DNA of 64,000 nt from Cinnamomum chago. Taxonomy: Eukaryota > Streptophyta > Magnoliopsida > Laurales > Lauraceae. Below the pieces are notes generated by a model that saw only the letters and a list, made by a program, of their open reading frames with translations, did no database searches and was not told the origin of the DNA. Below are positions 1 to 64,000 of the stretch, piece after piece. Where the stretch lies: contig CP142451.1 of NCBI GenBank assembly GCA_038049695.1, positions 70,076,001 through 70,140,000 of the forward strand. Direction: 5' to 3'. A program made the position numbers and the translations under genes. Every line of letters begins with the position of its first letter. Positions within the stretch are counted from its first letter, which is position 1.

Positions 1-196
1 CATGTGAGGCTTGGATTTTCATTTGTAGGTCCAATCAACTCAAAAGAGGCATGGAACCATTTTTTTTGTATGCTCTTGGTAAGAGGGATTTTTCTTTGAC
101 TAAAAGCCTTTTGTAGTGCCTAGGCGGTCAAACCTGGCTCATGTGGCCTCCCTTGGGATCTTAGGCTTTAGAGATGGCTTAGATCTCACATGGTGT
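1..196. other. Unassigned sequence at window edge
   Basis: No coding signal or boundary is recognisable here. It probably belongs to the same minus-strand gypsy element as the following region, between the antisense additional ORF and a 3' LTR that would lie outside the window. That placement is inferred from the layout of the second gypsy element at 40.7-54 kb. Confidence 0.3.
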
Positions 197-455
197 CATT
201 TTGTAAAGAATATTTAAAAATATCTCCTTTGGATAGAGAATATCTAAGAATATCCTTACTTTGATAGAATCTCTCATGTTTCCTTTCTTTTGGGAAAGAA
301 TTTCTCAAGATATCTTTCTTTGGGAAAGAATCTCTCAACATATCTTTCTTTGGGAGAGAATCTTTCAAGTTTTCTTCTCATTTGGGAGAGAATTTCTCAA
401 AGAATCTTCTCTTTAGGAGAGAATATCTCAAATCTCCTTTCTTTTGGGAAAGTTA
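197..455. repeat. Degenerate ~35-bp tandem repeat
   Basis: About seven imperfect units built around TTTGGGAAAGAATCTCTCAA followed by a TATCTTTC-type spacer. Units drift in length and sequence, so this is an old array. It lies just upstream of a plus-strand TATA-like box (518-525), in the leader side of the antisense additional ORF. Confidence 0.7.
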
Positions 456-517
456 CTAATTTTTAGCACTTACCTCCTAGTTTTTCTCCTTGTTTCCTCT
501 TTCGGTTTGCTCTCTTT

Positions 518-525
518 TATAAAAG
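518..525 (+). promoter_or_regulatory. Candidate TATA box for the antisense additional ORF of G1
   Basis: TATAAAAG in the plus orientation, in a CT-rich context, about 1 kb upstream of the first recognisable exon of the plus-strand ORF at 1577. The second gypsy element has a comparable plus-strand TATA box (41464) before its own antisense ORF, which supports the reading. Position alone is suggestive, not proof. Confidence 0.3.
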
Positions 526-689
526 CAAAGGAGGTTAGATCTCTTGCCTTTATTGCTTTCTTTTTTGCAAAAGTTTTCAAGAGTGCTCCAAGATCAAGAA
601 CTTCTCTTCTTCTTCAAGAATCTTCAAGTTCTCTTTTTTCTCCATCCATGGCTTCAAGTAAGTTTTCTTCCTTCACAAGAAAATCCATG

Positions 690-960
690 TAGAAGTTGAA
701 AATTTTTCTTTCTTTTCGTTTCTTTTCTTTTTTCTCTTTCGCTTTTTTTTTCTTTTCTTTTCCCCGTGTTTTCTTCTCATTTTTTTTACACGAGCACCTT
801 TTTTTTTCTTTTTTTTTTTCTTTCTTTTTTTTGTTCTCCACGTTTTTCTTTTCTCTCTTTTTTTTTCACGGTTTTTCTTCTTTCTTTTTTTTGCTTCATG
901 CTTTTCCCTTCTTTTTTTTTTTTTTTTTTTTTGAGGAGCTTTCTTTTTCTCTCTTTTTTT
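690..960. repeat. Polypyrimidine (C/T) low-complexity tract
   Basis: About 270 bp almost entirely of T and C on the plus strand, with long T runs. Apparent lysine-rich reading frames on the other strand are only the purine complement and are not genes. A long pyrimidine tract before an exon is compatible with leader or intron sequence of the downstream antisense ORF. Confidence 0.8.
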
Positions 961-1241
961 GCTCACCATGGTAATGAGGTTCTTGCAAATCAAGATGTTC
1001 ATGCAATTTTTTTTATGCATCAAGCAAAAGGCTAATATTTCTAGGTCAAGCCAACATGAATTTTGACTTGGACAAAGTTTGATTGGGTTTGACCAAGTTG
1101 GGTTGGAATTGGTCAAACTTTGGTCGAGGGTTTCCTAGCATCTAATGCATGACAGCTTTCCTTCTATGCATGATTTTTGGTAAGTTAGATTGGAAACATG
1201 ATAATGCATACCTGAAAGTCTTTTGCAAGTTTTGGGATTTG

Positions 1242-1445
1242 GAGCTCACGGCAATGTTGAGCCCTTTCTTAGTCTTACAAGGCCTTTTGAGGTCTGGAGC
1301 TCACAACAATGTTGAGCCCTTCTTCAAGCTTGTGGAGATTTGAAAAGACTGGCTTGATCTCGCAGGAATGCTTGAGTTCAAGTCTTCTTTGAGAATGCTC
1401 CATTGACTATGAGCTCGCCATGATGTTGAGCTCATCTTCAAGCTT
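1242..1445 (+). repeat. Tandem repeat around GAGCTC...TTGAGC
   Basis: Units start at about 1242, 1297, a decayed one near 1358, and 1411. Each has GAGCTCRC followed by AATGTTGAGC and a CTTCAAGCTT-type tail. The spacing is 52-61 bp. It is non-coding and lies upstream of the additional ORF exons. Confidence 0.65.
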
Positions 1446-1576
1446 CCTATCTCTTTCAGGGTGCTTCCCTTTTCTTCGGAATTGTCCCGGAATCATGCCA
1501 AGATTTCGCTAGAATTCTTTTAGCAAAATTGTGTCATTTTGGTGATGATTGATCTTTTCTTTTCCATCATTTGCAG

Positions 1577-3877
1577 GTAGTTCCTCCGGAACGAACAAGG
1601 GCAAAGAGACTGTTACTGATGCACCTCGCCGTTCTACCAAATCTTCTAATGTGGCCGTATAGCAGGCCTGGGAGAATGTCCAGTACGTCGAGAGGAACTT
1701 GGAAGAGTGTGATTCCCTCAACCGTGATGAGGCGAGACAGCAGTTGATCGCTTTCAAGGATGAGGAATTCTACAAGATTATGGTAAGCAGTCGTTGTCAT
1801 GGACGATCAGAGCATTGTGCCCAAGCCTACCTTCTTCTTTGGCGATGCAGTCCCTGACGACCTGACGTACCAAAGAAGGTGTTTTTAGTTCTCTTACACG
1901 GCAGATGGTGAGGAGAGAACTATTTCGACCCGGTCGACCTTCGATCACACTACCTCGATCATGAGCCTTTCTCCCACATGCCCTAAGCGGGAAGATCCTC
2001 CAAGCTGGGTGAAGAGGACTAATGTGATCAAGACCGTGGTTTTTGTTGGCGGCCCTTCCGGTTATGCAGAGAAGTCACCTTTCCGTATGGACATGCTAAT
2101 GCAGGCCAGCGGCTTCCAAGGTTCAGATCATCCTTCGGTCAGTTTGAGACCGGTGGGCCTTGGCATTTTCAAGGGTGATGGCAGCAATTGGGTAAAACCC
2201 TTCCGGCTTCGTGGCCATTTCAACGCTAACTCAAATTGGAAGTCTTGGACTGATCACATCTTATAGATTGGTGGTGCCATTCTGAAAGAGGCCGAGATCT
2301 TCGATGCAGTCCGTGCTTTTAGGGAGACCGTGATCTTTTCTGACAAGGCCTTCATGGCCATGTTGGAGTCTTTTCTTCCACAAACCAACACATTCATTGT
2401 TAAGAATGGTGAAATTGGTTTTCCTTTGACTGAGTTGAGTGCCATTACTAGGCTGCCTATCCTTGGCAGACTGTATGAGGAGTTCATACCTATCGGCAGT
2501 GTCCTCGAAGAACAGAGGAGTTCATACCTATCGGCAGTGTCCTCGAAGAACAGTCTGAGGAATTTCAGCTTCTATACTTTCAGCTTGTTGCCTTCTATGA
2601 TTTTTTTAAGGAGAGGAGGGCTCGAAAGTCAAGTGCAGTAGTTGGAAGAGTTTTATTTCTTCGTCTTCCAACTTCTTTGATAAAGAGATATTCGACAGCA
2701 TGACCCGGGAAGCCAGAGCTAAGAATTCGGGTTCAAAGAAGACTTCTGTCATGCAGGGAGATTTGAAGAACTTCTTCAAGAGTACAAATGCCATTTGTCC
2801 TAACATTGCACTGCGGAGGGATCTCGCTGTTTACCTCACTTACTAGCTTGGTGAGGCTATTTTTGCTGGAGGAAATGGTACGCACATCAAGCCACATTGT
2901 ATTTTTCCGGCTTGTCAGATGGCATTCGGAGAGCGGCTTGCTTTGGTACCTGCTCTTTACTCCTATCTGTGCACCAAACTACAGGCTGCTGATTTCCTAG
3001 TTCGGCTTGGGCTCCCTATGAACAAGGTATTTTCAGCCCATATATTTTATTCGTGGTATGTATACCACTGCCCTAGCTTCCATCAATTGGGTGCTGCACA
3101 GGACGATGATCCATTCATGATTCGTTTGGCTAAAGGAGTAGTCGTTTCCAAATCTCTTTTGTCTGCCCGTTTGAGAATCCGACGGTTCAGGGACGTCGAG
3201 ATTGGGCAGTCTTTAGTGAAGCTTTATCCAGGTCTACGGAAGAAGGCTTTTGATTTTGGTGTCTCCCGTGATTCCACAGGGCAGGGTCGGGAAGGCACTA
3301 TTCTTTGACCAACACAGAAAAGATGTGGCTTTTTAACATATGAGTTGGTACAAAGGTGTACCGTAGACATCTTTTTGTCAACATCCAGCCGTATGTCCCC
3401 TCACGTTTTGAGTTGCAGTTGGGCTTCTCTCAAGGCGTTGTTGGAGCGCCTTCAAGCATGGTGAAGCGTTTTGGAGGTTTGCAGGATGGGAGGAATGCAT
3501 GGGCCTTTTACAGTGCGGAGGACACTACCGCCATAATTTCCTATCCTGAGTTACCTACTTTCCGGACTGCTGGCTTCACGAAGTGGTTCGTGGAGAGCTT
3601 TTCAATATACCGGGGGCTTTCCAAGAAGGAGCTTGATATAAAGCAGTCTTTTAGGAAGGATCTTGGCAAATTAGATGGCGTCCGACGAGAGGAAGTTTTG
3701 ACTTTCCTTTCTAGAGAGAAGCTTAAGATAGGCTTTCTTGGTGATCAGGACGTCGTCAGATTAGGAGTTGTACAAGAAATACCTAGTGAGGTCTTAAAAC
3801 AGCTAACAGAGAAGGAGGCCGAAATCGACGCTTGGATGCAAGCGGAACGGACAAAAGGCTTCCACGGAGTCCACTAG
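1577..3877 (+). pseudogene. Plant mobile domain (PMD-like) part of antisense additional ORF, decayed
   Basis: The plus-strand reading can be followed in pieces: an exon after a TTTGCAG acceptor at 1576, a GT donor at 1783, then blocks at 1961-2266, 2330-2510, 2919-3308 and 3356-3877. The blocks contain PMD-like wording such as AFMAMLESFLPQTNTF, ITRLPILG and PYVPSRFELQLGF, typical of the plant mobile domain family (PF10536-like), found both in host genes and as passenger ORFs in transposons. An in-frame TAG (1660-1662), other stops, and a 38-bp duplication (2478-2553) that shifts the frame show it is broken. It runs opposite to the gag-pol of G1, so it is read as the antisense additional ORF known from Tat-lineage elements. 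A captured host PMD gene is the alternative. The family call is by eye. Confidence 0.6.
2478..2553. repeat. Perfect 38-bp tandem duplication
   Basis: The 38-bp unit starting AGGAGTTCATACC and ending GAAGAACAG occurs twice, back to back (2478-2515 and 2516-2553), with no differences. Because 38 is not a multiple of three, it breaks the PMD reading frame. The identity suggests a recent slippage event. Confidence 0.9.
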
Positions 3878-5391
3878 GAAAAGCAGACCATCTGGTGAGG
3901 AGTTAAGTGAAAGTCCTGACTTTGATAGCTGGGCGAGTTCTTCGAGCAGACCGACCCACAAAAGCAAGAGGAAGAGAGGACAACGCCGTAATAAGAGACG
4001 ACACAAAGACTCTCCTGATCTGGAAGTCCCTCTTACCATTGCTGAGGAAGTATCAGGTGATGCTAATGAGCCTCCAAAAAAGAGGAGCCGAGAAGAGGAG
4101 ATTACTGGTGATGGTATGATCCTCCTTTTTTCTTTTGCTGCTTCTTTTCGTTTATGAGAGATTTTTTGTTTTTATCTTCTACTATCTTTCTTTTAGCAGA
4201 AGATGATGATTTGGTGATGCCCGAGGTTCCAGCCGATGAGGCTATGACGGACCCAATTGCGGCATCTGAGGAAGAACCAAGGGATTCTGGAGTGGATCCA
4301 GATCCTTCACCTGGTATGATTTCTTTTTTTTTCCTCCTTTTTTGTCTGTGCTGTCATTTGCTAGCATGTTGCTTTGTTTTCTTGTTAGCTGACTTGCCAG
4401 AGGATTCTGTCGACTTTGAGCAATCCATAGATGCAACCTTTGACGATGCTTCGGATGAGCTCATGGAGGCAGAAATTATTCCGTCAGTCGTCGAAGAAGG
4501 TATTTTGTAGTAATAATCTTGATATTGATTTTTGACAAGATCATATTCATACCCCACTATTTTTTTGTCTTTCATTGGCAGATTGTGAAGTAGCAGGAGA
4601 AGTTCCTCCGTCTTCCTCAGGGGCCAGAACAGGAGATACCTGTAGCCGATCTAGAAGTAGGGGCTTCTTCTACTAGTTTCAACGCGGTAGGGGTGAAATC
4701 TCATGAAGAGACTTCTTCGCCAGCTTTTTCATTTGAATGGAGTTCATTGATTACTCCTCCAACGAGGCATGACATGGGTAGTCAGCCGATGGAGCGGGGT
4801 GAGCCTTCATATGGGTCGTTTCTTCAATATGCAAAGAAGGTGTTGAAGAGCGTTTTGAGCTCATGGGTCAAGACTCTCTCTTCAGGTCACTTGGAAGCTG
4901 ACTTCGGCACGATCAAGCATGTGCAGGACATTCTTGCCGAGAGTGAAAAGGTTGGTCTAGATGTCACTGGCGCAAGGGCATTTGTTGATGATATCATCGC
5001 ACTGGGCAACAAGTGGTCTGAGACCGAGAGCTTTCCAAATGGTGACTTTTTCAGGGAGATGTTTTTTAAGCCTTCCGGCGAGGTCAATTTTGAAATAGAT
5101 GAGATCTCGCGGACTCGAAAGCGGTTTGTTCGGAAAAGGAACGTCACCGAGTTGGCTATCATTGAGCTGACACATGACCTCCACCGTCTTGATAGGGAGG
5201 TCCTTGAGGCCAGACAGTGTCTTGAACTACTAGAAGAACAAGTTGTTGCCAAATGGAATGCTATTGTGGAAGCTCGTGCTAAAGAAGGGACGTTCATTCA
5301 CCGGGTCGAAGAGGCTGACAGCAATCTCCGGAGGAAGACTCAGGAATATGAGCAATGGCAAATGCTTTGGGAAGAGCTTCCTCGTGCTGAA
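3878..5391 (+). pseudogene. C-terminal part of antisense additional ORF: acidic linker and coiled coil
   Basis: Continues the PMD reading. A Ser/Lys-rich stretch is followed by acidic segments separated by intron-like T-rich tracts with GT...AG borders (roughly 4114-4198, 4314-4388 and 4499-4581). A 4693-5391 block encodes a helix-rich segment with heptad-like Leu/Glu/Arg content near its end, probably a coiled coil. The last native codons read ...LPRAE. The young Copia-like element then interrupts the frame at 5392. Without that insertion the frame would run five more codons (11508 onward) to a TGA inside the antisense integrase remnant. No catalytic motif is seen; the function is unknown. 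Confidence 0.5.
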
Positions 5392-5785
5392 TGTTAAGGT
5401 TTTTGTAGATTGCAATTTGATGGATGCATAATCATTCAAGCATCATTTGATTTACACACTTATGCATTGTTTTATATAAACTTGAAATCTTGATTTATTC
5501 ATGCATTGGTTTTAAGATTAGTAAAAGTTTCTATTTATGCATGATTTGTTTTTAAAACTTGGATGCATTAGTTTTTGGAAAAAGTTTTAGAAATCAAGCT
5601 AGCCTATGGTTTTAAAGTTTTCATAAACTTTTTAGGCTTTTTATGTTCATGTTTTAAAAACCATTAGAATCTTTAAAACATGTTTTTCAAGCTTGATTTA
5701 GTGGCCAAAAGGTCCCCCAAAGAAATATCTTCAAAATATGCAAAATTGGAATTTTTGCAAAAAGGGGGTGTCTCGGCAGTGTCGC

Positions 5786-5914
5786 CGGTCGACCGAGACA
5801 CAGGTCTCGGTCGACCGAGACAACTGCAGGCAAAATTTGCCTGGGAGCACCAACGGTCAGAAATATGACCGTTGTGTGTTCTCGGTCGACCGAGGCCTGT
5901 TTGCCGGTCGACCG
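5786..5914. promoter_or_regulatory. Two pairs of CGGTCGACCG palindromes upstream of TATA
   Basis: Perfect 10-bp palindromes at 5786-5795, 5808-5817, 5883-5892 and 5905-5914. Centres within each pair are exactly 22 bp apart, and the pairs are 97 bp apart. The second copy extends to an 18-bp perfect palindrome (5804-5821). The same array recurs at 11230-11358 and, with small changes, at 26016-26145. Lying 27-155 bp upstream of the TATA box, it is a candidate enhancer or repressor site. Confidence 0.7.
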
Positions 5915-5940
5915 AGAACTAGCCGTTGGGCATTTTTGGC

Positions 5941-5948
5941 TATAAATA
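5941..5948 (+). promoter_or_regulatory. TATA box of the Copia-like 5' LTR
   Basis: TATAAATA in the context GGCTATAAATATGAG, directly after the palindrome array. It is repeated at the equivalent place in the truncated 3' LTR (11385) and, in weaker form (GCTATAAAAATGAG), in the solo LTR near 26171. Transcription would begin about 30 bp downstream, giving a U3 of roughly 575 bp. Confidence 0.65.
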
Positions 5949-7603
5949 TGAGTTCTTTCCCTTGCCAAAAGTTGGGATTTTTAAGCCCCTCCTTGAGAGG
6001 ATTTGAGGCATATCAAAAGGGAAAAGAACCAAGGGATGAAGGGGATGATTAGGAAAGCTAAAGCTTGGATTAATGAAGTTAAACCACCAAGTAGGCTCTT
6101 CCTTCCTTAATCATATGTCTTCATGCTTTTGTTTTATTTTTGGTAAATCATTTCTAGCATGTTAAACTATGTTTGTGTTGTGTCCTTAACATATTTTATG
6201 TTTTGAGTTGATTTATTGTTTTGGATACAACACCATATGATTCAATCCAAGTAGTACTTAACTTTGGTAAATCTAAGTAGATCATGTTAATGAAAGAACC
6301 TTTGAAATCATATGTAACATGATCCATATACTTGGTTGAATCTTTGGTTGTTGTTTTCCATCATAAGAACATCTCTTTCAAAACTAACTTATGTTTTGGA
6401 TTCAACTTCTTTACAAATCATATGTTTTCATGTTTTGTTTTATCATTGGTAAATCTTAGTAACATGTTAACCTATGATGTGTTGTATCCTTAGCATGTGT
6501 TATATTTTGAATAGATCTATTGTTTTGGATACATCACCATTGATTCATCAAAGTAGTACTTTATCTTTGGTAAATCTAAGTAGATCATGTTAATGAAATA
6601 CGTAACATGATTCATATACTTTGTTGAATCTTTGGGTGTTGTTTTCCATCATAAGAAAATCTCTTTCAAATGTATCTTATGTTTTGGATTCAACATCATT
6701 ACAAATCATATGTGTATTATTGTTTTAAAGTTTCACAACTTGCATTACTTTGATAGGTAAATCATTTTCAAGTTGTATTTATAATTACATATGATTTGTC
6801 CCCTAATTTCAATCAAATCTATTTATATGTTTTGAGCTTCTTTGGTGATTTGATTGACATCCCTATGCATCACATGTTTAGAGCTAATCCATTTCATACA
6901 ACTTGTGTAACTTTGATATCATTAACAAGTTGTTACTTTTAACATGTGATTGCATTATATCCTCAATCATAAATGTTTTATGAGCCAAAACTTTCAAAAG
7001 CCTTAGGCATACAATTATGAACTTTCATTTTCAAAATGATTGAGGACCACACACACACACTTCATGTACTTTCATCTTTGCATCCATAGTGTGAGTGTGT
7101 AGTTGTTATTCTCTTCCATATCCGCCTATTTTAGAGGCAAATGTAATGAGCTAAAATGAATCTCCATCTAGTGTATTAAAGACACAACTTAGTGAGATAA
7201 CCAACCTATGGTTGATGAGGTTATTGCTTAGCCTATAAAAGCATAATGTATAGGTTGATGTTAAGCCTTGAAAAACATCAATGTAAGGTTATTGCTTAGC
7301 CTTGGAAAGCATATTGTAAAGGTTATTGCTTAGCCTATTGAAAAGCATAAATAGTGGAAATCCGGTGGGGTGTTGGTTCACAAGCCGGTAGTGGATGTAG
7401 GCATTGAGGCCGAACCACTATAAATCCTTGTGTGATGGTGATTGCTTTGTGGTGATTCTTTTGTTAGCTTCCGCATATTGTTTGATAATCATCACATGTG
7501 ACTAGTTTGTTTTAAAGAAGTTAAAATTGTTTAAAATTGGTCATAATTGAAGCTCACCCTATTCACCCCCCCTCTAGGGTTCGGATCCCCATGGACTTAC
7601 AAG

Positions 7604-7615
7604 TGGTATCAGAGC
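7604..7615 (+). other. Primer binding site, tRNA-iMet type
   Basis: TGGTATCAGAGC, two bases after the LTR end, complements the 3' end of plant initiator tRNA-Met. A second exact copy in the same context (AAGTGGTATCAGAGC) lies at 7839-7850, so the leader carries two PBS-like sites. Confidence 0.9.
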
Positions 7616-10600
7616 TGTAGAGCCTCGGAAAAACTCCTTGTGAGTCGTGATCACTCGCATCCACGGAAACTCTCGCTTGAAATAGCGGATAAATAGAGAC
7701 TCTCCGTTCGTGGCAGGCATGTGGGGGGGGGACTATCGTGCTCCATGTGTCTGGACTCTGATAGGTACCATTTGGTGATCCGTGTTAAGAGGATGTGGGT
7801 CCTCAAGGGTTTTGAAGAAATTCAGACCCCTTAACAAGTGGTATCAGAGCGGGTTACTCCATTTTAGGGCTTAACAACCCGGAGTTGATCCTTGCTAGAT
7901 TTGAACCCTAGTGTTGTGTTTTTAATGCATATCTTTATGTTGATTTCCACTATGTTTGAAAATGTTTTTCCCTAGCCTCTTTGCACCACTCTAAGACTTT
8001 TCTAAGTTATATCTTCTAGAGTTGGTGAGTCCTCAAAGTGATCTCTCAAGGACACATTTTCAAGACCTTAGGTTTATTTTCAAAGGTAGACTATTTGAGT
8101 AACCTTAAGGCCTTGATACCCCTAGACCAACCTATGCTTTTTAGTTATATCTTTTTGTTGGTCATGTTACATTTGCATTTTGTTTCTTTAAAGTCACATC
8201 TTTTAAAATGCAATGTTTCTTTGTGATCATTTGATTTTGTCTTCATGAACTTTTATAGTTATATCTCATGGTTTTCAAAATCCTTGATTGCAATTTTTTC
8301 ATGATGGATTTGCATGTTGTTAATATAGTAATATCTCTTGTTGTGCATATCTATTCATGATCAATTGATTGTGATTACAAATGCTTTCATAGCTAGTTTT
8401 TCATGATCAATTGATGTTGGAAAATCATTTGATGATTGTCATAGTTATATCCTTTTTGAATCAAATGATTTGAAGCAACCTTAGTTTTCCATTGATTTAC
8501 AAGTTATATCTTTTGATATGGAAAATTTGTAAGTGTCTATTGTTTTTACAAATTGAAAACTTTACAATAGTACACTTCTTGTTTTTCAAAATCACTTGCT
8601 CTTAATTCTATAAATGATTCTTTGTTGGAATTTCATACATTGAAGTGATTTGAAAAACTTTGGAAAATGTTCTAAGCTTTATTAGTTATATTTATAGAAG
8701 CATTTTCCTTGAATTTATTTCCTTGTGCCTAATTATGATTGTATCTTTTGAAAGGAAATAATTTTTACAAACAATTTGCATCTTTGCTCTTTGAGTTACA
8801 TTCTTTATGCAAATTGATTTTGTTGTCTTACAGTGCTTGGTTGGATATGGTTTCATTGATTTGCATGTTTGTGCCTAACTTGGTATATATTCTCATTAAT
8901 GCATTTTGATGATTGGTTATGTGCTTTATAGTAAAATCTTGTATTTGAGCTTTCTAAGTGCATTTGTGATTTAATGTACTAAGTTCATTTGGTATAGACC
9001 TCATATCCTTTTTCATTGCATTGTAAGCTTAGTACATTTGCTAAGAGTGGAAATGTTACATGATAGATTGATACCTTTAACTTCATACCTTCTTGTGCTT
9101 AAATAGTTATATTCTTTTTGATGAATGGTATGAGTTAGATCTTGAGTGTTGATTAATCCTCTCTATGCAAATGGCAAATTGTTCTATGTATGGTAGTGAT
9201 ATTTATTATATTTGTTGAAACCATACTAGAACTCAAATCCATCCTCTATGCCTTATAGTCATATCTTTTTGGATGGTTATGATGTTGACTCATGTAGATT
9301 CTCTTGGTATCATCCTTATACATGTTTCAACTTCATAAGTAGTGTTCTTAATCATATGAAACTCTTTGAAAACCATTTCTCATATTTCTATATGTTTGAT
9401 GGATATCTTAGATGTTGAATTCATATGATTTTGACACTTTGGAAATTGCATGCATTACCAAGTAATATTCTTTGCATTGCAATTTACCTTGTTCATCACT
9501 ATGCTCAATAGTTATATCTTTAAAAGTGATGAATATGCATTTATGATGCTTGATGGAATTTTTGTCACATTCTTGCTCTTTATCATGTTATCAAATTCAA
9601 TTGGTTTCAATTGGTATAATGTTTGATTGTTTTGATTTCTTGTGAATGTGATAAATCTTGTGTGCATTGGATTGAACTTGATAAGTAATATGACTATTCC
9701 ATGTCACACACCATTAGCATCATAATGTTCATGTTGCCACCTCTCTTGCTCTTATAGGTATATCTCATGACCACCATGTTTATGTGTTCATAATATTGGT
9801 TGGTTATTAGTTGAGGTTGGCTTCATGCTTGAATTTCATTTCACTCATTCTTGCACGTTAATAGTCATATTTATTGTTTGAATGAAATGATTTCAAAACC
9901 TTACATAGCATATGATTTTCATAAGTTATATTGATTGATGCTATGTTTGAGTAAACCCCATTGCATCATGGATAGCTCTAATTTGGATTCTTCCCAATAG
10001 TCATACTTTTAAATCCATTTTAGAGTGATTAATTTAATAGTCATATCCTTTAATCTCAATTGGTATTCTTTGTTTTTCCAATTGATATCCATGATTGCTT
10101 TTCCCATTGACCTAGCTCTCTTTTGGTAATTTGATCATATTGAGCCTTATAGTTATATGAATCTAATCCTTTCCTTGAAGTTGACCCTCATTTGGTTAAA
10201 CCATCTTCTTCTTGAACCAAATAGTTAAATCTTTGTCAAGAGTTTGACAAAAGGAGAGAATGGATTGAGGGGGAGTGTAAACCTTCATAGGAAGTATTAG
10301 TTTTGATCAAATTGACCCTTGGATTGCCCTTGAGCCCTTAGAGATTACCACCACTCATGATAGCATGTTATGTATTTCATTTTCGATTTCATTTGTTAAC
10401 AGGTGCTTCTAAAGGTATTTTCCTTGTTTCATGTGTGTAGGTACCTTTGCAATTTAATGGCAAAGGGGGAGAAATTATGCAAGTTCTCAAAAGGGTGAAG
10501 AGAATGTCCAAGCTTCCTAAGGGGAGGTTTTTGTATGATCTTCTACAAGGGGAGAGAATACATACCTTGCCAAAGGGAGAAAGAGGCATGGTCAAAGGGG

Positions 10601-10822
10601 GAGAGCAAATAGAAGAAACAAAGCTTGGAAGCTAAAGAAGATGCTTGGCTAAAGAAGAGAAAGCTTGAAGAATGATCAAGCACCAAGCATCATGAAGATT
10701 GAAGCCCAAGAGCCCAAGCTATGAGAAGAAGCATCCAAGAAGATTTCAAGCCTTGTCCAGCTGAGGGGGAGCTGAAGACTAAGTGTGCTTATTCAGTGGT
10801 GAGTGTGTTTGCCATCAAATTG
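7616..10822 (+). other. Non-coding internal region with recurrent AGTTATATCT motif
   Basis: There is no retroviral protein reading frame. Instead, variants of TAGTTATATCTT or TAGTCATATCTT recur about sixteen times between roughly 8005 and 10155 (for example near 8141, 8256, 8441, 8502, 8690, 9106, 9258, 9510, 9862 and 10150), mostly 60-250 bp apart in AT-rich filler. The last 600 bp (10240-10830) is purine-rich, with repeated AAGGGGGAG blocks. This is the layout of a large retrotransposon derivative that depends on enzymes from elsewhere. Confidence 0.7.
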
Positions 10823-10835
10823 CAAAGGGGGAGAT
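10823..10835 (+). other. Polypurine tract
   Basis: CAAAGGGGGAGAT immediately before TGTTAGGG of the 3' LTR. This is the expected start site for plus-strand DNA synthesis. Similar tracts are typical of SIRE/Angela-type Copia elements. Confidence 0.8.
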
Positions 10836-11507
10836 TGTTAGGGTTTTTGTAGATTGCAATTTGATGGATGCATAATCATTCAAGCATCATTTGATTTACA
10901 CACTTATGCATTGTTTTATATAAACTTGAAATCTTGATTTATTCATGCATTGGTTTTAAGATTAGTAAAAGTTTCTATTTATGCATGATTTGTTTTTAAA
11001 ACTTGGATGCATTAGTTTTTGGAAAAAGTTTTAGAAATCAAGCTAGCCTATGGTTTTAAAGTTTTCATAAACTTTTTAGGCTTTTTATGTTCATGTTTTA
11101 AAAACCATTAGAATCTTTAAAACATGTTTTTCAAGCTTGATTTAGTGGCCAAAAGGTCCCCCAAAGAAATATCTTCAAAATATGCAAAATTGGAATTTTT
11201 GCAAAAAGGGGGTGTCTCGGCAGTGTCGCCGGTCGACCGAGACACAGGTCTCGGTCGACCGAGACAACTGCAGGCAAAATTTGCCTGGGAGCACCAACGG
11301 TCAGAAATATGACCGTTGTGTGTTCTCGGTCGACCGAGGCCTGTTTGCCGGTCGACCGAGAACTAGCCGTTGGGCATTTTTGGCTATAAATATGAGTTCT
11401 TTCCCTTGCCAAAAGTTGGGATTTTTAAGCCCCTCCTTGAGAGGATTTGAGGCATATCAAAAGGGAAAAGAACCAAGGGATGAAGGGGATGATTAGGAAA
11501 GCTAAAG
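10836..11507 (+). repeat. Truncated 3' LTR of the Copia-like element
   Basis: Identical to 5392-6063 apart from one base, including the palindrome array and TATA box. It stops at GCTAAAG, where the 5' copy continues for another 1.5 kb. The DNA after it (GCTGAAGCGATG...) is the antisense integrase remnant of G1. Confidence 0.9.
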
Positions 11508-11815
11508 CTGAAGCGATGACCTTTGCTTGATGGGGGAGAGATAGGACCTATGATGTCCATACCCCAGGCTTTGAAAGGCCATGAGATCGCTGTAGGATGT
11601 AACCATTCTGGAGGTATGTGGACATAATCTCCATATATTTTGGCATTGTTGGCAGCGTTTAGCAAATTGCATTGCATCAGCTACCATGGTAGGCCAATAA
11701 TAACCTAACAATTTTATCTGATCGTAGAGCTTAGGACCAGCCTGATAAGCTCCATAAAGACCAGCATGTACTTCTTTGAGAGTTTCCTCGACCTCTTGTT
11801 GTGACAAGCAGTGTA
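11508..11815 (-). pseudogene. Integrase N-terminal remnant of G1
   Basis: The minus strand encodes the zinc-binding region (EVHAGLYGAYQAG ... CQQCQ) and the start of the catalytic core (WGMDIIGPISPPSSKGHRF). The second His of the HHCC finger is Tyr. A frameshift lies between the finger and the core. The core stops after its first catalytic Asp at the Copia insertion site, and the other two acidic residues are absent anywhere nearby. The integrase is therefore dead and truncated. Immediately beyond, on the other strand, the additional ORF ends. Confidence 0.85.
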
Positions 11816-11896
11816 GAAGTACTTCGTTGAAGGATTTTCTTTAAAACATTTTTTAAGGAATATCCAAATGAAAGTTTGGGGTTCGTCTTTCAATGT

Positions 11897-12539
11897 TTAC
11901 CCACTCTTTTGGATCTTCAGGTAGGATTCTGAACATAATGTAATCAATGAACGGATCCCTCCAATCGCCGATCGGAGGTTTGAGGATAGACATCCGACTT
12001 CCAACCATTTGTGGCATTCAGCAACTGCTTGGTGTGTGTTAAGAGGAGGGAGAATCCTTCTTTGACACACTATGATTTGCAAGTTTTCACTTTCTTGGAT
12101 TGCCATAGACGCAGCAAGTCCAACTAGGGCATCTGTACAGATGTTTTCACCTTTGAGGATGTGGGTGATGTGACAGATGTCAAACTTTTGCTGAAGTGAT
12201 TGTGCCTTGTTGTAGTAAGGCAACAGATCCGGCTTCCTGCCTTCAAATTTCTGATTCATCTGGTTGACGATCTGTTGAAAGTCCCCAAAGGCTTCTAGCA
12301 CGGTGATGCCAGATTCGAGGGCGAGTTCCAATCCCACAATCAGGGCTTGGTACTAAACTGCATTGTTTGAACATGGTTCCAGTAACGAGAAAGCGTGTGG
12401 AATCATGTATTTTTCGGGACTAACAAAGAGAATGCCAATTCCAGATATGTGCTTTCCTTTTTCATTTGTCCTGGTTGCGCCGTCAAAGTACATGTCCCAT
12501 GAAGCATTGATGGGGAAATCTCCACACTGTAGACAGGTT
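11897..12539 (-). pseudogene. Second RNase H domain (aRNH) of G1
   Basis: Minus-strand blocks read as an RNase H fold: WDMYFDGAT-type start, then ALIVGLELALESGI, then FGDFQQIVNQ, and HITHILKGENICTDALVGLA near the end. An extra RNase H after RT-RNH is a known mark of the Tat lineage of Ty3/gypsy. A TAG stop at 12353-12355 and a frameshift near 12400 break it. It sits between the RT-RNH region and the integrase, as expected. Confidence 0.75.
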
Positions 12540-14460
12540 TGTCTGGGAGATCATCCCTGAGTGGAGAATCTTTAGGCAATGGGTGCTTTCCAAGAAAGTC
12601 TGCTAGAGCTTGGCCTTTGATTGCTTTTTGTGATACATACCTAATATCGAATTGTGACAGAAGGATGGACCATTTTGCCAATCGGGCATTGAGAGAACCT
12701 ATTTTTGTGACAAAGACATTTAAGAGATTGATCCTCGAAATCAGGTATACTGTGTTGGACAGCAGATAGTGACGCAACTTTTGTACGGCGAACATCACTG
12801 CAAGGCATTCTTTTTCGACTGGAGAGTAGCGATGCTCTGCACCTACCAACATGCGGCTGAGGTAATATAGAGCAGCTTCTTTTCCCTTATCGGTTTCTTG
12901 TGCTAGTAGAGCGTCCAAAGAGTAATCGAGAGCTCTTGTGTACAAGATGAATGGCTTTCCAGTTGTGGGGGCAGCCAACACTGGAGGTTTGGTAAGGTAT
13001 GTCTTGATGTCTTGAAATGCGGCTTCACATTCAGCATCTCAAACAAAGTCCACACGTTTCTTCATTAACCGAGAGAATGGACGGCACTTCCCTGACAGAT
13101 TGGAGATGAATCGTCGAATGTATGCCAACCTTCCTTAAAGCCCTTTTAGTTCTCTTAGGGTTCTTGGAGATGGAATTTCTAGGATAACCTTGACTTTGGT
13201 GGGGTCAAGTTCTATTCCGGCTTTCCGAACTATGAATTCAAGGAACTTACCAGATGATACGCCGAAGAAGCATTTTAGTGGATTCATCCGTAGTTTGTGT
13301 TTGCAAAGTCAGAGGAAGACTTCTTGAAGATCTTTGAGATGGTCTTCTTTTCTTAGGTTTTTGACGGCGAGGTCATCAACGTAACATTCGACCGTCTTGT
13401 GCTGCATATCTTGGAATATCTTCATCATAGCCCTCTAATATGTTACACCCGCATTTTTCAGACCAAATGGCATGACTGTGTAGCAATACACGCCAAATGG
13501 AGTCTGAAATGATGTATGTCTTTCATCTTCAAGATGCATTTTTATCTGATTGTAGCCAGAGAAGCCATCCATGAGTGACATTCGCTCGAATCCGCAAGTG
13601 TTGTCGATCATCACCTCCGGTATGGGGAGCGGAAATTAGTCTTTAGGGCATGCACTATTCAGGTCTTTATAGTCAATACAGACCCTGATCTGCCAATTTT
13701 TCTTTGTCACGGGGACGATGTTGGCCAACCATTCAGGATGCTGTTCCTTGCGGATGAAGCCAACGCTTTTGAGTTTCTGAACTTCTTGTTTAATTTTGTT
13801 CATCACATTAGGACGGAATCTTCTTTGGCCTTGTTTGACAGGCTTGGTATCTTTTTGCAGATTGAGTTTGTGGATTGCTATTTTGGGGTCTAAGCCAGGC
13901 ATTTCAGCGGAAGACCATGCAAAACAATCAACGAACTCACAAAGAAAAGCGAAATACTCGGGTAACTCATCATCCTTTATACTCTTACTTATGAATATAG
14001 GACATGGGTTATCAGGTGTCCCCAAGTCTATCTTTTGAACAGGATCTTCTGTTGGAAGGTTTGAAAGTGGTTCCTCCACAATGTTTTCGGAGGCTTCCAA
14101 CTTAACAAGACCTTCTGGAGTTCCAAAGGCATTTACAGACCAAGGCTTTGCTTTTGTCCATGAGTCTTCTTGATCGGTACTCTTCTCAAGACTTGCAATG
14201 AGATGATCCCAATCACCTGGTGAAAATGGGTCGAAGTAAGGTACTTCTTTTGGAGACGATGGTTCTTCTAGGTCAGAAAATCGTGCGTCTGTGCCATCAG
14301 ACAATTCTTCTTCATCATCAGAGAAATCATACCAATTGGAGGAGCTTCCTGGATCCTTGACGGGTGTCTCCTCAAAGAGATATCCAGGGAGATCAATGTC
14401 TTCATGGACATGAGATGTTGAGGCTTGGTCAGCAAAATGACTTTGCAGCCTTTGTGTCAA
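12540..14460 (-). pseudogene. Reverse transcriptase and first RNase H of G1
   Basis: The RT region shows WLANIVPVTKKN, VCIDYKDLNSACPKD, MPFGLKNAG and the catalytic YVDD. RNase H follows with LAAPTTGKPF, ALLAQETDKGKE and SRMLVGAEHRYSPVEKECLA. The frame is broken after CPKD (13636-13638), by TAG at 13435-13437 (where TYQRAM is expected), by TAA at 13135-13137 and by TGA at 13039-13041 (where Trp is expected). The last three look like C-to-T changes on one strand or the other. An acidic linker occupies the first ~100 residues (14460-14150). The protein would copy the element's RNA into DNA in the cytoplasmic particle; this copy cannot. Confidence 0.88.
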
Positions 14461-14587
14461 CTATCTCATAGGAGTGTCAGGATCATACTCCAACCCGTAT
14501 GAAGACTTGTCTATATGACGATAGAGTTTCCAATCCTCCAGTTGACTTTTGGTCAGGGTGGGTTCCAATGGTGTGAGAATACCACAG

Positions 14588-15576
14588 TCACCTCCTAAAC
14601 CGATTTGATGAAGAAGCCTCCAATCTGTGGAAGAAGATTGGCTTCTCTTCTACCATAGTTGTCGGAACGATGAAGAAAGCAGACGCAGGGTCTTCTACGT
14701 CAGCAAGTGTCTCTAATGGAGTGAGAGTAGGCTGAACTTGCTGAGTATCAGCTTGGCTTGACGGTGTATCATCTTCTAGCGCTGAGTCTGAATCTGTGTC
14801 TTGCACGATAGACACGAAAGAAACAGCGAACTTGCCCCCAGTCTTTTGTTTCGTCTTCTTCGCTTTGGTGGTGATTACCAAAGACTTGGAGGATTTGAGG
14901 GAGACAACGAAGGGAGATGGATTGCTCTCTTCGGATTTGTTGGAAGATTTGTTTTCTTCCGATGATTGCTGAGGAGCCTTGCCCTTCTCTTTCTGGAGAT
15001 TTTCGACAAAGGGTGTTGTTTCTTCCTCCTTTTCTTGTTTTTCATATTTGTACATCTGAGCATCTGCAAAATGAACATCTTTGCCTTTGAAGGGCTTTTT
15101 GTCTGCAAACACTCAATGTATCGAGCGCTCGTTGCCAACAAACTTGATGCATTGATGTAAAGTTGAAGGGACGACACCATTCTCGTGTATCCAGGGGCGT
15201 CCAAGAAGGATGTTGTAGCATGAAGGGTTCTTATTACATATACAGTGACTTCAGAAATAAGATCACTAATTTGCAATTTGAACCTGATTTTGCCGATAGG
15301 CCTTTGAGCGCTCCCATCATATCCAAAGATGGATACAGATGTGTGACTCAGCTTGCTAGGTGGAATACCCAGCTCTTCGAGTGCCGAAGTAGAGATGAGG
15401 TTGAGTGCAAAACCTGGGTCGATCTGGACTCTGTGTATTGGCATTTCTTTGACGTACCCTGTGAAGTACAAGGGTCGGTTGTGCTTTGTCTTGCCTAACA
15501 GGAGGTCATCCTTATTGAAGGTGATAGTTACACTTGCTGCCTTCTGAACCGAGAGGCATTCAATGCCTAATCCCAT
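14588..15576 (-). pseudogene. Aspartic protease region of G1
   Basis: A retropepsin-like block with HRVQIDPGFALNLIS, a variant of the usual D-(S/T)-G turn seen as DPG(S) in this lineage, followed by LEELGIPPSKLSH and IGKIRFKLQISDL. Downstream, 15112-14588 is a Lys/Ser/Glu-rich linker that overlaps it in another frame. A frameshift near 15110 separates protease and linker. It would cut the Gag-Pol precursor. Active-site Asp is present, but Ser is replaced by Phe in the following position. Confidence 0.7.
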
Positions 15577-17307
15577 GGTTTTCTTCTTTTCTCCCTTTGA
15601 GGAAGTACTTGATGTTTTGAACCTATAGCCATTTCAATTTGTAGGACTTGTGAGGCATGTTTGTCGACATCCGCATTCAGCCTTTGCAGTTTTGAAATGA
15701 AACTATCACGAGTTTGCGAAGACATTCATAATAAGTCAAGGATGTGCAGTCGTGCAGGTATGTGTTTGAAGTGCTCAATCAAGTCGTACTTAAAAGCCTC
15801 CTTCGGGCCTGCATTTTTATTATTGTTGCCACTTGGGGCGTTTACAACTAGCTTTCCCGAAGGATTTACATAAGAAGAAGAAGGTCGGTTGTACTTCTTG
15901 TGGTAATCCCGACCAAAGCGGGTACCTCTACCAACTTCAAGAGCTTCTAGAGAAGGGTCTTCTTTTGGAAGATCACTCTCGGGATCAAGGGGTTGATCAT
16001 TGTCATTTGCTAAAGACATCTCTGTAGCAGTATTGCCGTCTTCAGTGATCACGTTACATGGAGCATTTTTCGGGAACAAGTCCTGAACAGCATCTAGCAA
16101 CTTCTCTTCTTTGTTGAGTAATTTATTGGTCCAAACATCGCCTATGAGGTCGGGTATTTAGGACCAATTGACCGGATTTTCATTGAAGAAGACTTCATTG
16201 GCATGAGCTTCTTCAAGATGATCAGTCGGAAGAGGCTTGAGCTCCGATGTCACAGTTTCAGGAGACGAAGGCAGAGAAGATGATACCTCTGTGGAAGTCA
16301 CTTGAGAAGACGTAGCTCCAGAAGATATGCTACTGGACGTAGTCTGAGAATCTGAGGCCTCGGTAGACGAAGCTTCAAAGGCACCATTATCCCGAATAAT
16401 CGCATTGCAAGCAACTCCGATAAAAGATGCCTCTAGAATGCACTGTTGAGATTTAGACTCATCTTCAAATGTAAGAGGATCATCAATCCAGCAATTTTAT
16501 TCATTTTTCGGGGTTACCAGAGGAGATGTCTGTAAATTTTTCGGGATTTCTGGTTCTGGATTTTGATTATGACAAAATTCATTGATGCGATCCTGCTCCC
16601 GTTCTAAGGCAAGACCTTGCAAGATTCTTGCATATTCTTCGAGATCAGGCATATGAACCAAATCTTCTTCATCATCTGCTCCTTGTGGTTCATCAATGTT
16701 GGGTTCCACTGGAGCGCTTGCTTGTGCTTATCAACAACATTTTCTTGAACAACCTCTTGGTCTTCTTCATCATCAGACCAGGATCGTTGTGGTTGTAATG
16801 GGTTATACCAAATTACTGGCATAAGATGAGATTCGGGAATCCATTCCTCATCGGAGAGGTATTCTCCTATTTCAATGGATTCCTCCCACTCATCGGTATC
16901 ACTGGCAGTATCATTGGACTCGTATCCATCCATGGAGAATCCAATTACCGAGTTGCAAGAGTATGATGCCCCCTGCGTAGTTTCATTTTTGTAATGAGGT
17001 GACATGAAATCACCAAGGGTGAATTTTCTTACCACCTTTGAAGTCTTTGGAAGGAATTCTTCTATTGCCCCTAGTGAAGCAGTTGAAGAGGTCTCTGTCT
17101 TTTCAGGGACTTCTTGCTTTGATTGAGTCTTCTCCTGCTATTTGAGCTTGCAAAGTTGTTTCTTGGCTTGCCTTCGCTGTTGAGCGGTAGGCTTTGTTTT
17201 GACGATCTCCCAATTTTCATCTTTTAGGAGATCAGGATGCACCCATATGGGTTGTTCGTCTAGTGTTGGGTACGGGACCAGTTCCTAGGACGTTTGAGTC
17301 ATTTATA
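15577..17307 (-). pseudogene. Gag-to-protease linker of G1
   Basis: Minus-strand fragments at 15726-16100, 16497-16709 and 16604-17035 read as acidic, Asp/Glu-rich sequence (for example WSDDEEDQEVV, SDTDEWEESIE) and a basic Gly/Asn/Lys-rich piece before protease. Similar acidic spacers occur between gag and PR in Tat elements. No zinc knuckle was found. Several stops and shifts are present. Confidence 0.5.
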
Positions 17308-18651
17308 TCACCTTGAAGGAAGTAGTGATCTTTTCCTTTGATGATTTTGATGTTTGTCCATATGACACCATGTTGAAGGAGGCAAACCCGTAGTTTTTGT
17401 CAAAGGTAATGACTCCGTTTTCCACATCTCGTTGATCTTTTCTCTCACAATGAAGCATTGATTGAGAGGATGCGAGACCATCTGGTGGTATGGACAATAT
17501 CGGGGATCATTGGTTTTGCCAACATCTCCTGGTCTTTTGGGGTCCAGCAAGGTGAGTTTGCCATTTGTTGAGAGAGCCTCAAAGATTTCTTCAACATCTT
17601 CATCGAACGGGTATTTCTTCTCTACTCGTTCTTTGATGGCCTCAGAGAGTTCGGGTTTCTTACCTGCAATTTTGTTTTTAGCTTTCTTTGGCTGCTGAGG
17701 AGCTGACTTGGTTTGTACATTAAGAACCTGTTTTTTCTTTGGTTTTGAGGTCGTAATGGCAGTTGGCTCTTTCTTTGATGATTTCTGACTGTTGAGGTCT
17801 TTGATCACCGTTTCAACCTTCATAGCTGCTTCTACGAGTTCTCCCAGGTTTTTTGATTTGTTGTCGATAATCATGGAGCGGATCCTTGCTCTCATGTTGT
17901 TACGGCAGATGTCAACCAGCGATGCTTGTGGTAGTACATCTGAGCACTTGTACGCCATCGCCTTCCATTTGTGAATGAAGTCGTATGTTGACTCATTCTC
18001 TCCTTGTTCTAGGTTGCAGAGTTGTGCCAGAGTAACAGGATGATCTTCACCTTTGAAGTGGGTCAGGAAGCGTGTCTCCAGCATGACCCAGTTTTGGATG
18101 GAGTCCTCTGGTAGAGTGGAGTACCAATCAAAGGTCGTACCTTTTAGGGTACTTGCAAAGAGACGGATCTTGAGGGCATGTTGATCCGCAATAGCTTCCG
18201 TCAGGATCTTAAAGTGGATGACATGATGTCTGGCTGAACATTTCCCCGTATATGTTTGGAGAGTAGGTTGTTTGAGTTTTGTAGGGAATGGAACCGAGTC
18301 CATCCACAAGGGATATGGTGGCTTGATCCCATGTTCCTTCAGTGTATCCTCTTTTTTTGCTTTGGCGAGGATATCGTCAACGTCCTTCTTGGTAAGGGCG
18401 TGTGACTCATTGTTTTCCCCATTAACCTCATCATCTTGATGACTCGGAGGAGCTTCATTGTTAGGTTGACACTGGAAAGTGAGAAGGATGTTTTCCATCA
18501 GAGCCTCAATTCTGTGTTGTCCTTGCTCCAACTGCTGGATGCGTGCGGTTACGTCATCATGCGGTGGAGGCTACTCAGCATTTGTAACCAGGACGTTCAT
18601 CCTTTGAGAATCGAATGAGGATACTATCTTGGTGACCGAGCTGGAGCTCAT
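17308..18651 (-). pseudogene. Gag of G1 (retrotransposon gag domain)
   Basis: Start chosen at the ATG of 18651 (MSSSSVTKIVSSFDSQRMN), which lies 79 bases before an in-frame TAG at 18571-18573. Reading resumes as MEQGQHRIEALMENI. The capsid-like domain is recognisable by HHVIHFKILTEAIADQHALK, LFASTLKGTTFDWYSTLPE, SIQNWVMLETRFLTHF and LAQLCNLEQGENESTYDFI, matching the retrotrans_gag family. A Lys-rich tail with CPYHQMVSHPLNQC, a possible CHC remnant, ends the frame. Gag would form the cytoplasmic particle. Apart from the early stop the 407-residue remainder is open. Confidence 0.85.
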
Positions 18652-20099
18652 TCTTTTGGATGAAGAGTCCAAGGAGTGGTTACTCTGATGTCCTTGGCTT
18701 GAAGGAGTGGGAGAATCCTCCTGATGTCTTCACGTCCGGGAGACGCTGCGAGTCATCGGTCATCTGACATGAATTTTGGTTGTCAACTTCTGGCGTCTTC
18801 TGGTTTTGCCAACCATATGGACAGCAACAACTTGGTCGGGTCTTTCTTTTTCGACCCACTTTTTAGAGACCTGAAGGGTAGAATGTTGCGTTCTTTGCTT
18901 CTCTAGTCTCTTTTGTCGATATGCCGAGCGGCTACGTATACGACAAGCAATTTGAGCTTCATTCAGTTCTGGCTAGGCTTTAGCGATGAAGGACGTAGTC
19001 CCGCGTGCGCAGCAGCCGAGCTTGTCTTCTTTGAAGCTAGGCATGGACAGGATCCGGACGCGGTCCTTTGCCTGTCACAGTGAGGCTTTGATTTTGCGAG
19101 TTCGGCCCTATTGAGATGAAGGGTCGACTCGCAGGAGTGTAGGCCTTAACAAGTTCTTGCAGAGGCCTGGTGATGCATGACTTGATTTTGGGCTTGTAGG
19201 AGCAAGCCAACTCATGCTGGGTTGATTTGTTTGTTTGATGGAGGGTAGGTTTCTCCTCTTTCATTTAAGAGAGAGGGTAGAATCGGTTCTCCTTGAGAGG
19301 GGCCAGGTACGCTGGCTTTGTAGATGTTCGGGACCTCCTTTGCTTTGGTGACGGTCTCGGGGACCAGGCCTTGGGGCAGACCTAGTCTCTTATAGGTTGA
19401 GGCTTCGTGGGAGTGCCACGGGCTTCAGGCTTCTTGATTGTTGCCCTTGGTGTCATGACAGTGACACGTTCAGGGGCGGTTTTCTGCTTCTTGGCAAATA
19501 CAGTTTCTTCTACGGGGAGTGGGAATGGTCCCAGCGACCCGAAGACAATGGTCCGGGGAGTAGAGGTCGACCCGGTGTTTTGAGAGTTACCGAGGGAGAT
19601 GACATTTCGGCAGCTTTCAGGGCACTTGTGAGTGCAATTGTTTTGCTTCTCTTAAAGCAAAAGTTGGTACTTGTTCTCATCGAAGGTGATGGTCAATGAA
19701 GCTGGCATTGTTAGTTTGGAAAACTTCTGAAACAAGACCACATCCATTAGTAATCACAAGAATATGGTGACCATAAATGGAAAATAACTATGGTTTTATC
19801 TTTTCAAATCACTCGAGGGGACATGGCCCAGCCCAAGCAAGATAAGAAGGCAAAAAGCCATAGAGGGTATAATTGTTCTAAATGCAAGTATGGTAGGCTC
19901 AGGGTGAGCGTTCCAGTGACTGCTAGAAGTAATTATAAACCTTAATTCAAATTACCGAGAAGCAAGGCTCACTCGAGATAAGATGATATAAGGTTGGAGA
20001 TACAAATGTATCGGTCACGAATACAGTAGACCTGAAAGGGCGTACTAGCACCGCTAGGCACAAATGTTGTAAATCGCATTCTTGGAAAGGACAGGAGAT
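18652..20099 (-). other. G1 leader with protein-like debris
   Basis: Upstream of gag on the minus strand the DNA keeps short coding-like stretches (for example ASLTITFDENKYQ near 19690, similar to ASVTITFNKDD at the start of the protease block) broken by many stops. It may be a duplicated or rearranged piece of the gag-protease region. No intact gene is present. Confidence 0.4.
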
Positions 20100-21005
20100 G
20101 GGATTTTCTTTTTTGAAAGGTCAAGATTGGATTCATAAACGAGAGCAAATGGTATTCCAATCCGAACACAGTCTCAAACATTTCTGCGAGCACTAAGTCT
20201 GAAAGGGAAGGAACCAGAATTTCTCGAATCTTAACCCAAAAGTGATGGAAGTTTTTTTTTGAAAGGTCAAGATTGAATTCATCAAAGAGAACAAATGGTG
20301 TTTCAATCCGAACATAGGCTCAAACATTCTGCGAGCACTAAATCCGAAAAGGAGAGAACCAAGATTTCTCAAATATAAACTCAAAAGTGACAGAAGTTTT
20401 TTTTTTTTGTTTTGAAGAGATTTTTTTTTGAAGAATTTTTTTTGAAGGGTACACATAGGTTTCCAATTAGATCTTATGAAACCTTAGTAGATAGATCAGG
20501 CCCCAGGTAATGGTAGGATTACTTAATGAACACGTTTGGAGAACCCTTGCCTCAAACAGTCTAGCTGCCTCCACAATCTGGACAAGGCTTTTCTTAGATC
20601 CACTTTGGTCAAAGAACGCAATTGGTGCAACCTTAGTGGGTTTTGAACTTTTTTTTTTGAAAGATTTTTAATGGACTCATAAAAGAGAGCGAATGACCCC
20701 TCCAAATCCAAACGCTGGCTACAAACGATTTCTGGGAGCCATTGTCCGAAAAGGAAGAAACCAACGTTTCTCAAATTTGAATCCAAAAGAGAAAAAAACT
20801 AATTTTTTTTAAAGAGTTTGAAATGACATTTTTTTTTATTTTTGAAAATCCCTATTAGACTCATCAAAGAGAAAAGATGACCCATTCCCCGATACGAACA
20901 ATAGCTGCAAACATTTCTGTGAGCTATCAAGTTTGAAGAGGAGAGGATCAAAGTTTCTCAAAATTGAATCCAAGAAACAGAAATTAGATTTCTTTTTTTT
21001 TTTGC
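20100..21005 (-). repeat. ~155-175-bp tandem repeat in the G1 leader
   Basis: Four imperfect units at about 20100-20259, 20260-20409, 20650-20803 and 20832-21005. Each begins with a T run, then TTGAAAG, a CATAAA-AGAGAGC-AATG core, CAAACATTTCTG and GAACCAA-TTTCTCAAAT-T-AACCCAAAAG. A 240-bp stretch between units 2 and 3 is different. T runs make it low complexity on the plus strand. Confidence 0.75.
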
Positions 21006-21140
21006 GAAATGAGAAAGAGTGGAAATAAACTCAAAATAGAAATTTCCAAAAAAAAATCCCATCTCATGGTTTTTTTAGATGCAAGATCGAACATAGGCAA
21101 CCAACTAGAAAGGAGCCAAAGAATCTAAGCATCACGTTCT

Positions 21141-24100
21141 TGTAAGACCCCGACCCGAGTGAACCCGATTAGTGTTAATTAAGTTGCGTGTTAGTTCTAA
21201 GCTTGATTAGTGATTTTGGCTAAGTTGGGTTTGGAATAGCTTTTGAAATAGTTTTGGGGAATTTTGATTGCTTTGTGATTAGTGAGACTCTTTGGGGGTT
21301 CCCTCTTTATGACCTTGCATGCGCTTGAGGATTTATCGAAGGTTTTTGTATTCATTGTTTTAATCCCGTTTCAATTGTATTGTTAATCCCTACAACTTTT
21401 ATGTTGATCCCGTGCCCTTTCGAGATCCCGAAACCCGATTTCATAGCCTCGAGGGCAAAACAGTCATTGCACACAAAATCTGTACCCAAAACTTGATATT
21501 CCCGAAACCCGTGAAACATATACTTTTTGGAAACTAGATATTTCGACGATCACTTTTCTCTTCTTCGTCGAATTCATTAGAAGCCCCAAAAGCCATGATT
21601 TCAACCCAATTAGATTATTAGTAGTGGAGCCCACTCCCCACTTGTTTATAAGGAAGCCCTTCCCCTTTCATTTCCCTTTTTCCAGCACAAGAGAGAAAAC
21701 CTAGGGTTTCCATTGCCTTCCTTCTTGCTCTTGCCTTCCATCACTAAATCCGCCACCAACCTTGCACAAATTGAGAGGTGGAGATCATCATCTTCTTCCT
21801 CATCACCATAGCTCTCTATTGATACCATTGCTAGAGAAAACCCTCCATTACAAGACTTTCTTTGAGCTCACCTTGTCCATTAGAGGACCTTACAAGTAAG
21901 TAATCCTTCCCATCTTCTAGAATTGTATTCTTCTAGCCCTAGAGAAGCTTCACCTTCATTATTGTAAGGTTCCCTTTTCTATTTCATTGTTTGACCATTT
22001 TAGGGTTTTATTTTGGGATTTTGTTCATAGCTTGGATTCTTTGCTTGGAGAGTAGTAGAGCTTGAACTCATTGACTAGAAGACCCAAGGCAAGTGGATGA
22101 TTGATTTTTATAAGTTTTCAATGATTTTAGTATTTTCCACTCATGCCTATTTATTGCTTTGTTTTGAAATAAATGTTCATGATAGAGTATTAATGGTGCA
22201 TTTATATCAAAGAGATGTGTTGGTTCATAGCATTTAATTCCTCTTGCTTTGTCCCAAATATATCTCATGTGAAATGGTTTCCTTCTTTCTTTCCTTGTAT
22301 TAAATGTGATATTGATGGAGGAGAATGGGATGGATGTGGTGAAAGATTTGATGTTATTTGAATGAAGTTTTAGACTCCTCATTTGATGTATGAAAGTGGC
22401 TAAAAAGAGGTTGTAGAAGGAAGAGATAGAGAGGAGCTGAACTGGTCCGTAATCAGTTTCTGGATAGTTCGCTCTAGCGAACATGACACTTCGCTCGAGC
22501 GAAGTGTCCAGAAAAGTTTCGGAGCATTCCAGTAGCTTGGTCGCTCGAGCGTACCCCTTGTTCGCTCGAGCGGACATCCCAGAATTTGTTCAAGAGAGTT
22601 GTTCGTTCGAACGCACTAAAAACTTTGCTTGACCCAATGAGTTCGCTCGACCGACCTATACTGCGCTCGAGTGAACCCACCCAGACAGCCATTCCAGAGA
22701 GCTCCTCACTCGAGCGAACTCTCCGGTTCGCTCAAGCGATGAGCTTTGTTGGTCAAAGGCTATGTTGGGACAATGATGAACTATTTAAACGATTGGGACT
22801 ATTCGTTGGGAACCCCTCTATGTCAAGGAGATTTACTATAATGCATGAGACCATTTGAGAAAGAAACCATATCACGAAGATGTCATTTAAAGTTTTGAAA
22901 ATTCCAAAGTGTATAAGGAGCCCGGAATGTCCCAAAACTCAAAGAGTACCAAATTGTTATTAGATTGACATACGGGGTCCCTATCCACCTTAAATAAATC
23001 TTGAACCCAATACTTCACCCGAAATTCCAATTGTTTACTGTACTCTATCGATCCCGAGGTTTATACTACATGCCTTGTTTTCCCGAAAGTATTGAATTAC
23101 ACTTGAAATAGTTACTTGTCTTGAAGTGCATTGCACTGCAAGAAATGACAATGTGCCCTTGAGCACCCCCGTCCTGCCCGTTTATTTATTTGTACTTGAT
23201 TACTTGCATATATCTCGATTGTTACTTGACCTATGAGTCGGCACCACTAAGCTTGGATAACCCTGTTGGTCTGATCCACCGACTTGGAGATCCCCCTCTT
23301 GTCCCACCAGCTGCAGTTTGGACCCCGCTACCTGGTTATTACCGTGGTCTTGTCCCGATGCCGCAGATTGCTACTGTGGTTCCCGATGCCCGGCTCGCTA
23401 CCGTGGTCATGTATAGTATATGTATATGTATTTATAAGATCCATTGTTTCTCCTCACCTCGAGTGACTGAGATCAGTGCCTAGTTATTGCTCTCTCACTT
23501 TAGTGATAGAGGACTTAGCTTCGTGTGGTTGTCATCTTGCTTGTTTCTCCGTTTCCTTGGTTACCTGTACATGTTTTATAATGCATACTTGTATTTGAAT
23601 AAATGTTTTATCTCGTCTATAGAAAATGTTATTTAAACAGGTTTAACTGCTTTTGAAGGTAAATTCATGTGCTATCATATTGTCATTGTATGTTATCCAT
23701 TTGCCAAACCGTCGTGTTTGACCCACTTTTGGTACTGAGGTCCCGTTGTTGGTTATCCCGAGGAGGAGCATGAGGAGGCGGTCGGAGAACCGCAACAGTT
23801 AGTTGAGTGGCGTGCTGATGACGTCATTTAGACGTTTGGTTGCTATGAGAGACTTATTACTTTGGGAAACTGTTTAACCATTATTTGGATTGGTATTTTG
23901 TTTATATTGGCCTTTGTTGGCCTCTATTTCTGGGAATGTAATTAAATGATCTTTTATATAAACTTTAACTTACTTTTAGGTAACATGCTAATAACCATTG
24001 CTCATTCTGATACGGTACTATACTTGTGTTATTTATCTTTATGATTTGAGATGGATTGAATATTTGATTTGCTACACGCTTCCGCACTTAATAGAAATGT

Positions 24101-24251
24101 TCAAAAATGGTTGTGATATCCTCACCGCGGACACCTGTGGGAAATTAAATAAATGTATGGTATCATTAAACCGATGTGGTAACATCATCATCAATCATTA
24201 ATTGTCCCGATCCCGGATTAGGACCTTGGTAGCCGGTCCGGGGTCGCGACA
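21141..24251 (+). mobile_element. Solo LTR 'A' (3.1 kb, Tekay-like large LTR)
   Basis: Begins TGTAAGACCCCGACCC and ends GGGGTCGCGACA, flanked by the 5-bp TSD GTTCT (21136-21140, 24252-24256). No gag-pol lies inside, so this is a solo LTR left by recombination. Features: TATA-like TTTATAAGG at 21645; ten palindromic sites at 22467-22738; a conserved block GATGACGTCATTTAGACG near 23817-23834 that recurs in the related LTRs. Terminal motifs and length resemble Tekay/Del chromovirus LTRs; the family name is tentative. Confidence 0.9.
22467..22738. promoter_or_regulatory. Five pairs of CGCTCGAGCG-type palindromes in LTR A
   Basis: Palindrome centres at about 22474.5/22496.5, 22546.5/22567.5, 22608.5/22630 (second decayed), 22648.5/22668.5 and 22711.5/22733.5. 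Within-pair distances are 22, 21, 21-22, 20 and 22 bp. The second site extends to a 24-bp perfect palindrome at 22485-22508 with XhoI core CTCGAG. Confidence 0.7.
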
Positions 24252-25496
24252 GTTCTCAAATGAATGCGTCCCACCGGGTATGCCAACTTAATAGACCCGA
24301 CTTTTGTCCTCTCCTTCCACCCCGGGGCTACCGGGGTCCGGCGGAGGAGAAAAGCAAGCATCAACATTTTTTTGTACGGGTATGCCAGATTTTCTATTCT
24401 ACTTGGAATTTGAAGTGGTGGTCCGGAGATTCACCTTCACAAGTAGAAAGGAAATCAACTCTTTTTTCTAACTTTCCATTGCACATATATTTTTAAGAAA
24501 GAGGCACAATTTGTTTTTAAATGTCGTGACAGGCGATTTCATTTTGTTTGCTGTGAAAAGCGGTTTTTTTTTTGGTGCCATGAAAGGCGATTTTGCCGTA
24601 GAAAGCGATTTACAAATCTCATTAATAATGAAAGACAAGAATTGTGATTTTTTTGTCTCTTTAAAAAAATACAAAATACAATAGAAAAGTAAGAAAATGA
24701 ATCTAACTTCTCAGGAGATGTGGGGACTCGTTCAGATCGATGGTCGCAAGTCGTGTATGGGCTTCACCATCGTCATTCAGATGAGAACATATGATGCTTT
24801 GATTCTTTTGGCTTATCGCTAACCTCAGATTTTTAGAGGATAAAGACCAAGGAGAGGTCCTATATCCAATAAAAAACCAAGTAAACGGGCTGAAAAGCCC
24901 CGTTTAGGCCATGTTGGATAGAAGGAGAGGGGACCTTGGGGGGGGGGGGACTTCGGTCACCTTGTGGTGTTTTTCTTCTTACAGCAGAGTTTCTTCAAAG
25001 AAGGAGAGCTTGTTTGTGCAGAGATTTCTTCGAGAATTCTTCGGGATTTTTCTTGGATTTTTTTTCTGGACCCTTTCTTCTTAGAATGACCCCTCTTTTA
25101 TAGGCTTTTGGTGGCCATAAGGTGGGTTTATGAGCATTGATGGCATTGATGCTCCATGATGAGAGGAGTTACAAGTTTTTATTTCTTGATTTTGTAACTC
25201 ATTTTTCCTTGAATATGATTGGCCGATTGAGAATGATGGGCATTTAATCGCCTTTAATCTCCATAATAAGGGGAGTTTCATGATTTATTGCCAAGATTAC
25301 TTGGACTTGTAACTCTTTTTTCCTTGAATCTGATTGGGCCGTTCAAAATAATGAGTTAATGAGCGCATTAACTTGCCATGAAACGGGTCTTTTAACTTCA
25401 TTAATTGGTTGGCAGGGCGTTCGAAGAGTCACGGGCCGTACCGCATCTTTTGGAATTCTTCTTGCAATGATCGCCGATGGATCCACATGTTGTTTG
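24252..25496 (-). repeat. Probable R-U5 and leader part of the G1 5' LTR
   Basis: The minus strand has a good TATA box (TATAAAAG at 25102-25095, context CCTATAAAAGAGGGG) and then T/A-rich leader. With the solo Copia-like LTR at 25497 removed it joins 27373 onward, forming one LTR read right to left. The inner LTR end and PBS could not be placed. A G run of about 12 lies near 24930-24941. No gene was seen. Confidence 0.45.
25095..25102 (-). promoter_or_regulatory. Candidate TATA box of G1
   Basis: TATAAAAG on the minus strand, followed by a CT/GA-rich leader. It points toward G1 gag at 18.6 kb, so it is the natural promoter candidate for genomic RNA of G1. The U3 upstream has since been split by the solo LTR at 25497-27372. 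Confidence 0.5.
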
Positions 25497-27372
25497 TGTT
25501 AGGAATTTTGTATTTGCAATTTGATGGATGCATTTTCACTTTAGCATCATTTGAATTTACACTCTTGCATTGTTTTAGAAAACCTTGAAATCTGGTTTTA
25601 TACATGCATTACTTTTAAGATTTGTAAAAGTATTGTTTTATGCATGTTTTGTTTCTAAACTTGGATGCATTGATTTTAGAATCCAAACTCTTTTGAAATC
25701 CTAATTCTTTGTGCATTACTTTTGTGAAATCATATTGAGAATTTAGGTTTGTGTCTTGCATACTTTCATCACTTTCAGAATCATCTTTGTATGCATTTGT
25801 TTTTTAAAAGAGTTTTAGAAATCAAGCTAGCCTTTGGTTTTAAAGTTTTGAATCATTTTAGGCTTTGTGTTGTTTCATGTTTTTAAACCCCTTAGAATGA
25901 TTTAAAACATGTATTCAAGCTTGGTTTAGTGGCCCAAAAATCCTCCCAAAGAAATACCTTCAAATGTGCAAGAATTGGAATTTTTGTCAAAAGGGGGGTG
26001 GCCCGGCAGTGTCGACGGTCGACCGACGCAAAGGTCTCGGTCGACCGGGAACACTGCTGGCAGAAAATGCCCTGGCGCCTCCAACGGTCAAAAATATGAC
26101 CGTTGTGTGTTGTCGGTCGACCGAGACCTGTTTGCAGGTCGACCGAGGACTAGCAGTTGGGCACTTTTTGCTATAAAAATGAGTTCTTTCCTTTGTCAAT
26201 GGTTGGAGATTTTGAAGACTCTTTTGAGGAGCTTTGAGACAAGACAAAGGGGATGAACTAAGAGAGACCAAAGAGTCATTTCTTGAGCTAAAGCTTGGAT
26301 TAATGAAGTTAAATCTCTAAGTAAGCTCTACCTCTCTTAATCATAGTTTACATGCTTTGTTTAAGTTATTGGTAAATGATTTTGAGCATGATAACTATGA
26401 TGTGATGAATCCATTCTTCTCTCAATCTTTGATCTAATTAAGATTGGATGCTTCACTTTGTTTTCATCCAAGTAGTTTTTAAAACTTTCTTAATCATGCT
26501 TAGTCTAAATCTTTGATTCCTTTTATATAGCATGATTCTTTTTCTTGGTTGAAACATTACTTGTTGTTTTCATTCATTTAAACATTAGTAAAATTCATTT
26601 GGTTTTGAAAACAACATTGCACATGCATCACATGTTCTAAGTTAGTCATTTTCATACAACTTGTGAGTCTTTGATTTTCATGTCATTAACAAGTTGATTT
26701 TCATACATGTGATTTGCATTAGACTTCAATCAAATCTTTCATGAGCTTTAAACTTTGAAATACTTTAAGCATATATTTTATTGAGCTTTCTTTTTAAACT
26801 TGATTGAAGCTATCACACACACACATCATGAGCATATACATTTGCATTCATTTAGTGTTTGTGTGAGTTTGTTATTCACTTTCATATCCGCCTATTTTAG
26901 AGGCAAATACATTGTGCTTAAATTGTATCTCTTAGAGTGATCTTTTGTGAAGACACTTTCTTAGAGAAATCTTTATTGTGTAAAGGTTATTGCTTAGCCT
27001 AAGAAAAGCATTTTGTAAAGGTTATTGCTTAGCCTAGAAAAGCACATTGAGAGGTTGTTGTTTAGCCTAGAAAAACAACATTGTAAGGGTTATTGCTTAG
27101 CCTAGTAAAAAGCATAAATAGTGGAAATCCGGTGGGGTGATTGGATCACAAGCTGGTAGTGGACGTAGGCATTGAGGCCGAACCACTATAAACCTTTGTG
27201 TTGTGGTGTATGCTTGTGGTGATTCATTTATTAGCTTCCGCATATTGTTTGATTAATCATCACATGTGACTAGTTTATGTTAAGATATTAAAATTGGTTT
27301 AAATTGGTCACAATTGTAGCTCACCCTATTCACCCCCCCCCCCCTCTAGGGTTAGGATCCCAAGGACTTTCA
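25497..27372 (+). mobile_element. Solo LTR of the Copia-like family
   Basis: Begins TGTTAGGAATTTTG and ends GACTTTCA, with TSD GTTTG on both sides (25492-25496, 27373-27377). It aligns along its length with the LTR at 5392-7601, including the four palindromes (26016, 26038, 26114, 26136), the AACGGTCA hairpin and the TATA box. It has diverged clearly from that LTR, so it is an older insertion. A run of about 12 C lies near 27328-27343. Confidence 0.92.
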
Positions 27373-27639
27373 GTTTGATGCCTGATGGCGATGCAACTTC
27401 AGACATTGATTAATACCAGTGGGCCAGCAACATCTGTCCGATCGATTACTCAATTGGTCTGGCAGAAAATGTACTTTCTTGGTTGGCCGGTAGGCGATTT
27501 TGAAGCGTGCAGTGATGATCGTATGCTCTTGATGGTAGATCCAAGATGTTGGTGAAGATCAGCTAATTTCAGAAAACCACAGGGGTCGGAATTCTTGAAA
27601 TGCGAAAAGGGTCGAAAAAATGGCCCTTTCGGCAGAAAT

Positions 27640-27731
27640 CCGGCGACCCGGATTTCCAAGGTCGCCGGCGACCATTGGCTAGGGTTGCCGCCGGTGACCA
27701 TGGGCCATGGTTGCCGCCGGTGACCATGGGT
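27640..27731. repeat. GC-rich palindrome and direct-repeat cluster
   Basis: Contains the 14-bp perfect palindrome GGTCGCCGGCGACC (27660-27673) and two copies of GGTTGCCGCCGGTGACCATG 26 bp apart (27683 and 27709). The composition stands out from the AT-rich surroundings. It lies in the presumed U3 of G1. Confidence 0.6.
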
Positions 27732-27949
27732 TTTTTTCCCCTTTTGGTTGCCCATTTTTCGGTCGTTTTTCGGTTGTTTTTTCTCCTGTATTTTTTCTTG
27801 ATATTTTTCTTCATTTATTGGCTTGATTCTCTTGAAGAAAACCTGACGAGAAGCCGTGCAAACCAGAGCACAAAGTTTTCTATTTTTGAAAAGGCCGAAG
27901 ATTTTGTAGCCGATTTTCCGTCAAAAGTCAAAACTAGGTTAAACGATGT

Positions 27950-28760
27950 CTGAATGACTTGAAATTTGAGGTGAAGCCTCCTGAGCAGAAGATAGGACCA
28001 ACCATGGGCTTTTGTTTAAGTTTTGGAACCGTGTGGGGTCCTGTCGCCAGTAAACTTGATTTTGTTACGAGAGAGATGTCACGCTTTGATGTGCGGTCAA
28101 CTGATGTCCGATTAACCTAAAATTTGATAGGGAGCCTATTGGAGTTATTTTGAGACGATCCATTAGATATGATTTGGAAGTCATGGTCCCAGGAAGCTCC
28201 GCCACCGAGGGGGCTTGATTTTGTTCCCAAGCATCAAAGTTGGGTCAAACGTCGTCGGAATGACCTAAAATTTGGCGTGCAGCCCTTTGGAAGCACGTTG
28301 AAACCACGCATGTGCTCTGTTTGATGAGTGATGACCTCGGTAGTTCTCGCTGCCGAGAGGCTTGATTTTACTGCTCAAGGGTTGATGGAGGGTCAAACGT
28401 TGTCGATTTGACTTGAAATTTGACACGGAGCCTTTTTGAGGTATTTTGAGACCATTCGTAGGCTCTGATCAAAGTTTTGATGTCTTCGACGTCGTCGCCG
28501 CCAGGAGCGCCTGTTCAACTCCTGGAGGAGTGAAGTTAGGCCAAATGATGCTGGAATGGCCTGAAACTTCTTATGGAGCCTCCTACTGGCATTTTGAGGC
28601 CAGCTGTGTGCTCTATTTTGTGTGTCAGGGTCTCTGGCTTTACCGTCGCCAAGAGCTCCTTCTCAGCTGCTGGAGGAGTGAAGTTGGGTCAAATGATGTT
28701 GAAATGGCCTGAAACTTTAGGTATACCCCTCTTTTGGCTATCTTGAAGAATCTTACAGTT
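27950..28760 (-). repeat. Six ~148-bp tandem units in the presumed G1 U3
   Basis: The anchor GAAATTTGA...GGAGCCT recurs at about 27961, 28127, 28266, 28415, 28562 and 28710, with spacings of 166, 139, 149, 147 and 148. Units also share GGTCAAACG, TTTTGAGAC and GTGCTCTG. They are strongly diverged. Tandem U3 repeats are common in large gypsy LTRs. Confidence 0.75.
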
Positions 28761-28877
28761 TTTGTCTCGTTCTGACAAGATTTGACGCTTGAAGTGGGAT
28801 TGCCTGCTTGTGGTAGGATGCAGCTTCATGTAGCTTTCGATGTTGAAGAGGTAAAGTGACATTTTTTTGTGTCAACA

Positions 28878-29801
28878 GCGAACATGAGTTGGGCTTCCAA
28901 GGTGAGTTATGCATGCCAAGTATAGAAGACTTGAGGAATGAGCTCTGACGAAAGCATCATGCAAAGTTTTGACATCAGGATCAGTGTATCAGTGGATTAA
29001 GCTTGAGTAACAAGAATCTCTAGAGTTTGTGACTTTAGTGATCTCAGAACAAATAAGGAGGTACTTCGATAGTTTCAGGACTTCTGCAAGACTTGACTGA
29101 TGATGTGTTCGGATGATCATTGGACCAACATTTGATTCAGCTTAGTTCCTTTAAGGGAAGACAGTGACATATGCGAGGATGCAGTAGTTGATAAGTTTTC
29201 CACCTCAATGATTGTATGTTGGCAAGGAACTTGAGTCTCGACAGCTGCAACGGAAATAACATGTTTGTATTGATATTTTAGATGACATTAATCGAAGCCA
29301 GAAGGCACCCGGTAGAACTTCAGCATAATTGATCCTCTAAGGACAAAGGCCAGACAACAGGAGCCAAACCGGAACCTGAAAAATATGATAAGGGCATATA
29401 GTTGGAGTTTCATGATTGACATGTATGAAGATGGTTTTTATTCGAGTTTGACTACGACGACAGCTTCATGCAAACATTGGATGATACCGTATGCAACATC
29501 GTATGGCAGAAGGTGCAAGATTCCAGTACATTAGAAGAAGTTAGAATCTACAGTTTTCTTGGATAGACAGTGGTTAGCAAGGTGGTGTCAAGGTTGGGCC
29601 GGTGCAAGAACATTAGATGACCACCAAGAGTCAGCCGACGAGTTCTACAGACACGGATAATTCAGTGAGTAAGGTATTCCGGAAGAACCATGCAGAGAGC
29701 ATATGTTTGGGATTTTGAGATCTAGTGTGAGAGTAATATCCCATCTTGGATTTTGAGGCTGGCTTAGGCCATTTGGAGGACCAGATGTTCTTGGGGGGTG
29801 G
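28878..29801 (+). mobile_element. Internal 3' remnant of the element whose 3' LTR is C
   Basis: Non-coding purine-rich sequence that ends, once solo LTR B is removed, in a polypurine tract directly before the TG of LTR C. It is therefore the 3' untranslated end of that element. Pol must lie to the left of G1 outside the window or be deleted. No open frame was recognised. Confidence 0.55.
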
Positions 29802-32800
29802 TGTCGCGACCCCGGAACGAGTTCCCCGGGCCCGCGACGTTGAAATTGTTAAGATAGTGTTTATGCCTATTGTTTTCCCACAGGTTTCCGCGGTGAGGAT
29901 TCCCAAAGACACGCAGAATCTGACTCACACGACCAAATATGCGGAAGCGTGTAGCAAGACACATCAAGATGAGCACCCACAAAATATTTAAGTGCCCTAA
30001 CAAATAATCACAAGGCATAGTATCAAAGAAAGAAGTTAACATGGCATTCCCATTAATATTCAAGCTATGAGACTAAATCAAAAGTACTTTAAATTTGGTT
30101 ACAACCCATAAGAGGCCAACAGAGGCCAATACACTTCTCAAAATAATCAAAATGAACCCCCAACAAATTATGACGAGACTCAAGAACCCGCCCGACATCT
30201 AGATGACATCGTCGGGCTGCCACTCTCTCACAGGGGTTGGCTCACAAGCCTCCTCCTAATGCTCCTCCTCAAAAGTAACGTCTCCTGCACCTGGGCACCA
30301 ACAAACAAGGGTCAAACACGACGGTTTGGCAGGTAATCAATTTAGGAGCAAGCATGAAGCAATGACGTTTAAGAAAACATATAAGCAAATCCTTGATTTG
30401 AGATACTATAATGACTGAGGTACATTTGCAGAAATATTTCATCGAACTGAGATACTAAAACAAACTAGCATGAGTACATAATATATCATGAATAGTTATC
30501 ATCCACAAAGAGCCCATCCTTTCTCTATCATTTATATAATGAAAAGAGCAAGCACGCACGACAAGCACGATATACATAATATAAGCACGACACGATTTCC
30601 CACAAAGACGGGAATTCCTGCCGTGGAACCGGACACGCACGATGTGTAATAAATACACGACCAGTCTGCAGACAGTCCATATGTTTAAGGACCCCCGGAC
30701 AGTGGATCAAACTGAAAGGGCAGTCCAAGCTCAGTGGTGTTACTTAATTCATGAATGCACAAAACACGTGAAATACTATCAAAACATGTCGAGATAAAAA
30801 GGGGGAAATCACTTATCAAAACACGATGAACACGACTAGCAAGGGCATAATTGATATGCATAACACACTTAGGAAGTGATCCCCTTTTTCTTGAAACACA
30901 TCTTCAAAATGAGCTTGTACTTAAACTTCAAAACGAGTACACGATGATATTCATTATATCGAAACCAAAGTATGAATACAAAGCCTATCAAGCTCATGCA
31001 AGAACCTTTGGTTGATCGTTGTGCAGTCGAAGCCCAGATGTTGGAATTAAAACAGAATTAGTGCCCCAGAAGTTCAAGGACATCTCGGGTTTCGAGTGCA
31101 TAACATCAGGCTAAAGGCCACTTAACATGTTCTAGTTTTCGTTCTGGCAAAAACTCTTCAAAACAGGAAATCTGTCAAATTCGGTCACCTCGAGGTCAGG
31201 TGTCGGCTAGCCGAACTGAGGTCTAGCAACTAGCCGCCAGCTGACCGACAGGCTAACCGCTGAAAATCCAGGTCCAACGCAGCCCTCTGAAAAAGGAACC
31301 GTACTTACTGCGGTTAGCTTACGGTTAGCCGAACTGAGACTTGGCGATTAGCCGTAAGCTGACCGTAGGGCTGACCGCGGGAAATCCAGTCTGAAATGTA
31401 GCTCTCGGGAAAAGGAACTGACATCGCGCGGTTGGCCAGCGGTTAGCCGACATGGGGTATGGCAGTTAGCCGCTTGCTGACCGTCAAGCTGACCGTAAAT
31501 CACTGTCGAAATGTCAGCTTCTGGAAAGGGAACCGCCGAGCTCGATCAGCTCGCGGTTAACCGAAATGGGGATTTCGGTTAGCCGCCAGCCGACCGACGG
31601 CTGACCGAACTGCACGGGAAATGCGGTCCAGTGCAGATTTTTGCACATTTCTTCTTCCCTTCTTCTTATTTGTCATTCCACTTGCACTCCCTGAGCCTAC
31701 ATGCTCTCCAAGGGACAAAACACATAATTTTCCCAATTTCAAACATTCAATCAAAGGAAAACATGATCACGAAGCTTATAACATATTTATATGCAAAATT
31801 TCTAAAACAACAATGAAGCTTACAAAACACATGCACAATAGTCCTATAGAGATTACTTGCCTTAACCAATGCTAACAATCCTCTCCAAGCACTTCACTCA
31901 AAAGCTAAGCCAACACTATAAGAAAACCCACACAACTTACTCAAAAATGGAACCAAAGAACCCATTTTAACAAAAGGGTTTGTAAACATGAAAAACATGA
32001 TCTTAGGGAACCAAAATAACTCCATGGAAGATATGAGTGGAAGCTCTTACCTAGAGAAGGTCAAACAAGAGAGGAGGAAGAAAATGTAGAGCTTGTTCTA
32101 CAAGAAGCTCCAAGAAACTTGTATCAATGGAGAGCTTGCAAGGAGAAGAAGAAGATGGTAATTTTGGAATCCTTTTTGGAGCTCTCTAGCTAAAGCATGC
32201 AAGAGGAAAGAAGAGGAAGAGAGAAAGGTTTTCCTTGCCCTAGGTTCAGAAATTGCAGAGATTTGGGTTTTAGAATGAAAAGAGTAGAGAGGGGAAAGAG
32301 ATGAGTTAACTTAAGACACTTGCAAGTAAGGCCCAAATGTCTTGAATTTAAAATGACCAAAACATGATCTTGTGGGCCTCGGATGACTTCGACGAAGAAG
32401 GATAAAACGATCGTCGAAATATCTAGTTTCCAAAAAGTATATTTTTGATATGGTTTTGAGATCTCGAAAATTGTGTCCAGATTTGTGCATAAAAGACAAT
32501 TTTACCCTCTTTGGGCCAAAACATGGGTTTTTGGGCTTCAAACATGAATGAGCTTAAAACGAAAGTTGTAACACATAGAAAAATCATTCAAATGAAATCA
32601 AAATCACAATCACACGGAAACCGATACGATCTTTCCAAGCTTACACGTGCACTCAGGCCTTCCTGAGTGTGTCTGACTAGTACTACACGTTCTCGAAAAT
32701 CCCCAAAGCTATGTCCAAGACTAAAACTCCTTACTTCTAACCCAACAATCACTAACCCCACTTATGACTAAACACATACTAATCGCACACTAATCGACTT

Positions 32801-32821
32801 GGTCTGGGTCGGGGTCTAACA
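29802..32821 (-). mobile_element. Solo LTR 'B' (3.0 kb)
   Basis: In plus orientation it begins TGTCGCGACCCCGG and ends GGGTCGGGGTCTAACA, so on its own strand it starts TGTTAGACCCCGACCC. TSD GGTGG lies on both sides (29797-29801, 32822-32826). It has no coding region. It is a sister of LTR D (41483-44477) and related to A, C and E. It holds four tandem ~115-bp units with paired palindromes at 31180-31640. Confidence 0.92.
31180..31640 (-). repeat. Four ~115-bp hairpin-forming tandem units in LTR B
   Basis: Palindrome pairs centred at 31208.5/31231.5, 31326.5/31349.5, 31444.5/31467.5 and 31558.5/31580.5, that is 23, 23, 23 and 22 bp apart, with pair-to-pair periods of 118, 118 and 114. Cores are variants of CGGTTAGCCG or CGGCTAGCCG. 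In each unit the flanks extend the pairing to roughly 17-21-bp arms around a 13-15-base loop. Confidence 0.75.
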
Positions 32822-32833
32822 GGTGGGGGAGGA
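32822..32833 (+). other. Polypurine tract split by solo LTR B
   Basis: Joining the DNA either side of B gives TTCTTGGGGGGTGGGGGAGG followed by A and then TGTAAGACC, a textbook polypurine tract before a 3' LTR. B inserted within it, duplicating GGTGG. Confidence 0.8.
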
Positions 32834-35800
32834 TGTAAGACCATGACCCCCAAATTGCTTGTATTAATTATGTGTGTTTATTAGTTTCTCTAAGTGTTTT
32901 AGAAGTGGACCAAATTAATTTGAGGATTATAACATGTTTTGGATATCTTTGGAAAGTTTGAAGGACATTTTAGTCAAGTCCGATGACTTTAGGGGCCTAA
33001 GCCTAGAATTTTGGAAAGTTCAGGGGGGTTATTTGCAACTTCTTAAAATTCATGTTTTGGCTCCATTTGATAGATAAAATCATCCCCTAAAACTTTTATG
33101 CTTTGTCGGTACCCATTTGAACCCCCAAAAACCCATTTTCCAACCCTAGGGCCAAAACAGTATTTTCACTAGAAATATGAGCCCAAATTTTGACATTCCA
33201 AAACCAAGTCAAAAGTATACTTTTTGGAAACTAAATTTAATTTCATGAACTTTTGTCTCTTGCGGCATGTCGATCCGATGTCCCGGTCTCTAGTTATTCA
33301 ACTCCGTAGATGGTTAAGTGGTGAGCCCCACTCTCACCCCTTTATATTGCCACATTCATTCCTTCTCTCCCATTTCTCTTGTTCTTCACTCTAGCCATGA
33401 GAGCAGCCCCCCCAGAAGCCATCTTTCTTCTCCTTGTTCTCTCTTTCTCCTCTAATTCAGTCCGAAGCTCAGTCAAATCGAAAACGAACATCGCCGCCTT
33501 CTTCCTCCTTCATAGCGTCCGAAAGAACCCATTTTCGTTGGATTCGAGCCATGGCAGCCCCTTGCTTGAAGCTTTTCTTTGTCGTCAGCCAACGTTGAGG
33601 TAAGGGATCGCTTCCATCTTCTAGTATGTGCTAGGGCAGGCCGTAGGGGTTTCCCATTCCGACATGCAAGCATTGATTCCATCTCTTTCATGGATTTCAA
33701 TTTTCTAAGGTTCTAAGGTATCATTTTGGGGGATTTTGTTAATTAGGTGTTTGTAGTCCATTTGATGTATTTAAGGCTTGATTTGGATTTGCTAGAGGGC
33801 AAGCAAGTGAATAATTTCAAAATTTTGTTGTATTTGCTTGTCCCACATTGATTTCATGTTCTACTCTTTGAATTTCCTACTTTTGTACTTATGCTTTAGC
33901 TTATAATCTTGTTAATTAATGTTGCAATTAGAGGCTTGATTTAGTATGAAAATGGTTGCCAAATGATCCCTCAAGAGTGGTGCAAGGATCTTCAAAATTG
34001 GCTAATGAAAATGGAGGAGAAACTCAAAGAATTTGGCCAAGTATTTGGCGGTTCGGACATGGACCTCATATTGGTCGAACATGGGGTTCTTGGAGCCCAT
34101 GTCCAACTAGCAGGGGTCCAAGTCCAACCATGGTCAGACACGGCCCCATGTGGGCTTGTTTGAACCTAGTTTCTCCGCCTTCCTTCCTCATCTTCCTCGG
34201 TTGGTTCTTGGGACTTGTGAACCACATTTAGGGCCATCATTTGCCCCCTCTAATGGACCAAGTAGAGGAAACAAATCCCAATTCTATCAGCTAAAATCCA
34301 TTACTTAGACTTAGGGTTTTGGACTTTCACCTGGACTCAGTTGGACTTGATCTTCGGGCTACGAATTTGAGTAGTTTGAGCCATAAAACACCATTGGAAT
34401 TGTCTGGAGGAATGTGAGGGGCATTAATGAATCGAATGTAGGCTTATCACAGAGTACCAAGGTATCACATAATTGACATCCGAATCTTAAATACGCATAA
34501 GAGCATTTCGTCAATGTCTTAGCATGTCAATGGCAGTTCTCGGACTTGAATTGGACTTACATAAGGTATTTGGTACTTGTTTGGTCAATCAACCCAATTT
34601 CCATATTATTTGTACTTGTCTAATCGCATGCATGGTATATGCTCATCTGTCTTACACCTTAGCTACCCATCATGCATACCCAATTCTGTACCCGAGCTAA
34701 GAATGGATCGTTAGGTCTGGAGAGTCATGCTTAGGAGAGAATGTGCATTCATTGCCATTTTGATCCCCCAGGGTGACATGATCCTAGGTTTAGGGTCTCA
34801 TGAGGATAACATAGTTGCCATGATGGATGCCCGTCCGTCCTCATGCACCGGATCCGATATCTACTCTTTCTATCCCTCTAAGACACCCCATTCCCTGCCG
34901 GAATGCTATCCGATGATTTTCAGACCCTAGGCTTGATTTCAAAACTATTGTTAAAATTAATCAAAATGGTATACTCGTTTGCCTGAAAATACCCAATTCA
35001 TAGCCTTTGTTTTGCCAGTTTTGGATTCCCGGGGTTCTTCACAATTTGTCTAGTTGGATTTGATGGATTTGTCATGTCAAAGAGTAGTTTCCTCTACCCT
35101 AACTACCGCTTCTGAAGTAGTGCCCAGTTAGTCTGCTTGTCTTGGGTTCTCGAGTCAGGCACCACTAGGCTTCGACCCTTGCTTGGTTAGGGCAACCTTA
35201 TCTAGGTTTGTATTATATTTGTATTTTTCCGCTGTTGTTGATTTCTTGTTTGCTCTCCGATCACGCCGCACGCAACCGTGGGTAGCTGCCACCCTAGCCA
35301 CACCGCACACGGTCGAGACTATGCCTTGCTTGTTCTTAAATTGCACTTGGCTCTGTCACTGTCACGTCGCACGCAACTGTGATGGAGAAATAGCATATGT
35401 GGATTGCCTCTTAGTTTGCTAGATTGGATAGTATACATGTACATACACCTTGATTCTTTTACATGATTTTCTGTACTTATTTATTCAATACTTCCCCAGT
35501 TGTATTATCCTTCATATATTGTAATTCATCATCCTGTTTTATATTTTGTTTTGCTGCAAACATATTGTATTTTGTTATTAATCACCTGCCATGTCGTCGT
35601 GCCTGATATGATGCACCCTTGGTGTTCTAGGTAGTAGGACTTTGCTTGAGCTGAAGCGCAAAGAGTTGACTATGGTGCCGTGGGTATCTGGGGTATGTTT
35701 TGCCAACGACGTCATTTAGACTTCGAGCTTGGCACCAGAGTTATGTCACACTTGGGGCAGTATCCGTACTTGGTTATTTTCTTGTATTGGCTTTTATTAG

Positions 35801-36136
35801 CCTATTTTTTGGGGTTGTAATTAATACACCTTTATAATTTGTAACTTAAACATTTGGGAAATAAATATCATGTTACTATCAGCTCTATATTAACTTCATG
35901 TATGGTTGGTTCCAGTCTGATGATGAGCCCCTTGATGACAGCTTTATTGTTGATCGGTTGAGTGCGACACGGGATCCGATGGCCATGGATTCCAGGTCAC
36001 AATGCCACGTAAGCTTCTATGAAAATATTCATTCTTTGTGTTGAAATTTGGATCTCCTCACGCACGCGGATCCTGGTTATTCCAACTTGCGCCTCGAGAT
36101 TAGGTTAATATAGAGATCCGATTTTGAGTCGTGATA
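32834..36136 (+). repeat. 3' LTR 'C' (about 3.3 kb) of a large-LTR element
   Basis: Starts TGTAAGACCATGACC after the polypurine tract. It resembles LTR A along its length: TATA-like TTTATATTG near 33343, CTTGAGG...AAGGG leader, an ACGTCATTTAGAC block near 35709. The end is placed at AGTCGTGATA (36136), the counterpart of TCGCGACA with the final CA decayed to TA. No TSD is expected here because the partner LTR is outside the window. A weak palindrome pair, GTTCGGAC and GGTCGAAC, lies at 34051 and 34073. Confidence 0.7.
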
Positions 36137-36369
36137 GTACTTCCCCTTTTTTCCCTTTATTTTGGTTATTGTTTGCTTTTACATGGAATTACTATGATTA
36201 TACTATGTGAGGATTACCCTAATTTGGACCTTAATTGAGACCCATAATTGACCCATATTGAGGAAACCCGTATTAAATGACAGGACAACCATCGTGTGTT
36301 GCCGGCAACACATCAGACGTGAGGGAACCCACCCCATTATCCCTCCCCACATCTCTTCAACTTTCGTCG
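36137..36369. other. Intervening sequence with an 18-bp perfect palindrome
   Basis: Non-coding. The palindrome TGTGTTGCCGGCAACACA lies at 36295-36312. The stretch separates LTR C from the reverse-strand LTR E, whose left edge is not sharp, so part of it may belong to E. Confidence 0.5.
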
Positions 36370-39300
36370 AAGAATGGTGTTACGACCGTTACCATAGCTT
36401 GCAATTGTGATCCGTCGATTTTGAGAGTAGTCGAAATTCTCATTTTCAATGTACGCGATCTCTCTCCATAGGGGATCCAAATTCCACATCTGACAATGAT
36501 TTAATAATAAAATCACAAAAAAAAAAGCATGACAAAAATTCAAGTTCAAAGGTTAAAAACATGCATGAGAAACCAAGCTTAACTCAAAGAAAATGCATCC
36601 AATTAAATTGCAACACACAAAATCCCTAACACGCATGGCTTGCCTAGATTTATGGGACTCAAATTCCTAAATTACAAAAACAACACTAACTTTTAGAAAA
36701 ATTACAAAAAGGTCCACATATTCCAAACACCATATGACCATTTGGGCTATACTATTCCACGTGTGGGAGCCCATTGTGGGTCCACACTAAATATTGCTTA
36801 ATTATTGTATTATTTAGTGTATTTTCTAAATTTTTCTGCCCAAATTTCTATGAATCAAGTTTTTAAAAGATTTGTTCGCCAACAATTTCTTTATCTAAAA
36901 ATAACTAATGCAAATTTAAGAGGTCAACAAAGGCCAATACATTCCCAAAGTAACAAAATATGAAACCCTTAGCAAAATGAAACAAGTCTCAAGATCCCGC
37001 CTGACGTCTAGATGGCATTGTCGGGCTGCCACTATCGAGCTGGGAGTGGCTCAACAGCCTCCTCCTGGCGCTCCTCCTCATAGGCATCGGCGCCTACACC
37101 TGAGCACCAAAACAAAAGGATCAGACACGACGGTCTGGCAGGTGATCGATTTAGGCATGAGTATTAAAACAATTAGAGTTTGAAAGAAACAATATAAAAA
37201 TAATTTGCTGGATTTAAAACAAGTGCGTAGCTAAGATACATTTCGAAAACATAAAAGTTCGTGAATGATATACAAAACGAAACTCAGATGGGTACATATA
37301 ATATCATGATTAGTAAATCCAAGTAGAACTCATCCTTCCTCCATCATACAAGATGATAAGAGTAAGCAAAGACAAAGCAAGGCGAGACGAAACAAAGCAA
37401 AATCCCCCGCCAAACAAGGTAGACGGGGAGCCGGCCGCGGAACCGGAACAAAGAAAAGATGTGTATATAACTACACGACTAATCGGCAGATAGACCATAT
37501 GTTTAAGGACGCCCGGACAAGTGGATCAGACTAAAGGGGCAGTCCAAGCTCAGTGGTATTCATCTAAAATCATGAATGCACAAAACAAAGCGATACATAT
37601 ATAAGACAGATTGAAAATGGGGGAAAATCAGTCAACGAAACAAGACAAAGCAAAGCTAAATGGAAATAACATAAGCTATAGCAAATCAGAGCATAAGAAG
37701 TGATCCCCCCCCCCCCCCCCCGCCTATTGGTTCTTAATACAATTCAAAGCAAAGCTAATACTTGCAAATCAAGGCATGTGTAAAACGATATACGTCGTGT
37801 CGAAACTGAGATTTGAAAACAAGCTTATCAAGTATATGTTAAGGCCCCTCATTTGACCCTCGTGTATTTGAAACCCAAATGTCAGAATTAAAAGTGAACT
37901 GGTGCTCCCGAAGCTAGAAGAAATTTCATATTCCAAGTGCACAATGTCAAGTTAAAGTCCCTTAACATATTCTGATTTTCATCCCTGTAGAAATCCCTCT
38001 AAAACAGTCCATTTTGTAAATCCAGTCACCTGTCGGTTAGTCGAGGTGGGTGTGTCGGCTAGCCGACAATTGACCGATAGTTGACTAACCCTATACAGGC
38101 AAGTACTTATTTCTTTTCTTTGCTGTACAAAACCTGCAATTTCCCTAAGCCAACATGCTCTCGAAGGGTTCATTTCCAACACAACTCTAATTCTAATCAA
38201 ATTAGATTCCCAAACTCCTCCATTCTCCAAAATCAAAGATCATCAACCAACCCATACAAAGCTAGTAACATTGAACAAAAAAGAATTAAACTTAGCTAAA
38301 TATTTCAAAGTAACACAAGAACATATGCATGCAAGATAAAAACAGAATTCAAACCATTCAACCATGTTGATATCAATTCAATTTCAAAACTAGGATAAGA
38401 AATTAAACCATTTATAACCAAAGTAATATCCAAACATAGCATGCACTAGCAAAGCTAAAGAGATCACTTACCTTAGCCCAAAGTAACAATCAAAACCTCC
38501 TCAAAGATCCTACCCAAGAGCTGAGCCAAGAAACTACAAAAGCCCCAAATAAAACCACTCAAAACCAACAATTTTTGACAACCAAAACCCCATTTCGAAA
38601 ATGGATTTGCATGTTGGAAAAACAGATTTTTTAGGAGCTAAAAGGGCTCCATTGAAGAGATGGGCTAAAGCTCTTACCTAGAGATGTCCAAACGAGAAGC
38701 AAGGAAGAAGATGGAGTAGTTGTCCAACTGGAAATTCCAAGAAAATTGCAGCAATGGGAAGCTTGAAAGGAGAGGAAGAAGAAGATGTGCTCAGATTTCA
38801 AATCCAAGTCCAATAGCTATATGACAAGCAAGGTGGAGAAAATGAAGGGGGAAGAAGCTTCCTCTCAGCTCTGGTTTTTGAAAAGGGTTGTAGGGATTCT
38901 GATATGAATGTGAGGGAGGGAGAAGGAGAGTTTAAGTGAGTGGATTGTGGGCCCATCTAGTTTAAAACTTGCAATGGTTAAAACATGTTCTTGCGGGCCC
39001 TGGATGAAATTGACGAAGAAGGATAAAATGATCCGTGAAAAATCTAGTTTCCAAAAGTATAAATTTCACATGGTTTTGATATTTCGAAATTCATGTCCAT
39101 ATTTGAGTGTGAAAAGTCAAATTTACCCTTTTGGGCCAAAACACAGGTTTTTGGGCTTCAAACATAGACGAGCTGGATGCGATAGTTGTAGATAATAACA
39201 AAATCATTCAAAAGCAATCAAAATCACAACTAAAAATAAAAAATCCAGAATCATCCTCACATGCTTACATGTGCACTTAAGGCATCCCTGAGCGTGTCTG

Positions 39301-39445
39301 ACTCAAACCAAATGCTCTCAAAATTCCCAAAGCTATATCCAGGACTAAGTCTAAATATATTCTAACCCAACGATCACTAAACCCACTTAAGTCTAAGCAC
39401 ACACTTAATAACACTAATCGGGCTAATCTAGGTCGGGGTCTAACA
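36370..39445 (-). repeat. Related large LTR 'E', reverse orientation
   Basis: The right end, GGTCGGGGTCTAACA (39445), is the same terminus as B and D. The body matches them in order (AGCCTCCTCCTGGCGCTCC near 37061, CAGTCCAAGCTCAGTGG near 37540). The left edge is inferred at TGTTACGACC (about 36372) and no TSD to match CGTTC (39446-39450) was found. A C run of about 17 occurs at 37705-37721. One palindrome pair lies at 38034-38065. Confidence 0.65.
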
Positions 39446-40693
39446 CGTTCCTTCTTCTTTCTCTTTAATTCATCATTCTTCTTTATTGGTATGAACTCCT
39501 GGTTAAAAATGATTGAAAATATTCAAGTTGGGATTAACATGTGTTACATGATACTTGTGTAAACAACATTCTCTGTTAGATATCTTCCTTGAGGAAGAGG
39601 CCTTAATGATGTCATTCGGTGGGATCAGGCCCTTGCCCTAACGATGTCGAGGATAAGCATTAATGATGGCGCATAGAAGGAAGGAGGAGATGAAGGACGA
39701 TTTCGCAAGGAAGAAATAACGATGTCGTACGAAGGCGGAGAGATGCTATGTATTCTTAACGAGTACCAAAATTGTCTTTTTACTATGTACAAATCCCTAA
39801 TTCGGTTTTTTCATTTATTTCTTAATAAATCCGTCTAATCCATGTTTAGCATAATTTTTTTCTTAAAAATCCCTTTTTAGAATTATTCTTAAAAATATTT
39901 AAACATAAATCAAATATTTAAAATGAAGAAATATATATTGATTCACTTATATTAATGATAATTAATGCAAATTTATACCTTTAAATATTTAAAAGACTGG
40001 AGAAGGAAACAAATAGAAGAAAGAAGAAAGCAACCAAATCAGATAACTATAGAGTCAAAAGTTAACTCGACAATTTCTTTAAACTAACACAAGTTGTGTC
40101 ATTCTACAATAAAAATGATAAAATAAAAAGGGAAACAGAGGCATTCATTCACAATGTTATATTTTAGACGTGCATAGATACAAAACTTTTTAAAATAATT
40201 ATTTATTCTTTCTATTGCAGTTGAGAGCGAGTGCTAGAGAGAGAATGAGAGTTGAATTGAGATTGTTGAAACCCATTAAATCTCAAAAAGTCTTGATCAT
40301 CCGCTATTCTTGTGAAGCTACTTAAGAGGTCCTTACAAATTTCTAATGAGTCTCATCTTGGGAGGACATGGACTTAAAAAAGTCTAATAAAAAATAAAAG
40401 AAGTTAGTAAGAAAAAGAAATTATGAATTAAAGATTATCTAAAACCAACAAAGAATTGAGGAAATAAAAATACACTAAAGAATAGAAAATCTTAGAACAT
40501 AATAAATGCACCAAATCATAGAACAAAATTACTAAAGTTCTCTGCAGAAATTCAAAGTGAAAGACATTAGCAAGAAAAGCATATGAATAAAACATTACCC
40601 AAAAGCTCTAAGAAAATAATGAAATAAAAAACACTATGAAGTGGAGAAAATTCCAAAGCAAAGTCTTGTGGGCGTGGGGGTAGGGGGTGAATA
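39446..40693. other. AT-rich sequence without recognised genes
   Basis: No reading frame, LTR terminus or repeat was identified, apart from several 'AACGATGTC' or 'AATGATG' motifs at 39605-39735. The last bases (GGGGGTAGGGGGTGAATAAG) continue at 53972 once G2 is removed and resemble the edge of another LTR-type sequence. Confidence 0.5.
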
Positions 40694-40698
40694 AGACT

Positions 40699-41208
40699 TG
40701 ATGATGCCAAAAAGTATTTCGGGCACCACCGGTCAAGTGATAAGCAATTAACGTGAAAATTAATGGAGAGAGAGAGAGAGAGTTTATAGTGGTTCGGTCA
40801 GTGTGACCTACGTCCACTTCAAATGGGTAATTTTACTATTCTCCGATGTAGAGATTACAAGTTAGAGGAAAACAATGATAACGTAAAAATGGAGAAGAAT
40901 TGCTTGCCCCCCAGTGCTGGTGGGGCTCTGTGATTTATAGTCTTCCCCTAACAGATGGGGACGACTCTTCAGCAACGGACGATTCAATCTGGCGGAGTCT
41001 TCGAACCGCCCTCAACAGACGAGGCAGGTAGGATCTCCTCCGCAAGACTTGGTAAAAGCCGGTAGATGGAACGACGCGCTGACTTTGTCATTTAGTGGAT
41101 CCGGACCCGGCCCTTAATGGGTGGATTTAGACCCGGGCTCATCACGAACTTGGGTCACTTTGACCTGACCCACCATCGTAGACCGAGTCAATTGGGCATG
41201 ACCCAGCA
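40699..41208 (-). repeat. 3' LTR of G2
   Basis: In plus orientation TGATGATGCC...CCCAGCA. A GA microsatellite lies at 40764-40781. On the minus strand a TATAAAT box (plus 40934-40940) within GACTATAAATCACAGAG is the promoter candidate. The matching 5' LTR is at 53459. Confidence 0.9.
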
Positions 41209-41463
41209 TTTTGCCCTCAATGCCTCGCGTAAAAGGAAACTTTTAAAGCGAGACATTTTGAATATCAGATTTTTTTTCATGCCGAGCATTAGTTGTTTTC
41301 CCAAACACTATCCATCTCCGCGTTCGGTGTTCCACAGAAGAGTCCTTCCGGCGGTTCTTTCCCTCTTTGAATTTTACAGAAGAGTTCCTGTAGTTCAAGA
41401 CTCTTCTCCTTTGCTCTCTTGGCTTAGGGTTCCTTCTCCTTTGAAAACCCTAGAGCAAGAGAT

Positions 41464-41472
41464 TATAAATAG
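41464..41472 (+). promoter_or_regulatory. TATA box for the antisense additional ORF of G2
   Basis: TATAAATAG in the plus orientation, preceded by CTAGAGCAAGAGAT. Without solo LTR D it would lie about 160 bp before the ATG at 44622, a normal promoter distance. D is inserted 11 bp downstream of this box, within the region where transcription should start. Confidence 0.55.
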
Positions 41473-41482
41473 GGAGGGCTTT

Positions 41483-44477
41483 TGTCGCGACCCCGAAACG
41501 GGACCCCCGGGCCCGCGACATTGAGATTGTATACATTGAATTTTTGGAGATATACTTTCCCATAGGTTCCCGCGGTGAGGGTTCCCAAAGACACGCGGAA
41601 TCTGACTCACACGATCAAGTATGTGGAAGCGTGTAGCAAAACATATCAAAATGAGCACCAATAAACTATTTAAGTGCCATAGCAAATAGTAACAAGACAT
41701 AGTATCAAAGAAAGAAGCTAACATGGCATTCCCAACATAGTTCAAGTTTAAGTTTAAGTTTAATTACAACCCATAAGAGGCCAACAGAGGCCAATACACT
41801 TCTCTAAAAATAGTTAAAGGAAACCCCAACAAAATGGTGACGAGACTCAAGAACCCGCCCGACGTCTAGATGACATTGTCGGGCTGCCACTCTCTCACAG
41901 GGGTTGGCTCACAAGCCTCCTCCTGACGCTCCTCCTCAAAGGTAACGTCTCATGCACCTGGGCACCAACAAACAAGGGTCAAACACGACGGTTTGGCAGG
42001 TAATCAATTTAGGAGCAAGCATGAAGCAATGACGTTTAAGAAAACATATAAGCAAATCCTTGATTTGAAATACTATAATGACTGAGGTACATTTGCAGAA
42101 ATATTTCATCGAACTGAGATACTAAAACAAACTAGCATGAGTACATAATATATCATGAATAGTTATCATCCACAAAGAGCCCATCCTTTCTCTATCATTT
42201 ATATAATGAAAAGAGCAAGCACGCACGACAAGCACGATATATATAATATAAGCACGACACGATTTCCCACAAAGACGGGATTTCCGGCCGCGAAACCGGA
42301 CACGCACGATGTGTAATAAATACACGACCAGTCTGGAGACAGTCCACATGTTTAAGGACCCCCGGACAGTGGATCAAACTGAAAGGGCAGTCCAAGCTCA
42401 GTGGTGTTACTTAATTCATGAATGCACAAAACACGCGAAATACTATCAAAACATGTCGAGATAAAAAGGGGGAAATCACTTATCAAAACACGATGAACAC
42501 GACTAGCAAGGGCATAATTGATATGCATAACACACTTAAGAAGTGATCCCCTTTTTCTTGAAACACATCTTCAAAACGAGCTGGTACTTAAACTTCAAAA
42601 CGAGTACACGATGATATTCATTATATCGAAACTAAAGTACGGATACAAAGCCTATCAAGCTCATGCAAGGACCTTTGGTTGATCGTTGTGCAGCCGAAGC
42701 CCAGATGTTGGAATTAAAACAGAATTGGTGCCCCAGAAGTTCAAGGACATCTCGTGTTTCGAGTGCGTAATATCAAGCTAAAGGCCACTTAACATGTTCT
42801 AGTTTTCATTCTTGCAAAAACTCTTCAAAACAGGAAATTTGTCAATTTCGGTCACCTCGCGGTCAGGTGTCGGCTAGCCGAACTAGGGTCTGGCGGCTAG
42901 CCGCCAGCTGACCGACAGGCTGACCGCTGGAAATCCAGGTCCAACACAGCCCTCTGAAAAAGGAACCGAACTGACTGCGGTTAGCTTACGGTTAGCCGAA
43001 CTGGGACTTGGCAGTTAGCCGTAAGCTGACCGTAGGGTTGACCGCTGGAAATCCAGTCTGAAATATAGCTCTCGGGAAAAGAAACCGACAACACGCGGTT
43101 GGCCAGCGGTTAGCCGACATGGGGTATGGCGGCTAGCCGCTTGCTAACCGTCCAGCTGACCGAGACCCACTTTCGAAATGTCAGCTTATGGAAAAGGAAC
43201 TGCCGAGCTCAGTCAGCTCGCGGTTAACCGAAATGAGGATTTCGGCTAGCCGCCAGCCGACCGACGGCTGACCGAACTGCACGGGAGATGCAGTCCAGTT
43301 CAGATTTTTACATTTCCTTCTTCCCTTCTTCTTGTTTCTCATTCCACTTGCACTCCCTGAGCCTACATGCTCTCCAAGGGACAAAACACACATTTTTCCC
43401 AATTTCAAACATTCAATCAAAGGAAACATGATCATGAAGCTTATAAACATATTTATATACAAATTTCTAAAACAACAATGAAGCTTAAAATACACATGCA
43501 CAATGGTCCTATAGAGATTACTTGCCTTGACCAATGCTAACAATCCTTCTCAAGCACTTCACTCAAGCTATTCCAATGCTACAAGGAAACCCAAGAAAAC
43601 CACACAAACTCACTCAAAATGGAAACAAAGAACCCATTTTAACAAAAGGGTTTGAAAAATGAAAAACATGATCTTTAAGGAACTAAAAGACTTTATGAAA
43701 TGCATGGGTTGAAGCTCTTACCTAGAGAAGGTCAGACAAGAGAGGAGGAAGAAAATGAAGAGCTTGTCCCACAAGAAACTCCAAGAAATTTGTACCAATA
43801 GAAAGTTTGCAAGAAGATGAAGAAGATGATGGTCTTGGAATTCTATTTGGAGATCTCTAGCTAGATCATGCAAGGTGAGGAAGATGGAAAGGAAAGAGGG
43901 GTTTTCAACCCTAGGTTAAGAAAGTTGCAGAGATTTGGTCAAGTGAATGAAAAGAGAGGGAGATGGGGCTTAAGTGAAGACAATGAGCCCCAATTAACAT
44001 GAACCTTGAAATGACCAAAACACGATCTTGTGGACCTCGGATGACTTCGACGAAGAAGGATAAAACGATCCTCGAAATATCTAGTTTCTAAAAAGTATAT
44101 TTTTGACATGATTTTAAGATCCCGAAAATTGTGTCCAGATTTGTGCATAAAAGACAATTTTACCCTTTTTGGGCCAAAACTTGGGTTTTTGGGCTTCAAA
44201 CATGAATGGGCTTAAGGCGAAAGTTGTAACACATAGAAAAATCATTCAAATGAAATCAAAATCACAATCACACGGAAACCGATACGATCTTCCCAAACTT
44301 ACACGTGCACTCGGGCCTTTCCGAGTGTGTCTAACTAATATTAAACGTTCTCAAAATTCTCAAAGCTATGTCCAAGACTAAACTAGTTACTTCTAACCCA
44401 ACAACAACTAAACCCACTTAGGACTAAACACATACTAATCGCACACTAATTGACTTGGTCTGGGTCGGGGTCTAACA
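41483..44477 (-). mobile_element. Solo LTR 'D' (3.0 kb) inside G2
   Basis: TGTCGCGACCCCGAAACGGG...GGTCTAACA, TSD GCTTT at 41478-41482 and 44478-44482. It is close to LTR B throughout, with the same four tandem units; palindrome pairs are at 42875.5/42898.5, 42993.5/43016.5, 43111.5/43134.5 and 43225.5/43247.5. It is younger than G2, which it interrupts. Confidence 0.93.
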
Positions 44478-44621
44478 GCTTTTGCCCATTTTGCTTTTCA
44501 TCTTCTTCCTGTCAAAAAAGAGAAAAGGCAGCCACTTGCATTTTCTTCTTGTTCAAAGGAAAAGGAAAGAGATCAGCCCCTAGGTTCTAGCTTTTCATTC
44601 TCTTCTTTGAGGCCAACCACC

Positions 44622-47292
44622 ATGGAACTTCTGGATCGACTGGAGGTAGAGAGGGCGTGCGACGGAGGAGGTGTCGAACAGGGTAGGGGCGCCAGCCATG
44701 ACGCCCACTTGGCTGTTGCAGGTGGCGTACACGAACCGCCTGGGCGCCCCTGCTGCTGCTGAGGCGACGGTTGAGGAGGGACGAGGCGCCCAGGCAGGGG
44801 GCGCCCTTGCTGCGGGGTTCACTACTGAGGAGAGACGGGGCACCCGCCTGCTGCACCTGCTGACATCGGCCTGGGCGCCCCTGCTGCTGGACCACCTCTT
44901 GCTGCTGGGCGCGAGGTGCTGCTGGACGCCGCTCGGGGCGCCCCCGCTGCTGTACTGGACGCCACTCGGGGTGAGGCGCTGCTGTGCTTGACCCCGCCCG
45001 GGGCGCCCCCGCTGCTGACTGTGCGGGCGCTACAGCCCCTGCTACTGCTGGAGAGGGTGCAGCCCCTGCTGCTGCTGGGCGTGGTGGACAGGACGCCCCT
45101 TCCTTGGGCGCCCCCACTACGGCAGCGATGAGTCTGGCCCAACCTGCTATTGATGGAGAGGTGAATACGGGCGCCATGGCAGTGGACACGGCACGTCCTC
45201 GTCGCAAAAAGTATCGAGGAAAAGTGGTCGTCGACGAAGACGGGTCTAAGGTGAGTACTCTTTTCAGCTTGCTTGATGCTGATAGTGATATTTTTAGGAT
45301 CGTGTCTGCCTATCATATTCCCCCCACCGTGTTATGCCGTCGGGCTGAAGCGAATGAGCTCGCCTGCGACGATTCGTCGGGCGATATTGTAATTTATGAG
45401 GAGATGCTTGAAGCGGGATTGAGGTTTCTCATGCTCTCCTCCATTTGCCGTATTCTCCATTATTTTTCATTGACCCCTGGGCGGTTAGTGCCAAATGGAT
45501 GGAGAGTCTTGCTGGGTTTCCTTACATTGTGGAGGAGAGTGCATGACGAGGACGCTTCACCAGTGGAGTTCCACGCGGCTTATAACTTAAGTGAGTCTCC
45601 AGCCTCCAACAGGGGATGGTACTATTTTACCTCTAGGGGCGGCAAGCTGCTTACAGGATTGCGCTCTAACTGCCACAACTGGAAATCTCGTTTCTTATTT
45701 GCTGGCGGAGAGTGGGCCTCCGAGACAGACCGGGCTTTGGTGCCAACTCGATGGGGAGACGCCAGGAGACTTGGTAAGCCATTCACTTGCTACTCATTCC
45801 CTTTATTAATATTTTTTATGTGCTTACCCGTTGCCTTTTTGTAGACGCGCCGGTGCTCTCCATGAGTCAGGAATGGAAGCTGCAGGCCGTGGGGGACTAT
45901 CCTGAAAAAGACTTGGGGGTTCTCTTACCCCAAGGGAGTGGTGGAGTTAGCGGAGCTAGTGGAGCTAGTGGCCCCTCTCAGACACCTCCCGTGAAGAGAA
46001 AAAGTACTTCTTCACTTCTGTTTTTCTTTCTTTTCTTTTCTTTTTTATGCCCAAGTAACATCTTTGCTTTTGCAGCAGTAGATAGGGAGGTGATCGGGGC
46101 TCGCCTTTCAAGTAGGAGTACCCCTCCTTCTGGAGCTTGCCCTTCGAGTAGGAGTGCCCCTCCTTCAAAGACGGCGAGGGTAGACAACACCTCAAGGGGG
46201 AACTCCCTGCCAGTGACTTTCAGGGCAAGCTCTCTCGTATCCACCCCGTCAACGGGGGCACGGCTGTGTTCCCATCGGGCGGCCTCTCCCACAGTGTCGC
46301 CCCAGCCAGCGGCCTCTTCTGCCCGGCTTGCTACTCCAGAGTCTTCCTCTTCAGCTGCACCTTCTGCCCCTCATTCGTGTCCCTCACACTCGGGGGCTCC
46401 TGCAGGGGCATCCATTCAGGCTGGTCCGATGTTAGGCAATCCGCAGGTGATTAGGGAGAAGCTTGGGAGATTTGTGTTTCCTCCTAAGGTTACACAGATC
46501 AACTCTTTGGGTACCGAGAGGGTCATTGACACATTCTTAGAGGGCCTCGCTCAGGTAAAGGCTTACTATTTCCTTTTCTCCAAACTTTCATATTCTCTTT
46601 CTTTTATATGTGCACTCTCATTTTCTTTCTTATTGCTCCAGGCTTCCACTGCGTCCGTCTGCTTGCTGTCAAGGGCCAGACATAACAACCAGCTGAAGCA
46701 AGAGAATGAGAGTATGCAAAAGGAGCTCTCCATCGCTCAGAGGAAGATTGCTGCTCTTGAAGCTGCTAGGGGAGCTTCCGAGGCTGATCTTGCGGCGGCC
46801 TGTGGGAGGGCGACCCGGTTCGAGACTGAGCTCTTGTCAGCCCGCGAGAGGGCTACTAAAGCAGAGGCTGAGCTCTTGTCAGCCCGCGAGAGGGCGACCA
46901 GGTTCGAGACAGAGCTTTCGTCAGCCCGCGAGAGGGTGACCAGGGCAGAGGCTGAGCTGGTGAAGGCCCGCGAGAGGGCTTCACTCAGAGAGGCTGAGCT
47001 TGCACAGACCCGCGAGAGGGCGTCGCTCAGAGAGACTGTCGTGGCGACAGAGATGAAGGCGATGCGCGATAAAGCTTCTCAGGCTGAGAAGGAGCTAGCG
47101 GATGGCCTCGCCGATGCCTTCATTGATGGGTACGAGGAGCTTCGAGGGAAGATTTCTGCTGCTTTCCCCGACCTCGACCTTTCAGGCTTTTTGCCGAACG
47201 AGGAGCCTGATGGAGGTTCTGATGACACAGAGGATGGCGAGGAGGATGAGGAGGATGATGAGGACGAGGAGGGGTGCCATGAGAGTGATTAG
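44622..47292 (+). CDS. Antisense additional ORF of G2, Transposase_28-like with coiled coil, spliced
   Basis: Start uncertain: an ATG at 44622 opens a frame that soon stops. The block from about 45128 (MSLAQPAIDGEVN) is the first solid coding exon. Residues around IYEEMLEAGLRF, HYFSLTPGRLVPNGWRVLLG and NWKSRFLFAGGEWAS match the putative gypsy-type transposon family (PF04195-like). Introns are 45774-45844 (phase 1), 46004-46075 and 46555-46641, all GT-AG; the reading frame is preserved across each. The second half is Ser/Pro/Ala-rich, then a long coiled coil of 14-residue repeats, then an acidic tail to TAG at 47290-47292... the terminal codons read HESD-stop. It runs opposite to gag-pol. The role of these ORFs in transposition is unknown. 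Confidence 0.65.
44735..45115. repeat. GGGCGCCC-rich stretch at the 5' end of the G2 additional ORF
   Basis: Repeated GGCGCC palindromes with CTGCTG runs (for example GGGCGCCC at 44742-44749, 44785-, 44800-, 44875-, 44937-, 45001- and 45105-). GC content is far above the rest of the window. All frames are open in part because of the composition, so the N-terminal protein sequence is unreliable here. Confidence 0.7.
46828..47037 (+). repeat. Five 42-bp tandem units encoding a coiled coil
   Basis: Units start at 46828, 46870, 46912, 46954 and 46996, exactly 42 bp apart. Each encodes a 14-residue version of ELLSARERATRFET, two heptads. The conserved DNA core is GCCCGCGAGAGGG. The number of units may vary between copies of this family. 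Confidence 0.92.
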
Positions 47293-47473
47293 GATACGCG
47301 GGGTTTTGATATGTTTCATTACACATAGATTCTTTTTTTTTTTTTTTGAGAAGGCAATTTTGTGGCCTAAAATATAAGAATGTCATTTATTTACTGCTCA
47401 TTATCAAAGAACATTTTACAAAGTGCTGAAAAAATTAAACTCCTTTATTCACTGCTTCTTTCCCCTTCATGTG

Positions 47474-48757
47474 TTACTGGTAATACCTCTTCAGGTGTTC
47501 AGCATTCCATGGATGAGGTAGGGCCTTCCCTTCAGAATCCTGGATCCTATAAGTGCTTGGTCTTACCACCTCTGTTATGAGGTATGGACCTTTCCAATTT
47601 GGTCCCAGTTTGCCTTCACGAGAATCCTTCGTGGCGAGGATTACCTTCTTAAGGACCAGATCCCCTGGCTGGAAGGAACGGGGCTTTACTTTCCAATTAT
47701 AATATTTTGCCATGCGTCGCTTATACTCTGCATTGCGGACGTTGGCCATCTCCCTTGCTTCATCCATCAAATCGAGGTTGATTTGAAGTCCCTCCTCATT
47801 GGTGTCGGGGTCGTGGTGCTGGACCCTAAGAGAATGGACCCCAATCTCAACAGGGATGACTGCCTCAGTCCCAAAAGCGAGAGAGAAAGGGGTTTCCCCG
47901 GTTGGAGCTCTTGGCGTGGTTCGATAGGCCCACAATACTCCCGGAAGCTCGTCGACCCAAAGACCCTTCGCTCTTTCGAGCCTTGTCTTTAGGTTACGCA
48001 GGACTGTTCTTACAGTGACCTCTGCCTGCCCGTTTGCCTGTGGGTGTACCGGGCTAGAATGGGGTTGCTTGATCTGAAGGTCGGAACAAAATGAATTGAA
48101 GAGTTTGTTGTCGAATTGTTTTGCAGTATCACTGACAATGGCGTGAGGGATCCCAAAGCGGCAGACCATATTTTTCCAGACAAAGTCTTTTACTTTGGAG
48201 TCTGTGATCCTCGCCAAGGGTTCCGCCTCCGCCCACTTCGTAAAGTAGTCGATGGCGACCACTACAAATTTGCATTGTCCTTTACCCAAAGGAAGGGAGC
48301 CTAGGATGTCAATTCCCCATTTGGAGAAAGGCCATGGGCTCATGATGGTTGTGAGTTCCTCTGGGGGCTGCCTTGGCACAGTGGCGAAGCGCTGGCATTT
48401 GTCGCATTTTCTGGCAAATTCTTTGGCGTCCGCTAGCATGCTGGGCCAAAAGAAACCTTGCATAAGTGCTTTGTGGGCAAGGGAGCGTCCTCCAGAGTGG
48501 TTCCCACAAATTCCTTCATGGACTTCCCGCAGGGCATAATCAGCTTTTTAAGGAGAAAGGCATCTCAACAATGGTAGAGAGTAGCCTTTCTTGTAGAGGA
48601 TATCTTGCAAGAGGGTGAACTTGGAAGCTCGCATCCTCAGCTTTCTTGCCTCAAGGGGGTCCTCTGGCAGTGTACCCTCTTGAAGGTATGCCCTAATCAG
48701 GGTCATCCAATTCGTTTCAGCTGCAGTGCAGTTGATGTTTGCAGTGCTCTCATCCAA
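47474..48757 (-). pseudogene. Integrase of G2
   Basis: Zinc finger HEGICGNH...CDKCQ, then core WGIDILGSLPLGKGQCKF, VSDTAKQFDN and SSPVHPQANGQAE, giving the D, D and E of the DDE triad, and a C-terminal domain with NWKGPYLITEV and HPWNAEHLKRYY. Frame is open from 48463 to 47474; a TAA near 48548-48550 separates it from the upstream 70-residue piece (MDESTANINCTAA). It would insert the cDNA into the host chromosome. The end of this frame and the end of the antisense additional ORF (47292) are about 180 bp apart, facing each other. Confidence 0.88.
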
Positions 48758-48810
48758 CTGGCTTGGTTCGAACTGGTGCCCAAGGAATGCTGGTTCGCCT
48801 GACGGGGTTT

Positions 48811-49224
48811 CTATAGATGAGGCGAGCCTGGCAAGTGCATCGGCAACAATGTTACTCTCCCGAGGATATGACTGATTTGGAAGTGCTGGAATTGCGGGAT
48901 CAATTTTTTCACCATGCTGAGATAATCCTGCATTCTTGTTTCCTTTGCTTCGAACTCACCCTTTACTTGATTGACTATCAGCTGAGAGTCGCTGTAAGCG
49001 GTGAGGCATCGGGCGTTCATTTCGAGCGCCAACTTTAAACCAGAGAGGAGAGCCTCATACTCGGCTTCATTGTTGGAAGCTGTAAAATGGAACTTCACTG
49101 CATACTTGAGGGGTGTGCCATCAGGGCAGATCAAAACAAGGCCCGCTCCACCTCCATTACTGGTTGCGGAGCCGTCAACATAGAGTTTCCATAGTGGAGC
49201 GCCAGGCTGAGAAACAGGGAGCAA
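48811..49224 (-). pseudogene. Second RNase H (aRNH) of G2
   Basis: Clear RNase H fold: WKLYVDGSATSNGGGAGLVL, NNEAEYEALLSGLKLALEM, AYSDSQLIVNQVKGEFEA. The acidic D, E and D are present in order. The C-terminal D (usually NxxADALA) is lost to a frameshift near 48850. It follows the GGCGCC-rich linker. Confidence 0.85.
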
Positions 49225-49420
49225 CGGGGCGCCCGAGAGAGAAGTCGCTTGGGCGCCCTTGGCTGAGAGTGCCTAGGTGCCCAGGGGTGCTGGGAGTGCC
49301 TGAGCGCCCAGGGATGCTAGGAGTGCCTGGGCGTTCAGGGGTGCTGGGGCACCCCTGGCAGGAGGTCCCTGGGCGCCCAGGTCTTGGTCGCCCAGGGGTG
49401 TCTAGTCCCTCGTGAGCTGG
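49225..49420. repeat. ~24-27-bp GGCGCC minisatellite between the two RNase H domains
   Basis: GGCGCC or its one-step variants centred at about 49230, 49254, 49278, 49305, 49332, 49350 and 49374, in a repeat like GTGCCTGGGCGCCCAGGGGT. On the coding strand it gives an Ala/Gly/Pro/Gln-rich linker with a stop. Such a GC-rich insert is not expected between RNH and aRNH. Confidence 0.75.
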
Positions 49421-51611
49421 GCCTCGAGATCTGGAGTAGTGCAGGCGACCCCCTGGTTGTCCTCGCCTGGCGGCGAACCGTGTGGTAGGGGCGAGCCGAG
49501 TTCATCTGTTTCCTCTTCTGCTTGTGTGAACTCCACTACAAAGTCTGCCAAAACGTACGCTTTGATAGCCACCCTCGGTTTGTACTGGACATCGAATTCG
49601 CCCAATTCGACTGCCCATTTAAGCAGTCTCCCGGACACATCCGGCTTTCCCAAGACTTCCTTCAAAGGTTGATCGGTGATCACAACAACTGTATGACTCT
49701 GGAAATAATACCTTAGGCGTCTTGCCGTCGAAATGAGGGCACGCGCCAGTTTTTCCAGCCTTGAGTACCGAACTTCTGCCCCCCTGTATGCCCTGCTCAC
49801 ATAATAAATGGTTTTTGTATCCCACCATGATCTCTGATGAGGACGGAGCTAACTGCTGTCAAGGAAGCATAGAGGTACAGGTACAGGGTTTCACCTGGCA
49901 CAGCATGAGAGAGGAGGGGAGGTGTGGTCAAGTAGGCCTTGAGTCCTTGGAAGGCCTCCTCTGCCTCTGGTCCCCATTCAAAGGCTTTTCGGAGGGCTTT
50001 GAAGAAAGGTAGGCATATGTCTGCAGACTTAAAGATGAATCTGTTTAGTGTTGCAATTCTTCCATTTAGTCGCTGGAGCTCTTTGGTAGAGGAGGGCGAC
50101 TTCATGTCGAGGATAGCCTTGATTTTATCGGGGTTTGCTTCGATTCCCCTCTAGTTGACCATGAAACCCAGGAACTTTCCTGATCCCACGCCAAAGGCGC
50201 ACTTCTCCGGGTTCAACTTCATGCGGTACGACCTGAGAACATTAAAAGTTTCACGAAGATGGTCGATGTGATCCGCTGCGGCTAGGCTCTTCACTAACAT
50301 GTCGTCCACATAAACCTCCATTGTTCGCCCTATCTGGGACTGAAACATCTTATTCGCCAACTGTTGATAGGTTGCACCTGCATTTTTTAGCCCGAAGGGC
50401 ATGACTCTGTAGCAGTAGGTTCCCCCTGGGGTGATGAATGATGTTTTTTCTTGGTCTGGAGGGTGCATGCTGATCTGGTTGTACCCAGAATATGCGTCCA
50501 AGAAAGTGAGCAGTTCGTGTCCTACTGTGGCATCAATGAGCAGGTCAATCCTCGGTAGTGAGTAGCTATCTTTTGGGCACGCCTTGTTGAGCTCAGTGAA
50601 GTCAACACAAAGGCGGCATTTTCCATTGGCTTTGGCTACCATCACAACATTGGAGAGCCACTCAGGATACGCTACTTCCCTGACTGCCCCATTTTCAACT
50701 AGCTTTCTCACCTCCTCGCGCATTGCTTGAGCCCTTTCAGTGGAAGCGCTCCTCTGCTTCTGACGCACGGGCTTGTAGCTAGTATCGATATTGAGGCGGT
50801 GGGTGGCGATACTAGGGTCAATTCCTTCCAAGTCTGCGTGAGACCATGCGAAGACGTCCATGCTGTGCCTTAGCAACTCTACTAGCCAGTGACCAAGATC
50901 TTCTGGGAGAGTAGAGCCAAGGTACACTTTTCTGTGTGGATGCTCCTCGTCCAAGACCACAGGGGTGAGCTTCTCCACTGGCTCTCCTCTCTCAATGGTG
51001 GCGTCATCCCTTGGGTCAAGGGTTTCAATTTGCAATGCTTCCTGTGGCTTTTTATCCTTTATTGAGGAGACATAGCACTCCCTGGCGGCCACCTGGTTCC
51101 CCCTGACCTCTCCGACTCCATTAGAGGTTGGAAAGCGGAGGATGAGGTGATAGGTGGAGGGGACAACTTTTAATGTATTGAGGGCAGGTCGCCCCAATTT
51201 GATATTATAAGCTGATGGGCAGTCTATCACCAAGAAATTGACCATGATCGTGGAGCTTCGGGGTGCTACTCCAGCGGTGACTGGCAGTGTAATTGCTCCC
51301 AGGGGGTACATTTTCTCCCCTGAGAATCCGATGAGAGGTGACTTGACAGGTCGTAGCCTTTCCCTGCCTAGGTTCAACTTGTCATAAGCATCTGCAAACA
51401 GAATATCAGCGGAACTGCCACTATCCACTAGGATCCTTCGCACCTGGAAATTGGCGACGGTCAGGGTGATTACCAGTGGGTCATCGTGGGGGAGCTGTAT
51501 TCTTTCCAAGTCCCTATTCGAGAAGGATATGACCTCGCCGTCACCATGCCTGGGCATTTTGGATGGGCGTGCTTCATCAGTATGCCTGGCCTTTCTGGCG
51601 TGGGCCTTCAT
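49402..51611 (-). pseudogene. Protease, reverse transcriptase and RNase H of G2
   Basis: PR: VRRILVDSGSSADILF with the DSG active site and CPSAYNIKLGRPALN. RT: WLSNVVMVAKANGKCRLCVD, LDAYSGYNQISMHP, MPFGLKNAGATYQQLANKMF and catalytic YVDD in MEVYVDDMLVKS. RNase H runs from LLSHAVPGETLYLYLYASL to VKAYVLADF-like wording, with acidic Ala/Glu tail. The frame is open from 51611 to 50154, then TAG at 50151-50153 replaces the Gln of MVNQRGIEANP. A one-base loss near 49805 shifts the RNH frame. It is the polyprotein core that would mature the particle and copy the RNA. Confidence 0.92.
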
Positions 51612-51677
51612 TGCTGAGAGTGACTCCGCCGATCCCCCGGAGATAGTTTGAATTTCTTCGAAGGGCTATTGATTCTC

Positions 51678-52331
51678 TCAGTTATGAGGTGGTGACGGTG
51701 CTTGGGCCCTTCCAGCGACATACTGGCGCAAGTGTTCACGCTGGATGAGGTCCTCAATCTGCTTTTTGAGTTCATAGCAGTCGTCGGTGTCATGGCCATG
51801 GTCGCAATAAAAGCAACAGTACTTGTTTGGATTTCTGCGGTTTGGGGGAGACTTCATCTTCCCTGGCCACTTGACAGCGGGATCATCTTGGATCTGTAAC
51901 AAGATGTGTCCGACTGCGGCATTAAGAGGGGTGAAGGCTTGTCTGTCTCTCTGAGGAGCTGGTCCGAGTCTCTCTTTGACAGGTATCCACTCCGTCCTGC
52001 TTCTCTTGTTGCTGTTCTCTTTCCTGTCGTCTCTGTCCCGCTCCTTCCCCTTGCCTTCCGGTCTGGAGGACTCTCCTCGCCTAGCCCTGGTGATGTCCTC
52101 AGCATTCATGTACTTCTGGGCTTTTGCCAGGAGTTCCGGAAAGCTCTTCGGCGGGCGCTTTATCACCGAAAATAGGAAGCTTGACGAGCGAAGGCCTCCC
52201 AGGAAAGCTGTCATGGAGACCTTGTCGTCGGGCTCTTCGACTTGGAGTACCTCCTCGTTAAAACGAGTGAGATAGCTCCTGAGGCTTTCATTTTTATCCT
52301 GCTTTATGCTGAGCAGGTGTGTGGCGGGCTT
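51678..52331 (-). pseudogene. Gag C-terminal part of G2 with zinc knuckle
   Basis: Continues gag after a TAG at 52332-52334 (RRH-stop-KPATHL). Contains FLGGLRSSSFLFSVIKRPPK, an Arg/Lys-rich stretch, and a knuckle CCFYCDHGHDTDDCYELKKQ (C-x2-C-x3-H-x4-C spacing), which would bind RNA. It overlaps the start of the protease frame. Confidence 0.85.
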
Positions 52332-53410
52332 CTAGTGGCGGCGCCCTCTAATGAAGTGTGACACGAAGGACTTACTTAACTCTGCAAAAGTGGAGATGGA
52401 GGCTGGGGCTAGACTGGAGAACCATTGCCTTGCGAAACCCTTCAATGTGGTAGGGAATTCTCTACACATGATCTCGTCGGAGATGTTATGTAGTTGCACT
52501 AGAGTTTTGTAAGTCTCCAGGTGGTCCAGTGGATCCTTTGTCCCATCGAAGGTTTCCATGGTCGGCATTTTGAACTTTTTAGGAAGTGGGTAGTTCGCCA
52601 CGCCGGGTTTGAACGGTGTGTCCGTCCGTTGTACCAGGTAGTCAATTGTTTCTGATACCTGTGCCTTCATGGCATTGAAGACATTGCCAATCTGATTTTG
52701 CATTTCCTTGATCTTCTCATCCCAACGATTGGGGGCTTCTCTGGACTGGCCTTGGAAATAACTCTCATCTTCCAGGCTGTGGTTTTCACTTCCCTCCTCC
52801 TGGAAAATGAGGATCCTCATTATTGGAAGCAGAGGGAGGAGGTGGAAGTCCATCGCGATTCGACCCTCCTGGGGCTCCACCCGGGGGTAGAGGCACGTCG
52901 AGATGGGCGCGACCTTGAGGGTCGACCAAGAGTCTTCCGTGCAGGGCGACAGGGGGAGCTCCAACAGAGGTGCCCTAGGCGTGGGGCGCCATGAGGATGG
53001 GCGCCATGATGATGGGCGCCCTGGGCGTGGGCGCCATGAGGATGGGCGCCCAGGTGTGCTCCTCGACCTTGGGCGCCCATTCCAAGGTGAGGATGGTGAC
53101 GGGCGGCGCCTTGGCCCCGGGCACCATGTGGACGGGCGCCCGGGTGAGGTGCCCCTCTACGTGGAGCAACCGGTTGCTCCGCGCGCGGTACTTCTTGCTG
53201 TCCTGTACCAATTGGTGCTGCTCCTTGCCCTGCCAGCATGAGTTGCAATATCTGCTGGTTCTGGGTCACTAGTTGCTGCATGGTCTCCAGCATCTATTGA
53301 GGAGAGGGAGCAGGAGCATTCGGTGCAGGGTTAGTCGGTGGAGGATTACCCTCGCCCTCCCGCGAGGGATTACCATCTTGTCGCCTTGTTGACCTTGTGG
53401 TGATCGGCAT
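52332..53410 (-). pseudogene. Gag N-terminal and capsid part of G2
   Basis: Start at ATG 53410 (MPITTRSTRRQDG). An in-frame TAG at 53294-53296 follows the 38th codon. The next frame starts MLETMQQLVTQNQQILQLML and then shows repeats of AHPHGAH caused by GGCGCC units. The capsid domain lies at 52600-52340: PTMETFDGTKDPLDHLETYK, IMCREFPTTLKGFARQWFSS and SISTFAELSKSFVSHFIRG (retrotrans_gag-like). A frameshift near 52900 is probable, since the capsid block starts in another frame. Confidence 0.85.
52970..53150. repeat. GGCGCC-rich tandem repeat inside G2 gag
   Basis: About ten GGCGCC or GGGCGCC sites in ~180 bp within the pattern ATGGGCGCCATGAGG. On the minus strand they encode His/Gly/Ala/Pro repeats. 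This is the third such array in G2, after 44735-45115 and 49225-49420. Confidence 0.75.
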
Positions 53411-53445
53411 AGTTTTGAAAAAAGGGAATTTTCTTCGTTCCTACA

Positions 53446-53457
53446 GACGGCGCCAAA
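53446..53457 (-). other. Primer binding site of G2
   Basis: On the minus strand, immediately inside the 5' LTR, the sequence reads ATTTGGCGCCGTCTGTAGGA. TGGCGCCG at the LTR border is the usual PBS start in Athila/Tat-type elements; the first nine bases fit tRNA-Asp, but the rest does not fully match, so the primer is uncertain. Confidence 0.6.
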
Positions 53458-53458
53458 T

Positions 53459-53966
53459 TGATGATGCCAAAAAGTGTTTCGGGCACCACCGGTTAAGTGA
53501 TAAGCAATTAACGTGAAAATTAATGGAGAGAGAGAGAGAGTTTATAGTGGTTCGGTCAGTGTGACCTACGTCCACTTCAAATGGGTAATTTTACTATTCT
53601 CCAATGTAGAGATTACAAGTTAGAGGAAAACAATGATAACGTAAAAATGGAGAAGAATTGCTTGCCCCCCAGTGTTGGTGGGGCTCTGTGATTTATAGTC
53701 TTCCCCTAACAGATGGGGACGACTCTTCAGCAACGGACGATTCAATTTGGCGGAGTCTTCGAACCGCCCTCAACAGACGAGGCAGGTAGGATCTCCTTCG
53801 CAGGACTTGGTAAAAGCCTGTAGATGGAACGATGCGCTGACTTTGTCATTTAATGGATCTGGACTCGGCCCTTAATGGGTGGATTTAGACCCGGGCTCAT
53901 CACGGACTTTGATCACTTTGACCTGACCCACCATCGTGGACCGAGTCAATTGGGCCTAACCCGTCA
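53459..53966 (-). repeat. 5' LTR of G2
   Basis: TGATGATGCC...CCCGTCA in plus orientation, followed by TSD AGACT. It matches 40699-41208 over its length with about 20 changes and a GA-repeat length difference. The promoter reads leftward into gag. Confidence 0.92.
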
Positions 53967-53971
53967 AGACT

Positions 53972-55144
53972 ATTTGAGAATAATGAATAATTAAAAATTA
54001 TACGTTCTAATCAATGATCACTCAATTCAAATAACAAGATATAACTATGCGTTGAGATAATTAAGTGATTAAATGTGCTAATTACAACTTAAAGCTCAAG
54101 CACTAAGAAGTAAGAATATGACAAATAGTTCAAAATGAATTTAGCATATGTGAATTATATGCCAATCAAAATAAAATATGACTATCCAGCACATGTATTC
54201 CATAACATAAATGTTAAAAAAATAAAATACAATTTAGATAGAGGCACGTAATGATTTATAGTGGTTTGGTACCTAACCTACGTCTACTCCCAAGACAACC
54301 ATATAGCAATAGTCTCTTGGTTTCACTATTAGAGGTTTTCAATAAGTGCACCTCACAAACCTTTATACCTAGTTGTTGGATATGGTGGTTTGATCACTAA
54401 GGTCTACTTTTTGATATAGTGGTTTGATCACTAAGGTCTACTCCACCAATAATAATTTTTTGATACGGTGGTTTGAACACAAAGGTCTATCCCACCACTT
54501 TTGATAGTTGTTTGATCACACAGGTCTAATCCACTTTACAATGATGTAAGAATAAAAATAAAAATAAAAATGTTTGCCTCTTTGTAGACAAATCCAACTT
54601 GATGCGCATTCTATGAAGCTTGAACTTGAACTCCAAGCTTTGACTCCCTGCTTGGCTCCTTGGCGATGAAGATGCTCCAATTGAGTGCTCAACCAAGAAG
54701 AATGAGGTTTAGGTTTAGGGTGACTAAGATATACTTATGAGGTTAGTCCAATCTCTAGTAATAGATCTTTCCACAAGACACTCTTCGATGAGCTTTAAAT
54801 GCTTAAAGATATACCTATGAGGATCTTAGAGTGTGAGGAAATTGGTTTTGAAGGTCCTAGAAGATTCTGTCTATAGGAAACAATCAAACTTCAAAACTCT
54901 AGATCCTAATTCTACTAATCACTCTCTTTTGAGCTTTGAATGCACTGAGATCTAATTATAAGATCTTAGGAGAGTGAGTGAAAGTAGATTTTGAGATCTC
55001 CCTCAGTTCTAGGTCAAAGAGGGCTCTCAAGATCACATTCATTACAACCATTAAAATGGATCTAGGTAGATAAAGAATGACTATCAACGGCTAGTCTATG
55101 GCTAGTCGTGATCTACCTAGGACTAGTTGTAAATCCCAGTGGCT
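53972..55144. repeat. Degenerate LTR-like sequence with direct repeats
   Basis: At 54250-54300 the text ATTTATAGTGGTTTGGTACCTAACC / ACGTCTACTCC resembles a part of the G2 LTR. From 54380 to 54535 the block GGTGGTTTGATCACTAAGGTCTACTCC recurs about four times. The rest is AT-rich. With 39446-40693 it is the DNA into which G2 inserted. No LTR termini or genes were found. Confidence 0.45.
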
Positions 55145-55152
55145 AGTTTGAC

Positions 55153-55918
55153 TAGGGGTGTACATGGATCGGATTGCTGTGGATTATGTCAAATCTGTCA
55201 CCAATCCGTTACCTACGGATTGATGCATTTGGAATCCGTCACCAATCCGTGACTATTAAAAATCGATCTGATCCGTGGAGGACCGGATCATATCGGTTTA
55301 ATCTGTTCAATCCGTTGAATCTAATGTTAAAGAAAGAGATCAAACATGTTGTAAAGAGTTTCAGCATACAAGTTAACAATCCATAAAAAAAAAAATACAA
55401 AATACAAATTTATTTATTTTTTTTTTTTTCTCGGAAGCTACCCAATTGATCAATACAAAGAGTTGTTTTTATCTACATTACAACCAAAAGAGATATAATC
55501 AACAAATCAAGCCAAACATGTTATTAAATTCATAAAAATCACACTCCATCTATTGAAACCTTGAACTCTTACATTTTGACCCCTGGAGTTTTTTCTTTTT
55601 TTTTTTTATATTTAGATCCCTTAACTTATATTTATACCGCTTAAGTTTTTTTTTTTTATATATATATATATATATATTTAATGTCAACGAATCAAATCGG
55701 ATTGAATCCACGGATTGAGGGTGAAATCCATCACCGATCCATTGCTAACAGATTACAAGATTTTCAATCTGTCACCAATCCTTTACCTTCGCCGATCCGT
55801 TGCTAACGGATTACAAGATTTTCAATCTGTCACCAATCATTTACCTTTGGTTCGGTGAGAAATCCGCGGATTGGATCGGATCAATTTTACGGATCGGCGG
55901 ATTTTTTGTGCACCCCTA
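55153..55918. mobile_element. hAT-type MITE (766 bp)
   Basis: Terminal inverted repeats TAGGGGTGTACA and TAGGGGTGCACA (reverse of the right end), flanked by AGTTTGAC (55145-55152) and AGTTTTGAC (55919-55927), an 8-bp duplication with one inserted T. These are hAT (Ac-like) features. The interior has repeated AATCCGTCACCAATCCG on both sides in inverted orientation, T runs and a (TA) microsatellite near 55659-55680. No transposase is present. Confidence 0.82.
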
Positions 55919-55927
55919 AGTTTTGAC

Positions 55928-56830
55928 TTCACAGTCACAGTCAAAACTAATTGTTGTTCTAGGGCTAGCCTTATGGTTCACCGTGAGATAACCTAGGGTA
56001 AGTCGTAAGCTTGCCGCGGAGTAAAATGCCCCAAATTGGCTTATTGGAAAAGGAAAAAGTTGGCCCATGTGTACTTACCATGAGCTTTTTGGTCACCTGC
56101 AGCTAGCCATAGCCCTGTTACGGATCGTTGTAAAGCTCAAAAGCCATTTAAACCCTATTACTTTAACTACATGGTTTGAGGTGTACAGCTCGTCGTAATA
56201 TGCTCCAGTTGAGTGCTAGATCTTTCATTCTAGTTAAAAAAAAAAAAAAAGCCTATTTTTTTTTTCCTTCAAAACGTGTCTCTCATTCAAGTAGGGCCGG
56301 GCTTTGAGCTTTCTACTAATGAATCCAAACGCGGCCCATATAATAAAACCTAAGCCTAAGGCTTGGCCCAAAGCGGGCTGGGCTCAAGTTGATTTTGGAC
56401 CGGCCCGGTCCATTTGCTCCTTATAAGACTGCCCCATCTGTCTTACTTTTATATATATTTTTGTAATTTTTATTTTTATTAAATGAATAAAAATATCACA
56501 GTTGGTAAAAGGTGTTACGTGGTGTTTCTGAACCCGAATCCACGTACTCCATGTAAAATCAAGCAATCAATCAAATTGCCAGAGCTGGACCAGGTCTAGC
56601 TTAATATTGCTGAGTTACACCCCTAGCAAAATATAGCCCATCCCCATCAAAATCATCATGGGCCACAATGGTTTCGAGTGGTTCAAATATAAAGGTGGGC
56701 CCTATTGATGGATTCATAACGCTGGCTTACAATGAAAAATACATAAAAAATTGGAAGCCAATGGACAGCATAGATTTGTGTATAGCCTAGTGGATTTACG
56801 GTTCCTTCTTTATTTTACAGTGCGCCGTTG
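55928..56830. other. Upstream region of the probable host gene
   Basis: AT-rich. It includes a GGCCCGG-rich patch at 56295-56410 and CACCCCTAG near 56620 that may be MITE debris, but no clean TIR pair was found. The 80 bp before the ATG at 56899 are CT-rich and look like a 5' UTR. No convincing TATA box could be placed. Confidence 0.4.
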
Positions 56831-56898
56831 CTGCCATGCTATCTGAGAAGGGGGTGTTTTTCTCAGCCTAGTTGCAGTCTTCCTCGAACGGAAACAAC

Positions 56899-59800
56899 AT
56901 GGCTGCAAGTGAGCAACCGTTTTCTCTATTTTCCTTCTTTCTCATTTAGATGTTGCTGTTCATCAATATAAATGGTCTCTTTTCACTCTTTCTTCTTTCT
57001 TTCTTCAACGGTTAGTTGAAAATACAGCGTACAGGCTTCTTTTTCTGCATCTGGGGTTTGTTTGTTTGTATAGGCCTACGATTTTCTTGGATTTTTGTCT
57101 CCTATGAATGTCTTCATGTCGCATCGTTGAATGGGCCATTTGGAAATCCACTGAAGAACGAATTCTTTTTTCTTTTCTTCTTTATTTATTTATTTATTTA
57201 TTGCTCTTTTGGTGGTTGTGTGGGTGTGGGGTTGGGGGTGGGGGAGTGGTTTTTATATTGGGATTTAGGAGCATCGGTTTGTATGGGTGGTTATCCCTTT
57301 TGAATACATGCATACAAATTCATTTCTTTCTTTTATTACGCATGCAACCATGCTTCATGGTTAAATGGGGTGTTTCGAAATGCCCTGAAAAAATGCCCCT
57401 TTTTCTAAGCTTTCTGTTTTGAGTGTATTTTGTATTGGATTTAAGGGTATTGGCTTGTATGCAGGGTTATCCTTTTTATTAATACATGCATGCAAATTCA
57501 TGCTTCATGGTCAAAGGGGTGTTTGGAAATTCCCTGAAGAACAAAACTTTTTTTTTTCTCTCTCTTTTCTAACATTGCTGGTTGACTGAATCTTGTATTG
57601 GAATTTAGGGGCTTTGGCTTGCATTGCATGCTTAGTTGTCCCTTTATAAATACATGGATACAAGATTCGTGCGTTGTTTTAGTTGTGTATGCAATCATGT
57701 TTCATTGTTAGATGGGGTGTTTGGAAATCCCTTCAAGAATCTAAGATTCCTCTTTGCATGTAATTTTTATTAGAACTAGAGACATTAGGTTGTATCCATG
57801 GTTAATCATTTTATGCGTGAATGTGTGATAATTCATGTCCTTTTTTTGTTACCATGTATGTGATCATGTTGCATGGTTGAATGTGGTGTTTGGAAATACC
57901 CTAAAAACGAAACCCTTTTATCTAACATTTCTGTTTGATTTTGTTTTTAATTGGAGTTAGGGACATTGGATTGTATATATGGTCATTTTTTTATACATGA
58001 AAATACAAATTCATGTCCGTTTCTTACTACATATGTGATGACTCATTGTGTTTAAATGGGGTGCTTGGGAATTCCCTGAAGGATGATCCCTCTTTTTGAA
58101 TGTTTGTATTGGGATGTAGGAGCATGGGCTTGCATTGTTGATTTTCCTTTTTATACATACACATTCATACCTACATATATTTACACAGTAGTGGGTGGTG
58201 TTGTTAGTTTTGACTTTTGCTTCTATTCTTTAGTTATTTTTTTTTTCATAATCTTGCTGCATGGTAAAATGGGATATTTGACATTTCTGGGAAAACCCTT
58301 TTTTCTAGAAATCCTCCATTGGAGGTTGATTTGTTGGAATTTTTTTATACGGGCTTCTAGATTTCAGTGTTTATATTTAGTGGGCCTTAGCTTAAATCTG
58401 GCCTCAAATTACCAGTATATTCTTCTTATTTCTACAATTTTTTTTTCATTTGGTTTATGTTTAATTGTATAAAATCATCTTTTGTTACTGGTAACTTATA
58501 TATTACATCAAAAGAACCAGAGGATACAGAGACAACCAAAAAAACCCCACAACCTAATTCAACAGACTACATTACACAATCCTAAAAAGAAGAAGAAGAA
58601 GAAAACTTCTTATATCAGGCAGTGACTAACATTTCCTTATCTTTGATCTAGCTAGGCTGATCATAATTGATTGAATGATGTAGATTTCTTGACTCTTGCT
58701 TACCTTTACATTTTGACTTTTCTTTTTGATTTTCTCTAATTTCAATTCTTACTCAAGAAGCCCTTAACAAATAGGTGCATGTCATCATCAATTTTTCAAA
58801 TGGAAGTTCCCAATTAATGCAGAATGGAGGGGAGATGCGGGGGCAAGGATAGAGAAGGGGAGATAGGGAAAAAATTGGCCGCACGCCAAACTCCAATCCA
58901 GAGCGAACTTGAAGAGAACTTGAGGAAGATCCCAATAGCACTCGGAACTTAATTTCATTATTCTCAATAATTGTCTAAGCTAAGAGGCTTTACATCAATA
59001 TATAGGAAAGGAAATAACCCTAGAACTAATCTAGACCATCCAAAAATATTGATGGCCAGGATTAAAACATCAAACTACTTAAAATATAAATCATAAAATA
59101 GCATAAAATTAGACTTTAAATAAGCTAAAACATGAAATAGATGGGCCAGTCCCAAAGAGTTTGGTCGAGATAGATGGGCTGGGCCCACATGCTGGTTGAC
59201 CCATGCGGACCATAGGCTTGCCCTGCATCAATTCTCCCTGTCTTGGAGAGAACTCAACCTCAATTTATGTAGATGTCCTTTAGGATCGAAAGTTAACTGT
59301 AAAAACTTCCGATTCGCTAGTTGATATAGTTTTCTTTGCTTGGTTTGGAAGCTTCATACGATCTTTTCCTCCAATTCAAAGGAGGCTTGACACATAGCTT
59401 CTTTTGATGGCTGAATTGTGTTTTTATGCATGATTGAACCCTTTGATACAACAACTTTAGAATTTGTCGGAGCTGAATGCAATCGTTGAGTTCCCATTGT
59501 TGATCCCTGAATACGAAGTCAATATGAGGGACTTCAACAAATGTATCTTCTTTTGTAATCTCTTGATCAGTGGACTGTGCTTCTGATGGTTTAATTGCTT
59601 GTTCTGGGACAATGGGTTCCATCAGATGATTGGTTGGCTTGCTTACTACTTCCAATTCTTCGTTGCGTTGTTCTTCTTCTTTTATTGGTTGCATTTGTTG
59701 ATCAACACTGTCCAAAGGAGGAAATTCAGTTTCTTTGTCTCACAATTCATCATCTGAATTTATTGTGGAATCACTTATTTCTTGTTTTTGTTTCTCAATA

Positions 59801-61522
59801 TCAATGTTGATGTTCTTTGCAATTGGTTCCATAACATTGGCTTTTGTAGATTCTTGAGACTTTCCTTCTTGGCCCTTGGCTTGTCACATGCGATACCATT
59901 TAAGTAAGTTCTCGATATGATGTGCTTCCCAATATTCGTTTTGACTGGTCTTGCAGTCCTTCAGATTTTTCAATAACCTTGATCGTAAATCTTAGAGAAA
60001 GCGATTGAAATCAAGTGTCTCCCCAAGTTTACATAAATAATGCAGCCTTTCAAATTCGTTGACATATTCATCCATGGACAATTTTTCTCGTCTCAAATTA
60101 AGATACTGCTCAAAGTAGTACTTATTTTCATAATAGCAGCTTCCATATTTACATGCATAGGTCATTCTTTGAATATCATTGTGGGTTTGCAAGATGATCA
60201 TATTGTCTTGCGATTCCATATTGACTTGGTGGTAATGGGAAAAAAGCTAATGCCCTTTAAAATAAAATTAAACTGACCTGTTGTGTAGATCTGATTTTCA
60301 GAAGCACGTAGGTGAAGACGGATTGTTGATTGAAGTTTGGACGGTGAAGATCTTACGATTTGAAGATGAATGGCTAAAACATGACTGAATCTGGGCCCAC
60401 ACTTTTGTCTTGGCTTAATTAATTTATAATTTGGCTGGTTCTATGATGGGCTCTACTCACGGGTCAAGTCCAACTTGGTCGACCTATTGTCCTGCATCAC
60501 CAAGTTTTCCAACTTTAATAACATTCTCCTCTTCACTCATGTTATGATTAGAATCACAATACCATAGCATTATCACAATGTCAATGCCTGACATCAAGAT
60601 CTTCCTATTTTGATCAAGATTATCCTTATCACTCACCATTTCAGCCCAGCTCTTTATACCACCCATTTTCTCTATGCATCCCAAATCCTTGTCATTATTA
60701 TGCAAGTCGCAATTTCTATAACAAAATTTTTTACCTTCTTCCAAAGAATCTTATTTTTATTGCCAGCAGAAACACCCATCATATCACATATTTCATAAAT
60801 TTCATACTTTTTTTTTTTCAAACAACTTCCCTTCTCTCTGTCTTTAGTTTTGCTTACTTTCTGTGTGATCATCTTACAGGGGACAATGTATGTTTATATT
60901 TTTTCCTTTTCAATTTACAATGTCATAGTGAAATTTGTTGCTATGGATTTTTACTGGGTTCTGGACATTGTTGGGTTGTAGAAAATAAAGACCTAAAATT
61001 ACCATTTATTTGTTATTTTTTGTCTTTCCAGAAAATAATGATTCCCAGTGTCTCGTGTCTATCCAGAGGAAGCCTCTTTTTAAATTGTCAGGAGCCTTTT
61101 GTTGTTAATTTCGGGTTTCTTAGGTCATAGGTTCTGGGACTTTTAAAATCCATCATTTACTCATTTAAAAAAATTATATTCCTAGTGTTACTTTCTCTTT
61201 CGTAATGCGATTGATTTATGTAATCAATAATTTAGTACCTTCTTTTTATTACTTAGCACAGGTTCAGTTATTTGCATTTTGTAATTTGTACTTGTAGTCA
61301 TTCCTATCTTGGATCCTATTTCAGGTAGCCTAGGAGGAGCTTCAAGTATCAAATTGTCAAACTTCCATTCAAACTTCACAAAAACAAATTGCTGTAGACT
61401 AGTGACCTTGGATGGGACAAGAAGAGCTTGGATAAGTCAGAAACCAATAGAATTAGCTGGTTTGGTGCAGTCAAGGAGATGTTCAGCTCCATTAAGTGTG
61501 ACCTGTGCTACATCATCTGACA
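56899..61522 (+). CDS. 5' end of a probable plastid-targeted host protein (two exons seen)
   Basis: Exon 1 is ATGGCTGCAA (56899-56908) followed by the donor GTGAGC. Exon 2 is 61325-61522, after the acceptor CCTATTTCAG and before the donor GTATGTTC. Joined in phase 1 they read MAASSLGGASSIKLSNFHSN and continue for about 70 residues that are Ser/Thr/Arg-rich, almost without acidic residues, and end ...LSVTCATSSDS. That is a typical chloroplast transit peptide with a VTCA-like processing site. Intron 1 is 4.4 kb. The remaining exons were not recognised before 64000 and probably lie beyond it. The mature protein, and therefore the function, is unknown. Confidence 0.6.
57130..58290 (+). repeat. 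Degenerate tandem repeat in intron 1 (about 7 units, 140-235 bp)
   Basis: The anchor GTTTGGAAATCCCTGAAGAA recurs near 57138, 57372, 57509, 57719, 57888, 58063 and 58272 (spacings 234, 137, 210, 169, 175 and 209). Units share TTGTATTGGAATTTAGGG, a GCTTGTATGC-TGGTTATCC block, TATACATGCATACAAATTC and CATGCTTCATGGTTAAATGG. Each is 70-85% like its neighbours by eye. Non-coding. Confidence 0.8.
58745..60498 (-). mobile_element. Degenerate non-autonomous chromovirus-like element in intron 1
   Basis: On the minus strand the 3' LTR would start TGATGCAGGGCAAGCC at 59234 after a purine tract, and a second TGATGCAGGACAATAGG at 60498 marks the other LTR start. The LTR body is 58745-59234. Between lie gag-like fragments. 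TGATGCAGG starts and this gag style occur in Reina/Galadriel-type chromoviruses, but no pol is present. Boundaries are approximate. Confidence 0.5.
59317..60219 (-). pseudogene. Gag-like fragments of the intronic retroelement
   Basis: The block at 60219-59992 reads MESQDNMIILQTHNDIQRM, then FEQYLNLRREKLSMDEYVNE, FERLHYLCKLGE, a retrotransposon gag signature. The block at 59715-59317 is acidic and Gln/Glu-rich (MDSVDQQMQPIKEEEQRNEE). Several stops separate them (59720-59990). No active function is expected. Confidence 0.6.
60499..61324. other. Distal part of intron 1
   Basis: AT-rich, T-rich sequence with no element ends or reading frames of note. It leads to the acceptor CCTATTTCAG before exon 2 at 61325. 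A poly-T tract precedes several candidate branch-point sequences. Confidence 0.4.
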
Positions 61523-61661
61523 GTATGTTCCTTTCCAGAGTGCTGATCCGTATTTTTACTTTGGAAAAAATAAAAATAAAAATAAAAGATCACTGATGCG
61601 TGTTTTCTTTACTTCTTTGTGCATTATGTTGAAACCCATGGACCGGGCATATTAGGTGGTA

Positions 61662-62060
61662 TCATCCAGTTCATACCAAAAATATGAAAAAAAAAAAAAA
61701 ACGTCAGTAAATGGTGCATCAATTCAGTTTATTATTTTCTCATAATGCAGGAACTATGAATCATTTGGCTCTTTTAGTTTTGAATATGGTTAGCTGTAAG
61801 AAAGTTTTCTTTAGTGTACCCAGCTAAAAGCCAAAACCCTAGGTGGGCTCAGTTACCTCAGTAACTTGTATCATCCAGTTCATAACAAAAATACAAAAGA
61901 AAAATACCCAAATAAGTGGTGCTTCAGTTTATTTTATCATTTGCACATAATGCAGTAAATATAGATCGTTTGCTTATTTATGCTCTGAAGCTGTTTTATG
62001 CAGCTTGTGTTTAGCCTGTGCCCAGCGAAAAGTCTACACCCAAGGTGGACTCAGAGTCGT
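61662..62060 (+). repeat. Two ~205-bp direct repeats after exon 2
   Basis: TATCATCCAGTTCATA...CAAAAATA begins copies at about 61666 and 61870. Both share GGTGCATCA-TTCAGTTTAT, CATAATGCAG, TATGAATCATTTGG-like and GTGTACCCAGC-AAAA-CCTAGGTGGGCTCAG. About 75-80% similar. They lie in intron 2 and are not coding. Confidence 0.7.
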
Positions 62061-62092
62061 GCATGAAAGGTTAAGGGGCCGTACTTTCATTA

Positions 62093-62215
62093 AGGTCCTG
62101 TTTGGATCCATGGAACTTGGTTTCCTTGTAGTAACGACACCTGTAACCTGTTTATGGAAAATAATGAAAGAGGTGGAGGCTTGCATGTACTTTGGGTTAT
62201 CCAAACACAGGAACT
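62093..62215. mobile_element. Small MITE-like element
   Basis: About 120 bp between AAGGTCCTGTTTGGAT and ATCCAAACACAGGAAC, inverted repeats of about 14 bp with one gap. This style fits Tourist- or Harbinger-type MITEs. No clear TSD was identified. Confidence 0.4.
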
Positions 62216-62489
62216 GTAGCCGTAATTGTAATTTTGAGTCTCGAATTTTGGAAACTGCATACTCATGGAAAATTCTCTTCCAGGTCTTTCCACAAGGCTC
62301 TTGTTCCCATGTAAGACACACACCCCTCTCCTCTGTTTTGTCGGGAATTGCTCATCCCATGGTAGAGACATTTGGGTGGCTTGCCAAAGGAAGGAGAGGA
62401 GTGACAGGATTTTTAACTGTAAGAAATCCTCCCCGGAAGTACTGCTTGACCTGGTTCTGGCAAGGGTGAGCTGTTGGGCATTCTTATAG

Positions 62490-63305
62490 AAAGAGTTTAC
62501 ATCGTTTGAGTTGGATCAAGTTTTTGCCTGTTGTGATGCTTGCATGAGTCGAGCTGACCAAAATCAAGAGCTTTGTGGCTTGTCTTCCTCCGCTTTCAAG
62601 TTTAATCTTCTTTGTTTGGATATTAAAGCAAGTCTTTCCAAATTCAGACTAAAATTAGTTGCTGATTTCCTGGCTAATTGACTGATGGAGGTCAAGAAAT
62701 GACTAATGTCTGTCATTGTGGATTCCCCAATGTGGATGTTGAAGCTAGAGGAAAGCTAGGTTTGACAGGTATAGGAGGCATTTTGAGAGATGAAAGTTCT
62801 AAATCTCTTTACAAACATTTGGGCCCTGTTGGCATGTGGAGCCTAAGAAGCTGTGTTTTGGGCTATTGAAGAAGCGCTAGGGTGTTTTCTCTGTCCTTTT
62901 CGGGTAAGTTGATTGTGGAAAGAAATTTATCAAATGCTGTTGCTATGGGTAATGACTAGCACGGTTATCCTTGGAGAACAAGTGTTTTGATTGAGGAGAT
63001 TGTTTGGCTAGCTAGGGCAGGGAAGTTAATGTTTCAATATCCCAACGTTGGCCGATGAAGGGGCTGACATATTGGGTAAAGAGAACGATAGAGAGAAGAT
63101 TTTCTTAGGGCTTTAGGATGATGATATTCTTTGATGGTTTCTTTATGTGGTGTTATGTTCTACTAGTATTTTTTTTTTCTTTTTTCATAAGGCAGTATAG
63201 TTCTTTATAGTTTTCCTTTTTCTGTTTTTCAGTATATTCTTTTATACCATTTGGCTGCCTTATCGCAGTTGTTCTTTGGATTCTAAATAAAACTTGTAGT
63301 TACTG

Positions 63306-63308
<3 letters not shown>
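62490..63308 (+). pseudogene. LINE 3' remnant with RNase H-like domain
   Basis: In several frames: VDVEARGKLGLTGIGGILRD near 62733, then WSLR and ALGCFLCPF, KLIVERNLSNAVAMG, VLIEEIVWLARAGKL and ADEGADILGKEN near 63050. These are the order and wording of the RNase H at the 3' end of plant LINE ORF2 (RVT_3-like). Stops and shifts break it. A T-rich 3' UTR follows to a GA microsatellite. Confidence 0.65.

Positions 63309-63350
<42 letters not shown>
63309..63350. repeat. (GA)n microsatellite
   Basis: About 21 GA units, uninterrupted, at the join between the LINE remnant and the LTR fragment. It could mark the LINE 3' tail. Confidence 0.95.
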
Positions 63351-63352
<2 letters not shown>

Positions 63353-63353
<1 letters not shown>

Positions 63354-63860
63354 CATGGTCCCCCATGGGTCAACCAGCCAGTGGACCCAGCCCATCCATC
63401 TCGACCTATCATCTTGGGCCCGGCCCACATATTTTTATCATATTTAGAGTTTTTATTTATATTTTAAGTTGTTTCTATATTAGATGTTTTAATCCTGGCC
63501 ATCATGTGTTTGGATGGTCCAAATTAGTTCAAGCGTTATATTTTCTCGTATTTAAATGATGTAAAGCCTCCTTGGCTATTCCGTTGAATATAATGATGGA
63601 TGAAAATTTTCTGATTGCTTTTGGGTTTCCCAAGTTCTCTTTTGACTCGCCCGTGATGAGGAGTTTGGCATGAGGCCAAGAATTTTCAAGGGTTTCCGTG
63701 ACCTACCCCTCCATCTTCCATCTCCATCCTTGCTCATCTCACACCTCGATCTGTCATCCTCATCAGAGAGAGAGAGTTGCATAACTTGTTTTAATTTCAT
63801 CACTCATAGGTTTCTCTTTGTCTGAGGTGGTGTTGAGAACATATCAGGGGGTTTTCTGTA
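63353..63860 (+). repeat. Truncated LTR of the chromovirus-like family
   Basis: Aligns in inverted orientation with 58745-59230: shared blocks GGGTCAACCAGC, CCCAGCCCATC-ATCTCGACC, GATGTTTTAATCCTGGCCAT and GATGTAAAGCCTC. The first ~30 bp of the LTR (TGATGCAGG...) are missing. With the copy in intron 1 it forms an inverted pair around exon 2. Confidence 0.65.
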
Positions 63861-64000
63861 ATTTTACCTGTCACAGGGACTGATTCGTAAAGAAAGGAAG
63901 TTATAGGGTTCTTTTAAATACTCAAAATACTTTATTTTTCTGTATAAATACAATAATATGCTGGTCGTCCAACCATAAGTCAGACCACCAGCAAGGACTT
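63861..64000. other. Unassigned window end
   Basis: No feature recognised. It is presumably still intron 2 of the host gene. Confidence 0.3.

Follow-up and report, generated by a model that had tools for sequence, protein, structure and literature searches.

Tandem cis-regulatory boxes are known from plant Copia LTRs such as those of Tnt1 and Tto1, which resemble the present arrays in having repeated short activating boxes in U3. To our knowledge, boxes of the Tnt1/Tto1 type contain no CGG-CCG palindromes. Palindromic 'RM' boxes with a CGG-CCG core occur in Sirevirus LTRs, where they are family-specific and differ in their centre from element to element (Bousios et al. 2010, BMC Genomics 11:89, PMC2829016). 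In the parts of that paper considered here, RM clusters begin 200–400 bp into the LTR together with CpG islands, the TATA box lies on average 37 bp past the CpG island, and 3' LTRs contain 3–14 boxes (more than four in 11 of 13); a fixed distance of about 22 bp between boxes goes unmentioned there. In maize Sireviruses small RNAs are reported to be in excess at the palindrome clusters (Bousios 2016, as cited in PMC10760457 and PMC5311732).

Sirevirus-type element S and solo LTR F

The window, i.e. the whole stretch of 64,000 nucleotides analysed, contains the LTRs and arrays listed in Table 1.

Table 1. LTRs, box arrays and associated signals, with positions in the window.
Feature	Position	Strand	Details
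S 5' LTR	5392..7601	+	2210 bp, TG...CA, Sirevirus-type Copia; identified by repeat pair and primer-binding-site match
S array	5786..5914	+	four CGGTCGACCG boxes at 5786, 5808, 5883, 5905 (spacing 22, 75, 22)
S TATA box	5940..5948	+	CTATAAATA, 25 bp past last box
S poly-C stretch	7564..7572	+	CACCCCCCC, near LTR 3' end, site of the Sirevirus poly-C 'integrase signal'
S polypurine tracts	10268..10833	+	five AGGGGGAG at 10268, 10464, 10596, 10764, 10826
S inverted repeat	10812..10867	+	around last polypurine tract; 13-bp perfect arms 10812-10824 and 10855-10867
S 3' LTR	10836..11508	+	cut short at 11508; boxes 11230, 11252, 11327, 11349; TATA 11384
LTR A	21141..24251	+	solo, target-site duplication GTTCT; identified by homology to B-E
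A array	22470..22738	+	CGCTCGAGCG-type boxes (at most 2 mismatches) at 22470, 22492, 22542, 22563, 22604, 22644, 22664, 22707, 22729
LTR F	25497..27372	+	solo, related Sirevirus-type family, target-site duplication GTTTG (5 bp, by eye)
F boxes	26016, 26038, 26114, 26136	+	CGGTCGACCG; the last with one mismatch
F TATA box	26171	+	CTATAAAAA
F poly-C stretch	27333	+	C12
LTR B	29802..32821	-	solo, target-site duplication GGTGG
B array	31204..31607	-	four units, 112-118 bp pitch; CGGYYARCCG-type boxes and half-sites
LTR C	32834..36130	+	related to A through its initial 960 bp plus a stretch further along; 3' end not located, end coordinate guessed
LTR E	36917..39445	-	homology ends at 36917, before LTR end
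E box pair	38056 and 38034	-	
LTR D	41483..44477	-	solo, target-site duplication GCTTT, same family as B
D array	42871..43274	-	four units; boxes (at most 1 mismatch) at 43265, 43243, 43221, 43153, 43130, 43107, 43012, 42989, 42917, 42905, 42894, 42871

The box sequence of S is identical to the printed RM consensus of a Vitis Sirevirus (PMC2829016). The first-pass annotation knew of no described system of this form; RM boxes, including this very sequence, have in fact been published. The first box lies at LTR position 395, within the Sirevirus range. The CpG observed/expected ratio is 1.25 in the array vs 0.19 in the remaining LTR, and the TATA box begins 25 bp past the last box in both S LTRs and in F. 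The truncated 3' LTR is 99.7% identical to the 5' LTR over a 677-bp match, and the four boxes per LTR add up to eight in both LTRs, whereas the published totals (at least eight) count the linker and the 3' LTR. All five polypurine tracts, corresponding to the multiple octamers of Sireviruses, fall in the last 570 bp ahead of the 3' LTR, with one extra copy elsewhere in the whole window (52951). The last tract is followed by ATTG, as in the Sirevirus AT/TG attachment site. An inverted repeat is likewise present, but its arms do not reach the average length given for Sireviruses, 28 bp at 89% identity (PMC2829016). The poly-C stretch is a C7 at LTR position 2175. For the primer-binding site we take TGGTATCAGAGCT at 7604, after an AG next to the LTR, which has one mismatch to the expected pattern. 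Judged by ORF length, no intact SIRE-lineage Copia gag-pol was found between the LTRs: no ORF reaches 100 amino acids, and 11 ORFs of 56–80 amino acids are present in 7602–10834. The proposed lineage of S rests on non-coding signals. On these sequence features, the CpG-rich block of boxes that immediately precedes the TATA box in S is the repeated-motif array known from Sireviruses.

LTR F was analysed to 27396, its end at 27372 being set later by eye. Here the CpG ratio is 1.32 in the array vs 0.17 in the remaining LTR. S and F can be assigned to one lineage of Sirevirus-type (SIRE/Maximus) LTRs. Between them, only 1 of 40 box bases is changed, compared with 380 of 1552 (24.5%) in the remaining LTR (P = 1.8e-4; 483 gap columns left out) and with 24 of 135 among the non-box positions of the array (P = 0.004); both P values treat sites as independent. 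The sole alignment gap in the 175-bp array falls between the two pairs. The conserved stretch exceeds the boxes, with 82–91% identity in 100-column windows whose starts range from LTR position 325 to 473. Equally high conservation (89–92%) is found at the 3' end of the LTR. Consequently, the low rate of change is not special to the boxes alone.

Nine stretches with paired CGGTCGACCG (53–69% GC) were found in viral contigs; BLAST matched them neither to S (LTR or internal region) nor to the LTR of D, and they were taken as unrelated.

LTRs A–E and their arrays

A, B, D and E have the LTR start in common, and A, B and D also the LTR end. C, which was analysed to 35870 or to 36130 depending on the analysis, matches A across 960 bp, and matched flanks within A–E are 59–71% identical. 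B and D (90% identical) are solo LTRs of one family. Hence the "several unrelated families" of the first-pass annotation, and with them five independent families, had to be given up: A–E are homologous, and S and F are of Sirevirus type. A single source, which the annotation itself had named as counting against its claim, applies to most of the families it listed. Sequence homology places A, B, D, E and the box-less C in one second lineage with LTRs of about 3 kb. This lineage is apparently non-Sirevirus; from the LTR lengths that we assume to be typical, it is presumably Ty3/gypsy. A, B and D each consist of a solo LTR, and in C and E no internal coding region could be recognised.

Exact CGCTCGAGCG occurs in A at 22492, 22542 and 22563, and CGGCTAGCCG or CGGTTAGCCG at 31204–31576 (B), 38056 (E) and 42871–43243 (D). 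The boxes of B, D and E are of CGG-CCG type, while A has CGC-GCG instead. In B and D the pair sits within a larger unit with half-sites 11–12 bp apart, present four times at 112–118 bp. The middle of these LTRs is poorly alignable and appears to hold an analogous tandem-duplicated array, whose core differs between A and B/D/E. A similar position of the array had been claimed for all five LTRs. CGG-N4-CCG is absent throughout C (32834–36130). Since A–E are one lineage, the similar position is probably inherited.

In A, B, D and E the 150 bp that follow the array contain no TATA box on either strand, which makes a promoter-proximal role weaker there; TATA-like sites lie upstream of the array, on both strands. 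None of these four LTRs has a run of at least six C, as in the Sirevirus poly-C signal (E being incomplete at that end). The idea that the array is the fastest-changing part of these LTRs was not borne out by window identities. When A, B/D and C are compared, nearly the whole LTR middle is at about 29–45%; the array region, together with the flank upstream of it, stands out only in B/D vs E (40–52%, with most other windows at 57–80%).

An exact search of viral contigs with one conserved A–E stretch gave no match. In open-licence PMC papers, LTR-terminus and box strings combined with retrotransposon matched PMC2829016 only, and no description of an A–E-type array was found in titles and the beginnings of abstracts.

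Spacing of the boxes

Not counting a TA run, the window contains 98 perfect 10-bp palindromes, which form eight pairs at 20–24 bp (one at 21 bp, six at 22 bp, one at 23 bp). In 100 dinucleotide shuffles of the window, the mean was 0.29 and the maximum two pairs. The paired boxes at 20–23 bp reported by the first-pass annotation are therefore real. Four of the eight pairs belong to the two near-identical LTRs of S. Tested separately for perfect pairs at this distance, four of the seven LTRs lie above their shuffles (A, reached by 5 of 300 shuffles; F, by 2; D and S, by none); B, C and E do not. Neighbour spacings of 20–23 bp are 22 and 22 in each S copy; 22 and 22 in F and 22, 21, 20 and 22 in A (at most one mismatch); 22, 22, 23, 23 and 23 in B (one mismatch) plus another 23 (two mismatches); 22, 22, 23, 23, 23 and 23 in D and 22 in E (one mismatch). 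Some of these spacings have a box in common, so that B and D contain three-box runs besides pairs. After merging of homologous copies about three independent values are left (S/F, A, B/D/E).

The motif had been described as always paired. B has no perfect pair at 20–24 bp and E only a single perfect box. Of the five spacings reported for A four were recovered, its remaining gaps being 50, 41, 40 and 43 bp. Arrays with a variable core and a nearly constant spacing do exist. Helical phasing at exactly 10.5 bp was rejected: p is 0.17 (S), 0.28 (A), 0.11 and 0.08 (two box sets of D), and only B reaches 0.03. Once the period is fitted freely, all arrays are periodic (p 0.002–0.019), but their periods are unequal (10.8, 10.3 and 11.65).

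Origin and possible role of the arrays

The explanation that we favour, with moderate confidence, comprises two lineages, the RM array of Sireviruses in S/F and an analogous array in A, B, D and E, with the boxes as binding sites for dimeric factors. These factors would be DNA-binding proteins of the host that, once bound, drive transcription of the element. The pairing of boxes at a distance of about two helix turns would be maintained, and tandem duplication would let arrays grow and their core change. Of the earlier proposal that two dimers dock on one DNA face, the docking array is favoured, but the one-face placement is weak in view of the phasing values. Repeated palindromes pair with every other copy, so that array transcripts can fold strongly; they would form strong hairpins, which the host may convert to small RNAs. 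In our reading, hairpin formation is mainly a by-product of clustered transcription-factor binding sites.

It is unlikely that the spacing has no function and is constant by descent, being copied with its unit in local tandem duplications. The four regularly pitched units of B and D, the small number of independent spacing values left by two lineages (A–E; S 5', S 3' and F) and the unequal best-fit periods are consistent with this. Moreover, the boxes show no extra conservation between B and D (7/90 bases changed vs 32/351 and 237/2539; P about 0.4), a result that also speaks against the favoured reading. Against mere descent speak the three different cores that all fall within 20–23 bp, and the box sequence and in-pair spacing that were kept between S and F while the remaining LTR diverged.

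Selection for structure is an unlikely cause. Here a box pair would be an RNA hairpin (10-bp stem, 10–13-nt loop) or a DNA cruciform used in packaging, dimerisation, export or 3'-end protection, and the spacing would be box plus loop length. All six arrays tested are predicted to fold better than shuffles, with sense-strand z of -11.4 (S), -9.7 (F), -7.4 (A), -7.1 (D), -6.1 (B) and -3.0 (E) and antisense z of -3.7 to -12.1, but strong folding comes free with any repeated palindrome. In A, B, D, S and F the best-folding window lies at the array or overlaps it, and C, without CGG boxes, has its best 180-nt window (-71.5 kcal/mol) in the same slot at LTR position 1201; that of E lies elsewhere (position 2281), its array-near window ranking third. 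The nine B/D/E units pair in zero-shift register at 19–25 of 36 positions (G-U counted), but the pairing of an arm with its own partner is scarcely stronger than that with arms of other units (means -34.7 vs -33.4 kcal/mol), so that unit-specific pairing was rejected. Of 71 stem pairs in S, 54 are unchanged in F, six are kept by a one-sided change, none by a two-sided change, ten are broken and one falls in a gap. With ten broken and zero compensated pairs, S vs F gives no support to a maintained long stem, and this idea was rejected. No Rfam family matched at gathering threshold.

That the two lineages built their arrays independently, with different cores and the same 20–23-bp spacing, because their geometry is recognised by a single dimeric host factor or silencing machine, seems quite improbable to us; the second lineage would then have changed its core at least once (CGGYYARCCG vs CGCTCGAGCG) at an unchanged LTR position. 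Passage of the array from a Sirevirus LTR to the second lineage by recombination or template switching is very improbable: copies of the lineages lie close together here (a Sirevirus-type LTR-start fragment and the broken end of E are about 290 bp apart) and CGG-CCG cores occur in S and in B/D/E, but the cores differ (CGGTCGACCG, CGGCTAGCCG, CGCTCGAGCG) and BLAST of the window against itself gave no similarity between the array flanks of the two lineages. Palindromes as insertion targets were rejected; the part of PMC6911290 considered concerns insertion sites, a different matter.

With one set published and the others of one lineage, the pattern is less surprising than at first look. What may be new is the presence of a similar array in another lineage that is apparently non-Sirevirus. 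If this lineage is truly non-Sirevirus, the palindromic boxes, which among Copia elements have been described as peculiar to Sireviruses, would represent a more general solution reached repeatedly by plant LTRs, and the change of core at a fixed place would allow transcription and silencing to be tested as the driver. Otherwise, the window is a clean example of the published system with measured spacing.

Compared with the RM arrays as described in the consulted parts of the literature, those of A–E differ by the missing TATA and poly-C context. Maize Sireviruses (2016, via PMC10760457 and PMC5311732) share LTR palindrome clusters, strong predicted structure, high sequence variability and the Copia motif CACCGGACNNNGTCCGGTG, and differ in being maize families with small-RNA data. 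From published Sireviruses S deviates by its four boxes per LTR and the lack of an intact gag-pol (PMC2829016). It agrees with them in the CGG-CCG core, CGGTCGACCG, array position, CpG content and a TATA box just after the array, as well as in repeated identical polypurine tracts, AT/TG, the inverted repeat at the tract and poly-C, and F agrees in the LTR-internal signals checked, i.e. boxes, CpG, TATA and poly-C (PMC2829016).

Palindrome pairs and their spacing

The box positions reported in the first-pass annotation were confirmed in the window sequence. With the TA run left out, the window holds 98 perfect 10-bp palindromes, which form eight pairs with centres 20–24 bp apart (six at exactly 22 bp; four of the eight come from two near-identical LTRs of one element), compared with a mean of 0.29 and a maximum of two pairs in 100 dinucleotide shuffles of the window. 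Taken LTR by LTR, perfect pairs exceed the shuffles in S (a Sirevirus-type "Copia-like" element), in its solo relative F, and in A and D, two of the five ~3-kb LTRs (A–E) of a second lineage. They do not in B, C and E, where boxes are mismatched or missing. In B and D each box pair lies within a longer unit as its core, and this unit is present in four copies at a pitch of 112–118 bp, in which forward half-sites (steps of ~12 and ~11 bp) precede two boxes 22–23 bp apart and reverse half-sites (~11 bp) follow. The regularity of the spacing reduces to about three independent values once homologous copies are merged. We regard the palindrome-box pattern as real and mostly explained; what is left is the less probable reading that a second lineage arrived at this arrangement independently.

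LTR lineages in the window

The window appears to be plant-type DNA crowded with nested LTR elements.

Features of the LTR elements and associated sequences
Feature	Position	Description
S, "Copia-like" element	5392-11508	2210-bp 5' LTR, truncated 3' LTR
S, direct repeat	6109-6442 / 6416-6727	~312-335 bp, 84%; 5' LTR, downstream of TATA
S, TATA box		25 bp past last palindrome
S, poly-C stretch		LTR end
S, primer-binding-site match
S, polypurine tracts		five AGGGGGAG ahead of 3' LTR; AT/TG directly after last one
S, inverted repeat		13-bp arms either side of last AGGGGGAG tract
F	25497-27372	solo relative of S; target-site duplication GTTTG, read by eye
Sirevirus-type LTR fragment	36518-36631, minus strand	67-68% match to roughly the initial 120 bp of such an LTR; ~290 bp from broken end of LTR E
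A		solo LTR; 5-bp duplication GTTCT
B		solo LTR; 5-bp duplication GGTGG
D		solo LTR; 5-bp duplication GCTTT
Retand-like element	40698-53962, minus strand	Ty3/gypsy; LTR-like repeat pair, 507 bp, 96%
Antisense ORF of Retand-like element	44975-45841	Transposase_28 (PF04195)
Repetitive coding stretches	44600-45300; 46740-47078	low-complexity GAPAA-like stretches, ARERAT-like repeats

No intact gag-pol was found between the LTRs of S, and its lineage assignment therefore rests on non-coding signals. Apart from box copy number, the Sirevirus non-coding features tested are present in S. Its boxes number four per LTR and eight over both LTRs, against a published minimum of eight per element in totals that take in the linker and the 3' LTR. 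The array of S is rich in CpG (1.25) within a CpG-poor LTR (0.19).

The boxes had been ascribed to several unrelated LTR families. However, A, B, D and E share the LTR start TGTWAGACCCCGACC, and A, B and D the LTR end CGGGGTCGCGACA. The 3' end of C was not located, and E is an incomplete LTR. B and D are 90% identical. Matches of A to E, B, D and C, at 59–65% identity, span its initial 461–962 bp and a second stretch near its 3' end (171–449 bp of A). Judged by these sequences, A–E are one lineage. Since they are homologous, the similar position of their arrays, noticed before, is most simply inherited. In a five-way alignment, A, B/D and C are ~29–45% identical over nearly all of the LTR middle, arrays included, and B/D and E are least alike at the array and upstream of it (40–52%, versus 57–80% in most other alignment windows). 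B, D and E carry CGGYYARCCG boxes in the array slot and A carries CGCTCGAGCG; no CGG box was found in C, though its slot still holds the best-folding window of that LTR. Inspection of the alignment by eye also shows GGTAAG-like and TTGGTGCYCAGG-like sites lined up across the diverged LTRs A–E at ~760 and ~2520, counted from TGT, as if a leader-spliced intron of ~1.7 kb enclosed the palindrome array.

Neither a TATA within 150 bp after the array, on either strand, nor a run of six or more C was found in A, B, D and E, and we therefore do not file them as Sireviruses. Judging from LTR lengths, they are probably Ty3/gypsy.

The Retand-like element carries reverse transcriptase and integrase domains on the minus strand, with a gag match slightly below the Pfam cut-off. 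Solo LTR D lies between its antisense Transposase_28 ORF and its 3' LTR, and the GAPAA-like and ARERAT-like repeats are located in and around its antisense ORFs.

Tests of proposed binding sites, folding and helix face

Three readings of the arrays were tested: binding sites, folded structure and geometry on one helix face. For the binding-site reading, one of 40 box bases is changed between S and F, compared with 380 of 1552 in the rest of the LTR (P 1.8e-4) and 24 of 135 in the array outside the boxes (P 0.004 versus boxes), and the in-pair spacing is identical. Two observations count against this reading: the boxes sit in a promoter stretch that is well conserved as a whole, as is the LTR 3' end, and between D and B the boxes show no extra conservation (7/90 versus 237/2539 changed).

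If the palindromes were maintained for a folded structure, as in the hairpin or RNA signal first suggested, better predicted folding than in shuffles would fit, and it is seen in all six arrays (sense-strand z from -3.0 in E to -11.4 in S). However, from S to F 10 of the 71 stem pairs are broken and none is compensated, and the arms in B, D and E pair with their own partners hardly more strongly than with other units. A geometry placing the sites on one DNA face, proposed earlier for two dimers, finds 10.5-bp phasing in B (p 0.03) but none of significance in S, A and D, and the freely fitted periods, at which arrays reach p 0.002-0.019, are unequal from array to array. The outcomes of these three tests lead us to favour putative binding-site arrays, in which the repeated boxes would serve as binding sites and hairpins would arise as a by-product. 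Other authors (Bousios 2016, as cited in PMC10760457 and PMC5311732) tie such hairpin formation in maize Sireviruses to small RNAs.

Comparison with known systems

Paired CGGTCGACCG boxes, with 8–14 bp between boxes, also occur in nine stretches of viral contigs (L001-L009; 53–69% GC); BLAST gave no match between these and the plant LTRs tested. An antisense Transposase_28 ORF like that of the Retand-like element is described for Retand (PMC11963269).

The first-pass annotation knew of no described system of this form. The boxes of S and their context nevertheless match Sirevirus features: in Bousios et al. 2010 (PMC2829016), polypurine tracts, inverted repeat, TATA, poly-C, primer-binding site and CpG-rich array are conserved non-coding features of Sireviruses, and Table 3 lists a Vitis Sirevirus with the box CGGTCGACCG. 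The arrays of A, B, D and E resemble the repeated-motif arrays of Sirevirus LTRs at most in their mode of working.
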